From contig CM049307.1 of assembly GCA_026874595.1 (NCBI GenBank), forward strand, positions 39,412,862 to 39,476,861: a DNA stretch of 64,000 bases. Reading direction: 5' to 3'. Source of the DNA: Sipunculus nudus. Its lineage: Eukaryota > Annelida > Sipuncula > Golfingiida > Sipunculidae. Within the stretch, counting starts at the first letter, position 1, and the number at the start of each line of letters is the position of its first letter. Both the position numbers and the translations under genes were made by a program. This document shows, piece by piece, positions 1 through 64,000 of this stretch. Below the pieces are notes generated by a model. It was given only the letters and a program-made list of their open reading frames with translations. It did no database searches and was not told where the DNA came from.

Positions 1-3000
1 TATTATTATCAGACCAATTTGGCCTCCCTGCTATCTAACGAAGTCTCTCTAATGTGAGAAAGGCAAAACTGCCGTCAGATTTAAGCAATCCCTGCTGACT
101 TCTGTTTGACTGGAAATGGACAAAACCTCAAATGACAAAAAAAAATAGATAAAAAAATAAAATAAAATAACCACGCGAAATCGACTAGAGTGGCGTAACT
201 CCAAGTACAAATGGCAAAGCAGTGGAAATCCATAAAGCCATTGCAGGGAAAATCTTCAATTTAAGTCCGAATTGACAAATAATATTAAACTTTCAGTCCA
301 TATGACAAATGTTTACGACAGCTCTGCAAAAATAGTTTGGCTAATTGTGATCACATAACAACCCCAAGTACTCTTGTGTAAGATCGCTCGTACACCAGTG
401 CAATTTGTAGGTGGCGCCACTAAATTTGTTTTGCAGCACACCTAACAAAACATTCACGGGTAAAAAAAATTCATGCAAATAGGTCCAGCTATTGTTTAGA
501 AAGCTGCTGATAGACCGATAACGAACAGACTGACGACACCCACAGAACTTTGTTCACAGGGTAGCGTTCTTTATAAAAAGTGGATTTGGGATGGGAAAAC
601 CTCGGTACTCCGCACTTATGGATCAAACAAGAAGATTGCAAAGATTATTTCTTACGCTTCAATTGGCATCAAAGCTGGTATTGTGTTTTATTTCATTGTT
701 TTACTTAATTTTGGAACAGACAATCCTGTGCATTGTAGCTGTACTTGAAGAGATTCCATAAACAATGAAACACTAAGTCAGTGCCATGTTCTGTTTTGAC
801 GAGTCTCTTTTTATATGGAGTGATATTATTTTGGTTTGATCGTCTGACTGATCCACGTGGTTCATCTTCTCTTCCAGCCGCGAGAATGCACCCACTGATC
901 AAAGAAGATCAAAACAAGCTTTGATCTTTCAACAATGTGTATGTATCAGTCCATGTCTGTCTCCAGTTAACATTTTATGCCACAGTGATGTAGGCATGAG
1001 ATACTGCTCTGTTGATTGTCATTGCTATTTTTTTACATACTCCCCTTTAGATAATAAGAAGTTTTTGCATGGTCAGCTGTTTTGGCAAATGAAGTCACCC
1101 GTGAATCCGAAATTTAGTTTTGATCTCTCACGACAGGTGGCAATACTGTGTACAAAGATCAAGCCGAAATGTAACCATCATATTTGGAAAATATTATTTT
1201 TTCGATATCATTTGTTCAGTAGTGAAACGCCTGAAGAGCGTCAAAAGCATTTAACACAGTTTTCTTATTAAACAAATTTACCTGGTATATATCCCCACAA
1301 AATTCATTCATTATTGAATTATTTCAATAAACACTCTAGCCGCCGACGGCGACGCGACAGTTTCTTTAAGTCTGTTGCGTCGCTGGCCCACCAAAGGGTT
1401 AATTCGGATTATGGCACGAAACAATCTGTTACTCTTATAGAAAGGAAATTAAATAAAAATATTATCTATGGATGAAACATTACAATGTTCACATTACGTT
1501 GTAATTTGACAGGCCTTTTATCTAAAATAACCATTCAGGAAAGAATGAAGCATCTGTATCATCAATAACTGATTTATTTTTCCAGAGAGAATTGAAGCAT
1601 GAACAGGCCTAATAACATCATGTATTTTGCGGCAGTCCTGTATCATGCTTCAGGTCTGTGTACTATTATGTACACATTTTCACTTCCTGTGTGCAAGGTT
1701 TTGCTGTGAATTGAACAGTTATGTTTTCAATGTTCAAACATTCAATACACATAGATGTACTGAACATAATCAATCGAAATATGTTCAATCGCACAGGTGT
1801 GTATGGAGTGATATAATCATAGGTAACTCAAGGGGTAATCTACGGACTCATTGCGCCAGTCCCTAAAAAGAGCAGTTGAGGAGTCAATTTTTATTGGCTA
1901 TATATTTGGGTTTGCTTTGTGTTTGTGTGATCATATGTTACAAGTAAAAATTAGTTTTAATGTTGCACAATAGGAATAAATGAGATGGACATATCAGAAT
2001 GTCCCATATAACAAAGCCCGATCTCTTTAAATGCTCATGATGGCGCACACCGGTGGACACAGAAATGTACAGGTCTTATTCTGTCCGTCGGTTGAAAGAA
2101 CTTCACCTTTGATATCGGATGCCACAGTTTGGACATGTTAGCGTCATTAGTGGTTCCATGGCGGCCAGGGGCACGCGATAAGCAGGTATAAGGTCGTTTC
2201 CGGGAATACCAGATGGCCGGCCATGTGTTTGTGTCAGGGTAACATCTGGTCGGTCTGTGTGACGGCGGGGCAGCGTGGGATCACTGGACGATATACAGAC
2301 CCGACATATACAGAACAACACGCTGAATGGAATGAAGCTGTGGCTTACTCAATCAGATGGGGACACCAGACCAAAACATAAGCAGAAACGAAGTGGTATG
2401 ATGTCATTAAAATCTGGCTTTAAGTTATTTTGTAAGTAATGGTATCAAGTCGGAGATGAGATCAGTTTAAAAAACTATGATTCAGTCTGTAATAAATCTT
2501 CAAAGTATTAAGACGTTTAGTGTTTCATAAGATTTATGTTTTTTGTATTTTTTTCTGAGATTTTAACGAAGTGAAATGTGCCCGAGTTAAACTATACCAT
2601 GGTAAACAGGCGCACTTTTTTTATATATCGCCTATCATCTTGGTATGCCAGTTAACGATGATAGAATGTTACATACAATTGCGCCAAGACAATTAGTTAA
2701 GAGAATTAAAGGTCAGACAGTTTGGGTAAATTTCTCAATAAAAAAGGGCAAATAGTTTCTTGCTATGTGCAGTAACTTAATATAGGAGCGGATATATGGG
2801 TATATGCTAAGAGGGAAATATGTTGGTGGTACGCGAATATGTTCGTGCTAGTACTGGAATCACATTCTTTGAGATTTGACGCTAGATAAATAATATTTTT
2901 TTTATGATAGTAGTTTTATATTATAATTATTTCAACAGGCACGTACAACCCAAGTATACGTTCTTCCGGCAGATAAATCCAGCCCTACGCACCAAGCGGT

Positions 3001-3900
3001 ATAAGATGGATGCAATCATGGTACAAGATTCTTTAAAACGTCATCTTATGTGTAAATTGACAAAATTAGGTCATTTTAAATTTTATTCCACCTGTATAAT
3101 TTACTCATTTTAGAATCATAATTTTATCATCAAGACATTTTCTTCTTATTTCATTTCTTCATTGGCACATAATTATTTACTCAAAAAGATTTTCTTAAAC
3201 AGCAATACAAGGCAACCCCGAATAATCTTAATCCGACAAATATTTATAAATTTAACCTACTTATTAAAACAGCAATATGGTTTTAACATTTACTCACCGA
3301 TATTTTTTATAATAAAACAATACGTACCAAAAGTCTAATTTATGTAGGCTTAGATGTGCTCTGCATATAAAAAACTAATTATTTAGGGCTGTAAATTAAC
3401 TAATTATTTGAATCTAGTTTGTTTATAGCAATGATAGTCACACGGGCGTTATCATAAGCGTCATTTGAGCCACGTGACAATAATGGCCCGGGCACTTCGT
3501 ACGTTATCACCCGCTGTCCCTGAGTGAGTAATGTAATATCTCCCGAACCGGCATGCCTTTCATGTGCATGCTGAATCAAGCATGGTTAAAACCACACAGG
3601 ATTCCAGCAGATAACTTGTCCGGTGCCGCATAAATACATATCCGTTACATTAAATATCCATTTGTGTGAGCTTGAGGGGACAGCTGCGTCACGGGTGGTG
3701 GCAGTGCCGCCGAAAGGTTCACCGTATCACATATTATGTTACTACATAACTACAAAACTTCAGCCATATAGTACACCAGGCTCCAGCAAGGCTTCCGGGC
3801 GGTAGGAGTAATGCTGTCGATATCAAGTGCTGTGTAAATTTTGGCTGGATTAAATCGGTGCTGACAGAGAAGTTGTAACAGTCAACAGTTCTTGAGTAAC
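1..3900. other. 5' flank of the PDZ gene, no gene recognised
   Basis: AT-rich, mostly single-copy-looking DNA. No exon with splice signals or a recognisable protein was found on either strand, and the open frames present are short and low in complexity. An 11-base match to the palindrome GGTGGCGCCACC lies at 410-420, which suggests a decayed repeat copy nearby. The stretch is upstream of the PDZ gene start and probably carries distal regulatory DNA, but nothing specific can be shown. Confidence 0.5.
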
Positions 3901-4091
3901 TCTCAAGTCTGACAGACGATCCCGACCGGAACCTGGTTACCAGAGACTTAATTGTGGTCTCACAGACGCTACAGGTGCGCGTGACGTCACGGACTGAGGA
4001 GCGCCTGAGCTGAGGCAGGCTGAAGGATTGGAAGCCGCCCCGAGAGTTCTCTCTCTCTCTCTTTGCGCCGCATTCAACCCGCGCACACACC
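3901..4091 (+). promoter_or_regulatory. Putative promoter / 5' UTR of the PDZ gene
   Basis: A GC- and CpG-richer block sits directly before the start codon at 4092. It holds a perfect cAMP-response element TGACGTCA at 3982-3989 and a pyrimidine CT tract at about 4048-4064 close to the ATG. No TATA box is obvious. The sites are seen directly. That they act as a promoter is inferred from position and base composition. Confidence 0.45.
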
Positions 4092-4193
4092 ATGAGCAAT
4101 CTCGTGCGTTTGCGACGCCATGATACCAGCACCCCTTGGGGTTTTCGGATGAATGGTGGGGCGGAATATGGACAACCCCTCTACATACAGAAG
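4092..4193 (+). CDS. PDZ (ALP/Enigma/Zasp-type) protein, exon 1
   Basis: First coding exon, 34 codons. It starts at the ATG at 4092 and ends at donor AAG|GTTTGT in phase 0. Residues 15-23 read PWGFRMNGG, the carboxylate-binding loop variant typical of ALP/Enigma/Zasp PDZ domains (PWGFRLxGG in the family), followed by the second strand ending LYIQK. The frame joins without change to the exon at 18928, where the PDZ fold continues. Family proteins sit at actin Z-discs and adhesion sites and bind alpha-actinin tails. That role is family knowledge and is not shown here. The ATG is chosen because few residues normally precede this loop and no better upstream start exists. Confidence 0.85.
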
Positions 4194-5930
4194 GTTTGTG
4201 CACCCCCTCTCTAAGTTTCCTTTGCCCGCCTATGGCATCTCGAGCGCCCCTCACTGAGCAGACTTTTTACCTTGCTGGTAGGCAGACCATACCTTGCAGA
4301 TGTGGCTGTCAGTTACTGCAAGCATTTATACCGATACATTCATGCAGTATGACCAACTCCTTGTATAGAATATATATATATGTGTGTGTGTGTGAGGGTG
4401 TGTATGCATGTGTATTATTCCCGATCAATGCAGGGCATTTATATTAATATAATTATAATGTGTATGAAAGCATACGTTAATGTGATGACAAAATGACAAG
4501 TATGGTTAAGATACATATTATTTTACTCTATACATAAAATCAGCTATATACACTTTTCTTGGTGCGTCTGTACTATTGTTGATAGTGGACCAATTAGCAA
4601 CCCATTAAGAAGTTTCCAGAAGTGCTGCAATTAATCATTCGTGAAATAATGCAAAATTGCGAGTTTTTACTAAGAGTTCTTACATGCTGCAGTATCAGGT
4701 GCACAATGTGTCTCGCATACACCACGTTTCGTTTGTAAATAAATGTATTATATGTAAAGATTTAGCTAGTGAAGCAACACAAGGAAATGTGTAAATAAAC
4801 CACATGGAAAGTTTCATATTCAAGGTATATTAATAAAAGTGTCAGTATATAACAGAATCACCGAACCAGCTGCATGCAGACATATCATGCATTGACGCGC
4901 CCCAGATTCCGAACTGTTTGATATGTGAAGGGGACATACGAAACACCTCCTAAATGAGCGTGTTATCAATGAAAAAAATAATAGGCGAGCGAGAATGAGA
5001 GAGCAAATGATATATATCACAGGAATAAACACAGCCTCAAACAGCCAGCAGTAGTTTTTATCGGTCATCAAACAAAAGTGGAGGTCCCGTAACAAAGTGC
5101 TGGTAGCCTAACGGGGAGCGGTTATTACACACCATTAAGATTCGCGTTTTATTTAATGCATATGTATGCCACTGGTATGTTATGATGAACATTGATGAGG
5201 TTATTCTTAGGGAAGGAGATATGGAGTTCCCGCGGCGCTCCCAGTTATTATGATAGCGAGTGTACTGGCTTCAGTAGCCCCCGTGTGCTCCAGTCCCTCC
5301 TGAAACTGATATCCAGGCAGGCAGACCCGTGCCGCGGCCGGTTATATTTAGATAAAATGGTGCTCTTCTACTTTACAGTTGTTTGCTGCTCATCTCTAGA
5401 CCCGATTCACTGCCAGCAAATCAGCCCCCCCCCCCCCCCCCCTCTCCCGGCCTCAGGTAGAGGTACACCTCACAACATATATCCCTGAAGGATAGATATC
5501 ACCTCTGACCGCCTTCAGCAGCCTCCAAGGCTGATGGAGGTACAGACAGCTTATAATACACACACAGCGGTTCTTACTGCTTGTACCAAAGTGCTGGCTC
5601 TATTTCTTACAGATGTTCCCTCACTGAAACCTGAGTGCCGACGCGATCCAGCTGTAATATCATTTGATATTTGTCTTTAATTTACCGGACTTACATTCTG
5701 CTGAGCTACAGCAACACCCCGTTTGTCCATGCTTTCAGTTCGTTGCAAAATACTGTACATTTTGTAATTTTGCGGCTCAAGTGTTTCAGAAGTGTTCCAC
5801 CAAAAGTGTTGCACAATGACAAAGGTACGGACCAGGAGCGCCTTGCAGATAAATTCCTCCATAACGTCTATACCCTTATCAGCGTAAAATGGGAAATTTA
5901 TATAATTACACTGCAAATAATTTGTGCCTA

Positions 5931-6327
5931 AAGTCTGTTCCATCCTCTCATCTCCACCTGTTTATCCACCTTATTTAAGAAACAGAATGATTTTTAAAAA
6001 AATATGAGAAACCAATGGTCACATGGTCACATGCCAAAAAAAAAGGCTCGGTTTGACAGCTGCTGATTGGATGATGTCATGTAAACACTCTAAAATATAA
6101 CTAGATAAAGATGGCTGCTCATGAAGGGACACACCATATTTGCCAGATCATTGTGAAGAGACTAAAAAGTTGTGAGTCATGAACTGGGGATTTATTGTTT
6201 ATTCTTAATTGCCATATCAGGTTGTCACTTCCATATGTAGTTTTCTAGGCATTAATGAAAAACGTAAACTTAAAAAAAAAATATCCAAAAAAAAACAGGT
6301 GGACACAGGTTGGTGAAACGGAGTATA
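5931..6327 (+). mobile_element. MITE, copy 1 of 3
   Basis: A shorter, diverged copy of the roughly 540-bp terminal-inverted-repeat element also present at 17611 and 39825. The left end reads TCTGTTCCATCCTCTCATCTCCACCTG and the right end is its imperfect inverse, finishing AACGGAGTATA. The core shares a CAGCTGCTGATTGGATGATG segment and an AAGATGGCTGCTCATG segment with the other copies. No coding capacity. Confidence 0.75.
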
Positions 6328-8364
6328 CTTTGTTCATTTGTGACTATGATGCTATCATATTCGAGCCCTGTCAAATCTAACAAGCCTATGTACTATCGTT
6401 TAAAGATGCAGTGATCAACACACGTATTTGCGTAGTTCAAAATTAACACTAAGAATTTACTGGTAAGTTAATTCCAGTAAACCAGTAAATGTCTACTTGC
6501 GCCTGGTCCGGACCTCATCACGTGATATGATGCAATCCAGCATCAAGTCAAAAACTTACTTGAGGCTAAAATGGATAATAACGGATACATGTTATATCAG
6601 TAATATAAAACTCCTCCATGGCGGTTAGTACATAGAAGTCATAGATCTATATATAGCAAAATATAAGCCACAGATACTTTACTGGTTTGTAGGCCATGTC
6701 TCATACCAAGCTTCTATAGTGGTGTCTGTATGACCATGCATGTATCTTTAACCGATGTACGGCTTAAAGGGGTCCAATCACCTATCTGACCTTTATAAAC
6801 TAAAGGTAGGCATTAGAGCTCTTATAAAACGAGGCCAGAAAAGGTGGATATCACCGCACACAGACTGCTTGTTTTGTGTATATCCACGTGTTTATAATAT
6901 GTAGTGGCCCGCCAAAATAATCAAAATAAATTCAACAAGGGTATATGGCAGGAAGTCAGATAAGCCAGAACTTTGCAAATGGCGCTTTGCAACAAGTGAC
7001 CTTTCCACCTGTGCATATATGCAACCTACCACCTTCGGTTACACGTTATTCCTGTTTGTCAACATTTGTGTTTACAAACATTTTGTTGGTAAAATAGTTC
7101 ATACATCCTTCACCGAGGCCTTATAAGAACTTTTCAGAATTAAATTTTCCCTTAGATCATTAATTTATACTAGGAGGAAGCCAGAAAATATGTACATTTT
7201 TTCAAAAGGTAGGTGAATGGGCAGCTTTAACGTCATGGACCATGGGTCACACGTTATATCAGGTTTCACTACTCTCATTGATGTGGATTCCAGGAGCTTG
7301 GACATTAAGTGTAGGCTATAATAGTATTTACCTATATCCTCAGAGTTTTAACATGATAAATTAATAGATGATATATCAAAAACATATACTGTATCTCAAT
7401 CATCACAGACCAATTTCTGCAGGTAAGTTTATTTTATGCAACGTTTACATAGAATCAGCCGAGCTGAAGAATAAGAAAACAATAACACCAAAACCAACAG
7501 ATGTATTTGATTGGATTAAATAATGGATGAACGAAATACGATAACAAAAAAGCCTGAGAGGCTCAGGCAGACATTATTATACCACAGCCATGATGTTATA
7601 TTAATAAGATCTGTGATATAAATGTTTATAATAAAATCGGGTCAAGATAACATCTGATTCAGATGAAGGAAGTTGCTGGGAGTGATATTGGCTGTAAGTG
7701 TACAGGACTGCCGGCTCTTACCTTTATTATGAAGATTTATAATGACAGTATAATCCCGTTATATGTATAACGTATATGTTATAATGTATCAGGCGTATAT
7801 ATATGTGTAGGCATATCACAGCATAATGTGGATAAACTTGCTTTGCCAATGTACGCAAAGTGAAATTAAAACATCGTCAACAAAATAGCATATCTAAAGG
7901 GTTCATCCGTATAAATGTATATTAGTTCTGGAAAAAAATACAAAATTTCCCAGGGTTCCATGTCATTCTTAAATAAACAGCATATCCACTGAATGAATGA
8001 ATGGTTAGATTGTAGTGTGCAAAATAAGTAGATCTAATTACATTGGCTTGATTAATTAGGGAAAAGCCCGGGAATTTTTTTTATGAAATGCGGGGAACCA
8101 ATTGCCAAGAACCTGATGTATAAAATATGTATTAACAAGCAAAAAACGGTTTATTGAAAACGCATATAGATATTTTACAGACAATCGCCTCTTCTTTATC
8201 TCGATACATAAATATGATAAGTTTTATGATGTTATTTAGATTTAATGTAAGATTTAAAAAAACCCCCAAAAATATGTATTCTCACGAATGCAGGCCTCCG
8301 CCGTATGAGGTTCCCTGCATCATTTGTTTCATTCACTAATTAGCCGATATTTCCATTTTCATTG

Positions 8365-8600
8365 GTACATATGTTCCCAAACAAGTGTTTGCATTCATTT
8401 TTTCGGTCCGTATTCACATTTTAATTGGGCATACGTGACTGCACATTTGTTTCCTGGACCCTGATCGTGAGGCATATCCACACCAAAATCTAATCTATTC
8501 TTCACTGGCCCTCTCCCGAGGGGCCTTGAAAATTTCATGGGATTCCTTTCATGATTGCGTGAGTTATATATGTTGTTAACAAACACACACACCATCAAAC
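8365..8600 (+). repeat. Dispersed repeat, copy A
   Basis: Shares blocks with 10268-10505 in the same order and orientation: GTTCCCAAACAAGTGTTTG, then CATTCATTTTTTCGGTCC, then CACACCAAAATCTA, then a GTGAGTTATATATGTTG block followed by an ACAAACACA run. Diverged and without coding potential. The CCACACCAAAATCTA module looks like the conserved part of a dispersed invertebrate repeat, but the class is unknown. Confidence 0.6.
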
Positions 8601-10267
8601 ACACACACGAACGGTGATGAATGCATTCCCTCTTGACGGAGGAAAAAAAAAATAGACCACAAATAGTCTGTAGAATCGAAAAAAGAGTCCCAATGTTTAA
8701 AAAAAAAATTGACGTCGATCCATGAAGCATACGTCAGAATTATCAGCAGCTGATATTAAGAAAGGCAGGCATCATTGTACCAAGTTTACAGCAGTTTACA
8801 GTGATGGATTGTATAAAACCAGCTGATATGCGGTGGATGGCGGGATTCTGCTCATATTGAGCTGTTTATCTGGAATCCTACTACGTAAGGTTAGTCCGGC
8901 CAAGTACTTGTTTTCTTATCTTGATCTTTATCACAGAACCTGGCAACTAACGCTTGTGTACACAGCTGGGTACTAAGATGCTATACGTGTCTACGTCATG
9001 GGAACGGCCCGCATCTTACCGGCCTACCTGCATGGAGGTTGGAGCCATTGACAAACAGCTACGGCCATCTTGTTGGCTCACCTGTAAGCTATACATTTCT
9101 CGTGATGCAACCTCCATTTTGGAAACTCGCACTTTATATACCAACACATGTACTCTAATCGAGGGTGGCCATCTTGTATTATCTGGGATGCATCATTTAT
9201 ATAAAACAAGATTGTTGAAACCGTTTTCAACGGTGCAGGATTGGACAACAAAGCATTGTCCTGTATCTATGTCTTTTCTGCAAGTATTTAAACTGTTTCT
9301 TGGAATATATCATTGAATCTTGCATAAACCTGTTAAAGAAAATATTTTAATTAAGTCATGGAATATATATAATATTACTATTATTATCAAACGTTAAAGT
9401 TGTTTACAAATTCAAAAATAAGTAAAGCATTACAATATCAACTTTCGGGGATTCGATCTTGAAACTTTATATTTAATCTGGAGGCCATTCAGTTTTTTCA
9501 GGAGATTCGACAAATCGAATATTGTATCCTTACATGAGTAATCTTTATTTACCGATTTAGAATATCTGATCAATGCCTTTAATGTATCCATGTAAAGCTT
9601 GGAGCTGCAGCGGTCACTAAATTTGTCTTGATTTATTTTGAAGACTATACATGTACATGTAGCATTCAGGATTAGGATTCAGATTCAGAATTTTTATCAA
9701 AATACGATATAACTGATTTTTCAGATTGGATATCATAATGTATTTATATGCTTGTTTTATATATCATACATATGTCATTAAAAAGGAATCTGGTGGCCTT
9801 AATACATGCACGTAATCAAATTAAAATTTATATCAAATAACCATTTATTAGTCTCGTGATTTGACGGATAGGGATATATATAAACTAGATATCTGAGGAC
9901 GTACTGCGCGCTTTATCGACCGCACATATATCCGCTTAAAAACTCTTCTGTGGTTGCAATCAGATTGATTTTTTGTGAGTAAATAATATAAGCCTCTTTC
10001 AATTGCAGTATGCTTTTATCTGTTCATTGAATGGTCGTTTGAAAAAGGAAGGATATGGAGCGGTTATTCCATTTAAAATGGGTTCTTATTATCAGAATCA
10101 ATTACCCCACCAATTGTTTAGGAAATCCATTTAAACCTGTTAACTAATCCTGTTAATAAACCGAAGGATGTAATGACAAACTAGAAATCTGCATTTTAAG
10201 GAATTCAAGCCTCTGCCATGTGTAGTTGTGTGTGTGTGTTTCGGGCGGGGGGGGGGGGGGGGTTCCA

Positions 10268-10505
10268 TTCCATGGGATGCTCCCAAACCAGTGTTTGTAT
10301 TCATTTATTCGGCCCATATTCACAGGATCATTATTGCAAAAGTGGCTTAACATCTGTAAATATTTTTAATGACATTTCTAAATCCGGATCATGTTTTGGA
10401 TCCACACCAAAATCTATTCGAAACTTAAGTGCTCAGAACATTTCATGCGGTGTCGTTCATCATTACACGAGTTATGTTGTGAACAAACACATGCACATAC
10501 ACATG
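10268..10505 (+). repeat. Dispersed repeat, copy B
   Basis: Second copy of the repeat at 8365. It starts next to a poly-G run (10248-10261) and retains CCGGATCATGTTTTGGATCC followed by ACACCAAAATCTATTCG, then a GAGTTATGTTGTGAACAAAC end. It is fuller than copy A in the GGATCC region. Confidence 0.6.
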
Positions 10506-13500
10506 AAAGGGGATAAACGCTTGTCCTGCATGTTTAGTGATGGCGGAGAAAATAAAGGAAAGTGCCATTCTACCATGGTAAATTGAAGGACTTGCAGTAG
10601 GTTGATAATTTCCTGTGGCTTAGGTTTGTCTGGTCAAGGTTAGCACACGCGTTGCTAAGATACAATTAAGATTCGCGTGTAAACAATGATCTGAACAGAT
10701 TTCCTTGACCCAGCCTCTTGACGATATATGAGCAATTTACCGTTCCCATAGGCTTACATGCTTAATTTTACAAACGGCATACAAACGGCATGCATGCGGT
10801 TGTGAAGATAAACAAAATTGGTATGGTAAATTCTGTTTAGACTGGTCCTCTGCTCCCTTCCTATGGAGGGATACAGTATTTTCCGTCTTATGTAATTTGT
10901 TACAGGATAAAATGACTGGACGGGTAAGTGGGGAGTGAGACTGTTACAAAATGAATTGGTTATATACGACATCAAGCGCACAAAACCCGAGTTACTGTCA
11001 GAAAAAGAGAGGCAATGAATGTAACGTCTGGTCGGCTGGAATTTCGCTGGTTTATGCAGCGCGGCTGGTTGCTAGATGATAAATATTGTTCCTATATGAA
11101 GTGACATTATAAGCGTTATTTTTGCGCGATTAGTTGTTTTCCGGATATCCTGGCTCAGCTTGGAGAGTACAGTTTTGCAACGCATTTACAGGTATATAGC
11201 ACTGGAACTGTTGACTGAGGCAATGAACCGTTGCTGAATGTATACTTGCATATGCTACATCATGATTTGTACAGACACGGTAATATTTTAATATTTATTA
11301 TAACTTTTTATATAAGGCATCAAAAGTTTACATATTGAAAAACGAGTACTTGCACTTTTCGACGGTTAAGTTTAAGCACGTAACTCTATCCTATACATAC
11401 ATCCAATATATACTGAATTCATGACATAAAGAGAGATATGGGTCAGTTTTATTTGAACCTTCTGTTGTTCCGTAAGTGTGATGTTTCGAACAGTGCTGTC
11501 TGTCCCAGTATATTCCTAAAACATATGTACCGGAGTCACGTGACATTACGTAATTTGCACGCGACCGATAAGATTACCACAAGGCATCACTAGTAGTTGA
11601 TGAGTCATTGTGTCATATCTTTTTCTTTGTTTTTCATCCTATCACATGACAGGGGGCGTTTGGGCTAATTGCTGGTACCCTTATCTGTGGTTAAGGGACG
11701 CTTATCCAAAATTTCCATCTTTTATATATATATTTATGACTGTAACCCCGGAACTATTACAAGCCTGATTTAATACTAAGATGGTCGTATGTTAAACATA
11801 TGTACGTCTGTTTTTGAGAGCGAAATATAGCCATCACGATCCCGATGAAAGATAACTATGGAGGCATGTGACCTCGACTCATCCTATTTTTGAGGGAAAC
11901 CTAGCTGTCTTTGGCACGTATTTAACACAACGTGTGGCTGACATGTGTGTCTTCTTTTTCGTGTTGTGGATCCATGTGAAAAGTATATTTTTTTCAAGTT
12001 AACGTCTTGTCAAATAAGCTTGGGGAAAGCTTTAACACATTGTAAACTATTATGTGAATTTTCAAAACACTTACTCACTGTACCTGAATAAGGTGGTGAA
12101 AATCGAAGGTATACTTAGTAAAACTTTTCTGATTGTGTAAATTGAGTTAAAGTACTCTATGAGGTGCAGTTTTAAGAATAAACGGGCTTTCATATGTGAA
12201 TTTGCCCAACAGTCTTTCCTCCAGCCTCGTGTTATATTGTTCCTGTCGGAACGGCAAGACCACCCTTCCGCCAAAATCGTCTCTACTAAAGAAGAACCTC
12301 TTCCGGTTTGGCACTGTTGGACGACGGGGACTACTTGTCTAAACTGTCAAACTTTAAAATAAAAATTTGTTACATTTCATGGAACAGCTTTTGTTTACAT
12401 TTCACAAATTATTACTTATTCGGTGAAATCCTAACCACAGGACACCCATCTTTATACCTCAAAACACTCACGTTTATGTTCTTTGCGTTGAAACAATTCT
12501 TATCCAACGTATTTGAACAGACTACATTAACCTCTTCACTGCATTTATACCTACGCCATCTGTGTATGTAGAAACCTTGGTGAATTGCTAATTTGTGATT
12601 CAAAAGCATGCACACAAACCCTAAACCCGGAGAGTCCTACTCTTATGAGTCCGATTCTGCGCAGTGTGGGGTGCGCAGTGTGTAGAATCAGAAATATTTG
12701 TAAGGTATAGCAGATGATCTAGTGTACGAAATGTACACTCTGTGAAATATGGCTGTTCGTACATGGGAAGGGTTCAGTGAGCGAGGGGCTGAGTAAAGCT
12801 ACGTTGAGCGTGGTTTGCCATTAAGACCAGGTGTATACGACATCTGTATACATTCAGGCTTGTACGCTTTTTTTTCTTGAAAGTTTCCACATGTGCCTTT
12901 ACCTGCCGAGGTCTTCCCGTTACGCCCCGATGGTGAAAGACCAAAGGATAATCATGATGTACACTACACCTGACGTTAATGTAACTCTTTGAACAAGAAT
13001 TATAAAGCTGATAGTCCTTGACTGTTTCCTTATGTTATCTTATAATCTGCTGTGCACAGCCTAGTAAGTAAACAACCACGGCAAAGAATATTTGTGGATA
13101 CCCCCCCCCCCCCAAGGATTGTTTGGAAAACTGGTAAAGCCAAATCAAAAATAGTTTTATCAGTTACCCTCAAATCTGTATTTAATATTGTTGCTGTAAT
13201 GCTAATACCATTCACATATCTCTGACATTGCCTGACAGAGCCCTCGCCCACCAGCGCATATGTATAGAGTCGAGTTGCCGCCTATATATATTCCATAGCG
13301 AACCTATGAGTTGTCTATAGTACAAGGATTCTTGAATGATTAGTGCTGGTAGGGTTCCACTGGTATATTTGAGAATGGTTGTCCTCACGACAATTTTTGT
13401 AATATGAAAAAATAGGGCCGCCATTGACAAAAATTAAATTTTCTCACCATGATAACCGATCAAACATTGTGTCTTTTACCATCACAAATTCAATCGAAAA

Positions 13501-13621
13501 CCTTTCTCTATATTCAGTTCATTTCACTCCAAGCAGTAACTCGACTAATACGTCATTTACGGGGTGCTCTGTTGGGTTTTGCTTAGTTTACAATAGAATT
13601 GGCTAAGCAAGGAGTAATTTG

Positions 13622-15417
13622 TTAGCGAACCTGTGAACTTGTGCGATGGTTTGGCGTCGTCTGTCGTCTGTACGTTACCCCATACTATCTCAAAATCGAC
13701 AGGAGCTGTCATCACCAAATTTTATGCAAACAGTTTTTCATCTCAAAACTATCGGATTTTGCTATCTGCATTTATTTAGATTTTATAGGGAAAAAGCGAG
13801 AAAAAAAATCTTTAAAAATCTTCTTTTCCGAAACTGCCCAACCATATTGTTCAATATTCCACAGGAGTATAATCTCTAAAACTATCTCTCTCCAGTTTGT
13901 TCGAATGGTTCCTGTTCGGTGAGTTTTTGCCGAGTTACAGGAAGCTGAATTAAGTCATTTGGCCAATAATGGATATAAAAATTACAGTTTCAAAAATGGC
14001 TGGAGCTACCTTCACCAGATTTTATGCAAATGTTGGTCACATGACTCATATATGAATTTTAAGTATTGGTGGAGCCACCTGCATCAATCTTTTCTGTACG
14101 AGGGTCATCAGTCATCAGTACATTAACACATAATTTCTCAGGAATAGCAGGAGCTAGAATCAAGCAAAATTTATGCAAAAATGTGTCACATAACAAATGT
14201 GGGATTGAGCGTTTTCTGGCGCCAACTGCATTAAATTACATATTACGAAGAAAAGATGAAAAAAAAACTTTGAAAATCCTCTTCTCAGAAATGATTCAGT
14301 CAAATGGTTAAATGATCACAGAGATAGGCTCTCTCCAGTTTGTTCAAATGGTTTGGATTCGTTGAATTTTAGCGGAGTTACAGGAATTGGAACTCAGTCA
14401 TTTGGCCAATTAAGCATACTGACATAACAGAATCGACAGGAGCTAGCATCACCAAATTTTTGTGCAAATGTTGGTCACATGAGTCATATTTGAAATTGCA
14501 GTTTTTTTGTGCCATCTACATCAACCTGTTTTTTTTTACGGACAAAAACCTCATAATTTTAAAAATGGTTTCTGATGAAACTGTCAAGCTGAATCATTTA
14601 ATTTTTCACAAGAATTATCTTAGGGCAGGGTTCTTTCATTTGTATAAGAATTTATTAAGTTAATTTATATTTGGTAGAGACAAAGAAAGCTGCATGAAAT
14701 TGGTCTTGTGGCCAGTGAGCCTATTTTACACTGAGGACTGCAATAGTCTTCTTCTGTAAAACTGTTGTTTCAACTTCTGTAACACTGCACAAAAATGATT
14801 CTTAGGAGGCCTTTGTTCAAGTTTACTGAAATTATTGTTGGCAGAATTATTGGACTTTTCACATTAAAAGGACTATAAATATATTATAATTCTAAACAAT
14901 TTTATAAACCAATCTTATGGATATGTCAGCTTGAAAAAAAAGCATTGTAGCCAAAGTCTTTCGGTATGTGTAAACAGATTTACCAACAGGCCATTATTGT
15001 GTATGTATCTATAAATAGCTTAGCAGACTGCCAACTATTTCAGATTTGGCAACAGGCCAAAGGTCAGTCTGGACCTATTTATAGCTTTGGCAGACTGCCA
15101 AATTTGTCAGATTATGCAACAGGTCAAGAGTTCATTCAGTGCAGCCAGATGCAGGTCAAGAGTTTACTCAATGCAGTAGCTGCAGAATGCAATTCGTTCT
15201 GGTTCCATCGGAGGCAACTGCCTTCCTCATATAAGCCTGGTCAGCCAAGTGCACCTAACTCAAGAGAAGTTTGATATATTGGCCTAAATTTTGACCTGTC
15301 CATGAATCTTTGATGGCTTTCTCGTTCACAAGACTGGTGGCGCCACCTACAATGACTTTTGCACAGTGTATGTCCATGTTTATTTCTCAGGAGGGGTTTG
15401 ATATTTTTACAAAACGG
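13622..15417 (+). mobile_element. Helentron-like family H3, truncated copy
   Basis: Begins GTTAGCGAACCTGTGAAC, the same 5' end as the full copy at 48852, and continues with TGCGATGGTTTGGCGTCGTC and tandemly related modules built around CACCAAATTTTATGCAAA. It shares with that copy the GGCAGACTGCCAA block and the closing CTCGTTCACA block with a GGTGGCGCCACC palindrome (15336-15347). The 3' inverted repeat and hairpin seen at 51.5 kb are missing, so the copy is 3'-truncated. Short open frames inside it are not genes. Confidence 0.7.
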
Positions 15418-15699
15418 GCCCCATCCCGTATGCTGATAAACAGTAATACAGGGATGGGATTTGTGTAATTAAATAGTTTTGGTAGCGTGGCTGAATTTAC
15501 AAATACTCCTCCATGCATACAACAGAGAATATGGACTAAAGCAGATGAAGGTCAATTAGTGGCCACAAGAATTTATTTAGACAGAACTACGTAAAATACA
15601 ACTAGAGGCCCCATGAACTAACTATGATTACATAAAGTATATATACTGATCTAATGAAGAACTACACCAAGTTGTCAATGATACTCTGGCCCTTTTTCT

Positions 15700-16030
15700 T
15701 AGCTTCTGTAAAACAAAAGGCTCGCTGTGATTCAGGGAGACAGGGCTCAGCACGTCTGCCCCGCTCTGTATCCCCAAACCGAGAGAGAGGGCAAGGCTGA
15801 AACAGACACCAGCTTTACCCGGGTCAAATTTCGGTCCTGCATCACCAGCTCTGTTGTCAATCCAGAGCAGCATCTATGGCATCATTGCCAAGGGAACCTC
15901 CCCTGGTTGCCTTGACGTCATAGGGTGTTCCCCCTGTAATACCAGGGGTAGGGCATTCGTGTAACAATATATATCAGCCTGAAATAGGGCATATATAAAA
16001 ACAATTGGTTCCTTTAGCGCGCCTGTGCAC
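15700..16030 (+). promoter_or_regulatory. Possible internal promoter in PDZ intron 1
   Basis: A GC-richer, apparently single-copy block between repeats. It has a perfect TGACGTCA at 15913-15920, X-box-like GTTGCC/GGGAAC half-sites just before it, and TATATAAAA at 15992-16000. This spacing suits a core promoter with a start near 16.02 kb, upstream of PDZ exon 2. The motifs are seen directly and function is inferred. No matching first coding exon was identified. Confidence 0.3.
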
Positions 16031-16229
16031 AAGTGATGTTGCGCCTAATTTGGCAATCACGTGTATGTATGGGCATTATTCCAGGGGAAATCGGGGATTC
16101 AGAGGGCGTACGTATAATGGTTTGTTAATAGGATTGCGTGGATGGAGAAGGTAATCCAGAAATTTTAATTAAGAGAACGATAAGGGAGATGGAGCGAGTG
16201 GTGTTAATTTACATTTTAGCTCCGGAAAA

Positions 16230-16366
16230 AAACCTACGCCCTTCGTTCAATCTCTGATGCCCCTATGTTCAATCTCTGATGCCCCTCAAAAAACCTACGC
16301 CCTTCGTTCAATCTCTGATGCCCCTAAAAAACTACGCCCTTCGTTTAATCTCTTACGCCCCTGTAA
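16230..16366 (+). repeat. Short tandem repeat, about 40-bp unit
   Basis: About three to four imperfect copies of a unit with CTACGCCCTTCGTTCAATCT followed by CTGATGCCCC. The unit lengths vary because some copies lack the CTACGCCC part. Non-coding minisatellite-like sequence. Confidence 0.8.
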
Positions 16367-17112
16367 GGCGTACCGCCCTTTTATCCCAAACAACCCGTAT
16401 GAAACATCACCATTTCTCATGCAGCACCGGTTCTCATGTAACCTCCTTGGTTCTACTTGTATGGATGGACTGGAGCAAGGCGTTAATATAAACTTGATTA
16501 GCTTAGCGCGGAGGCAGAGTTCGCCAGTGGTACATGTAAACATCCGTTCTGTGTTGATTTTAGGCACCATTGTGTTTATGTTGACCCGGACACCAAACGT
16601 GGATACACAGGACAGACTTAATATTTAGTGTGGAAAGCAATTGCACTGTCTGACACTGCCATACTGATAATGTCACAAGCCGGTTTGACACGTGAGCCCG
16701 GTCTGATATGTATACAATATATGTATATCGTTAAATATAATTGCATGAGCCAACATCTAAAATGCACAAGCATTTATGAAAAGACACAGTAGGCTTATCC
16801 TTTATCTTAAGTTCCAGTATGCATTTAAACCTGTACGGATAGAGCCTATGCATTGACACTGCATCGGATCGTACTCACAAAAGCTGCATTCTGTTTATGG
16901 AAAATGTGTGAAGAAATGCTTTAGCGTAAAATGCACTTAATTGGCCTTCTAAATACATAATTACATGCTTACATTGCCTTAGTATGTTTGCAGTGAGTTT
17001 AGGCCATTAAACTTTGAGGCAAAAAGAGCATCTGTAAGATATACATATAACTCAAAATTCAAATTAAGAATTATAAAGATAATGCAAGTTTATCTATATA
17101 AACTGAATGTGG

Positions 17113-17155
<43 letters not shown>
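17113..17155. repeat. (TA)n microsatellite
   Basis: Uninterrupted alternating TA of about 43 bases. Similar tracts lie at about 34046-34090, 37650-37691 and 38410-38445, each within or next to a mobile element. Confidence 0.95.
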
Positions 17156-17157
<2 letters not shown>

Positions 17158-17610
17158 GTCGACAGTATAATAATTCCTGTAAAGCTTTTTTTCGTGCACT
17201 TCGACGAAGTACGTTTAAAATAAACATGCATACTAAAACGGAACTGACTGCCATTATTTCAGCGCAATTATTTAAGATTATTGTTAACTTTCGTGACAGC
17301 AGGCTATATTGTTACATGATAATATATATTGAAATAACCAAGGTATCACGAATCACGCCATTCAGCCTGTGAAATAACCACGTGACGCCTGTAGAGTTCT
17401 GTCAGTGGGTTCACACACGGATCACATATTGTGCCTGTGTGACAAACCAGTGTTTATTCGGTTGAGCTGCAAACGTTTTTGCCCACCGGTTTTCAAATCT
17501 GGAAAACTGCTCTTGCTTATATAAGGTGATATTGTTCACGCGTGATCGTCAAAACACATAGAAAACCAATCTTCTCACATGTACAATGTCACTCATGCAG
17601 TCATATCAAT

Positions 17611-18152
17611 TATAGTCCGTTTCATCCCCTCATGTCCACCTGTTTTTTGCTATGAAAATTTTTAATAGGAACATTTCAAGGGAAACAATTATAGTGTAAA
17701 GGAGAGGATTACAGAACCTAATTTTCAACAAGGTAACTAAATTCCTACCTTATACCTTATTTGATTAACAGAATTTTCTGAAAATATGAGAAATCAGTCT
17801 ACATTTTACAACATATGAGACCCACTTATGGCGGTCAAGGTCATTGGTCACATGCAAAAACAGCCTCAGCTGACAGCTGCTGATTGGATGATCTCATGTA
17901 AACACTCTAAAAAATATAAACAGCTAAAACAAAGATGGCTACTTATGGAGGGACACACCACATCTGCCAGATCATGATAAAGAGACTAAAATGTTGTGAA
18001 ACATAAATGGGGGATTTATTGTAAAATTCTTAACTGCCATATTAGGTTGTCACTTCCATATGTTGTTTTCTTGGAAAATATTGAAAAATATTAACTTTTA
18101 AGTAAATCATCTACAAAAACAGGTGGACAGCAGGTGGTGAAATGGACTATAG
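17611..18152 (+). mobile_element. MITE, copy 2 of 3 (most intact)
   Basis: About 540 bp with terminal inverted repeats of roughly 37 bp. The left end begins TATAGTCCGTTTCATC, and the right end reads GGTGGTGAAATGGACTATA, its imperfect inverse. Both inner ends carry TCCACCTGTTTTT. The flanking and terminal TA suggests a TA target, but TA in the ends makes the exact boundary uncertain. Non-coding. The superfamily is not clear (a Tc1/mariner-type TA target is possible). Confidence 0.8.
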
Positions 18153-18927
18153 CACGTGTTTTTTTAGTATTATATGTTTCATGGACAAGATGGGTAATAT
18201 GTTTCATGAAAACTCATACATCGGCTTGACAATGACCAGCGGAACAGTAATCAGTGAAATGATTAATTGATAATGTACGTGAAACCGCCAATGATTACAG
18301 AAAAAAGAGATTCTTCGTTTCTTGCTATGGGTTCATAACTGAATTGGAGATTGGAGCCCGGGTCCCTGTTCTGATATTCTCAGCCCTGCACCAAGGCAAT
18401 TTACAACTTTTAACATTTATCAGGAGGAACTGCACGCCGATATGATATAAACATGCGTTTAAGAGTTTCTTTAATTTCGCCCAGCTCGTGTTAAGATTAC
18501 ACCTCCCTGAATCATTTCCACTCGATGGACGATATGGACCTTTATATACATGTGTGTTATTCCAATGACTTACAATCTTCTCAAACATTTCAATGTTTTC
18601 ACATGCGAACTTTTATAGCTCTTGATTTAATCGCTTGTTTTGGCCATGCCTGAAAGTAAACGTATAATTAATACTCAATTGAGTGAGAATTTTATATTAA
18701 ATAAAATCCGAATATAAGACAGTGCACCGGTCTGGATATTTGTAGTTCTTATAGTTTCAGTATAAAAACAAAATATTTATATCTTTCTTATATGTCATCC
18801 TTCTTATAGTTTTTATATGACGTTAGAAAGGACTTGCGTGATAAATACATATACTATCATAATAATATTACCGTATTTGCGTTTTATATAATACAGTATG
18901 TTAACATTTAAATATTTGTTACTTTAG

Positions 18928-19079
18928 GTATCCCAGAACAGTGTGGCCTGGAAGGCGGGGTTGAGGCCTGGAGATGGCATCCTTCAGATCTGCAGCACTC
19001 CCACCCGCGGCATGAGACACGACCAGGCCAAGATGGAGATTATCAGAGCCGGAAATGACGTCGACTTCATTGTTCAAAG
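18928..19079 (+). CDS. PDZ (ALP/Enigma/Zasp-type) protein, exon 2
   Basis: Acceptor ACTTTAG|GTATCC and donor CAAAG|GTGGCC. 152 nt, entered in phase 0 and left in phase 2. Encodes residues 35 to 84 plus two bases of codon 85. It supplies the rest of the PDZ fold: SVAWKAGLRPGDGIL at about 39-53, the usual xAxxAGLxxGDxIL turn, and the alpha-B helix starting with His at about 65 in MRHDQAKMEII. His at that place is the hallmark of class I PDZ ligand binding. It ends in the last strand FIVQR. The exon is markedly GC-richer than the DNA around it. Confidence 0.9.
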
Positions 19080-19609
19080 GTGGCCGCCATCTTGATTGTC
19101 TATTCTTTTGACACCAAATACAAAATACAGCAGAACTCATTTCTCGAAATTTTCTAAATAAAGCTGTTAAGGTCATGTGTTTGGTGACGTCATCGAACTA
19201 TCAAATTTTCCGTCAAATATGCTTTTTGCAGTAAAATTGCAATTTTGGTTACCTTCCGCAAAATGGCATTACTCATACTTAATTTTTCCTTTGATTCAAG
19301 TTTCATGAAGATTTATTTTATGGGTAAAAAAAGTGTGCAAGTTGATGGAATCATCAAGTAACCTGGATATTGGAAGAAGAACAATAAGGACGGACAATCG
19401 GTAAAAAAAGCAAATTTTTGGCAGGTCACCTGTACTGGTGCGAGTGCGTGTCAACCAGTTTTGCTTTATCAGCTTTCAGTAGTACAACGTACAGCACCAC
19501 CTCGAGTTAACCAGATAATCAGGCATGCAATTTGTCACTTTAAGAAAACCTCATCATATAAAACGCTGATACATTGTAGGCCTACTATAATTATTGCGTT
19601 TTCTTTCAG

Positions 19610-19797
19610 GGCAGCTATTGACGTTGGCGCGACCCCTGAGCAGATGGCGCCACCTGCCGCCCAGCCAGTGCGCGCCCAGCAGCAGCAGCAGCAGCCTCGG
19701 GCGGAGATCGTAGAGGAGACGTCTCCCTGGAAGAGCGAGGAACACACACACACTACGCAGTCCAGGTCGTTCAGGATTCTCCAGAGCCATCTGGAAG
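19610..19797 (+). CDS. PDZ (ALP/Enigma/Zasp-type) protein, exon 3 (linker)
   Basis: Acceptor TTCTTTCAG|GGCAGC and donor GGAAG|GTGAGA. 188 nt that complete R85 and run to E147, leaving one base of the next codon. The linker is rich in Pro, Ala and Gln with a six-Gln run. It ends with the SPWKSEEHTHTTQSRSFRIL segment, followed by QSHLE. The QSRSFRIL stretch is like the conserved segment downstream of the ZM motif in LDB3/ZASP and PDLIM proteins, by memory of those sequences. This supports a PDZ-LIM family gene. LIM domains would normally follow in long isoforms, and none were found in this window. Confidence 0.85.
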
Positions 19798-20220
19798 GTG
19801 AGATCTGATGATCATTCAGACACAGCTTTCGGTTATGTATGTTGTCCTAGGGAGAAGGCGACTAGAATGTGTTCTGCATGCTTCAGTTGGGTGCTGCATG
19901 TTTGTTCCTTAACATTTTTCAGCTCATAATATCGGTCACAAGCTTGGCACAATAGGAGGAGTGGGGTGTTGTGGGTATAAGCACTAGAGGACTCCTCCCC
20001 CGACCGTCATTTTAGCATAACTAATCGTTCATGAAACTAGTTATCCTTATTGTGAGTGCCCATTTACCAATGCCGTTATCTGCTCTTAAATGCATGCCTT
20101 AAATATGACTTTTCAAACAATTCGTATCGTCCAGCTTCCACTGGTAACAATAAAAAAAACCTGGTACGGGTGTATGAAGTAAAGGTGCGACTTATCAACT
20201 TCTTGATTATTAAAATATCT

Positions 20221-22128
20221 TGCCACAAAGTGGCCGGGGCATATAGTTTTACCCATGTCCGTCATTCCGTCCTTCCGTCATTCCAAAATCAAACAGTTGT
20301 ACGGACTATTTTTCGCAATGCCTGCAGATATTGGCCTGATTTTTGGTGTGTGGGCAGATAATGACCAGTTACAGATCGAGTTTGCGTTTCGTCCCGGTTG
20401 ACTTTTTTGACAGTTTTTACGGCTCCTTAACATAGAAAATTTCATGAAAAATAGAAATTTTCATGACAAATACACATGTATGGACTTTTTTTCGCAATGC
20501 CTGCAGATATTGGCCTGATTTTTGGTGTGTTGGCAGATAATGACCAGCAACAGATCGAGTTGGCGTTTCGTACTGGTTGACCTACTTTTGACCGTTGTAC
20601 TGCTCCTGAACATAGAAAATTTCATGAAAAATAAAAATTTTCATAACAAATGCATATGAACGGACTTTTTTTTCGCAGTGCCTGCAGATCCTGGCCTGAT
20701 TTTCGGTGTGTGGGCAGATAATGACCAGTTACAGATCGAGTTTGCATTTTGTTCCAGTTGACCTACTTTTGACCGTTTGACAGTGCTCTAACATAGAAAA
20801 TTTCATGAAAAATAAAAATTTTCATGAGAGATGTGCATGTACAGCCTTTTTAGCCCTCAGCTCATAGGCTGATGGGCTATAGTCGTCACCCATGCTGTCC
20901 GGCTGTCTGTCCGTCCGTCCGTCCGTCCGTCCGTCTGTCCATCAAGTGTCTGTCCTGTGTCCGTTAACTTTTACCTTGTGAGCGGGATATCTCTAAAAGG
21001 ATTCACCGTCGGAATTTTATATCATCAGTGGAGATGTTTATCGATAAAATCTCGGTCAAGTTCGAAGATGGGTGACCTTGACCCATTTTTCTACATTTTA
21101 GAGCTGATTATAGAAAAACACTCAGAAGCTTATATCTCAGGAACCATTGTGTTGTTTTTCACAAAACTTACTATGATAATTGGGACTGATGGTATGTACG
21201 TTCTACACAATTTTAGTGGTGCCACCTGCAATTTCTGATTTTTTTTATCAATTTTTATTGTATTTTTAAATTTTGGCCATGTGAGTGGGATATCTCTAAA
21301 AGGATTCAACGTTGGAATTCAATTTCATCAGTGAATTTGTATATCAACAAAACCTTGGTCAAGTTGGAAGATGGGTGACCTTGACCTATTTTTCTTTGTT
21401 TTAAAGCTGATTATACAAAAACACTCAGAAGCATATATCTCAGGAAGCATTGTGGATTTTCACAAAACATACTATGATCATTTGGAATTATTGTTTGTAC
21501 GTGCTGCACAATTTTGGTGGCACCACCCACAATTTCTGATTTTTTAATGAATTTCAATCGGATTTTTCAATTTTGGCCTTTTGTGAAGATATCTCCAAAG
21601 GTATTCAACACAGGAACTTCATTTCTTCTGTGCTATTGCATGATATTTACAAAATCTTGGTCAAGTTCAAAGATGGGTGATCTTGACCTACTTTTCAAGG
21701 TCACAGAGCTTAGAATAGAAAAAAAAAACTTAGGAGCTTATTTCTCAGGGCGCATTTGGTGGATTATCAGGAAATATGGTACATACCTCTCCAATTTAAG
21801 TTTATAACTGATTATCAGCTTTTGCTAATATTCTAGTTCGCAATGCAATGCTTACAGATACTGGCCTGTTGTTTGGTCTGTGGGCGCATAATGACGAGTT
21901 CGCGTTTCGTCCCAGTTGACCTATTTTTGACCATATGACAGATCCTGACAGGCCTAATTTTTTGTGTGATGCTTGTTAATGACCCGTTACAGATCGAGTT
22001 TGCATTTTGCCCTCGTTGACCGACTTTTGATTAATGACAGCTCCTGAACTTTAAAAAATTGACAAAATTTATCAAATTTTTCTAATTTGCACCAGGCGGG
22101 GGCATTCGTGTCGTTCCGACACATCTAG
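20221..22128 (+). mobile_element. Helentron-like family H1, copy 1
   Basis: Starts CCACAAAGTGGCCGGGGC followed by ATATAGTTTTACCC, and ends with GGCGGGGGCATTC, hairpin GTGTCGTTCCGACAC (22108-22122) and ATCTAG before T. The 5' motif of the family (ATGCCCCCACC, complete in the 57.1 kb copy) recurs inverted as GGCGGGGGCAT near the 3' end. Inside are three units of about 180 bp (CCTGCAG at 20321, 20500, 20681). These are followed by a second head hairpin at about 20855-20880, a (GTCC)n tract at about 20905-20940 and about three units of roughly 300 bp. No ORF for a Rep-helicase, so non-autonomous. Confidence 0.75.
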
Positions 22129-22527
22129 TTTTGAACTTGTTTTAATGAAATCATCGTTTCATTGCAAGGACTGACCGCGTGCATGTGTTCTATCGAGCTC
22201 CGTTTTGAATAACTTTCGTGACCTTATCGATTCACAAAGTCTGCCCACACATTGGGGAGCGAACAGGAATTTAAATCAAGCAACGGCATGACCTATGCTT
22301 CATTCACCCACAACCTATAAAATTTATGGAAATATTACCGAAAAGTCTTTCTTTATAGTTTAGCCCTTCTTGTAACATTAGCTCGAATAAATGTCTCAAT
22401 TCAATCAAAAATTAAAGTAAAAAATTAGGTAGAATCGAACTTATTTTGGATACATTGTAGTGATGGGTTTAACTGGTTTAATAGTAAATTCAATGATGTA
22501 CACACCCACACATACACACTTTCTCTC

Positions 22528-22530
<3 letters not shown>

Positions 22531-22567
<37 letters not shown>
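22531..22567. repeat. (CT)n microsatellite
   Basis: Pure CT dinucleotide run, preceded by interrupted CT and CA repeats from about 22502. Confidence 0.95.
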
Positions 22568-22574
<7 letters not shown>

Positions 22575-23082
22575 CATAGATCACCATACTTTATTACAAG
22601 TAATCCATAATTTGTGAGTACGAGTATTAGGGGAAAATGGTATTAAAGCTACGATACATAATGCTTTAAATATTGCAGATAACAAGTCTACATTATGAAC
22701 AATATTGTTTATATAAATAATGTTTATGTTGTGCTGGCATTCGACAACTGCGGTCAGAGAACTGGAAATCATGTAGATAAGCGAAGGGAATTCGAGCTAT
22801 GTAGAATTTATTGACTGCCGAGTACTTACTAATCGAATACACTATTGTGTCAGTAAACACATTCTGCATACTTCCCATGTTTTCATGTCTGACATGTAAT
22901 TACACGGCACCTTTACACACAACAATGTATATCACGTATCGTGTTTGGGTGTACCGGTACGTTTGTGTATGGGTCAATATTTTGTATACTATGTGTGACA
23001 TTAGAGAAAGGTAGACTGAATGGTACAATAACAAACGGTCTTATCACTATTCAGATGCTAGCTGTCCCGTCTGACTTCACAG

Positions 23083-23129
23083 CAGCGCAACAACAGCCTG
23101 TTCTGTCACCGGGTGCCTACTTGCTATAA
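23083..23129 (+). CDS. Candidate short last exon of the PDZ gene
   Basis: After the acceptor CTGACTTCACAG the frame needed by exon 3 (one base carried over) gives Ala then AQQQPVLSPGAYLL and stop TAA at 23127-23129. This would close a 162-residue protein with a PDZ domain, a linker and no LIM domain. The block is GC-richer than its surroundings, and the Gln/Pro composition continues that of exon 3. The phase match alone has a one-in-three chance. No family conservation of this tail is known to me, so it stays a candidate. Confidence 0.3.
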
Positions 23130-23143
23130 TGTTTTAATATTAT

Positions 23144-23345
23144 AGCTCACTGACAGACGTTATTTGAGCTATAATTCGTCCACCGTCCGTCTGTCATTTC
23201 GTTGTACCGTTAACAGTGCACCATTTGTAACCCTTGGACCAAAGAGCCTGTCATTAAAAGAGGTTCCAGGTAAACATCCATAAAAATTCGAAAATAGGTC
23301 ACGGTGACCTATTTTCTACGGACTGCTGGGTAAACACAAACAGAC
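23144..23345 (+). repeat. H2-family repeat fragment
   Basis: Begins AGCTCACTGACAGACGTTAT and pairs with the TTGAGCTATA that follows (a decayed head hairpin), then CGTCCACCGTCCGTCTGTC. It contains one monomer with the palindrome AGGTCACGGTGACCT at 23296-23310, the same motif as the 42-43.6 kb array. Confidence 0.65.
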
Positions 23346-23654
23346 AGACACTACTTAGTATTCAAGGTTGCTGGACTAATATTTTCATTGGATAATATGA
23401 ATCATATACCCCATTTGCATTAACGCTATTAGTACCCAAGTTTAAACGAAATTACTCAGACACGTTACTGACATTTGTGAAACCTCATCATGGTTAGTTT
23501 ATTTTTCTCCTATATATAGGAATGTATTGCTGTGTCCAGTTTAACATTTGGCTTCACCATTACCTGAACATCTCTTCTTCTCCTGCCGTACAGGCCCATC
23601 CAAAAAAAAATAAAACAAATGTGATCCTCTGGTTACAGATTTAGCCCCTTTGTT

Positions 23655-23925
23655 TTTCGCTCAGCTGGCTGTGATCGATCATGCTTTGTCCGTCGTCCGT
23701 CCCCTTCCATCGGGCAGTCTGATTGTCAGGGCACAAATCGCAGAAGCTCCTTACTTCGAGGGAGGTCCTTGACAAATTTTCTTGGACACCTGAAATTAGG
23801 TCACTGCGACGTATACTCTCTGAGCCATTCGGCCTGTTTGTGCAACCCATGATATTAAAAATTTGGTACAAATACTCCAGTACGCAAGTAACGCATGGAA
23901 TGCCATGATTCCTGCCTCGCATGTT
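23655..23925 (+). repeat. H2-family repeat fragment
   Basis: Head CGCTCAGCTGGCTGTGATC, then GTCCGTCGTCCGTCC, GGGCACAAATCG and one monomer with CCTGAAATTAGGTCACTG. Single unit, 3' end missing. Confidence 0.6.
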
Positions 23926-24924
23926 GATAATTGGCAGTTTAATTAGTTCCTGAAGACAAGTGCGTTACCTGTATTTTTTACGCATTGTTACGCATTTAAG
24001 AATTATTCCTAAAATTAAATAATGGGCACCTTTAAGTGGAATGGTTTTGAAGAGTTTTTCATTTCTTCTCCGATTTGAACAATATCATGATCATATTTGA
24101 AGTCTCTGGTTTGTCTTCCTGTCACATACATAACTTTTATATTGTTATTTAGCTATTGTGTTTGGAAACGTGACATCCTAATTGATTTTTAAACAATAAA
24201 TTTCGTTTGGTAATCTAAAACAGTACATTTCCCCAGCCTGATAATATAAGGAGTCACAATACATTTTATCTGATTTCACATTATATTAAAAGCTTAATCA
24301 GATACACTTGTAAAAGGAAGGAGTTTCGAGTTAAACCACGTATATTTATACACTAGTATATTGACGTACGTAACGCGCCAGGTTTTATGGGCTTATACGC
24401 TGAACTTACGAAGATTTCTAATTAGTTAACGAAACATTGACACAGACTAATGTTGTAATAATGAGTCCTGTCAACAACCGAGGTCCAGATAATCACACAG
24501 TTAATACATGCAGTTTACAATTGTTTCATAGTTACCCCGAAAAGTTATAACCACGCATGTTGTTATGTCACAGCAGACCTTTATTTAACATATATACAAT
24601 ATCAATAAAATCTGTCAACTATAACCTGATAAAAGATGATATATAACATCAGTACCAAACGTCCTGGTTGATATGTACTGGGATGTAAAGGTATTGTATA
24701 GCCTTTCAATATTTATGCCAAATGCATAATATAAGACTTTTCTTCTGTAATTATGAATATCCTGATGTATGAAAAATGAAATTTTTGTAGAACTTAACGA
24801 CCACAGGAAATTTCTTTTTTTTCTATGTGCACTGGGATTCCAAGGACCTGCATTTTACAGATTCTAGAGAAACAAGAAATTTCTGTGTCACTGCTGGTTG
24901 AAATATATGCCAAAGATTCCTTTT

Positions 24925-25790
24925 AACTCAGCTCATTGTAAGTCAGTTTAGATATGTCGATGACCCTTTTTCTGATATGTCTGTCCGTCCGATCTTCCTT
25001 CACCGTGTATCCGTATAAAGACTCAGGAAGTCCGGATAGTAGTAAAGTATCTCACCATGACCTACTTTTTCCGAGTTATGTATCAAAAATATCGAAAACC
25101 ATCGTCCTTGTGTAATTCCAAATTACGTACTTTTTTCTATACTCTCTGCGTTACGGGATAAAAACACAGGCTTCAGCACCTCTGAAGTTATGACTCTCAA
25201 CAGTAATACTTCATACTAAAGGCCAACTTTTTCAGTAACTACCTGATAAATTGTCTTGGTTTTTCGAGCTGTGAGAATCTGACAGCTAAGGAAAACTTCA
25301 GCCACCGCCTACAATTTATCAATTTTATGTATTTTAATAGCAGTTTTGAGAATGACTTTGCTTTAACCAGGAGGACTCAAAGCCTCTAGGTCGAGAGTTC
25401 AAGTTATATACCGAGTAGTGGTCAGAGTTTTCACGGTCATTCCCTACCAAGGGTGAGCGCTCTGTATGCTCAGTGGGAAGGCTTTGTCCCACAGCCGTGT
25501 ATCACTCACCAGTGAATGCGTCTTCGTTTGTTTTTTTTGTTTTTTTACCCAGTAGTGGGTATGATTACACACCATGGACCCGCATGTGACACCTTATCTG
25601 GGCGAAACCATGATACAAAATAATATGATAAGAACCGAGCTCTGAGATACTTGAATTAAGATAAGACGTACAGCATAAAAGTGGAGACGGTCAACTCCGC
25701 CAAAGTCATTGTAATATATATTTACGTTCTACAGTCTCTAGAAATATGGATGCAGCTGAGCGTCATGACCCATTGGCCCGTACGAAATTG
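24925..25790 (+). repeat. H2-family element, decayed, interrupted by a SINE
   Basis: A decayed head (AACTCAGCTCATTGTAAGTC) and TGTCTGTCCGTCCGATC mark the 5' part. The tail motif CAGCTGAGCGTCATGACCCA lies at about 25756-25775 but lacks the intact second hairpin arm and CTTG. The SINE at 25395 lies between them. Confidence 0.5.
25395..25660 (+). mobile_element. SINE-like element (diverged copy)
   Basis: Aligns with the body of the tRNA-headed element at 61449: TTTTCACGGTCATTCCC, then GGGTGAGCGCTCTGTATGC, GTGGGAAGGCT, CCCACAGCCGTGT, GTGAATGCGTCTTCG and GATACAAAATAA. A decayed box B (AGAGTTCAAGT) precedes it, while the tRNA box A is not recognisable. Confidence 0.6.
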
Positions 25791-27148
25791 CGATTTTCAT
25801 ATTGTGATTTTGTCGTCTTTGATGATATTTTGATCATTTGCAAGACTAAAATTAAGAAGCTGGTTCGATTTTGTGATTTTCTTATGTTTTATCATTGTAT
25901 TCCACTTGTTTTGTTATCCTCAGCCTTTTACTTGTTTCAATGAACCCTTGCATGGTGTTATCACAGAGTTATGTTTCTTTTCAGACTGAAGCGTGTGAAC
26001 GAACTCCTGAGTGGACGAAAAAGAAAAAAGTTTACAGACTGATCCCGTCGTTTCTGGCCTATATGTTGATGACATGATCAGGGTTTATCCTTCGCTGTCC
26101 TACACAGAATCCTAAACAAGCAAATATAAACCATTATGTTTCGATGTCAGGTAACGTTTATGACACAAGCTACATTTTTGTACTCTGTCCTGACGGGGTG
26201 GCTTAGTGTGTCTTTTACAAGTTCTTATGCGTCTTATTTTACCTTGAGGTGGCAGAGATATGTAGCTTTATACACAAACTGCTTGTCGTGTTATTTTGGC
26301 GTGTTCTGGTGTGATGGTCCGCTTCCGACTGGAGCACCGATGCTCAGTTCCTTAATTTACCTCTAGAGGGCAGCACGGAGAATGATTGGGAGGTCATTTT
26401 TATGAGTGCAATATGAACCATCTGCCATGAACCTGTATCCAAGCGTTATAAAAACCACGACCGTCTGGTTCTAGTCCTGTCATATTTATCGTTGAATGAA
26501 TCCGTGTTTATTTTGATTTACTGACAAAGATGTCACAGAGCAAACAGAGTTTAGCTAGGGTTTAATCTTTATGTGGAATATGTATCATCGTATAACCTCA
26601 GAGGTTATAGCAGAACACCGAGACATTGACATATGTTAAACATCTTTTATATGATATCATTGACTTTATTTTTTGAATGGTTGTGGCGTGATTTGCGATT
26701 TTACATGTTGGTTTTCCAGTATTATTCCAATATAATATATACGGGAAGAGGTGCTGTATTTTTGCTGCCATTTCTCCTGTGGGTTTTTACTACAAGGCAT
26801 ATGTATTTATATATTTACAAATGGATAAAAGAGAAGAGAAGAGACGTCGTCATCATCATTGCATCACGTTGTTATTCATCCTTTGCGCCATCTGGGAGCA
26901 ACTAGTAGAACTACTTGAAGAGAGCAGAATTATTTAGGATCATCATTCATAAAGTAGTAGTTCTTCTTGTGGTCACAAGGTGGCGGCATGCTTGGCACAC
27001 TTCTGTGAAGATGACCTGTGGTCTGTTTGTTTGTTGAAATAAAAGGTTCCTCTTCGACTTGTTACGATTTGTTTTATTCCTACACACATGTTCCTATCAA
27101 TATACCGCGTCTCTATTATTCCGTCTTCGTTTATGGACCTTTTTTTAG

Positions 27149-27154
27149 TTTATT
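27149..27154 (-). promoter_or_regulatory. Candidate polyadenylation signal of the glycosyltransferase gene
   Basis: TTTATT on the plus strand gives AATAAA on the minus strand about 175 bases past the stop codon. Another candidate lies at 27073-27078. Which is used cannot be told from sequence alone. Confidence 0.4.
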
Positions 27155-27194
27155 CAAATGGATTGTACAAATACATTTCGTAATTGTTCGTGGC

Positions 27195-27315
27195 ACTCTC
27201 CACCGCTCAGGTGGTGACCTGTAGGGGTGGAGGACATCGGAGAAACCCAGTAGTCAGGCAATCCACTCCTAGCCACGCCCGGGATCGAACCAGCTCAAAT
27301 GTCCGGGCTCCCTTG
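27195..27315 (-). mobile_element. Possible tRNA-derived SINE in the 3' UTR of the glycosyltransferase
   Basis: On the minus strand it contains GGTTCGATCCCGG, a perfect RNA polymerase III box B, followed by a GTGGATTGCCTGACTACTGG block. It lies directly downstream of the stop codon. A convincing box A was not found, so SINE identity is tentative. Confidence 0.4.
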
Positions 27316-27329
27316 ACGAGTGACCATGG

Positions 27330-27778
27330 TTATTTAGAACCATAATAGATATGTCGCATTATTTCCCCTAGTGTACTGTTAGAATCTTTCATTTCCTGTA
27401 CGCTGTTTGGAATGTGACCGCAACTTCTCCAAACATGCACCGCATAGTTCCTACTCCAGTCGTAGTGAGACGCCACGAGTTTGTGGCACTCCATGACGTT
27501 TGGCCGAAAGAAAGATTCTCTTTCGACATTGACATGTTGGGGATATATCTTGTGTAGTTTTACTGGAAGTGCTAAAGAGTGGTAACCATAATTTTTGGGA
27601 TTATAATTACGATAAGCTTCCATCCAGAGGCGAATAAACGGAGCCGCTTGACGCGCCAACAGAATGGCGTTACACCACCTTCCGACGCCAGTGCTACCAC
27701 CTGTCATCTCAAAACACCTCAAAGGATCAAATGATGCCACCGGTAACACGTCCGAATCCACATAGATCCCACCGTAAT
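27330..27778 (-). CDS. DXD glycosyltransferase (GT32-like), exon 2
   Basis: Terminal exon on the minus strand after acceptor TTTGTCTCAG, ending with TAA at 27332-27330. The junction completes an Asp codon (G|AT) and gives DYGGIYVDSDV, the GGxYxDxD signature of the Gly_transf_sug/GT32 fold. Its DxD coordinates the metal and nucleotide-sugar. Further family marks follow: RWCNAILLARQAAPFIRLW and the YGYHSLALPVKL segment. There is an N-glycosylation sequon NST near the C-terminus. The donor sugar and acceptor cannot be told from sequence. Relatives include alpha-1,4-N-acetylglucosaminyl/galactosyl transferases, and such genes are often expanded in invertebrates. Confidence 0.88.
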
Positions 27779-28673
27779 CTGAGACAAAGAAAAGGAGAAT
27801 CATGTTTTACTAATTATAGATATATAATAATAATGCATTCCTTTTTACCTCTAAGAGTTTTTATTTGAAGCAAAGTAGAAAGAGAGTTAAAATTGAATGT
27901 TAAAAAAACAACATATTTAATTCTCTACCGAAAAATATTTGAAAATAAATAGTCAGCCCAAGTCCAAATCAACACATCCTCCTTGTTCTTTTGGATTCTT
28001 TAAAATTTTGAGCGCGTCCTATTTCCGTTTTCAAATTCCCGCAATCATTCGAGGATCCAAGACGCAGTTTACTTGAATTGGTGTAGGGTTTGAGAGGGGA
28101 AATTTTCCAGTTTTCAAGACAATATGAAACAGTTCATGCGGGGGGTAATAGCATAAAAGTAAAATAAAGAAAAATATAATAAATCGCAATTTGAATCGTT
28201 GGTATGAATATGGCCCATGTGTCTCTGGGTGACAGCACCTTGGACACTGTAGATCTGGTAAACGTTTTGTCTTATCTATGGGAAAACCCACATAATCTAT
28301 AGGCGCCAGTTGACAGAGATGAAGGAAACAATTTTATATTTAAAAGGTAACGCTATACGTCATGGTGACTTATCACACTACAACAGCCAGAATGTATCAT
28401 ACCTGAAGTCGTGGCAAGCTTGGGTCCTTTTACTCGGTGGGTATCATAGTTAAGACAGGCGGAGATGGTAAGACAAATATAGGTGTCGCTCTTGGAACTT
28501 TCTGACCGCCTCATACCACACGCATTTCTCAGAACCTGGCTAAGTTCTGTTGATGCCATTCAACAGCTAATTTTATAACCAAATCGGTGAAACTTAAAGG
28601 ATTATGTGACATTAACTAAACCTGTAAGCAGATGGAGAACAATGGATTCTTCCGTGTGCAATTTTTTTCTTAC
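27779..28673 (-). other. Intron of the glycosyltransferase gene
   Basis: 895 bases with GT at the 28673 side and AG at 27780-27779. It contains two short open frames on the minus strand without splice or family support. The DNA looks unique and AT-rich. Confidence 0.8.
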
Positions 28674-29415
28674 CTGAGAGTATCTGAAGCCTGTAGATGT
28701 CGGACACGTGTTGAATGTATATAATTTCGTGACCCATATAATGTGTTAGTACCGGGACTCTGACGTGGTATAAATTAGAAACTCTCGCGAGAGTTTCCGT
28801 CCACCAGTGACCGGAAGGGATTACATCCCCATGCATAAGAATATAATCCGGTTTAATGTATCGTTCTATTCCTAAGAAGGAGATAAAGTTTAGAAATGAC
28901 AACTCCGTTTTCTTAAACCACACAACATGAACAATGTTAGGAACGGGGTTTTTGCATCCAGGTTCCGAAACGGTCTTTTTCCGGACTTTCATAAAAGAGA
29001 GTAAAACAGGTTCGGTGCCGCTATATGCCTTCACATTTTCAGGAAACCTTAAAGGTTCACCAGTTTGCGCATAAACCATATCCCGTGTGAGATCCCAAAA
29101 GTGAGAGGGTTTACCAAGGCATTGTGCAATTATGTCTCCGTTCCGTGTTTTATACGTTGCGGTGCTTAGTCTGTGCTCATCATGTGTATAGTTCCGTCTG
29201 AGGCAGGTTTTGGCTATTTCCAGATGACCTCCTGCACCAGGGCAGGCTCTTTCAATCTTCATCCTTAAATCGTCCAGATATTCTTCAGCGCTCTTCTGAC
29301 TGTGGGAACCAGTGAGACCAAAATCAGATGATATGCCGATATAAACAACAAAAAGACAGATGCTCACAATCTGCAAGAATATGAAAAATCCCTGCGCCTC
29401 CAAACGTGTTGTCAT
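28674..29415 (-). CDS. DXD glycosyltransferase (GT32-like), exon 1
   Basis: Begins at the ATG at 29415-29413 and ends at donor CTCAG|GTAAG with one base of the next codon. From this start the protein is 396 residues, with MTTRLEAQG followed by a membrane anchor at about 9-28 (FFIFLQIVSICLFVVYIGI), the type II topology expected for a Golgi enzyme. An upstream in-frame ATG at 29556 would add 47 basic and hydrophobic residues and would bury the anchor, so it is less likely. Later features are PNIVHVVWF, HGDVIPSGHWW and the HVSDIYRLQIL helix that precedes the catalytic GG-DxD segment in exon 2. One sequon NYT lies in the stem. The gene is antisense to its neighbours. Confidence 0.85.
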
Positions 29416-30156
29416 GTTTCTTAAAAACAGCCTTTTTGAGAACTCCCATGAAAAAAAAATTATTATAAAATTATAAACCAGATACCATTTGAGCGTGCAT
29501 GTTTGATGCCGATAGTCTTTATGGCGGCGTGTCTTCTTATTCCGAACATTATACATGTATGCTTTTTATAGTGAGGCAAAGGTTGTTTTTATGAGGTTCC
29601 ATTTTATGAATACATTAATGTATATAAGTAAAGGGGTCCGATGATAAAATAATAGTTATTGTCCACTCCGACTATTAGCCATAAGGTGCTTAACACAAAG
29701 ATGGCTGCCACACCTCAGTCATGGCGGTATCCAAATGGCCCGTCCCTCGTATAGATATGAACACAAAGAAAAGGAGATACCATTAGCGTGTTGAAAGCAG
29801 AGTCTGCTATGTACTGCATATATATGAGGCATAAAAACACCTCGACTGTCTTTGATCTGCTTCGTTCCTACTTTTTCTTATTTGTAAACTTTTCAGGTTG
29901 GGTCTCCATTAATTAGGTTTCTTTTGATGAAGACGCATATTATACTGAAATATCATCTTTCCTTTTGACATTTTGGATTTGGAAAATGGAAACATTCTTT
30001 TGAAATATTGCATTCAAATGTTTGAGTGCCACAGTTTTTCCTTTGAAAGTTTATTAAGAATGTAATAAATGGTTATACTATTTTTTTTTTAAATTCTAAA
30101 ATAAGAAAAATATATATCATTTTTGAAAGACATGGGAAATAAGTCGATGGGTTTTT
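29416..30156 (-). other. Upstream region of the glycosyltransferase
   Basis: Contains the alternative upstream ATG (29556) and at about 29700-29725 AAGATGGCTGCCAC and CATGGCGG, which resemble YY1-type AAGATGGC sites often found near start sites. This could be promoter or 5' UTR. No other coding sequence is seen. Confidence 0.35.
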
Positions 30157-33100
30157 AGCTCAGCTGACTTTCAGTCATGCTGAGCTATAGCGATCACTCT
30201 TTGTCCGTCGTCCGTCTGTCCGTCTGTCCATCTGTCCGTTAACCTGGCACAAATCGTAACCGCTGGACTTAGAATCTTGTAACTTTACATTCTGAGAGGT
30301 CAATGAAAAATCTTCTTGGAAACCAGAAAATAGGTCTCTGTTACCCATATCCTTCGAGCTATGGGGCCCCAAAGTACCCCCCCCCCCCCAGAAAAGTAAA
30401 AAATTTCATACAAAAACTTCAATATCTCATTAACTACTTGACTGATGGTCATGATTTTTGGCATACATATTGATCATGAGATGTTCCATCAGTTCCTGAG
30501 GACTGGTGGCGCCACCTGTATTTTTCGATTTTTTACGAATTTTTTTTCTCTATTTTGATACCTTTAAAAATGTGAACATCTGTTAACAAAGCACAAATCG
30601 TAACGACTGGACCTAGAATCTTCATTCTCGACACACTGAGAGACCTATGGAAAGTCTCCATGGAAACCAGAAATTAGATCTCTGTTACCCATATTCTTTG
30701 AGCTATGGGGCCCCAAAGTACCCCCCAGAAAAGTAAAAAATTTCATACAAAAACTTCAATATCTCATTAACTACTTGACTGATGGTCTTGATTTGTGGCA
30801 TAACTATTGATCATGAGATGTGTCATCATTTCCTGCAGACTGGTGGCGCCACCTGTATTGTTGGATTTTTTATGAATTTTTTTTCTCTATTTTTGAGACC
30901 TTTAAGGATGCTGTCATCTGTTAGCGTGGCACAAATCGTAACGACTGCACCTAGAATCTTCATTCTTGACACACTGAGAGACTTATGAAAAGTCTCCGTG
31001 GAAACCAGAAATTAGGTCTCTGTTACCCATATCCATTGTGATATGGGGCCCCAAAGTACCCCCCAGAGTAGTCAAAAATTTCATACAAAAACTTCAATAT
31101 CTCAATAACTACATCACTGATGGTCATGATTTTTGGGATACATATTGATCAAGAGGTGTTTCATCAGTTCTTGCAGACTGGTGGCACAACCTGTATTTGT
31201 TCAGGGTTTTTTTTTACGATTTTTTCCTCTATTTTTGAGACCTTTAAGGATGCTGTCATCTGTTAGCGTGGCACAAATCGTAACGACTGGACCTAGAATC
31301 TTCATTCTCGATACACTGAGAGACCTATGAAAAGTGTCTATGGGAACCAGAAAATTAGGTCTCTGTTGCACATATCCTTTGAGCAATGGGGCCCCAAAGT
31401 ACCCCCCAGAGTAGTCAAAAATTTCATACAAAATCTTCAATATCTCAATAACTACAACACTGATGGTCATGATTTTCGGCATACATATTGATCATGAGCT
31501 GTTCCATCGCTTTCTGCAGACTTGGTGCGCCACCTCTATTTTTTTCAAATTTTTACGAATTTTTTTTCTCTTTTTTTGAGACCTTTAAAGATGTGGTTAT
31601 CTGTCAACAGGGTACAAATTGCAACAACTGGACCTAGAAACTTCATTCTTGTCATGCAAGGAGGCCCATGAAGAGTGCCTGTGGAAACTTGAAATTAGGT
31701 CTCTGTTACCCATATCCTTCAAGCTATAGGACTCTGAAGTATCCCTCAGAATAATGGACAATTTATGATACAAAATCTGAAGTATCTGAACAACTAATGC
31801 GGAGATCACCATGATTCTTTGCATGGATATTGACCATTAAGTGTTTTTATTAGTTTCTGCAGACTGGTGGAGCCACCTGTTTTTTTGTATCCTCCAAAAC
31901 AAAGTTTTGCAGATACTATGTTTTTGACCGGGTTCCTCCGCCGCCGCCACGTTTGTTTCCAGAGAGCTCCTCTGAGAAAAATGGACCGATTTTTCCGAAA
32001 CTTACACCAATTATCTAGTCACATGTGAACTAGTGCCTAACCAATTTGTGTTGATCTCTGACCTTTCCCCTCTATCCAGCGTCCATTTGTGCATCTGTTT
32101 CCACACATAAACCCTCATATCTCGGGAACCGATTGACCAATCAGGAAATAAAATTTATACAAATGTAGCCCTTGGATTGCTTTATAACATACACAAAAAT
32201 GGTGGCGCCACCTATAACCATGTTTGCACAGTGTCCATCTGTTCATCTGCCTTGGGTTAAAATCACTTATATCTCTGCAGTGAATTGACTAATTCACCTG
32301 AAATTCGGCATGCATATACATCCAGGATAGCTTTCTTGATTTTATGACAGATGGCACCACCTACATTCACGTTCAAGCTGATCACATCCAAGCTCATATC
32401 TCAGGAACAGTTTGACCGATTGGGCCAAAATTTTGCATGTGTATAGATATCACATAGCTTTTTATCATACGCAAAACTGGTGGCGCCACCTGCAACCATT
32501 TTTGCACAGCGTCTGTCTGTTTTCTGCCGTGGGATAATGTCACTCATATCTCGGCAGTGGTTTGACATATCTGCCTAGAATTTTGCAGTTTTATACATCC
32601 TGGATAGCTTTCTTGATTTTATGACAGGTGGCGCCACCTACATTCTAGTTTACACTGCAGACATCCGAGCTCATATCTCGGGAACCGTTTGAACGATTGG
32701 GCCAAAATTTTTCATGTGTATAGATCTCACATAGGTCAACTGGAGGGGCCACCTGTAACCATTTTTGCACAGCGTCTGTCTGTTTGTCTGCCGTTGGCTA
32801 AAATCACTCATACACATGTAGTGGTTTGACTTTTCTGCCTAAAATTTTGCATATGTATACAACTTGGACATCTTTCTGGATTTGCGGTAGGTGGCACAAC
32901 CTACATACACATTTAGGCTGCAGACATCCATGCTAATATACAACATACCTCACTCTATTTCCCCTTGCCACTCAATCCATGCCTCACTTCAACCGTTCCA
33001 CTCTGATTTTGGCGGATACACGTGATCACTTGTCGGCTACCCGTATTCTAGTTTTTAAAGTTTACACATTTTTTCTCTATTTTTGAGATATATAAATAAA

Positions 33101-33233
33101 GACTAAATCTTGGCCTGTTGGTTAATCTGTTTGATGCTTCAGTTGAATGGGTAATACTACCATTCTGATGATAAAATTTCCTTTAGCGAATCTCTTCCCT
33201 GTCAGCTGAGCGACATGACCCATGGGTCACTTG
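30157..33233 (+). mobile_element. Helentron-like family H2, full-length copy
   Basis: Head AGCTCAGCTGACTTTCAGTC followed by ATGCTGAGCT is a hairpin. Then come TATAGCGATCACTC and GTCCGTCGTCCGTC. The tail CAGCTGAGC at about 33203 is the inverse of the head, followed by the perfect 14-base palindrome TGACCCATGGGTCA (33216-33229) and CTTG before T. The core has five units of about 340 bp (GGCACAAATCG-type starts near 30245, 30590, 30929, 31269, 31610). A second, different tandem block of about 300 bp per unit follows at 31.95-32.95 kb. Perfect GGTGGCGCCACC palindromes occur at 30505, 30842, 32201, 32481 and 32627. No coding capacity. Confidence 0.8.
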
Positions 33234-33360
33234 TTTTATATGTGATTCTATACTGATTGATCTAACCTGAATATAAAGGTCGTATATTAGCGGTGCCACT
33301 TCGTTCTCTCCCTTTAGATAACAGTACTCATAAAATTTAAGTTGAACCGTAACCACTAAA

Positions 33361-33576
33361 CCCGAAGCGGATCCAGGAGGAGGGAGGGTCATCGAGAACA
33401 AGACATGCACCCCGCCTTTCCAGCCGCGGCAACATTTTTAAGGGTTTCAGGCCATATCTTTGCGGCCTGGACACCCCTTTTCCAGTCCTGGGGACCTTTT
33501 TTTTATTATTATTTTTTTGTCTTGATTCCTCCAGGGCTGGACCCCTCCTTTTCCTTAATCCTGGATCCGCCCCTGT
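33361..33576 (+). mobile_element. Small inverted-repeat element (GCGGATCCAGG ends)
   Basis: Left end AGCGGATCCAGGAGG and right end CCTGGATCCGCCCCTG are inverse to each other over about 12 to 14 bases, 200 bp apart. The inside is GC-rich with poly-T. Ends of this GGGCGGATCCAGG form are common in metazoan MITEs. Target duplication is not clear. Confidence 0.5.
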
Positions 33577-34038
33577 AAAAAGAGCGACACAATGATGATG
33601 TCATAGCAAGTTATATATACCAGAAAAGTCATGTTTACTTTGTTCTATACTCGGATTTATCATAAATTAATTTTGCACGTCGTGTAGTCCCATGTATTTT
33701 CATGTATGGCACACACCGAAATAATAAACACGCATTGGTATTTTATTATCTATATATAAAGATAAAGAGATGATAATTATTTTATTCTGACACAATTACT
33801 ATATATATTAATTTTTAATTTACACACGCGTACGACCGTCCGCATTTATACGTATAAGTCCACTTACACGATAATGATTGCAATTTAATAAATGGAACCT
33901 GACAAATACAGTCCACACCCTCCCCACTGCGCAGCCGACAATGCTTTAACTGATATCACTAAATGTCAACTGCCTAGATGTGTTACATTCTAGACCTAGT
34001 AGCTATTTATTTATTTGAACTTTTGTTGTACAAAATAT

Positions 34039-34089
<51 letters not shown>

Positions 34090-34094
<5 letters not shown>

Positions 34095-35391
34095 AAAACT
34101 GGGCTAACGGACACCTCACTAAGGCGGACAACTAGCTATAACGGACAATATATTTAAGTCTCTTCAAAATTCCCTTTTTGTTATGTATAAGCGGAACCTC
34201 TATAAGGCGGACACCTCACTACTGCGGACAACGGACAGCGGATTGCAACTCAAACTAACATTCTAAGAGTAAATGAACCTGACAAATACGGACACGATAC
34301 GCCATCTCCGACGGACACTGATCACTCGCCCCGGAAAACATCAAAGGCCACTGTTACTGTTGTTCCCGGGACTGGAACATAAAGGATTGAGCAATCCCCA
34401 GTTGTAACCTTAATGCGTGTAGGTGTTCAAGTCACGGTGTGATGTGCTCATAGGATAAACAAAGCAAGGGTGAAGCGGTAAACATCCTGTCACTTTATTT
34501 TACGGTAGATCATTCACACGTTGCGAAGTTGCATATTATTTGTTCGACCGCGGGGTCATTAAAATGATTAAACGACTGCCGATTACCCGTGCCTCCCCGA
34601 TTTCACCACGCAATATCTTACTATAAACTAGTCACTTTGTTGTAGCAGGCTGTTTGATATAAATTAATTAGTTTTGCTCAATATACTCAAACTGATCTGC
34701 TCAGTGTCAACCATGTGCTCGCTCTGTAGTTACGCGTACCGTGCCGACGTGCACAAGCTCGTCGGGGTTCGTTTTATCTCCGGTGCCATCAACATCAAAG
34801 CAAATCAAACCAAACAACCATCATCAAAAAAAGATTATTTAAGGCTAAAGCTACATTCACCTATAAAAAAATAATGTTCCCAAGTTCGTAGCCATTACAA
34901 TCTTCGCATTATCAACGTCGTCATTTTTTTTTAGATTATCGCATTTGGGCAGCTGAACAGGATAGTTTAGACAATGCCGCCAGGTGACACCACGCATACT
35001 TCTGGCGGGCGCTTACGCTATCTGAAAAAGTCGAGCTTATTGGACCGAGTGAATCCGCGAAAAAGAGCGACCGCGCCCTTGCAGCAGAATTTATGAACAT
35101 TGTTTTACGGATGATTTTATAGACCCTTCTCCTCATATGGTTTACTACTCGAGATAAGTAAAAATAATCACATTTTGTATATGACTATTGAATGCATGAT
35201 GTGTGCATGATAAGTTGTATATGTACATGAAACCTGATATAATACAATAAACACGTTCTTGCAGCTGTTCTTTGTCTTTATTTATAATCCCTCAGTTATC
35301 AACCAAGGTCAACCTGCCTAATAAGGACACCTCACTATTAAGGACAAAATGAATGAGTCCCTTGACTGTCCGCTTTAGACAGGTTTCACTG
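34090..35391 (+). mobile_element. Pogo/Tigger-like non-autonomous element
   Basis: The right end, read inverted, is CAGTGAAACCTGTCTAAAGC then GGACAGTCAAGGGACTC. The left end is a diverged form (AGGGAAAACTGGGCTAACGG then ACACCTCACTAAGGCGGAC). The GGACACCTCACTA blocks repeat within both ends. TA lies on both sides, as for pogo-type elements, but the left side is in a TA microsatellite. About 1.3 kb without transposase. Confidence 0.65.
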
Positions 35392-35546
35392 TATATAATA
35401 TTCATGACATATATGACACTGAGATATAGTGTGGTCTGGTTATATATACTCAACCATACATTAAGGTAATGCTCAGGACTGGTTAAATTCCTGAAAATTG
35501 ATGTTTTTGCAATAAAAGGTGTACTTAATATTCAAATTAAATTAAG

Positions 35547-35736
35547 AAGCTTATAAATTGAAACATGTTCCTTCAAAACAAAGTTTAAATTTATCAAATT
35601 GTAGAAAATCTCCTTAGCTTTCAGAAAATGTATACCTTAAAAAGCTTATTAATTGAAACATGTTCCTCGAAAACAAAGTTTATATTTATCAAAATGTAGA
35701 AAATCTCCTTAGCTTTCAGAAAATGTATACTGTAAT
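35547..35736 (+). repeat. 95-bp tandem duplication
   Basis: Two copies starting AAGCTTA at 35547 and 35642, sharing ATTGAAACATGTTCC and CTCCTTAGCTTTCAGAAAAT followed by GTATAC, with few differences. A recent local duplication inside the outer element. Confidence 0.85.
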
Positions 35737-36647
35737 GGGTCCTAAGGCATTAAATTGTTCAATGCAAAGGAAAATCTGAAACAAAGTCGGTTCATGTGGG
35801 GGGACCATTCCTGCTTCCTTTAATCAGAATGGACAATTTTTATATTTGCGGCCACCATGGACACCTGCATAAGTGTGCAAGGGATGTATATTTTATTTTA
35901 GGGTTAAATGACTCATTAGAACACCGCTTCTTTGATCCAGCAATGGTTTTAGAATCCCATTTCCACAATTTGACATGATGGGACTTTTGTTACAGATTTA
36001 ACTTTGTCTCCAAATCACAAAAAGAGGGAAATTCATCCCCAACAGAGATTTTGACTGCCATGGTGCTGACAAGCCACTATTAACTATCCTTGATTTTAAC
36101 CCTTTATTCTATGTGAAGCCCTAAAGACCAACATATATTCAGTATCTACTCACTCACTACTCACCAGGAACTCAGAATCTGCTCTCTACCCACTAGTGGT
36201 ATTAACTTATGAAATCATTGGTGTACCTGATTGCCAAACCATTAAGCTAATAAATACCCACAATAACATCAGTGGATCATAAAAAGGGGTCTAGTGCAAA
36301 ACAAACAATAAAATGTGTACACTGCATTATAATCACTTGACCTGGTCAGTCAATGAAATGCAAATACATGCTTTTGAGATACATGTAGTGTTGGTGTTTG
36401 TATTCTAGTGCATAAGAATTAAATTTTTACTGTATTTTAATATTTTAATTACATGAAATGTGATTCTGCATTTAGTGTTTTCATTTTCCTAGTTGAAAAT
36501 CCAACCCTGTTACCTTTTTTTTTCTTAATTCAGCAACATTTTACTCACTATTACTAGTAGGTGTAGAATGTCTGACACCTAGGCAGTAGACACTTATTGA
36601 TATCAGTTAAAGCATTGTCGGCTGCGCAGTGGATGGAGTGTGGACTG

Positions 36648-37040
36648 TCTAGGAATGTCGGCTGCTTAGACACTTCCTTTGATAATAGTCATTATTTACA
36701 TATTATAAGACGAATATATACTGCCATCTGGGGTCGATATCACGAATTAGATTCTGTTATGATATGAAGTTCTTTTATAGTTTAAATAACAAGCGTTTGT
36801 CTAACTTGCCTTGTCACATAGAATATGTATTAAAATATGCATCAAATATATCGGATCAGCTTAAATTAGACGTGAGCATTTTGACTGTAAGTAGTTAATA
36901 TTCAGCTCAAGACGTGTATAAAAGAAAAAAAGTGGTCAGTGGTGATGTAAAGTGCTGCCATCTGGCGTCGTGCGCGTCACTTCCGGCAACAAAGGCAATG
37001 CGGTGATGGATTGACAGCAGTGTAAACACATCAACACAAA
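36648..37040 (+). promoter_or_regulatory. Putative promoter / 5' UTR of FAM234 gene
   Basis: The last 100 bases before the ATG are CpG-richer. They contain an ETS/GABP-type site CACTTCCGG at 36978-36986, 55 bases before the start codon. A GCCATCTGG motif occurs twice (about 36723 and 36957). There is no TATA box. This fits a broad, housekeeping-type promoter. Function is inferred. Confidence 0.45.
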
Positions 37041-37065
37041 ATGCTGGGCAGGGTTTTCAAGCCAG
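37041..37065 (+). CDS. FAM234: FAM234-family protein, exon 1 (8 codons)
   Basis: ATG at 37041 opens MLGRVFKP and the exon ends CCAG|GTAGGC with one base carried over. Joined to the exon at 55577 this gives Ala then PSRQTAQYAKLPQ, a basic start leading to an acidic tail. Vertebrate FAM234B likewise starts with a very short first coding exon of basic and hydrophobic residues, by memory. Evidence is the matching phase, promoter-like DNA just upstream and the absence of an in-frame start in exon 2 before its Met codon at 55756. The 18.5 kb separation makes this inference rather than proof. Confidence 0.55.
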
Positions 37066-37449
37066 GTAGGCAAGTTGATCGTGATAAACAAATGTCGTGA
37101 TTAATATACACACGGGTAAACATATTAACTGTCAATTGAATCTTCGGTAGTACGTTTTGTCTTGAGTGGAGGGGGCAATCTGCCAGAATCTGGTGCCAGC
37201 ACTGTTCATTATAACATGAACACTTAGGACTCACTGACTGTCAGTGTAATCTGGTGGTCACCGACACAAGTGACAGCCAGGTGGATCAGTATGGGGTGGT
37301 GGAGGAGAGGGGGACGGGAGGGAGGGGAGGGGGCGTGGTGGGCGTGCCCCTTGTAGAGCAACAATAAACTGATAAATTCAGTTCTACAGGTTGGATAGAG
37401 AAAAACCCAAAAGAGGGTGATATTTATTGAGTGGATAGAGAGAAAAAAT

Positions 37450-37655
37450 CAGTGTTGTTAAGTTTTTCCCAGTGCGGTATTTACCAGCTGGTAAATACTG
37501 ATATTTACAGCCTTTGGAAAAACCTCTCAAAGTGGGAAAATGGGAAAAACTGGGAAAAACCTCTAATAATCTTATAAAAGGAGAGACCAGCAGATATCTG
37601 ACTGAATTAAAAGGAAATATCATCTCACACACACATATATATATATATCTATATA

Positions 37656-37696
<41 letters not shown>

Positions 37697-38405
37697 TTAA
37701 ACAAACATACTCAAATCACAAAACCAAGATATGAAAATATATGCATATATGTATATATGTATCATAATGTATGTGTATATCAGAGTTGGGTCCAGGTACT
37801 TTTAAAGTACTCGAGTACTAGTACTGAGTTCTTTAAAAGTACTCGAGAACAAGGATGGGTACTTTTGCACTTTTTTCAAAAGCACTCGAGTACGAGTACC
37901 AAGTACTCAAAATGTACTCATGAGTACTTAAATGTGTACTTTTTGTAACCAAACTTGTTTAATGATGTTATTGAATTAAATATATTCTCAGAAAGTTAAA
38001 ATTATTTTTATTAATGAAAACCCAGTACAAAATAAAAATATATACAATGTTGTGTTATACTTAATCAAGATACTGAGGCGAAATGTAAACCCTAGGGCAT
38101 ATAAACAGGCCATATACAGTTGAAATACTTAACACATTAACTTAATAAAGTAGGCAGTTTGCATATATCTTACTATAATATTCTAAAATAAACTATAACT
38201 AATATAATGAATTGAGATTAAAGGGTATTTAGAAAAATATGAAACACCCAAAAGTACTCATGAAGTACTCATATGAGTACTGAATACTTTCAAAGTACTT
38301 GAGTACAAGTACGAGTACTTTTGTGATTTTTAAAAAGTACTCAGGTATGAGTACTGAGTACTCAAAAAAGTACTCATTAGTACGAGTACTTTTGGACCCA
38401 ACTCT

Positions 38406-38458
<53 letters not shown>

Positions 38459-38652
38459 GCACACATATAATTTCAACATTAAACAGAATTAATTAACTAT
38501 ACATCATTATACTCTCTCAAAAATTTTGATCAGACATTTTCCCCAGTAATTCCTGGTACTAACCAGTTTTCCCCCAGTTATTCCCAATTAATCCCGGGTT
38601 TTTCCCACTGTCCCGGAAAAACTAGTTTTTCCTGGGAAAAATAACAACCCTG
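37450..38652 (+). mobile_element. hAT-type element with exact 8-bp target duplication
   Basis: Left end CAGTGTTGTTAAGTTTTTCC, right end TTTTTCCTGGGAAAAATAAC then AACCCTG (inverse of CAGGGTTGTTA). The eight bases GAAAAAAT flank it exactly at 37442-37449 and 38653-38660. Eight-base duplication and CAGxGTTG ends are hAT hallmarks. It carries a second hAT (37781-38406) and TA tracts inside. No transposase. Confidence 0.85.
37781..38406 (+). mobile_element. hAT-type MITE nested in the previous element
   Basis: Ends CAGAGTTGGGTCCAGGTACT and, inverted, CAGAGTTGGGTCCAAAAGTA. Both subterminal regions are dense in AGTACTCGAGTACT-like overlapping palindromes. The flanking eight bases GTGTATAT and GGATATAT match at six of eight. 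Non-coding. Confidence 0.8.
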
Positions 38653-39824
38653 GAAAAAATAGATAGTGGATTAGAATACAAATAGGTCCATGATTGATGC
38701 CAGAGTCAAGAGCTGCAATTGTTAAAATCAAACTGCAGGTTATATATATATATTTAATATAATATGGAATATAAGAAGATTTGGGCCAGGTACTTGTCAC
38801 AGTCCCAAGTACAGGTCCAAGTATATGCTTATTAATAATAGGTCGATGTAGAGGGGATGTATATAGGTGATGAAATAAACGTGATGTAAAAAGACCACTG
38901 TGATGTCATTACTACTAATTGTCAAGTGGATGTGTTTTTAGTCCGTCATCTTAGGTCGTCACTGACATGTCACAAGACTGGGTACATCTGATCTGTCATT
39001 TTCCCTTCTAAATTAACCTTATGGAATCCATACAGAGAGCATTATTTTGCTGGTAGATAATCGCGACATTTGTATGATTTGCCTCTGAGGTACTTAAAGG
39101 TAAGCAAGCCTTAATGAATTTTATAAAAACTATCAGGAATAAAACAAGTGGAAAGGGGTGCTCGAACTGAATATAGCTACAGGTCCAAGTACTTTCAAAA
39201 GTACCAGGGCACAGGGACATTTTAGTTTTCCTTTACAGTACTGATACTGCAGGCCTTTCAGCATCTTCAGCTATTATCATTCATATAATGAAATCATAAA
39301 AAAAAGAATATATTCATAACACTCATTGATCTTATAATATACAGAGTACAAGCTGTTTCAAGTGTAGCATACTGCATACATATATTGTAGCCATTATTAT
39401 ACCATACCATTACCTACTAAAATGACAAGCCATCATACAGGTCTGTATATGACATGGCTTAACAATAATGGAACTAGGTTGATAAGATTGGGCTAGGAGA
39501 ACATAAAAATCAAGTATTTTGTTGAGTAATTAACAGCTCTCAGAAGTTCATGTTTCTGTTGAAGGAGTCCAGTGATGGGCTGAATAATTTTGGGTTGGTG
39601 CGGTCTTGTAACCAGTAGCAGTTTAACTCTTTAACATCTGTATAGTTCAGCGATGTTAGGCAAGATTGGGAATGAGTGAGCAACAGCCACTAAATCTGGA
39701 AGGTTAATCTATTTGTCAGGAGAACGTGTACTTGGTTAATTTCTTTTGTGTGAAATTCCTCAAGTCAAGCAGTAGACTAACGTCTTACTAATGAACAGTG
39801 CAAGACTTTGTTTGTAGTTTTTAA

Positions 39825-40363
39825 CTATGGTCCGTTTCATCCCCTCATGTCCACCTGTTTTTTGCTATGAAAATTTTTATTATAAAATTTCATTATAAGG
39901 GAAACAATTCATTGTAGGTTAGAGGATCAAAGGACTTAATTTTCAACAAGGTAAATAAATACCTATATTTAAGAAACAGAATTATTTGAAAACATGAGAA
40001 ATCAGTCTACATTTTACAACATATCAGACTCAATTATGGCGGTCGAGGTCATTGGTCACATGCAAAAACAGCCTCAGTTTACAGCTGCTGATTGGATGAT
40101 GTTATGTACACAATCTAAACAATTTAACCAGCTAAAATAAAAAATGAAAGATGGCTACTCATACAGGGACACATCATATCTGCCAGATCATTGTGAAGAG
40201 GCCAAAAAGCTGTGAAACATAACCTGTACATATATTAAAAAATTCTTAAATAACATATAAGGTTTTCACTTTCATATGTAGTTTTCTAGGAAATTATTGG
40301 AAAATATCAACTTTAAAGAAAATCTCCAAAAACAGTGGACACAGGTCAGTGGAATGGAGTATA
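39825..40363 (+). mobile_element. MITE, copy 3 of 3
   Basis: Left CTATGGTCCGTTTCATCCCC, right inverse ending GTGGAATGGAGTATA. Same length and internal order as the 17611 copy, including CAGCTGCTGATTGGATGATG and CTGCCAGATCATTGTGAAGA. Confidence 0.8.
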
Positions 40364-40458
40364 ACTGTAACTAGGGCTGTAATGATACATTATCTCATGA
40401 TACCATACAAATAAAATAAAAATGGATTATTTTGAATTAAACCAGATCTAAGACTATA

Positions 40459-41400
40459 CAGTCGCGACTTGACATTCCGACCCTTAACAATCCGGAAACC
40501 TTGCAATCCGACGGTATTTTGCAATAAACGAACGGGACCCATAGAAATTAGCCTTGACAAACCGACAGCCTTGGATTCTGACTCCGACATGACATTTCCC
40601 GACACAAACAAGGATACCGACGTATTGTCTGACTTGACAATCCGACCGGTATATTGTCCTTTGATGTCAGTCGTCGGGCTCGTGCACACAGCACCCTGAT
40701 CAATTAGGCGTGAAATGCAGTGATGCGTATTGTTCTAACTGTACATGAGAACCAATTATTGAGTCAATTTGGCTCACTAATTAAGTCAGTTTACATCCGT
40801 ATGTGGCACACATGAACCTCTTGGTGTGTGAAATACCCGCAGGTGGAGAATTGTGGTGGGGACCTTTTCCAGGCACTTAACAGCGCGGACCACGTGACCG
40901 CGGAGCGATACCTCGTATACCTCGATACCTTGTTTAGAAAAGTCTGTGAAAATGAAAAATAAAAGAACAAGATACCAGACAGATATGCTTGCATTCTCTA
41001 GACGCACATGAACTTAGTAGATCAACTGCTGGTTCAAATATATACATTTAGTTAATGTTTGTTCAGAAATATAAGCATATCTCATAATTGTAGAATCTGC
41101 ATAGGTCGTCAATCTTGACGAACGTAGTATATATAGACACGTATATAAAGAAATAAAAAGAGTACTCAATGACGGATGTTTTTTTATTTTCTAATTCACA
41201 TTAATCATAACAATATCATAGGGCCTATACGTAGTTTATTATAACAAAATAATTAATGAATTATAACAAGTCCTCCAAACATTTAGGTAACATTGTATCT
41301 TTACCCTCCGTCACCTTTATTGATTTGACAGTCTGACAGCCTTGCAATCCGACGTAAATTAGCGAATTACATTTAGTGTCGGATTATCAAGTCACGACTG
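40459..41400 (+). mobile_element. Pogo/Tigger-like element with TA target sites
   Basis: Left end CAGTCGCGACTTGACATTCC and right end, inverted, CAGTCGTGACTTGATAATCC, both flanked directly by TA (40457-40458, 41401-41402). Blocks of the type TTGACAATCCGAC recur in both end regions. 942 bp, no transposase. Open frames inside are by-products of the repeats. Confidence 0.8.
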
Positions 41401-42004
41401 TAATTGATGATATCAGTACCTTATTTGACTCTGTATCTGATGTGTCGATGCACTGGTGAATCCTTACAGCTCTATGGATAACTGAGACTTCAGTCAAATG
41501 ATATGGCCCTGAAAATAGAGCATTATCTTCAATCTGACTAGCATTTATATAAATTGTGTGAAGCAACACAACTTGCCAGATGTATTAATATATTAAAAAA
41601 ACTCCCAAGTTTTTGAAGCAACCAGAGAGAAAGATCATCTTTTTTGAGATGATTTTCTTATATGTTTGGATTTTGGCTAGCTGTCACATGCTGTTATCTA
41701 TATATATATATACCATTACCTCAATAATCTTGGTTTTCTTAGCATTTTCTGAGCAAATTAGATCATACATTACCGGCTTCAATATCATCAAAAAGATATC
41801 TTATCCAGTGGGGATAAGTACCTATAATAATATTAATAGTATTTTAAGCTCAGCTGACTGAAAGTCATCTCAGCTTTAGTGATCACCCTTTGTCCGGCGT
41901 CCGGCCGTCAGTTAACAGGGCACAAAATGTAACTGTTTGACCTAGAAACTTCTAATTGAACATCCAGGGATGTCCGGGGCAAATCTCCTTGGAAACCCCA
42001 AATT

Positions 42005-43563
42005 AGGTCATGGTGACCTATATTTTGTGACTTACGGGCCGAAAACATGATTTTGAGCACCCAAACAGTCAGACAGGGCACAAATTGTATCCATTAGGCC
42101 TAGAATCCTCTAACCTGACATTAAAAAAGATCCTAGGCAAATATCCATGGAAACCTGAAACTAGGTCACTGTGACCTATATTCTCCGATCTATAGGGAAA
42201 AGATGTCATATGAGCCTCCTGAATGTCACATGGGCACAAATCTTAATTATTTGACCTAGATTCTTCTTACTGTCTATCCAGAGAGGTCCTTGGCAAATCT
42301 CCTTGGAAACCTGAAATTAGGTCATGGTGACCTATATTTTGTGACCTACAGGCCATAAACATGATTTTGAGCAACCAGACAGTCAGATAGGGCACAATTT
42401 GTATCCATTAGGCCTAGAAACCTCATAAATTGCATTAAGGTAGATCTGAGGCAATTGTTCTTGGAAACCTGAAATTAGGTCACCATGACCTATATTCTGT
42501 GACCTATAGGAAAAGATGTTGTATAAACACCCTAAATGTCAGATGGCCACAAATCCCATCTGTTAGGCCTAGAATCTTCTCACACAATATCTTGGGAGGT
42601 TCTAGGAAAATCTCCTTGGAAACCTAAAATTAGGTCATGGTGACCTATAATTTGTGACCTACAGGTCAAAAGCATGATTTAAGGTACCCTGAATGTCAGA
42701 TGGGCACAAATTTTTTCTGTTAGGCCTAGAATCTTTTAACGCAACATCCTGGGAGGTCCTAGGCAAATCTCCTTGGAAACTTGAAATAAGGTCATGGTTA
42801 CCTACATTTTGTGACCTACAGGCCGAAAACAGGATAATGAGCATCCAGAAAGTCAGGCAGGGCACACATTGTATTTGTTAGGCCTAGAATCTTCATATGT
42901 AACTTTCTCAAATATTCATGGCAAAGGTCCATGGTATACTGAAATTAGGTCCCTATGACCTATTTTTTGTGACCTATAGGAAAAGAAGTCATATTAGCAC
43001 CTAGACAGTAAAACAGGGTACAAATTGTATTTATTAGGCCTAGAATGTTCTAATGTAACATTGAGGGAGGTCCTAGTCAGATGTCCTAGGAAACCTGAAA
43101 TTAGGTCATGGTGACCCATATTCTGTTGGGCTGAAAAATGATTTTGAGCACCAAGACAGAAAAGGCAAAAAATGTATCCATTAGTCCTAGAATCACAATA
43201 TCCTGGGAGATTCTAGGCAAATCTCCTTTGAAACCTGAATTTAGGTCATGGGTTACCTATATTTTGTGACCTTCAGGCAGAAAACAGGATTTTGAGCACC
43301 CAGAAAGTCAGATAGGCCTAATGTTGTATATGTTTGGCCTAGAATCTACTAATGTGACATTCTGAGTTGTCCTTGGCAAATGTCCTTGGAAAACTGAAAT
43401 TAGGTCACCATGACCTATATTTTGCGACCTTTAGGAAAAAATGTCATACCCAGACAGACTGGGCACAAATTGTATTCAATAGGTAATAGAATCTTCTTAC
43501 GCAACATCCTAGGAGGTTCTAGGCAAACCTCCTTGAAAACCTGAAATTAGGTCATGGTGACCT
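42005..43563 (+). repeat. 157-bp-period array with estrogen-response-element palindromes
   Basis: Eleven evenly spaced sites of form AGGTCAnnnTGACCT start at 42005, 42163, 42319, 42477, 42632, 42789, 42947, 43103, 43243, 43402 and 43549. Seven are perfect (42005, 42163, 42319, 42477, 42632, 43402, 43549). Spacing is 154 to 159 bp for most. Each monomer also has GGGCACAAATTGTAT, TTAGGCCTAGAATC and CTTGGAAACCTGAAA blocks. The monomer length recalls the core repeats of bivalve pearl elements and the satellite BIV160, by memory. Confidence 0.85.
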
Positions 43564-43732
43564 ATATTCTGCAAGCTACTGACCAGAAACATGATTTTTA
43601 GCAGTCGGACAGGACACAAATTGTATCCACTAGAGCTAGACTCTTCTAACATGACATTGAGGAAGTCCTTGGCAATTCTCCTTTAGACACCTGAAATTGG
43701 ATCATGGTGAGCTTTATATTCTGCTAGCTAAG

Positions 43733-45530
43733 CCAGACTTTTTTAATTCTTTGGTTTACGAACATGTTTGACTAAAGTGATAGGTAGGAGGTAGGGAAAA
43801 AAAAAAAAATGGAACAAACCTGGATACTGGTGTTTGTGAATCCTGTATTGTACAGTTGGGTTATAAAATTCATTTTTTAAATGGCACTATATTAACCTAT
43901 ATAAAATATATAAAATAATATATAAAAATTAAAAAATTATCATCCTCTTGAGTTTTCCACATGAATCATGCGTGTGCCTTGTTATTTCAAGCCATTAAAA
44001 TGTCATTGAAGGTAAAATAATGACAAATAAAAGTTTAAACAGTAACACTTATAAATGATTTCATACGCACCTGAAATAAAACTTCAGTCACTGCCCATTG
44101 TCAATTAAGTGAACTGTCTTTTTTATAGTTTTACAAATTAAAGATCAGTCAAATACTTTAAAAAAATACAAAATAATATATTTTTGTCATATATACAAGG
44201 AGAAAACTAAATATTCACTGCTAGCATGATAGACTGCAGTTTTTATTTTTCCGTCGTGAATGACAGTAACAATGACAATATGCAACTTGCAGTTATTTGC
44301 CTATTGTTTATCAAAAATTCAAATGTCAACAACATGGAACTCGAAGTTGTTTGATTCATGACCATGACCTTTTCTTTTTTGTGTTGCGCATGTTTGATAG
44401 TCCTTTGAATATACAACAACTGCTAATAAAGTGAGGTTACCTTTGGAGATCACATTGAATAATTCAACTATTTTAAAAGTTTAAAAAGTATTAATAATCT
44501 TTATTTATTAATAAAGATCTGCATTTCTTACCACGGCCGTGAAAGTACGTACCGTACTCAGTTTAATATGCCGTCAGGCGTCACTTGGCCACTGTCAGTC
44601 CGGTATTGCTTTTCGGCATCCATACTCATCAAAGCTTCCATCACATCCGTTTGGAACAATTAAATGAATCCTTTCAAAGTTTCTGCATTTTAAATGGCTT
44701 TCATTTTAGCTTGCTTTTGTTTTGACTGTAAAAATACCCACAAAACCTACGCTTCACATAAACCCGCGCCACTAAGACTACAGATAGTCGGAAATCCTGC
44801 AGAAACCCTGAGAATTCCTGGAGTCTTAAAAGAAAACATGACGACCTGGCCTGATGCAGTATATAATTTCATCTGTTCAGTAATTTTCTTTTAAGCGTCA
44901 CAAGACTACGTTTTTTAGTTTTGACAGGTTAAAACTTTTTAAGAGTAAATTTGTGAAACTTAGCCAATTTGCAGTAATAAATAGTGTCTGACTTTGAGTG
45001 CAATAATCAGTATTAAGAAGTAAATTTGTTTGTATATCTAGCAAGTTATTAACAGTGGAAAGCTGGTAAAGCCGCTATGCAACCAAACTAATTTTCTTTT
45101 CTAATTCACATCTATCTAAAACAAATATGCTTAACGAGGTAAATATGACAGAAACGCTGGTTTAAAAATGTACTGTAGTGCAGAAAACTCTCCAAGAATT
45201 CTCAATTTCCCTGCTGAACCTTTTGACTACTTGATGGCCAATCAATTGCATTTATGGCCCAAGGATACCCTATTGTGATTGGCTTAAACCCTCCCTCTCT
45301 CATTACGAAAGTGACCTTAGCCAATTAATTAGCCAATCATAAGAGTTCTAACGTTTGAGGTGATCTAATACACACGGTCACTGAACATTTCATTTGTCAA
45401 CAACCGTGTTGGATTCGGCGACGCAATATAAAAGGAAAAAAAAGTCAAAATGCCAATTTTATTTTTTTTCTGAAATGAGGATGTCGGAGGTCGGCGGGTT
45501 TATAAACCGAAAAATTGAAAAAATTCTGGC
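43733..45530 (+). mobile_element. Inverted-repeat element interrupting the 157-bp array
   Basis: The array monomer is broken after CTGCTAGCTAA (43.73 kb) and resumes with GGACCAGAAACATGATG (45.54 kb). The insert ends are imperfectly inverse: GCCAGACTTTTTTAATTC with TTTGGTTTACGAAC on the left, and, read inverted, GCCAGAATTTTTTCAATT with TTTCGGTTTATAAAC on the right. A short CTA may be the target duplication. About 1.8 kb, no transposase recognised. Confidence 0.5.
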
Positions 45531-48387
45531 CCTATGGACCAGAAACATGATGTTGAGCACCCAGACAGACAGGGTACAAATTGTATCCATTTTCCTTGGA
45601 ACCCTGTATTGTGAAATCCATGGTATTACTGGGCAGCTCTTCTATGAATCCTGAATTTTTTATTAGCTCAGCTGACTATAAGTCATCTGAGCTATAGTCG
45701 TGGTCCATTGTCCGTCGTCCGTCCGTCTGTCCGTCCGTCCGTCCGTCGTGCCGTCCGTAGATGTGGCACGTTTTGAAACCGTAAGACCTAGGAATCCAAA
45801 ATTCGGCATAATGTTAGATGTCCCCAAGATCTCCTACCAAGCCGAAAACTGGGTCTTTTCGACTTCGTTCCTTTGAAAAATTAAGGAAAAACCTCAATTT
45901 TTTATTAAAAACCTATTTTCACACTTCAGGACTGCCTAATATTAAAACCACTCATCTGTTTTTCCTCATATTTACCATAGATATTCCTCTATATAGTTCC
46001 TATGTACATTCAAGAAATTGTCTGTATTATATAATTTAAAAAAGTTATGGACCCAAACATAATGCATTTTGTAAAAAATCAGGAAAGATATTTGATCACT
46101 TAACACAAAACATGTTAAAGCTATGGACCTTTTTTCCAGTAATATAACTTTAATTAATCAAAATTAAATTTTATACCCAAAATTAGATGAAAATCTTTTA
46201 AATTTTTTAAAATATTAATAAAAATAAAAAATTGGTACCTTAAATTTTGCCCAACTTTGACCATGGCACGTTTTTTCCTGTAAGTACTGTGGATTTAATT
46301 TTCACAGCATGATTTTGCTATCTTTACAACTGTTAACACCAAAAATTAGAAACCAGTTGATCAAAAACTGTAGATTTTATTCAGGTTTTCAAGCACCATG
46401 TAACATATTTTTTACATCAAGCTAGTGTTATGCAGTTTGCAAGAGCTCAGCTCCCCAGCTTCAGCTCTTAGTTCCTTAAATTCGGCATACAGCTAGATGT
46501 CTCCAAAATCCCCAACCATGCCAAGAATTTGGTCACTAGGACTTAATACCTTCAAGATATTATTGAAAAACTTCATTTTTCCATTAAAAACCCATTGTTA
46601 CACTTCAAGACTGCCTAATATCAAAACCACTGATCTGACTTTAATCATAAATAATATACATATTTTTCATTCTCTATGCACATGCCAGAATGATATCAGT
46701 ATTGCATATTTGTTTTAAATTAGGGCCCAAACATAATGCACTTTGTAAAAAATCAAGAAATATATTTACTCCCTTAAAAAGGAGATTTCTGAAGCTAGAG
46801 ATTTTTTGTCAGGGATGTAACATTATTTAATCAAGATTCAATTGAATACCCAAAATTAGTTATGAATTTTTCAAATTTTATAAGTTATTAGTATAAATGT
46901 AAAATTAGTACCTTAAATTTTGCCCAACTTTGACCATGGCACGTTTGTTTCCTGTGAGCACTGTTGATATAATTTTCATATCATGCACACATAAGGATTT
47001 CAGCTTAAAATTTTAGAAAGCTGAAAGAAATTGGCCAAAAATTGTAGCTTTTATTAATGTTTTTATGAGACCCTGTCAGACTTTGGCTCTCTCAAGCCCC
47101 TCTTGAGTCACCTGTATGTTGACCTTGTTGAACTTTCAGCAAATTATGCATGCTTGAGGCGAGGCATACACGGGGGGAATCCAGGCAGCTTATGGCCAGC
47201 CACAGTTGATCCAGGTGTCCAACCCAACTCATCTAGTAGTTTTAACCAACTACATAACAATAAACAATAAATTAATAAATTTTTATTGGTTTTGTAATAA
47301 TAAATTAAAGAAAAATAGAAAAGGAATTTGTTAGTTTATAATAACAGGAAATTAACTTGCAGTTACTGATGATATAAGAATCTTGTATCGATGGATAGAA
47401 TGTCACGTATTCCAAATAACACCATGCAGTCACCTATGGTATTTTTCAGTTCAATTTTAATGATAAAGAAGTAAATCATATTATTCATTACTAATCATTA
47501 GGGATCATATGATGGAAATTAATGATAGACAAAGATGCAGTTGATAATATTAATCTAGATTCCTACTGTGTCTAGTGTGTACATTGATGTGAAAATAGTC
47601 CAAAATGAATTTATTACAGTTATTTTTTAATATAAATAAAAGCCATAAAACCAGGTACTTATGATCATTATTTAAATGTGTGAATTTTGTATATTCTGGA
47701 TTCTCAACATCATTGTTTGGTGAAAACTGAATAAATACCAGACATGGTGCGAATACTTTGTAATTGTATTTAAATACGAATATGATTATGTAATCCATTA
47801 TAAATTTCTTGCATAAAGAATGGGAATTCAGGTAAAAATGAAAGTATATGAATACCAGTGCAAATACTTTCAAAATGTATTCATGAATGCATTCATGAAT
47901 ATATTCTTTAATATTATTTTAATAATCATTTCAGTTATATTTCATTTTAAAAAATCATGATTCTCTTATTATTTTAATAAAAATTATATTAGGGACAATA
48001 TTTGTAATTTTTTTTAATTAATAGTTAAACCCTTATATTATATATTCTGCTTATAATTTATATGGCCAAGTCAAAATCTGTGTGACAATAGTACTCCATT
48101 TGTTAATAAAATAAATGAAATCAATCCTCTTCCCTGTCTCCAAAGGTACTATCAAAGTCATACATAAGCTAAACAACAACAACTCATAATACAGCTTATA
48201 TTTATTACCACACAAAACCAGCATGTGCCTCATTTCTAAATAATATTTTTAATCATATATAACAGCTGAGCGTCGTGACCCATAGGTCCCTTGTTTTCTG
48301 TCCATTATTCAACACAGTTTCATTAGCCATAGGCTATTCTCACAGACAATATATAACAATAATAAAAGAAATGAGCACCCAGTCAAA

Positions 48388-48420
48388 TTTAGCTGAGCAT
48401 CATGGCCCATGGGCCACTTG
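48388..48420 (+). repeat. Second H2 3' tail with compensated hairpin
   Basis: AGCTGAGCATCA followed by the perfect palindrome TGGCCCATGGGCCA (48403-48416) and CTTG before TT. Relative to TGACCCATGGGTCA at 33216, both arms changed together (A to G, T to C), so pairing is kept. Confidence 0.75.
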
Positions 48421-48851
48421 TTATAAAGACCCCATAGCAACTGAATGATATTGGTAACGTAATAGTGGTTTAATTGGAGAAACATGAAGCTATTGATTAA
48501 CACATGGGTAAGAGTCTATAGCTCTCATGTGTGTTCCTACCTAGACTAATTGGCTAGTCAGCTACAATTAGGACTAGGCTTCTGCTACTGGCTTGAATCT
48601 CTGTCATCATGCAAACCATTTATAAGGCAAGTAGATCAACATATATATGTATTCCGCCAGCACTGAATGAATGATTAACACAATGTTCCATACAGGGTTG
48701 GTTTTCTCCCGGAAGAAATGTATTTCTTCTGAGACATTGGAAGAAAGTGGAGGAGGTTTCTTATGGAAGTAATGAATGAAAGTGAAATTTAGCGGACAGT
48801 AAGAGTAATAGTGTGATACACAAAAATAAAAACAGATATTGAACTATTTTT

Positions 48852-51557
48852 TTAGCGAACCTGTGAGCTTATGCGATGGTGTGGCGTCGTGCGGCGTCCG
48901 GCATCTGTACGTTAACCCATACTATCTTGAAAACGGCAAGAATTAGCATCACAAAATTTTATGCATAAAATTAGTCATCTAAAAAACAGATTTTGCTTAT
49001 TTTATGGCTAACTGCATTTTCTTAGATTTTATAGGGAAAAAGCTAAAAAAGCTTCTCCTCTGAATCTGTTCAGCCAAATTGTCCAATATTTTACAGAAAT
49101 GATTCCTGGAACAATGTCTCTCAAATTTGTTTGAATGGTTTAAGTTTGGTGATTTTTGGCCGAGTTACAGGAAGTTGAACTTAGTCATCTGTCCAAAAAA
49201 GCATACTAAAATTACAATCTCAGAAATGGCTTGAGCTATCATCACCAAATTTTATGCCAATGTTGGTCACATGAGTCATATCTGAAATTGAGGTATTGGT
49301 GGCGCCACCTGCATGGGCCTTTTTTGTACGGGGGTCATCAGTGCCCGTATCATACTGACAGCTACAAATAACTTCTTCTCTGAAACGAAACGGTCAAATT
49401 GTTTAATATCGACAGAAATGATCCTAGGGTACTGCTTTCTGAAGTTTGTTCAAATGGTCTCAGTTCAGTGACTTTTGGCTAAGTTATGGGAAGCTGAATT
49501 TAGTCAGATGCCATAACAGCCCATTTTAGCTAAGTGGCTACAAAAATCTTCTCAGAAACCACTGGGCTAAATTCTTAAATCTCACACATTAATTATCCTT
49601 AGATGTTGATAATTCAAGTTTGTTCAAATTGTCTCAGTTCAGTGACTTTTGGCTGAGTTATGGGAAGCTGAATTTAGTCATATGCCATAACAGCCCAAGT
49701 AAGCTAAGTGGCTACAAAAATCTTCTTCTCAAAAACCACTGGGCCAAATTCTTAAATCTCACACATCAATTATCCTTAGATGTTGATAATTCAAGTTTGT
49801 TCAAATTGTCTCAGTTCAGTGACTTTTGGCTGAGTTATGGGAAGCTGAATTTAGTCATATGCCATAACAGCCCATGTTAGCTAAGTGGCTACAAAAATCT
49901 TCTTCTCAAAAACCACTGGGCCAAATTCTTAAATCTCACACATTAATTATCCTTAGAAGTTGATAATTCAAGTTTGTTCAAATGGTTTTGGTTCAATGAT
50001 TTTTGGCTGAGTTATGGGAAGCTGAACTTTGCCATTTTGCTGTATTTTCCCATAAGAGTTATAAACCTACAAAACGTTTTTCAACTGATGATACTGAGGC
50101 CAGTTTGTTTAATATTTTGCAAGAATAATTCCCTGAATCATTCTAATAATAATTGTCTTTTATGGTTCCAAAAAATGAATTTTGGCTGAATTATAAAGAT
50201 TGAATTGAGTCATTTTACCATATATGTTAGCTGTGTGAAGCAGATACATCTAGCCTAGCACCAGTATATCAGCATCCATTACATCATGCCTCTAGACATT
50301 TAGATTTCAGAATATCTATGGAAAATATTGACAAGAATGTTTTTAAAAGCTTTTAAAAAATGTAGATTTATGATATTACATATCACCTGTACACTAACTC
50401 ATAATTTCTCAGGAATAGCAGGAGCTACCATCCCCAAATTTTATGCAATTATCAGTCACATATCAAATGTTGATGGATTCAGCTTATTTTTGCTGTCAGC
50501 ATTTACTTAGATTTAACAGGGAAAAAGCTGAAAAAAAACTTTAAAAGTCTTCTTCTTGTAAACAGTCCAGCCAAATTGTTCAATATTTTACAGAAACGAT
50601 CCCAGAGGCGAGCCTTCTCAAGTTTGTTCAAATGGTTTGTGTTGGATAAATTTTAGCAGAGTTACATAACAGGCCAAGATTGTGTATGTTTCTTGAATAG
50701 GTTGAGAAACTGCCAACTGTTTCAGATTTGGCAACAGATCAAGAGTTCATTCAGTGCAGTCAAATATAGGTCAGCAGTTCAATCAGTGCAGCCAAGCACA
50801 AGGCATGTGATCACCTCATGGGCAGCATGTGATCACCTCATGGGTGTCATGCCCCTCAGGGCTGCATATGGAGCCAATCTGTGAGCTTATGCAATTGTGT
50901 GGCTACTATTTCAGATTTGGCAATAGGCAAAAGGTCAGCCTGGATTTATTTATAGCTTTGGCAGACTGCCAACTATGTCAGATTATGCAACAGGTCAAGA
51001 GTTCACTCATTGCAGCCAGGTACCGGTCAAAAGTTCACTCAGTCTAGCCAGGTGCAGGTCAAGAGTACACTCAGTGCAGTAGCCTGAGCCAGTAATTTGT
51101 CACAGTACACTCGGGGCAACAGCCTTTCTCACCTAAGCCTGGTCAGCCCCGTGCATCAGACTCAAGGTAAGTTTGATGTATTGGCCTGATATTCTGACCT
51201 GTCTATGTGTCTTTAATGGCTTTCTCGTTCACAGGACAGGTGTCGCCATCTACAATGACTTTTGCAAAGTGTATGTGCCTGCTTAATTCTATGGAGGAAT
51301 TTGATATATCAGCCTGAAATTATTATACATGTCAAATAGCTTTGTCGTATACAAGGCTGGTGGTGTCACCTACATAATTTTTGTGTTGTGTGCACCCATG
51401 CCAGAATTTCAGCAGTGATGTTTGTGTATTGTTTCTTGTTCAAAATGTTTAGTACTTGCATTGTTCATATATATATGAAAAGTAGTGGATAAGCATTGAA
51501 GCGTTATACCTGGTGTATATCAATATGCACAGGTTCGCATTAGGCCTGTAGGCCTTG
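48852..51557 (+). mobile_element. Helentron-like family H3, full-length copy
   Basis: 5' end TTAGCGAACCTGTGAGCTTA. Near the 3' end lies CACAGGTTCGCA (51528-51539), its inverse, followed by the hairpin AGGCCT-GT-AGGCCT (51542-51555) and TG before TTT. The core contains modules around CACCAAATTTTATGC, a perfect GGTGGCGCCACC at 49298-49309 and a 177-bp tandem array. A truncated copy lies at 13622. Non-coding. Confidence 0.75.
49440..50030 (+). repeat. 177-bp tandem repeat inside H3
   Basis: Units marked by TTTGTTCAAATxGTCTCAG (cytosine of TTCAAAT at 49451, 49625, 49802 and 49979). The middle two are nearly identical, each with GACTTTTGGCTGAGTTATGG and CAAAAACCACTGGGCCAAAT. Long open frames here follow from the repetition. 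Confidence 0.85.
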
Positions 51558-54500
51558 TTTCTTTTAAATAAAATAAAAAATATGACTTAAAATCAGTGTA
51601 CAGGAACAATGCTATGATTAATCTAAATATTATTTCGTCAGTTTCATTCTAATAGTATTGCCAAAATTGCAGCTAATGGATGTGTATAAGTATGTAGTGT
51701 TGCATAGTATGTGTTGACATGTTATTTAACAAAAGATTCTTGTTTAAATGTCTACCTGTTTTCACATGAGGGTTAGAGGAAGTTTTCTGTATTTGTAACT
51801 AGTTCTTACCTAATTTGTGTCACTCAGCTTTATTACTTTTGCATGATAGAGAATTACAGATTGATATACATGTACTACAATTTTCTCATCTTGTATCTTA
51901 ACAGGCAAGTGCATAGCTGCCAAGGTTAATGCAGTGCTGCATACTAACACACTAACTAATGTAGAATCTAAAATAGTATGCAAACTGCACTTCCTACAAA
52001 TATAACGCAATAGTAATATCCTATGTCATATTACACTATGATTGATCAGTGATCACCAGTTAAACTTATAATTATCACTCATTTAAATTTTGGCATCTCT
52101 CTCTGTAAGTTCTGTTGTTAAACATAGTGGACTACAATCAATACCTATCAGTAATCTACATCTTAAGTTACCATGAAGCATGCAATAGCAAAACACCAAT
52201 TTTGTAGCTCTGCACACACCTAGTCTGTTCCTGAGCTTGTTGTGAATTATGCCAAAACTAGAAAATACCTAGAAAATATGAGAAACCCTTTCTCTGTACA
52301 TATGTATTTGCTTGGTAATAATCTATTATAACAAGGAGCAGTTTGACTGTTCGTATAGTGGATATAACCATGATAATTATGACATGGCTTCTCCATACCC
52401 TGACTATCGGTGCAGTCAGGGGTAAATGCAGTGAAGCTGCACTATTTTAATGTAATCACCTGGTTATCATTGCATGGTCCACTGGACTGAAACCTGTGTC
52501 CATTGATTTTGAATTATGTCACCTGAACTGACAACCTCAAAACTACAGGTGGCATATTGTCTAACTAAATTAAACTAATAGTCATACATTCTAAGATAAC
52601 ATTTTATATTTATATAAACTTTACATTTACTTTACAACTTTACAGATTATGTTTAAGCAGAAATAAAGCTGAAAATTTTATTAGATTTATATATTCTCGC
52701 ATGAAATTTAAGAGTTACTTCTGGAAGAAGTAGAGGAAACTATTTCTTCAGAGCTGGAAATTTCCAGAAGTTTCCATGGAAGGAACCACCTGTCAGAAGA
52801 AATTACCAACTGTGGTTCCATATGGGCGTTGCACTTCATTCTATCTATTTCTGTGATATTTTACTAGAGTTAACTCTGAAAAGCTGAAGTATAGCAAGTT
52901 TAAGACCTGTTCTGAGACTGAAGGATATGATTTATTTATTAAGACATATTTTGCAACTGATTTGTAGAAACATGAAGCTATTCATTAAGGTCATCAGTCA
53001 AATAGGTATTCATGCCAATCATATATTAATAAATTTATGACCTTGTACAGGTAAAAAAGACTTAGAAGTTCACTAGATTTGGGGTAGTACCTAGCCTAAT
53101 GGTCAAGGCATTGAAATCCATAGGACTTAATAATAATGTCATTCTTTCAAATGGATACCTTCATCCTCATACAATAGATAATGCTGGCAACAGGTCATGA
53201 GCTTGTCATCTTGAATATGATCACTCAACCATGTAGGTTGTTACCCTCACCTTAGTTCTCTGCTGGTATTTTCTAGGGCTTAGCGCCTCTGTCATTTTGC
53301 GCCACCACCCGAGTTAAGATTAAGCCAAGGCAGCAGAGTTTATCAGGAGGCGCATCCAATATTTCATTAAGCCAAGGTGAACTGATTTTGTGCAGCTCAG
53401 TTTGGCTTGAGAAAAAAATTAATACAAATAGATAAATCTGTTACAATTAAAAACGCCCCAAACAAATGTTTCTTGTCACTGAAAGGAAATGGTGTGATTG
53501 TTGAAGTATGAAAATGTTGGCTTATGAAAGTTAAACCACCAGGATAAACTATACTTGATATTTAATCACACACTTGTTAAATGATAATGGATGCAACATG
53601 TCACATGTAATATAGATAAATGGTTTTGATAAAATGGATACTTTGTAACATTGTCAAATGAATATAGGCTTTCAGTTTAAGCCACAAAACTCGGCTTACT
53701 ACTAAAGTCAGCCTGCTGATGAAGAAAAAACTTGCTAAAAAGTTGCATAATTGGGTAAACCCGGTTAATACAGTCCAAATGGCCAAAACTGCAAGTACAA
53801 GGGCTATGGGTCTCAAAGCAGTGTTGTTCACAAGATCCAGTTCGACTCTCGAATGACATGGCTGGGTCTCCGCTGCTGGGATCAGTGGAGGGAATGTGGA
53901 TTGCTTCTGGCTTTGTGGCTGTGGATGCTGTAGCTTTCTAAAAAAGGTCAATGGCTTGGGATGGATGGTGGCGCCCTCTACGGCTCCCTGCTTGGCTTGC
54001 CGTGGCAATGCAACTGTTGACTCAGGGAACATGCTTAAGGAGTGCACAGGGCTGAGGTCTTGACCGCAGTAACCTGTAGCTGCTCGATGAGTGTATACCT
54101 CTTATGGCTTGGCGCACACACAGTCACACACACACACTAAAGTCAGCTGTCTTTATGTCCAAGCCAGTCTCATTTGTGTGACAAACATGGCTGTGGGCTC
54201 TAGTATTTTCTACACTGAGAGATAACAGATTCATTGGAGTATGAGAGAACCAATCTATCCTGTCTTGTTAAGAGGTCTCTGCTTAAAATACATCATTTCT
54301 CAACCTGTATTCCTCCTTGTGGATTCAGAATCTTTGGATTTTAATAGATACTTATACACCAGTAGAAGTCATTATAGGTTGATTGTAAAATATGCTTTCT
54401 TATGTTAAGTATTGTTGTAAATTCTCTAATTTGTTGCCAGTTGCTGTAAAGCAAATGTTTTAGGTCAGGGTCAGCCCTGGGAGGTGAAGGGGGTTATTAT

Positions 54501-55576
54501 AAACCTGCGGTAAAACTTTGTTTGTTTGTAACTGTCATCATCTGTCATCTTATTACCAAGTCAGAGGAAATGATCGTTGATTGATTTAATAATTGGTCAG
54601 TTGTTCTAAGGAGATATAGTCTACTGCAACAGTAAGCAGGTATTTGAAACAGATTCTTAAGCTAGCAATGGAACAGGTTTAATATTGAATTATGATTCCA
54701 GACTAGTCCCTGGCCCAGACAGTTCAATATTGTTTTTACTCTCGTCTAGACCATTAGCTCTGACAGCATATCTCAGACACAGGTAATCAAAATGATGGCA
54801 CTGCATGCCACATATGAACCAGAAAACAGCATCTCTGGCAGCTAATGTACCAGTAAGACTCTGACATTTAGTGTTGTGATTTAACTGGTTTTGCATACAA
54901 CATAATACAAACAAATAACAGCCATTTATGTGCTTCAGTGTTCACTGATTGTCATAAAATTTCTTATAGAGAATGCCCAGCCAATGCAGGATGCTAGATA
55001 AAGGATAAATAGTAGACCCCCCTTCAAGTATAGGGGTCAATTTCAATCTGGGTTCCCATATTAAACCTGTAAGTAAAGTATCTAGATAACATCCAGATAG
55101 GATCATGTTAATGAATATATACCCTTTCATGATCTTAGCATTGTAACTTTCACTTTGCCTCATTATAGCCCTGATATATTATACCTAAGTTAACTTTGCT
55201 ACAATACAGTGTGTTTTGCTCTGTCGTCAGGTTATGTGGTACCTCATTCTGATTGATGTTGTTCAGCCCTGTTGATGTGTTATGATGCTAGTTTTACTAT
55301 GTTTGGTCTGCAGAAGAACTGCAGGCAAAATGAACACATTTGATACAAATAAAGTATGCTATCATATAGATATGGTGTAACAGTTAGGGGGATATTTAAA
55401 TTTAGTTTGACACATACATTCCATACTGGTATTTTCCGGAACATTAGTAAATGATAGAAGCAAGGAAAAGTATTTATCTTGAGGTGAAGATTCTTCTTTA
55501 TAATAATGTGTATTGTGTGCATGAGTTTCTCATGCAGGATTTCTTGTGTAAAATTAAGATAATTTTTGTTCCTCAG

Positions 55577-55963
55577 CACCATCCAGGCAGACAGCCCAGT
55601 ATGCCAAACTGCCACAGGAAGACGTAGATGACGACGAGAGTGACCACGTTCTGTTCAAACAAGATGGCCACATCATAGGCAGCATCCAAAATGGGTCAAC
55701 GAAAAAGTTACCTGAGGGGGAGACCTGTAACGGGGCCGCATCACCTCCCCCAGAGATGCCAGAGCTTGTCAAAGTCCGGGTACTCAAGTACAGCAAGCTC
55801 TCTCGTACCCGAATTGCCTGCTACACCCTATCTGTGATATTCTGCCTCCTTTTGGCGTCGATGTTCGCCTTTGTGTTTCCATATCTCAACTCCTTTAAAT
55901 CAGTTCTGCTGGGAAAAACATATGACACAACAGCAGACTGGGAGAAAACATTCCCTCACTCAG
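55577..55963 (+). CDS. FAM234: FAM234-family protein, exon 2 (cytoplasmic tail and membrane span)
   Basis: Acceptor TTGTTCCTCAG and donor ACTCAG|GTGAAA. 387 nt, phase 1 in and 1 out. Encodes residues 9-137 of the joined model: an acidic tail (QEDVDDDESDHVLFKQDG at about 22-39), a Pro-rich linker, the basic VKVRVLKYSKLSRTR segment, then one membrane span at about 88-109 (IACYTLSVIFCLLLASMFAF with VF following). This order, acidic cytoplasmic tail then single span then propeller, is that of FAM234A/FAM234B (ITFG3/KIAA1467), by memory. The biochemical role of FAM234 proteins is not well defined. Confidence 0.85.
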
Positions 55964-56279
55964 GTGAAAAGCATTTATCATCCAGCAGGAAAAGGAATAT
56001 AAATTCATTGATGTTCTAATCCACATGAAAGAAAGTGTTTGCTTTATCAGAGTAATTATTGTGTAAACTTTAGACTCTTTAATAGAGTCTGTGTCTGTGT
56101 TAATGAGCTCATGTGCATGCATGATAAAGTTATAAGAATGTTGGTTAAATCTTGAAAAAAAGTTGGATGTAGTCATCATATCATAGCATTTTATCTCTAA
56201 TTAGGACTGACATATTGGTTATAATATTACTTTATATTAATATGAAATGCCTGATGTTTAATTTTTGTGTATTTCCCAG
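55964..56279 (+). other. FAM234 intron 2
   Basis: 316 bases, GTGAAA to TTTCCCAG. Unique AT-rich DNA. Nothing further seen. Confidence 0.85.
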
Positions 56280-56375
56280 TTTCAGCATCTCCTGTCAGGC
56301 TAGTTGATGTGGATGCAGATGGGAGGCTGGATGTGCTCCTTAGTACATCCAGTGCCAGGGACTGTCAAAAAGCAG
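56280..56375 (+). CDS. FAM234: FAM234-family protein, exon 3 (first Ca-loop blade)
   Basis: Acceptor ATTTCCCAG, donor AAGCAG|GTCAGT. 96 nt, phase 1 in and 1 out. Encodes residues 138-168 with VRLVDVDADGRLDVLLS. The DxDxDG loop is the calcium-binding type seen in FG-GAP/integrin-alpha-like propeller blades and in FAM234 proteins. It lies just outside the membrane span. Confidence 0.88.
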
Positions 56376-57143
56376 GTCAGTGCAGCATGTTGATATATAC
56401 ATTCAACCTGAAGGGTACATCCTTCCTTCAAAATTCTAAAAAGTTATTAAACTTGATTGTAGATGTAATTCAAGTACTTGAAATGTCAGTAAATTTCAGA
56501 ACATGTTATAGGAAGGCAAAATACTGCCATTAAAGTTGGATGTCTAAAAAGTTTTCTTATGTGTTGAATATTTATGTTATATCCATCTATAAAAGTTACC
56601 CATGGAATATCATTGTGTAATGGATCTAATCTGCAGAATAATAATAATTTTGCATTTGCCTTTTGCATAGTCTGCTAGGAAATCTTTATTATATACAATA
56701 TAAATGATCTTGAATTTATACACAATAAATAGCTTCAACATTGCTGAATGTTCCTTCAACTTTGACAAAAGACTTTGGGATGGTACATGGGAAAAACAAA
56801 ATTGAAAAAAAAAATGATTCAGACTTTTAATAACTGATTACAGTTTAATTGAAGGGTTGCAACTCAGTGCATCAATTGTTCCATGCTACACCCCTAAATT
56901 GATATGATCAACTCCTGGTGCTTCATTTACAAGTCATCCACTCCTTGTTTATTGACTCATTCTGCTCTCTTAACCCTGCAACCTTTAAGCAGACTTGTTC
57001 ACATTTCCTTACAGACTGATGATATTGGCTCCTGTGGGTGAGGCCTGGGAAGGTCCTGGGAACTTCTAATAAATGTTTTATTACATGCCAAGTCTTTGTT
57101 ACTTTGTTTAGTTGCAGCCTGACTTGCTTTTCTTACAGTTTTT

Positions 57144-58846
57144 TATGCCCCCACCACAAAGTGGCCGGGGCATATAGTTTTACCCATGTCCGTCCTTCTG
57201 TCCTCCGTCCTTCTGTCATTCTGAAATCAAACAGTTGTACGGACTTTTTTTGCAATGCCTGTAGATATTGGCCTGGTTTTTTGGTGTGTGGGCAGATATT
57301 GACCAGTTACAGATCGAGTTCATGTTTCGTCCCGGTTGACCTACTTTTGACCATTTTACGGCTCCTAAACTTAGAAAATTTCATGAAAAATAGAAATTTT
57401 CATGACAAATACACATGTACGGACTTATTTCGCAATGCCTGCAGATATTGGCCTGATTTTTAGTGTGTGGGCAGATAATGTCCAGTTACAGATTGAGTTC
57501 GTGTTTCGTCCCGATTGACATACTTTTGACTGTTTTACGGCTCCTTAACTTAGAAAAATTCATGAAAAATAGAAATTTTCATGACAAATACACATGTACA
57601 GACTTTTTTTCGCAATTCCTGCAGATATTGGCCTGATTTTTGGTGTGTTGGCAGATAATGACCAGTTACAGATTGAGTTTGCATTTCGTCCCGGTTGACC
57701 TAATTTTGACCGTTTTACGGCTCCTAAACTTAGAAAAATTCATGAAAAATAGAAATTTTCATGACAAATACACATGTACAGCCGTTTTTAGCCCTTAGCT
57801 CATAGGCTGATGGGCTATTGTCGTCACCCAAGCTGTCCGTCCGTCCATCTGTCTGTCCGGTGTCTGTTCGTCCGTCCGTTCCGCGTCTGTTAACTTTTAC
57901 CTTGTGAGCGGGATATCTCTAAAAGGATTCACCGTTGGAATTTTATTTCATCAGTGAAGATGTATATCGATAAAATCTCGGTCAAGTTGGAAGATGGGTG
58001 ACCTTGAACCATTTTTCTACATTTTAGAGCTGATTATAGAAAAACACTCAGAAGTTTATACCTCAGGAACCATTGTGTGGATTTTCACAAAACTTACTAT
58101 GATCATTGGGACTGATGGTCTGTATGTGCTGCACAATTTTGGTGGCGCCATCCGCAATTTCTGATTTTTTAATGAAATTTTATCTGATTTTTTCAATTTT
58201 GGCCTTTTGTGCAGGATATCTCCAAAGGTATTCAACACAGGAACTTCATTTCTTCAGTGCTATTGCATTATTTTTACAAAATCTTTGTCAAGTTCAAAGA
58301 TGGGTGATCTTGACATACTTTTCAAGGTCACAGAGCTTAGTATAGAAAAAAACTTAGGAGCTTATTTCTCAGGCAGCATTTGGTGGATTGTTATGAAACA
58401 TGGTATATACCTCTCCAATTTAAATTTATAAATGATTATCAACTTTTGCTAATATTCCAGTTTCGCAATTCAATGCTTACAGATACTGGCCTAATGTTTG
58501 GTCTGTGGGCGCATAATGACCACTTACAGATCGAGTTTGCGTTTCGTCCCAGTTAACCTATTTTTCACCATATGACAGATCCTGAACATAGAAAATTTCA
58601 TGAAAGACATAAATTTTCATGAAAAATGCACATATATGGACTTTTTTTCACAATGCCTGCAGATACTGGCCTGATTTTTGGTGTGTTGCTTGATAATGAC
58701 CCTTTACAGATCGAGTTTGCATTTTGCCCTTGTTGACCTACTTTTGACCATACAACACCTCCTGAACTTAAAAAATTTTACAAAATTTAACAAATGTTTC
58801 TAATTTGCCCCAGGCGGGGGCATGCGTGTCGTTCCGACACATCTAG
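57144..58846 (+). mobile_element. Helentron-like family H1, copy 2 (best ends)
   Basis: Starts TATGCCCCCACCACAAAGTG then GCCGGGGCATA, a near-perfect hairpin. Ends CAGGCGGGGGCATGC, hairpin GTGTCGTTCCGACAC (58826-58840), ATCTAG before T. Three units of exactly about 180 bp (CCTGTAG/CCTGCAG at 57258, 57438, 57618). Then comes the second head TAGCCCTTAGCTCATAGGCT with GATGGGCTA, (GTCC)n, and two units of about 305 bp. The order matches copy 1 at 20221, including the junctions. Confidence 0.8.
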
Positions 58847-59225
58847 TCTCGTTTTGCAGTGCAGTGCATACAGATAATGGCCTAATGTTTGGTCTGAGGG
58901 CGTATAATGACCACTTACAGATCAAGTTTGCATTTCATCCCAGTTGACCTATTTTTGACCAAATGACAGATCCTGAACATAGAAAGTTTCATGAAAGACA
59001 GAAATTTTTATGAAAAATGTATGGACTTTTTTTCAAAATGCCTGCAGATACTGGCCTGATTTTTGGTGTGTTGCTTGATAATGACCCGTTACAGATCGAG
59101 TTTGCATTTTGCCCTTGTTGACCTACCTTTGACCATACGACACCTTCTGAACTTTACAAAAAATTTTACAAAATGTTTATAATTTGCCCCAGGCGGGGGC
59201 ATTCGTGTCATTCTGACACATCTAG
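58847..59225 (+). mobile_element. Helentron-like family H1, 3' fragment
   Basis: Lacks the head and resumes directly after the CTAG of copy 2 with about one and a half 180-bp units. Then come GGCGGGGGCATTC, hairpin GTGTCATTCTGACAC (59205-59219) and CTAG before T. The hairpin differs from copy 2 by a compensated pair. Confidence 0.7.
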
Positions 59226-59496
59226 TTTTTTTACAGTTTGTTGATAACTATAACCTTACTCTTTATCACCCATCCTATAAAATATTATTTTAATTTGTTA
59301 CTTTGAGGATAAAATATTTCTCAAATAAATTGCCACAGTACATTGGTGTACAGCATTTAATGTAAAAATCCAGGCATTCTTGCCCCACACCCTAGAAAAT
59401 GTTCTTGCTGTAAGATATTTTTTTTTCTGATAGTAAAATTTATAGGGAATGGTCCAAGAAAATTGATCTTTTAAAGAAACTTATTTTTGGCAGTGT

Positions 59497-60080
59497 ACAT
59501 TGATGTTGTGTCCTGTTGTGTTACATTTTGTCCTGTCATGTTACATTTTTTCCTGTTATTTGACATTATGTCCTGTTTTGTGATTTCATGTCCTGTTATG
59601 TTACATTGTTGTGTCATGTTACATTATATCCTGTTATCTTACATTAATCCTGATATGTTACATTATGTCCCCTTGTCTTATGATAACACCTGATATGTTA
59701 CATTATGTCCTGTTTATGTTAAGTTATACCCTGGTATGTTACATTATGTCTGTTTATGTTATGTTATATCCTAATATGTTACATTATGTCCTATTTTGTT
59801 ACTTTATATCCTGATATGTAACATTATGTCCTATAATGTTATGTCCTGTTTATGTTACATTATATCTTGATATGTGACATGTCCTTTAATGTTATGTTAT
59901 ATCCTGGTATGTTACATTATGTCCTTTTATGTTATGTTACATTTTATTTCCTGTATTGTCACATTTTGTCCTGTTATGTTACATATGTCCCATTTATGTT
60001 ACCTAATATCCTGATATGTTACATTATGTCCTTTTATGTTATGTTATGTCCTTTTATATTAGGTTATGTCCTGTTATGTT
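59497..60080 (+). repeat. Minisatellite, units like ATGTTACATTATGTCCTGTT
   Basis: About 580 bases of imperfect, roughly 20-base units combining TGTTACATTATGTCC and TTATATCCTGATA variants. It ends within 15 bases of the FAM234 exon 4 acceptor. The repeated open frames it creates are not genes. Confidence 0.9.
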
Positions 60081-60091
60081 TCTCCTAACAG

Positions 60092-60274
60092 GTTCATGTT
60101 CTGGCCGTCTGCTGCTCCTCCAAGGATCTGATGGAGCAGAGGTGTGGCACGTAAACACCAGTAGTGACATCACAGCGGTGAATTGCGGCCATATTGATAT
60201 CAACAAGGATGGGAGGCGGGAGTGTCTGGTTGTTGGTTACAGGGGGCTTTTGTTCAGTGTTGAAACCAGAACAG
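60092..60274 (+). CDS. FAM234: FAM234-family protein, exon 4
   Basis: Acceptor CTCCTAACAG, donor AGAACAG|GTAAGC. 183 nt, phase 1 in and 1 out. Residues 169-230: GRLLLLQGSDGAEVWHV, a blade strand pair ending in the usual W, a sequon at N191 (NTS), then CGHIDINKDGRRECLVVGY with a second DxNxDG loop (about 205-210). The frame stays open across both junctions. Confidence 0.9.
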
Positions 60275-61001
60275 GTAAGCTTCCCATACAAATATTTTTA
60301 TTGTTCTACAGATTTGCCATTTCCATTTTTGGTTGATCAAATTTTCCTGTTTGCAAATAAGTCTGGTCCTTGATAATATTGATAATTTGTGCTATGGCTT
60401 ATATTCCCCAAAAGAATCCTTAAAGGTATGAAACATGGACTTAGCTTTGTGTTTATCATATACACCAGTTCAACAATTGTTGAAGGTTTTTCTGGGCAAG
60501 CTGGCAAAAGTTCCACATATTTGTCTTGACCAGAAAAAAAAAAGAAAAAGTAAATGCTTACATCAAAATGTTTGCTCCCAGAGTCTGTAGAACAAGTTGT
60601 TTTTGTGTGGCCTTACTGGTATGTTGGTATTATGTAATTTGTGTGTGTCAGTGGCCAAATAGGTGGTTAAACACATTAACCTTGTACTTTCAGTAAAGAA
60701 GCTAGAAGAGCTAGATCAGTGTAACTTGGTGTTATATTGTTATTTTGTATATGAATGTTAATTTCCAAGATGATTGAATACCTGCAGTTCTCAAACAATA
60801 GATCTGAGAAATGGATATTTAAAAATTGACCATGAACTACTTTTGTCAGGTATGCTCTATATTGATAGCAGCTTGCATAATATTGGCTGGTCACGATAAA
60901 TCCTTTTTTATGTTACTTTAGGTCTAGCATGTTTTTTTTAAACTCTGGTGCACACAGTTAAATATGAATCATATGTGAACAAATCTGAGTGTCTTATTCA
61001 G
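60275..61001 (+). other. FAM234 intron 4
   Basis: 727 bases, GTAAGC to TTATTCAG. Unique AT-rich DNA without other features. Confidence 0.85.
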
Positions 61002-61132
61002 GCACTGTCCTATGGAATCAGCACCTTGACAACGACTTGTTCCTGCATCAGCCTTTGGTGATACCTGATGTTGATAATGATGGGACACTTGATGTCCTCA
61101 TCTCTGCATCTACCATTATACCCAAGTCACAG
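61002..61132 (+). CDS. FAM234: FAM234-family protein, exon 5
   Basis: Acceptor TCTTATTCAG, donor TCACAG|GTATGA. 131 nt, phase 1 in and 0 out. Residues 231-274: GTVLWNQHLDNDLFLHQPLV then IPDVDNDGTLDVLISAST, with the third DxDxDG loop (about 253-258). PxxxPDxDxDGxxDLxxL is the best conserved segment of the family, by memory. Confidence 0.92.
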
Positions 61133-62890
61133 GTATGACAGGTCCCTTGTTTTATTGCAGACATCTTGAGTTTTCTATCTCATTATTATTAGTATTTCAG
61201 TAGTGCATAATTACTTTCTCTCTGCAGTGTACTTGGATACATCATTTTAATACTTTTAACACATACCAGATATTGTTATGAAATTTACCTAGCTTTATCC
61301 CAGGTTTAAACATCTTTTATATCCACAAGCCTTTTCTGGTTGTAATATTTGAGGCTCGAATAGAAGGAAGTCCTCATGCCATGTATTTAGGGCCTCACTT
61401 GAAAGATCTGTCTGTCTGAGGTCCAGACTAATGTAAGACTTCAAACCGGCTTCTGTGGCTCAGGGGTAGAGCGCAGGATGCAAAGCCGGGAGATCGTGGG
61501 TTCAAATCTCAGCCGAGGCAGTGAGGTTTTTCACGGTCGGCCCCCATCCAAGGTGAGCCCTCTGCAGGCTTAATGGGAAGGCTGTGCCCCACAGCTGTGT
61601 TTCGCTCAAATACGAGTGCGTCTTTGGGGGGGTTCCTTGGTGTTATGAACCAGCAATGGAGATGATTAAGCACCCAGTACCCGCAGGTGCTGTAGACACC
61701 AGGCATGGGTGACACCAGGATACAAAATAAAAAAAAATGATAGGAAGCGAGTGCTACCACCCTGTCAAGTAGTCCCAAACCGAAACTGAAACTCTGCAGA
61801 TGAACATGCTTAGATTAAGAATTAGATAAGTCAGCATTTAAAAAAAGCAGGCGGTTACCTCCACCAAAAAAATTGAAAAAAAAGACCCCTTTTGATTTTG
61901 GGGTCAGAGGACCAAAGATCAAGGTCACAGTTACAGTTGCGCACCTTTTGTTTGAAAGATGTTTGTTCAGTGCAGAAAACATGACTGCATGACCTTCAGC
62001 TTCATATCAGGAGAGGTCCTGTTGGGATTTTCTAGGAGACCTGAAATGAAGTAGCAGTGACCTGTATTATCAGAGTGGGTTACAGAGCAAAGCACTATAT
62101 TTCAGCACCTAAAAAGAAAGGTCTTTATCAATAAAAATTCAAAAGGCCAGCTTCCTCAGGAATCGCTAGATGGATTTTCAAAGAATTTTGTTTGATAAAT
62201 AATACTGAATAATTTCAACTGCTGCATAAGACTAATTTCCTATATCCTCTGAGTTACACAGCTTAATTCACCTTAGCTGGTAGCTCTTTGACACATTTGG
62301 GATTTGTCAACATTTACATACACAACTCTCAGACATTCAAGCATGTTGAAACCTTGGCCAGATTACTTAAGTACTGTAAAGATTCCATTCCCTACATGTT
62401 ATCAGGTCATCCATTGTATTTTTCCATGCTGGAAGCTGTGGGTCTTTTGCCAGACCATTCATGATCTGTCAGTGGTCTGATGGTATTTTTGCACTCTATT
62501 CCAAACATCAGCACTCTGTAGAATATTCAATGGTCACCAGAAAAACATCCTGGGAAAGGGATTTGAATTACTGTAATAGTCAAACTATGAGTATGTATGT
62601 TGGATCATGTCTCTAGAGATTCAAAAATGTTAGTAAACTCTCTACTTTGGAGCTTGCATTGTTCATAGGTGTAGCTTTTCACCATATCACAATGTCATTG
62701 TTAGCAGTCTTGTGTCATTGTCAAGCACGCCAGATTGCTGACAATAACAATGTGATAGGGTTGAAAGTTACAGCTATGAACTATGCAAGTTGCTGAGAGG
62801 AGAGTTTTACCAATGTTACTTTAATAGTATTAGGATGTCCCTTGAAACGGAAACATAACTGGGCTGAAATGTTATTATATTTTTTTTCAG
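61133..62890 (+). other. FAM234 intron 5
   Basis: Contains the SINE at 61449 and, at about 61880-62110, a single decayed H2-like monomer (GGTCACAGTTACAG, TGAAATGAAGTAGCAGTGAC). The remainder is unique. Confidence 0.8.
61449..61795 (+). mobile_element. tRNA-derived SINE
   Basis: The head resembles a tRNA, with box A TGGCTCAGGGGTAGAGC (61456-61472) and box B GGGTTCAAATCTC (61498-61510). The anticodon position looks like GCA (Cys), which is tentative. The body CACGGTCGGCCCCCATCC, then GGTGAGCCCTCTGCAGGC and GCCCCACAGCTGTGT, continues to ACAAAATAAAAAAAAA. The diverged copy at 25395 shares the body. The long fused tail and the unpaired acceptor stem show it is not a functional tRNA gene. Confidence 0.8.
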
Positions 62891-63201
62891 GAAGGGCCAG
62901 GAAAAATACTATTAATATCAGGAGCATCTGGAAAACTTCTAGGGAAAGCATTTGTCCTTCCTGACCAGGCTACTACCATCATTCCATTAGTTACTCATAA
63001 ACTTAAAGATGGCTCCCTCTATGTCCTGTTTGGGGTTGGAGGCTTTAAATCTCCTGGCGGTCTCAGAGCTGTAGCACTGCCAGACCTGGTGAGGAGCATT
63101 ATGGGATGGAATTCTAAACACACGATTCCAAATGTGAAAGGAGATTACAATGCATGGACAGGAGTACAGACTGATGAAAGTGGATATTTCATAATATACA
63201 G
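62891..63201 (+). CDS. FAM234: FAM234-family protein, exon 6
   Basis: Acceptor TTTTTTTTCAG, donor ATACAG|GTAAGC. 311 nt, phase 0 in and 2 out. Residues 275-377: GKILLISGASGKLLGKAFVL, a blade with the SGxxG turn, then GSLYVLFGVGGFKSPGGLRA with VALPDLVRSIM. The YxLFGFGxxxAxxLxDL region is shared with vertebrate FAM234B, by memory. The open frame leaves the window unfinished. Family proteins are about 550-620 residues, so roughly a third of the protein lies to the right. Confidence 0.9.
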
Positions 63202-64000
63202 GTAAGCCTTCTAGTTATAAACATTTTAAAAATTCCACTGAGCCAGGCACCTATAGTGCATTAATCACACAGTGGGAAAGAGTACTTTGTACATTGTAAG
63301 GGAGGCTAACATATTATCTTCAGTTTTCTTATTTATGCCTCTACTTTATGTTAGGCCGAAAAAAATAAAAGGTATGGTTTTCAGGCACTGCCTGCGTCAA
63401 TTTAAATCCCCCAAATAAAAAATTTTTATTTTTATTTTCAATAGTATTTTACCAAGTTTGAGCTCCAGCTGCTCGGACATTATTTTCAAGAAGATGAAAA
63501 AATACAATTTTGATCAAATAGCCTTTGTTATGTAGTGCTTTTGGCTGTTAAGCAAAGACATCTGTTATTATCATGCTTTTCCATTTTATCAAAACATACA
63601 AAAAAAAGTAAAAAAAAAAAATCCCACCCACCGGCAAGCGCCTGAGAACCAAACCTTATTCTTTTTTTGGCCCTAGTGTGATTTTTTTTTTCAATTATAT
63701 ACATTGCTAATTTGATATTTCTTTTCCTTTTGAAAATAAAATGTTTCATTGTACATTAAAGAGCACACACATAAATGTAGAGCTGATCTTATGTAAACTT
63801 GATTTAAATATTACTCCAGGTCATATATTATTAAATTTTTATTCTAATATTGATTATATACCCAAAATGTATATGCCACCATAAAGGTTGAATTGTAAAT
63901 GATAATGTAGTTCACCCATATGATCAGAATGATATGTAATTATCAGATATAAACTTTTTATTATGTTATCCATATAAATATTTTCTCACCTTTGAAAGTT
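63202..64000 (+). other. FAM234 intron 6, runs off the window
   Basis: Begins GTAAGCC. AT-rich with poly-A and poly-T runs at 63.6-63.7 kb. No further exon recognised before the end. Confidence 0.75.

Follow-up and report, generated by a model that had tools for sequence, protein, structure and literature searches.

Three repeat families, H1, H2 and H3, lie within a 64,000-nucleotide stretch of Sipunculus nudus DNA (the window) and raise the question of what kind of mobile element their similarly built ends represent and whether a single machinery could move all three. We conclude, with high confidence, that they are three families of HINEs, the non-autonomous Helentrons. This Helentron-like identity, proposed in an earlier note on the same DNA, is supported by copies across the genome, by insertion of H1 into T-runs without target duplication, by the published HINE layout and by a Rep/helicase element at locus C17 that carries the ends of H2. 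The copies in the window and the elements associated with them are collected in Table 1.

Table 1. Elements of the window, in positions of the whole stretch
Element	Positions	Strand	Features
Second H1 copy	20222..22128	+	5′ end truncated; nested H5 at about 20857-21838
H2 HINE copy	30157..33233	+	subTIR, IR, (GTCC)n, 338-bp tandem core, 3′ subTIR, palindrome
H4, nested in the H2 tandem core	31887..33051	+	GTATCCTCCAAAAC..CTAG before T, within the T-run of a monomer
Additional element, H2-type ends (outer pair)	41847..48420	+	End pairing inferred from order
Additional element, H2-type ends, inside 41847..48420	45665..48293	+	
H3 HINE copy	48854..51557	+	subTIR, 177-bp tandem core, 3′ subTIR, palindrome; (GTCC)n not called
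H1 HINE copy	57145..59225	+	3′ end at 58846 and, the right end being tandemly repeated, a second one at 59225
H5, nested in H1	57790..58460	+	Own 5′ end AGCCCTTAGCTC, IR and GTCC tract; terminus ..ATATTC(C/T)AG before T

The plan common to the three families consists of a T, a 5′ subterminal repeat (subTIR), its complement near the 3′ end, a hairpin and CT(A/T)G followed by T. H2 opens with AGCTCAGCTGAC and closes with GTCAGCTGAGC, the hairpin TGACCCATGGGTCA and CTTG before T, and H3 opens with AGCGAACCTGTG after a T and closes with CACAGGTTCGC, the hairpin GGCCTGTAGGCC and CTTG before T, its end pair being GCGAACCTGTG/CACAGGTTCGC. The H1 copy opens with ATGCCCCCACC after a T and closes with GGCGGGGGCAT, a GTGTC..GACAC hairpin and CTAG before T, a 3′ end that is present twice because the right end is tandemly duplicated. 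The subTIR pair of this copy has one mismatch; among 20 H1 copies fetched from the genome, ATGCCCCCGCC, the exact 11-bp partner of GGCGGGGGCAT, stands at the 5′ end in 18 of the 19 for which that end was found. A subTIR of at least 11 bp, inverted near the 3′ end, is thus exact in the window for H2 and H3 and in genome copies for H1, and all three families have a palindrome between the 3′ subTIR and the 3′ end. A 5′ inverted repeat (IR) complementary to the subTIR is present in H1 and H2, and by eye none was evident in H3; a (GTCC)n microsatellite was called in the left module of H1 and H2, with no call in H3.

We scanned the window for cases in which TT is followed by an exact 11-bp repeat that pairs with a hairpin plus CTWGT, using 40 dinucleotide shuffles as the control. 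Two elements were returned, H2 and H3 only, against a shuffle mean of 0.025 per window (largest 1), and the window copy of H1 was missed by this exact scan; with the repeat shortened to 9 bp, 5 cases were observed against a shuffle mean of 0.95 and a maximum of 4, and the test no longer discriminates. With H1 represented by its genome copies, the shared end design described in the earlier note holds for all three families, although its description of them as unrelated in sequence is overstated for parts of the cores.

Further elements are nested inside both H1 and H2. H5 is carried by 16 of the 23 H1 copies examined, and its 3′ subTIR was not seen by eye. The joined flanks of the inner of the two additional elements with H2-type ends gave no convincing empty-site alignment. 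A full-text literature search with GGTGGCGCCACC found nothing related.

Each of the three families is present in high copy number in the genome. The ends of H1 are sharp, with a T before 18 of 19 5′ ends and after all 16 recognizable 3′ ends in the 20 copies, and a T-run precedes the 5′ junction of H3 in 6/6 fetched copies, its 3′ ends being sampled within the window only. Boundaries of genome copies match the motifs at both ends of H1 and at the 5′ junctions of H3. Joined flanks recovered an empty H1 site for 2 of 13 queries, and a third is provided by an H1 copy that lies in a Rep gene, for which a 98% identical relative (L058) exists without that insertion. All three paralogous empty sites are T-runs, with no duplication beyond one or two extra Ts. 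The T-type insertion point that had been anticipated is borne out here for H1, and the target-site duplication of a cut-and-paste transposase, named in advance as an observation that would count against a Helentron-like origin, is absent from these H1 sites. Target data for H2 consist of the flanking T, and empty-site evidence is confined to H1.

Canonical Helitrons begin with 5′ TC, end with 3′ CTRR and insert between A and T (in part, PMC7992393). We rejected this class, as the 5′ ends here read AT.. or AG.. rather than TC, the 3′ ends CTAG or CTTG, and the target is a T-run. It is also most improbable that H1, H2 and H3 are cut-and-paste MITEs: their inverted terminal motifs and numerous short copies would suit such elements, and pearl was originally called a MITE (PMC7492417, available sections), but the H1 empty sites lack duplication save for one or two Ts, the hairpin sits at the 3′ end, and a Rep/helicase frame lies between the ends of H2.

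That frame came from a search for an autonomous Rep-helicase element with the ends of any of the families, which, among the loci read, succeeded for H2 only. The element at C17 is about 14 kb long, has the ends of H2 and contains a 2342-codon open frame with matches to a deubiquitinase-like domain (Herpes_teg_N), DUF6570, Helitron Rep, PIF1 and, weakly, an endonuclease (Exo_endo_phos at 20.5 bits, under the Pfam cut-off of 24.5). A Helentron-type Rep motif (EFQxRGSPHxH type) is present in 5/5 aligned proteins. The subTIRs of H2 and C17 are identical over 12 bp at the 5′ end and 11 bp at the 3′ end, and the palindrome is also the same. Over the last 60 bp, 45 of 63 columns agree, which, by the rule that members of a Helentron subfamily share at least 80% over this stretch (PMC4067079, available sections), places H2 and C17 in the same family but in different subfamilies. 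Both H2-type ends were paired at six loci (C17, C1, C5, C8, C9 and C10), five of which list a Rep match in between; of the five other than C17, four have frames of 571-1124 aa around that match and C8 has no listed match, so that a frame as long as 2342 codons is found at C17 only.

The H2-type ends might not be the C17 element's own, if its Rep gene belonged to another element inserted in an H2-type HINE. The coding part does lie between H2-like repeats, nesting is common here, and in the five other paired copies an H2 repeat also lies upstream of the inner 5′ end; a single old nesting may, as a variant, have been copied later. We consider this quite unlikely, however, because C17-type copies share one unbroken sequence that runs from the end of the frame through the 3′ terminus (97-100% in six loci, 89% in a seventh) and six of their 3′ flanks are unlike each other, with T as the first base in 6/6. 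Furthermore, a sister Rep lineage likewise ends in an H2-type motif in the single copy read (L085), and scanning C17 with the first 10 kb for the same grammar revealed no second convincing pair of ends. With an element that codes for Rep and helicase and carries the ends of a HINE, the assignment of enzymes to families becomes open to test, as does a contribution of the deubiquitinase-like domain to HINE movement.

Whether one replication-type machinery mobilizes at least three families, as the earlier note suggested, is a separate matter, and the few Rep loci read to their ends neither support nor refute it. A single Rep machinery acting on the shared layout rather than on the exact subTIR would agree with the layout and target common to all three families and with the fact that a dedicated H1 or H3 Rep was not found. 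It nevertheless seems unlikely: the H2 subTIR is matched letter for letter by particular Rep elements, those of H1 and H3 are not, and several Rep lineages coexist, with protein identity to C17 of 33-34% for group A (L060, L031 and L061) and 70% for L058. Among the few Rep loci read to their ends, none had H1 or H3 ends, and in the slices L067 (C7) and L068 (C13) neither end was seen on the strand of the gene. For group A, homology extends to the last query position (4901) in two other loci, whereas a third is homologous up to 4833; the stretch covered stops short of the 3′ end, and the grammar scan found no convincing end pair there. We also rejected, as an H1 partner, the Rep gene in L056 beside which an H1 end is found: L058 has the uninterrupted site, and this H1 is thus an insertion into the gene. 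At least one H1 insertion consequently postdates the split of two gene copies that are now 98% identical.

For H1, H2 and H3 as HINEs, a Helentron Rep/helicase would recognize the 3′ subTIR, the hairpin and CTWG, copy one strand from this 3′ signal up to the 5′ subTIR, and insert the copy between the Ts of a T-run, leaving the target unduplicated. We infer that the chemistry is of the rolling-circle type, that mobilization occurs in trans and that activity continues at present. The enzyme for H2 probably comes from the Helentron family represented by C17, or from the sister Rep lineage; H1 and H3 are probably served by Rep lineages, beyond the loci read, whose ends match theirs. Both the tandem cores and, in H1 and H2, the (GTCC)n tract belong to the known HINE layout. 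H2-type elements, both coding and non-coding, often have several complete 5′ ends stacked about 0.7 kb apart. We tentatively suggest that they are routinely multi-headed and that replication stopping at any of the heads could build and reshuffle satellite-bearing tandem cores stepwise; if true, such copying would also explain why families here are nested and composite, H1 carrying H5 being an example.

The sources compared below are cited from the sections available to us. Cg_HINE of the Pacific oyster (PMC7492417), compared by layout, is similar, with a 5′ subTIR of 11-12 bp, a complementary IR, a GTCC-like microsatellite, tandem repeats, a 3′ subTIR, a 3′ palindrome and a TT target without duplication; H3 differs in having no microsatellite call. 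In pearl of bivalves, compared by description only (via PMC7492417), Helentron-like ends likewise enclose short central arrays whose repeats measure about 160 bp, and HINEs carry satellite-like repeats around bivalve genomes (PMC7492417, PMC7992393). Helentrons and DINE-1/HINE elements (PMC4067079) share the ends, the target and the EFQxRGSPHxH-type Rep motif, as well as empty sites that vary in T number and a single protein that joins Rep and helicase to an endonuclease, the last seen in C17 as a match under the cut-off; differences here are that the protein of C17 also contains DUF6570 and a tegument-like deubiquitinase domain, and that the 5′ ends are stacked. Helentron proteins with Herpes_teg_N, as in C17, are described with molluscs among the named hosts (PMC9741609), in sections that do not treat ends or non-coding partners. 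In the Pacific oyster, an autonomous Helentron could not be related to HINEs (PMC7492417), and the available sections of PMC7992393 report that an autonomous element was not detected in oyster, whereas here an element with Rep and helicase shares the ends of one family. A Rep/helicase element that carries a HINE family's own ends is thus an addition to the known HINE picture.

The ends that the earlier note described for the three non-coding repeat families H1, H2 and H3 are present in the window (G000:C2:39412862-39476861) where it had placed them, which bears out its account of the end design. An exact scan for this grammar (TT and then an 11-bp repeat, whose complement precedes a hairpin, and finally CT(A/T)G followed by T) returned only H2 and H3 in the window, against a mean of 0.025 and a maximum of 1 in 40 dinucleotide shuffles; a 9-bp version was non-discriminating (5 observed, shuffle mean 0.95, largest 4). 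The window copy of H1 was missed by the exact scan because it differs by one base, and ATGCCCCCGCC is present in 18 of the 19 H1 genome copies with a 5' end found (20 extracted). The window also holds a decayed H2-like element, with CGCTCAGCTGGCTG..GTCCGTC at one end and CAGCTGAGCGTCATGACCCATTGG at the other, paired by position only, and, shortly downstream of H1, a diverged 20-bp minisatellite of about 29 copies.

Coordinates of the features discussed (positions without a contig are those of the window)
Feature	Position	Strand	Length
H1	57145 (start)		
H2	30157 (start)		
H3	48854 (start)		
H5 inside H1	57790-58460; about 20857-21838		
Paralogous empty site of H1	46058-46355		
Decayed H2-like element	23659-25780		
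Minisatellite	59509-60080		
GGTGGCGCCACC sites (among 13)	30505, 30842, 31866, 32201, 32479, 32627, 49298, 21516, 58141		
Coding element	C17:35625479-35639637	minus	14,159 bp
Its 5' ends	G000:C17:35639637 and 35640361		
Stretch read at the C10 copy (L076)	G000:C10:71595494-71595603		
Rep group A element (L060, L031, L061)	G000:C7:31573200-31587559		

Across the genome (1.43 Gb in 153 contigs), a first look gave 4138, 4863 and 5652 candidates for H1, H2 and H3, respectively, which are indications and not counts, and 40 were scored for each family. H1 5' ends follow a T in 18 of 19 genome copies with that end found, and T comes next in all 16 of the 20 copies whose 3' end was recognised. A T-run precedes the six H3 5' junctions extracted, with unlike flanks (the H3 3' end was sampled in the window only), and TTTTT precedes all five extracted outer 5' junctions of H2 type, whose flanks differ in four; at the fifth (L088) the flank is H2 repeat again. 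Uninterrupted paralogous sites were recovered for 2 of 13 H1 joined-flank queries (L009 and L022); scattered substitutions aside, the only difference between empty and joined junctions is one or two T. One of these two sites lies inside the window itself (95% over 300 bp), and a 1708-bp H1 interrupts a Rep gene (L059 and L056) at a site with 8 T when joined and 6 T when empty, the empty stretch (L058) being 98% identical. These sites agree with the accessible description of Helentron targets in PMC4067079, as T-rich and unmodified, with T counts that vary. T-runs of the host monomer also harbour H4 (in H2) and H5 (in H1). Because the joined flanks of 45665-48293 gave no convincing empty-site match, its probable nesting within 41847-48420 rests on the order of the ends.

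A PF14214 profile search gave 143 matches from 150 scored of 195 candidates, and the 30 loci extracted split into several groups by DNA identity. All five aligned Rep proteins carry EFQxRGSPHxH, which the available text of PMC4067079 gives as the Helentron form of the Rep motif. On contig C17, a 2342-codon open frame, whose first ATG is at 45, is flanked 5' by AGCTCAGCTGAC, an inverted repeat, GTCC and repeats that share 77% identity with window H2 over 580 bp; on its 3' side stands GTCAGCTGAGC..CCCATGGGTCACTTG followed by T. Its protein has Pfam matches to Herpes_teg_N, DUF6570, Helitron_like_N and PIF1 above the cut-off and to Exo_endo_phos below it.

Position-only searches paired both H2-type ends at six loci (C17, C1, C5, C8, C10 and C9), the two ends of each being separated by 14.2-15.2 kb. 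All six match the full 3' query (97-100% identity) and five the full 5' query, C9 covering 1-1114 of 2138; PF14214 is listed between the ends at all except C8, and the 3' flanks are mutually unlike, with T first in every case. C17 is the only paired locus known with a long frame, because frames round the Rep match elsewhere are 571-1124 aa. At the five other paired copies the inner 5' end is internal, since the 80 bp before it are the same H2-type repeat. C17 has a second 5' end 724 bp upstream, its flank unlike the other four, which brings the element to 14,883 bp; two heads about 0.7 kb apart occur at at least five further loci. Two or more complete 5' ends at this approximate spacing are seen in H2-type elements, and at C10 another H2-type 3' end lies roughly twelve bases downstream of the autonomous element's copy. 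A sister Rep lineage gives matches of about 80% to query 1-309 or a similar stretch; its 3' end, read in one copy (L085), is CAGCTGAGC..GGCCCATGGGCCACTAG followed by T and resembles the window end at 48420.

Under the rule stated in the accessible part of PMC4067079, by which an identical 11-bp subTIR defines one family and 80% over the last 60 bp draws the subfamily line, H2 and the C17 element form one family. Over those last 60 bp they agree in 45 of 63 columns, below the subfamily line, which makes C17 a partner of window H2 at the family level, perhaps not the closest one. We infer that H2 may be mobilised in trans by the Rep element. No Rep partner with H1 or H3 ends was found in L067, L068, L085 or the group A and B2 stretches, the only ones for which Rep surroundings beyond the 1.5-kb flanks were read. 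Group A includes a very long element with OTU and DUF6570 domains, whose homology to three other loci runs nearly 5 kb past the frame and is partly a separate tandem family.

The tandem cores are partly related, since a profile of the H2 monomer detects monomers of the 41847 type (best 3.7e-18) and gives weak matches to H4 (2.1e-4) and H5 (0.013), and since a 12-bp palindrome box, GGTGGCGCCACC, is held in common: with one mismatch allowed it has 13 window sites against 0.02 in shuffles, nine of them within H2, H3, H4 or H5 cores. H1 and H3 were not detected by the profile at 0.1. The T-run just after GGTGGCGCCACC is the seat of several insertions (L017, L080, L089, L090 and H4). Of the 23 H1 copies examined, 16 contain H5, placed after a number of H1 monomers that varies between copies; H5 spreads as a passenger of H1.

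The Helentron-like reading of the earlier note stands, strongly for H1 and H2 as HINE/Helentron members and with good confidence for H3; its suggestion of one machinery for all three is neither supported nor refuted. Their common layout is an already-known hallmark, and what is added here is a Rep element with the ends of H2, the nested insertions and the stacked 5' ends. The same layout is published for the oyster Cg_HINEs, with the autonomous partner described as unresolved in the accessible text of PMC7492417 and as not detected in that of the oyster genome paper (PMC7992393); novelty of such a partner relative to molluscs is not claimed beyond a limited literature search. The C17 protein is like the Helentrons in the available portion of PMC9741609, where tegument-like deubiquitinase domains are published, molluscs included: its own match to this domain (Herpes_teg_N, 44.4 bits) spans residues 63-210 of the frame (L062).
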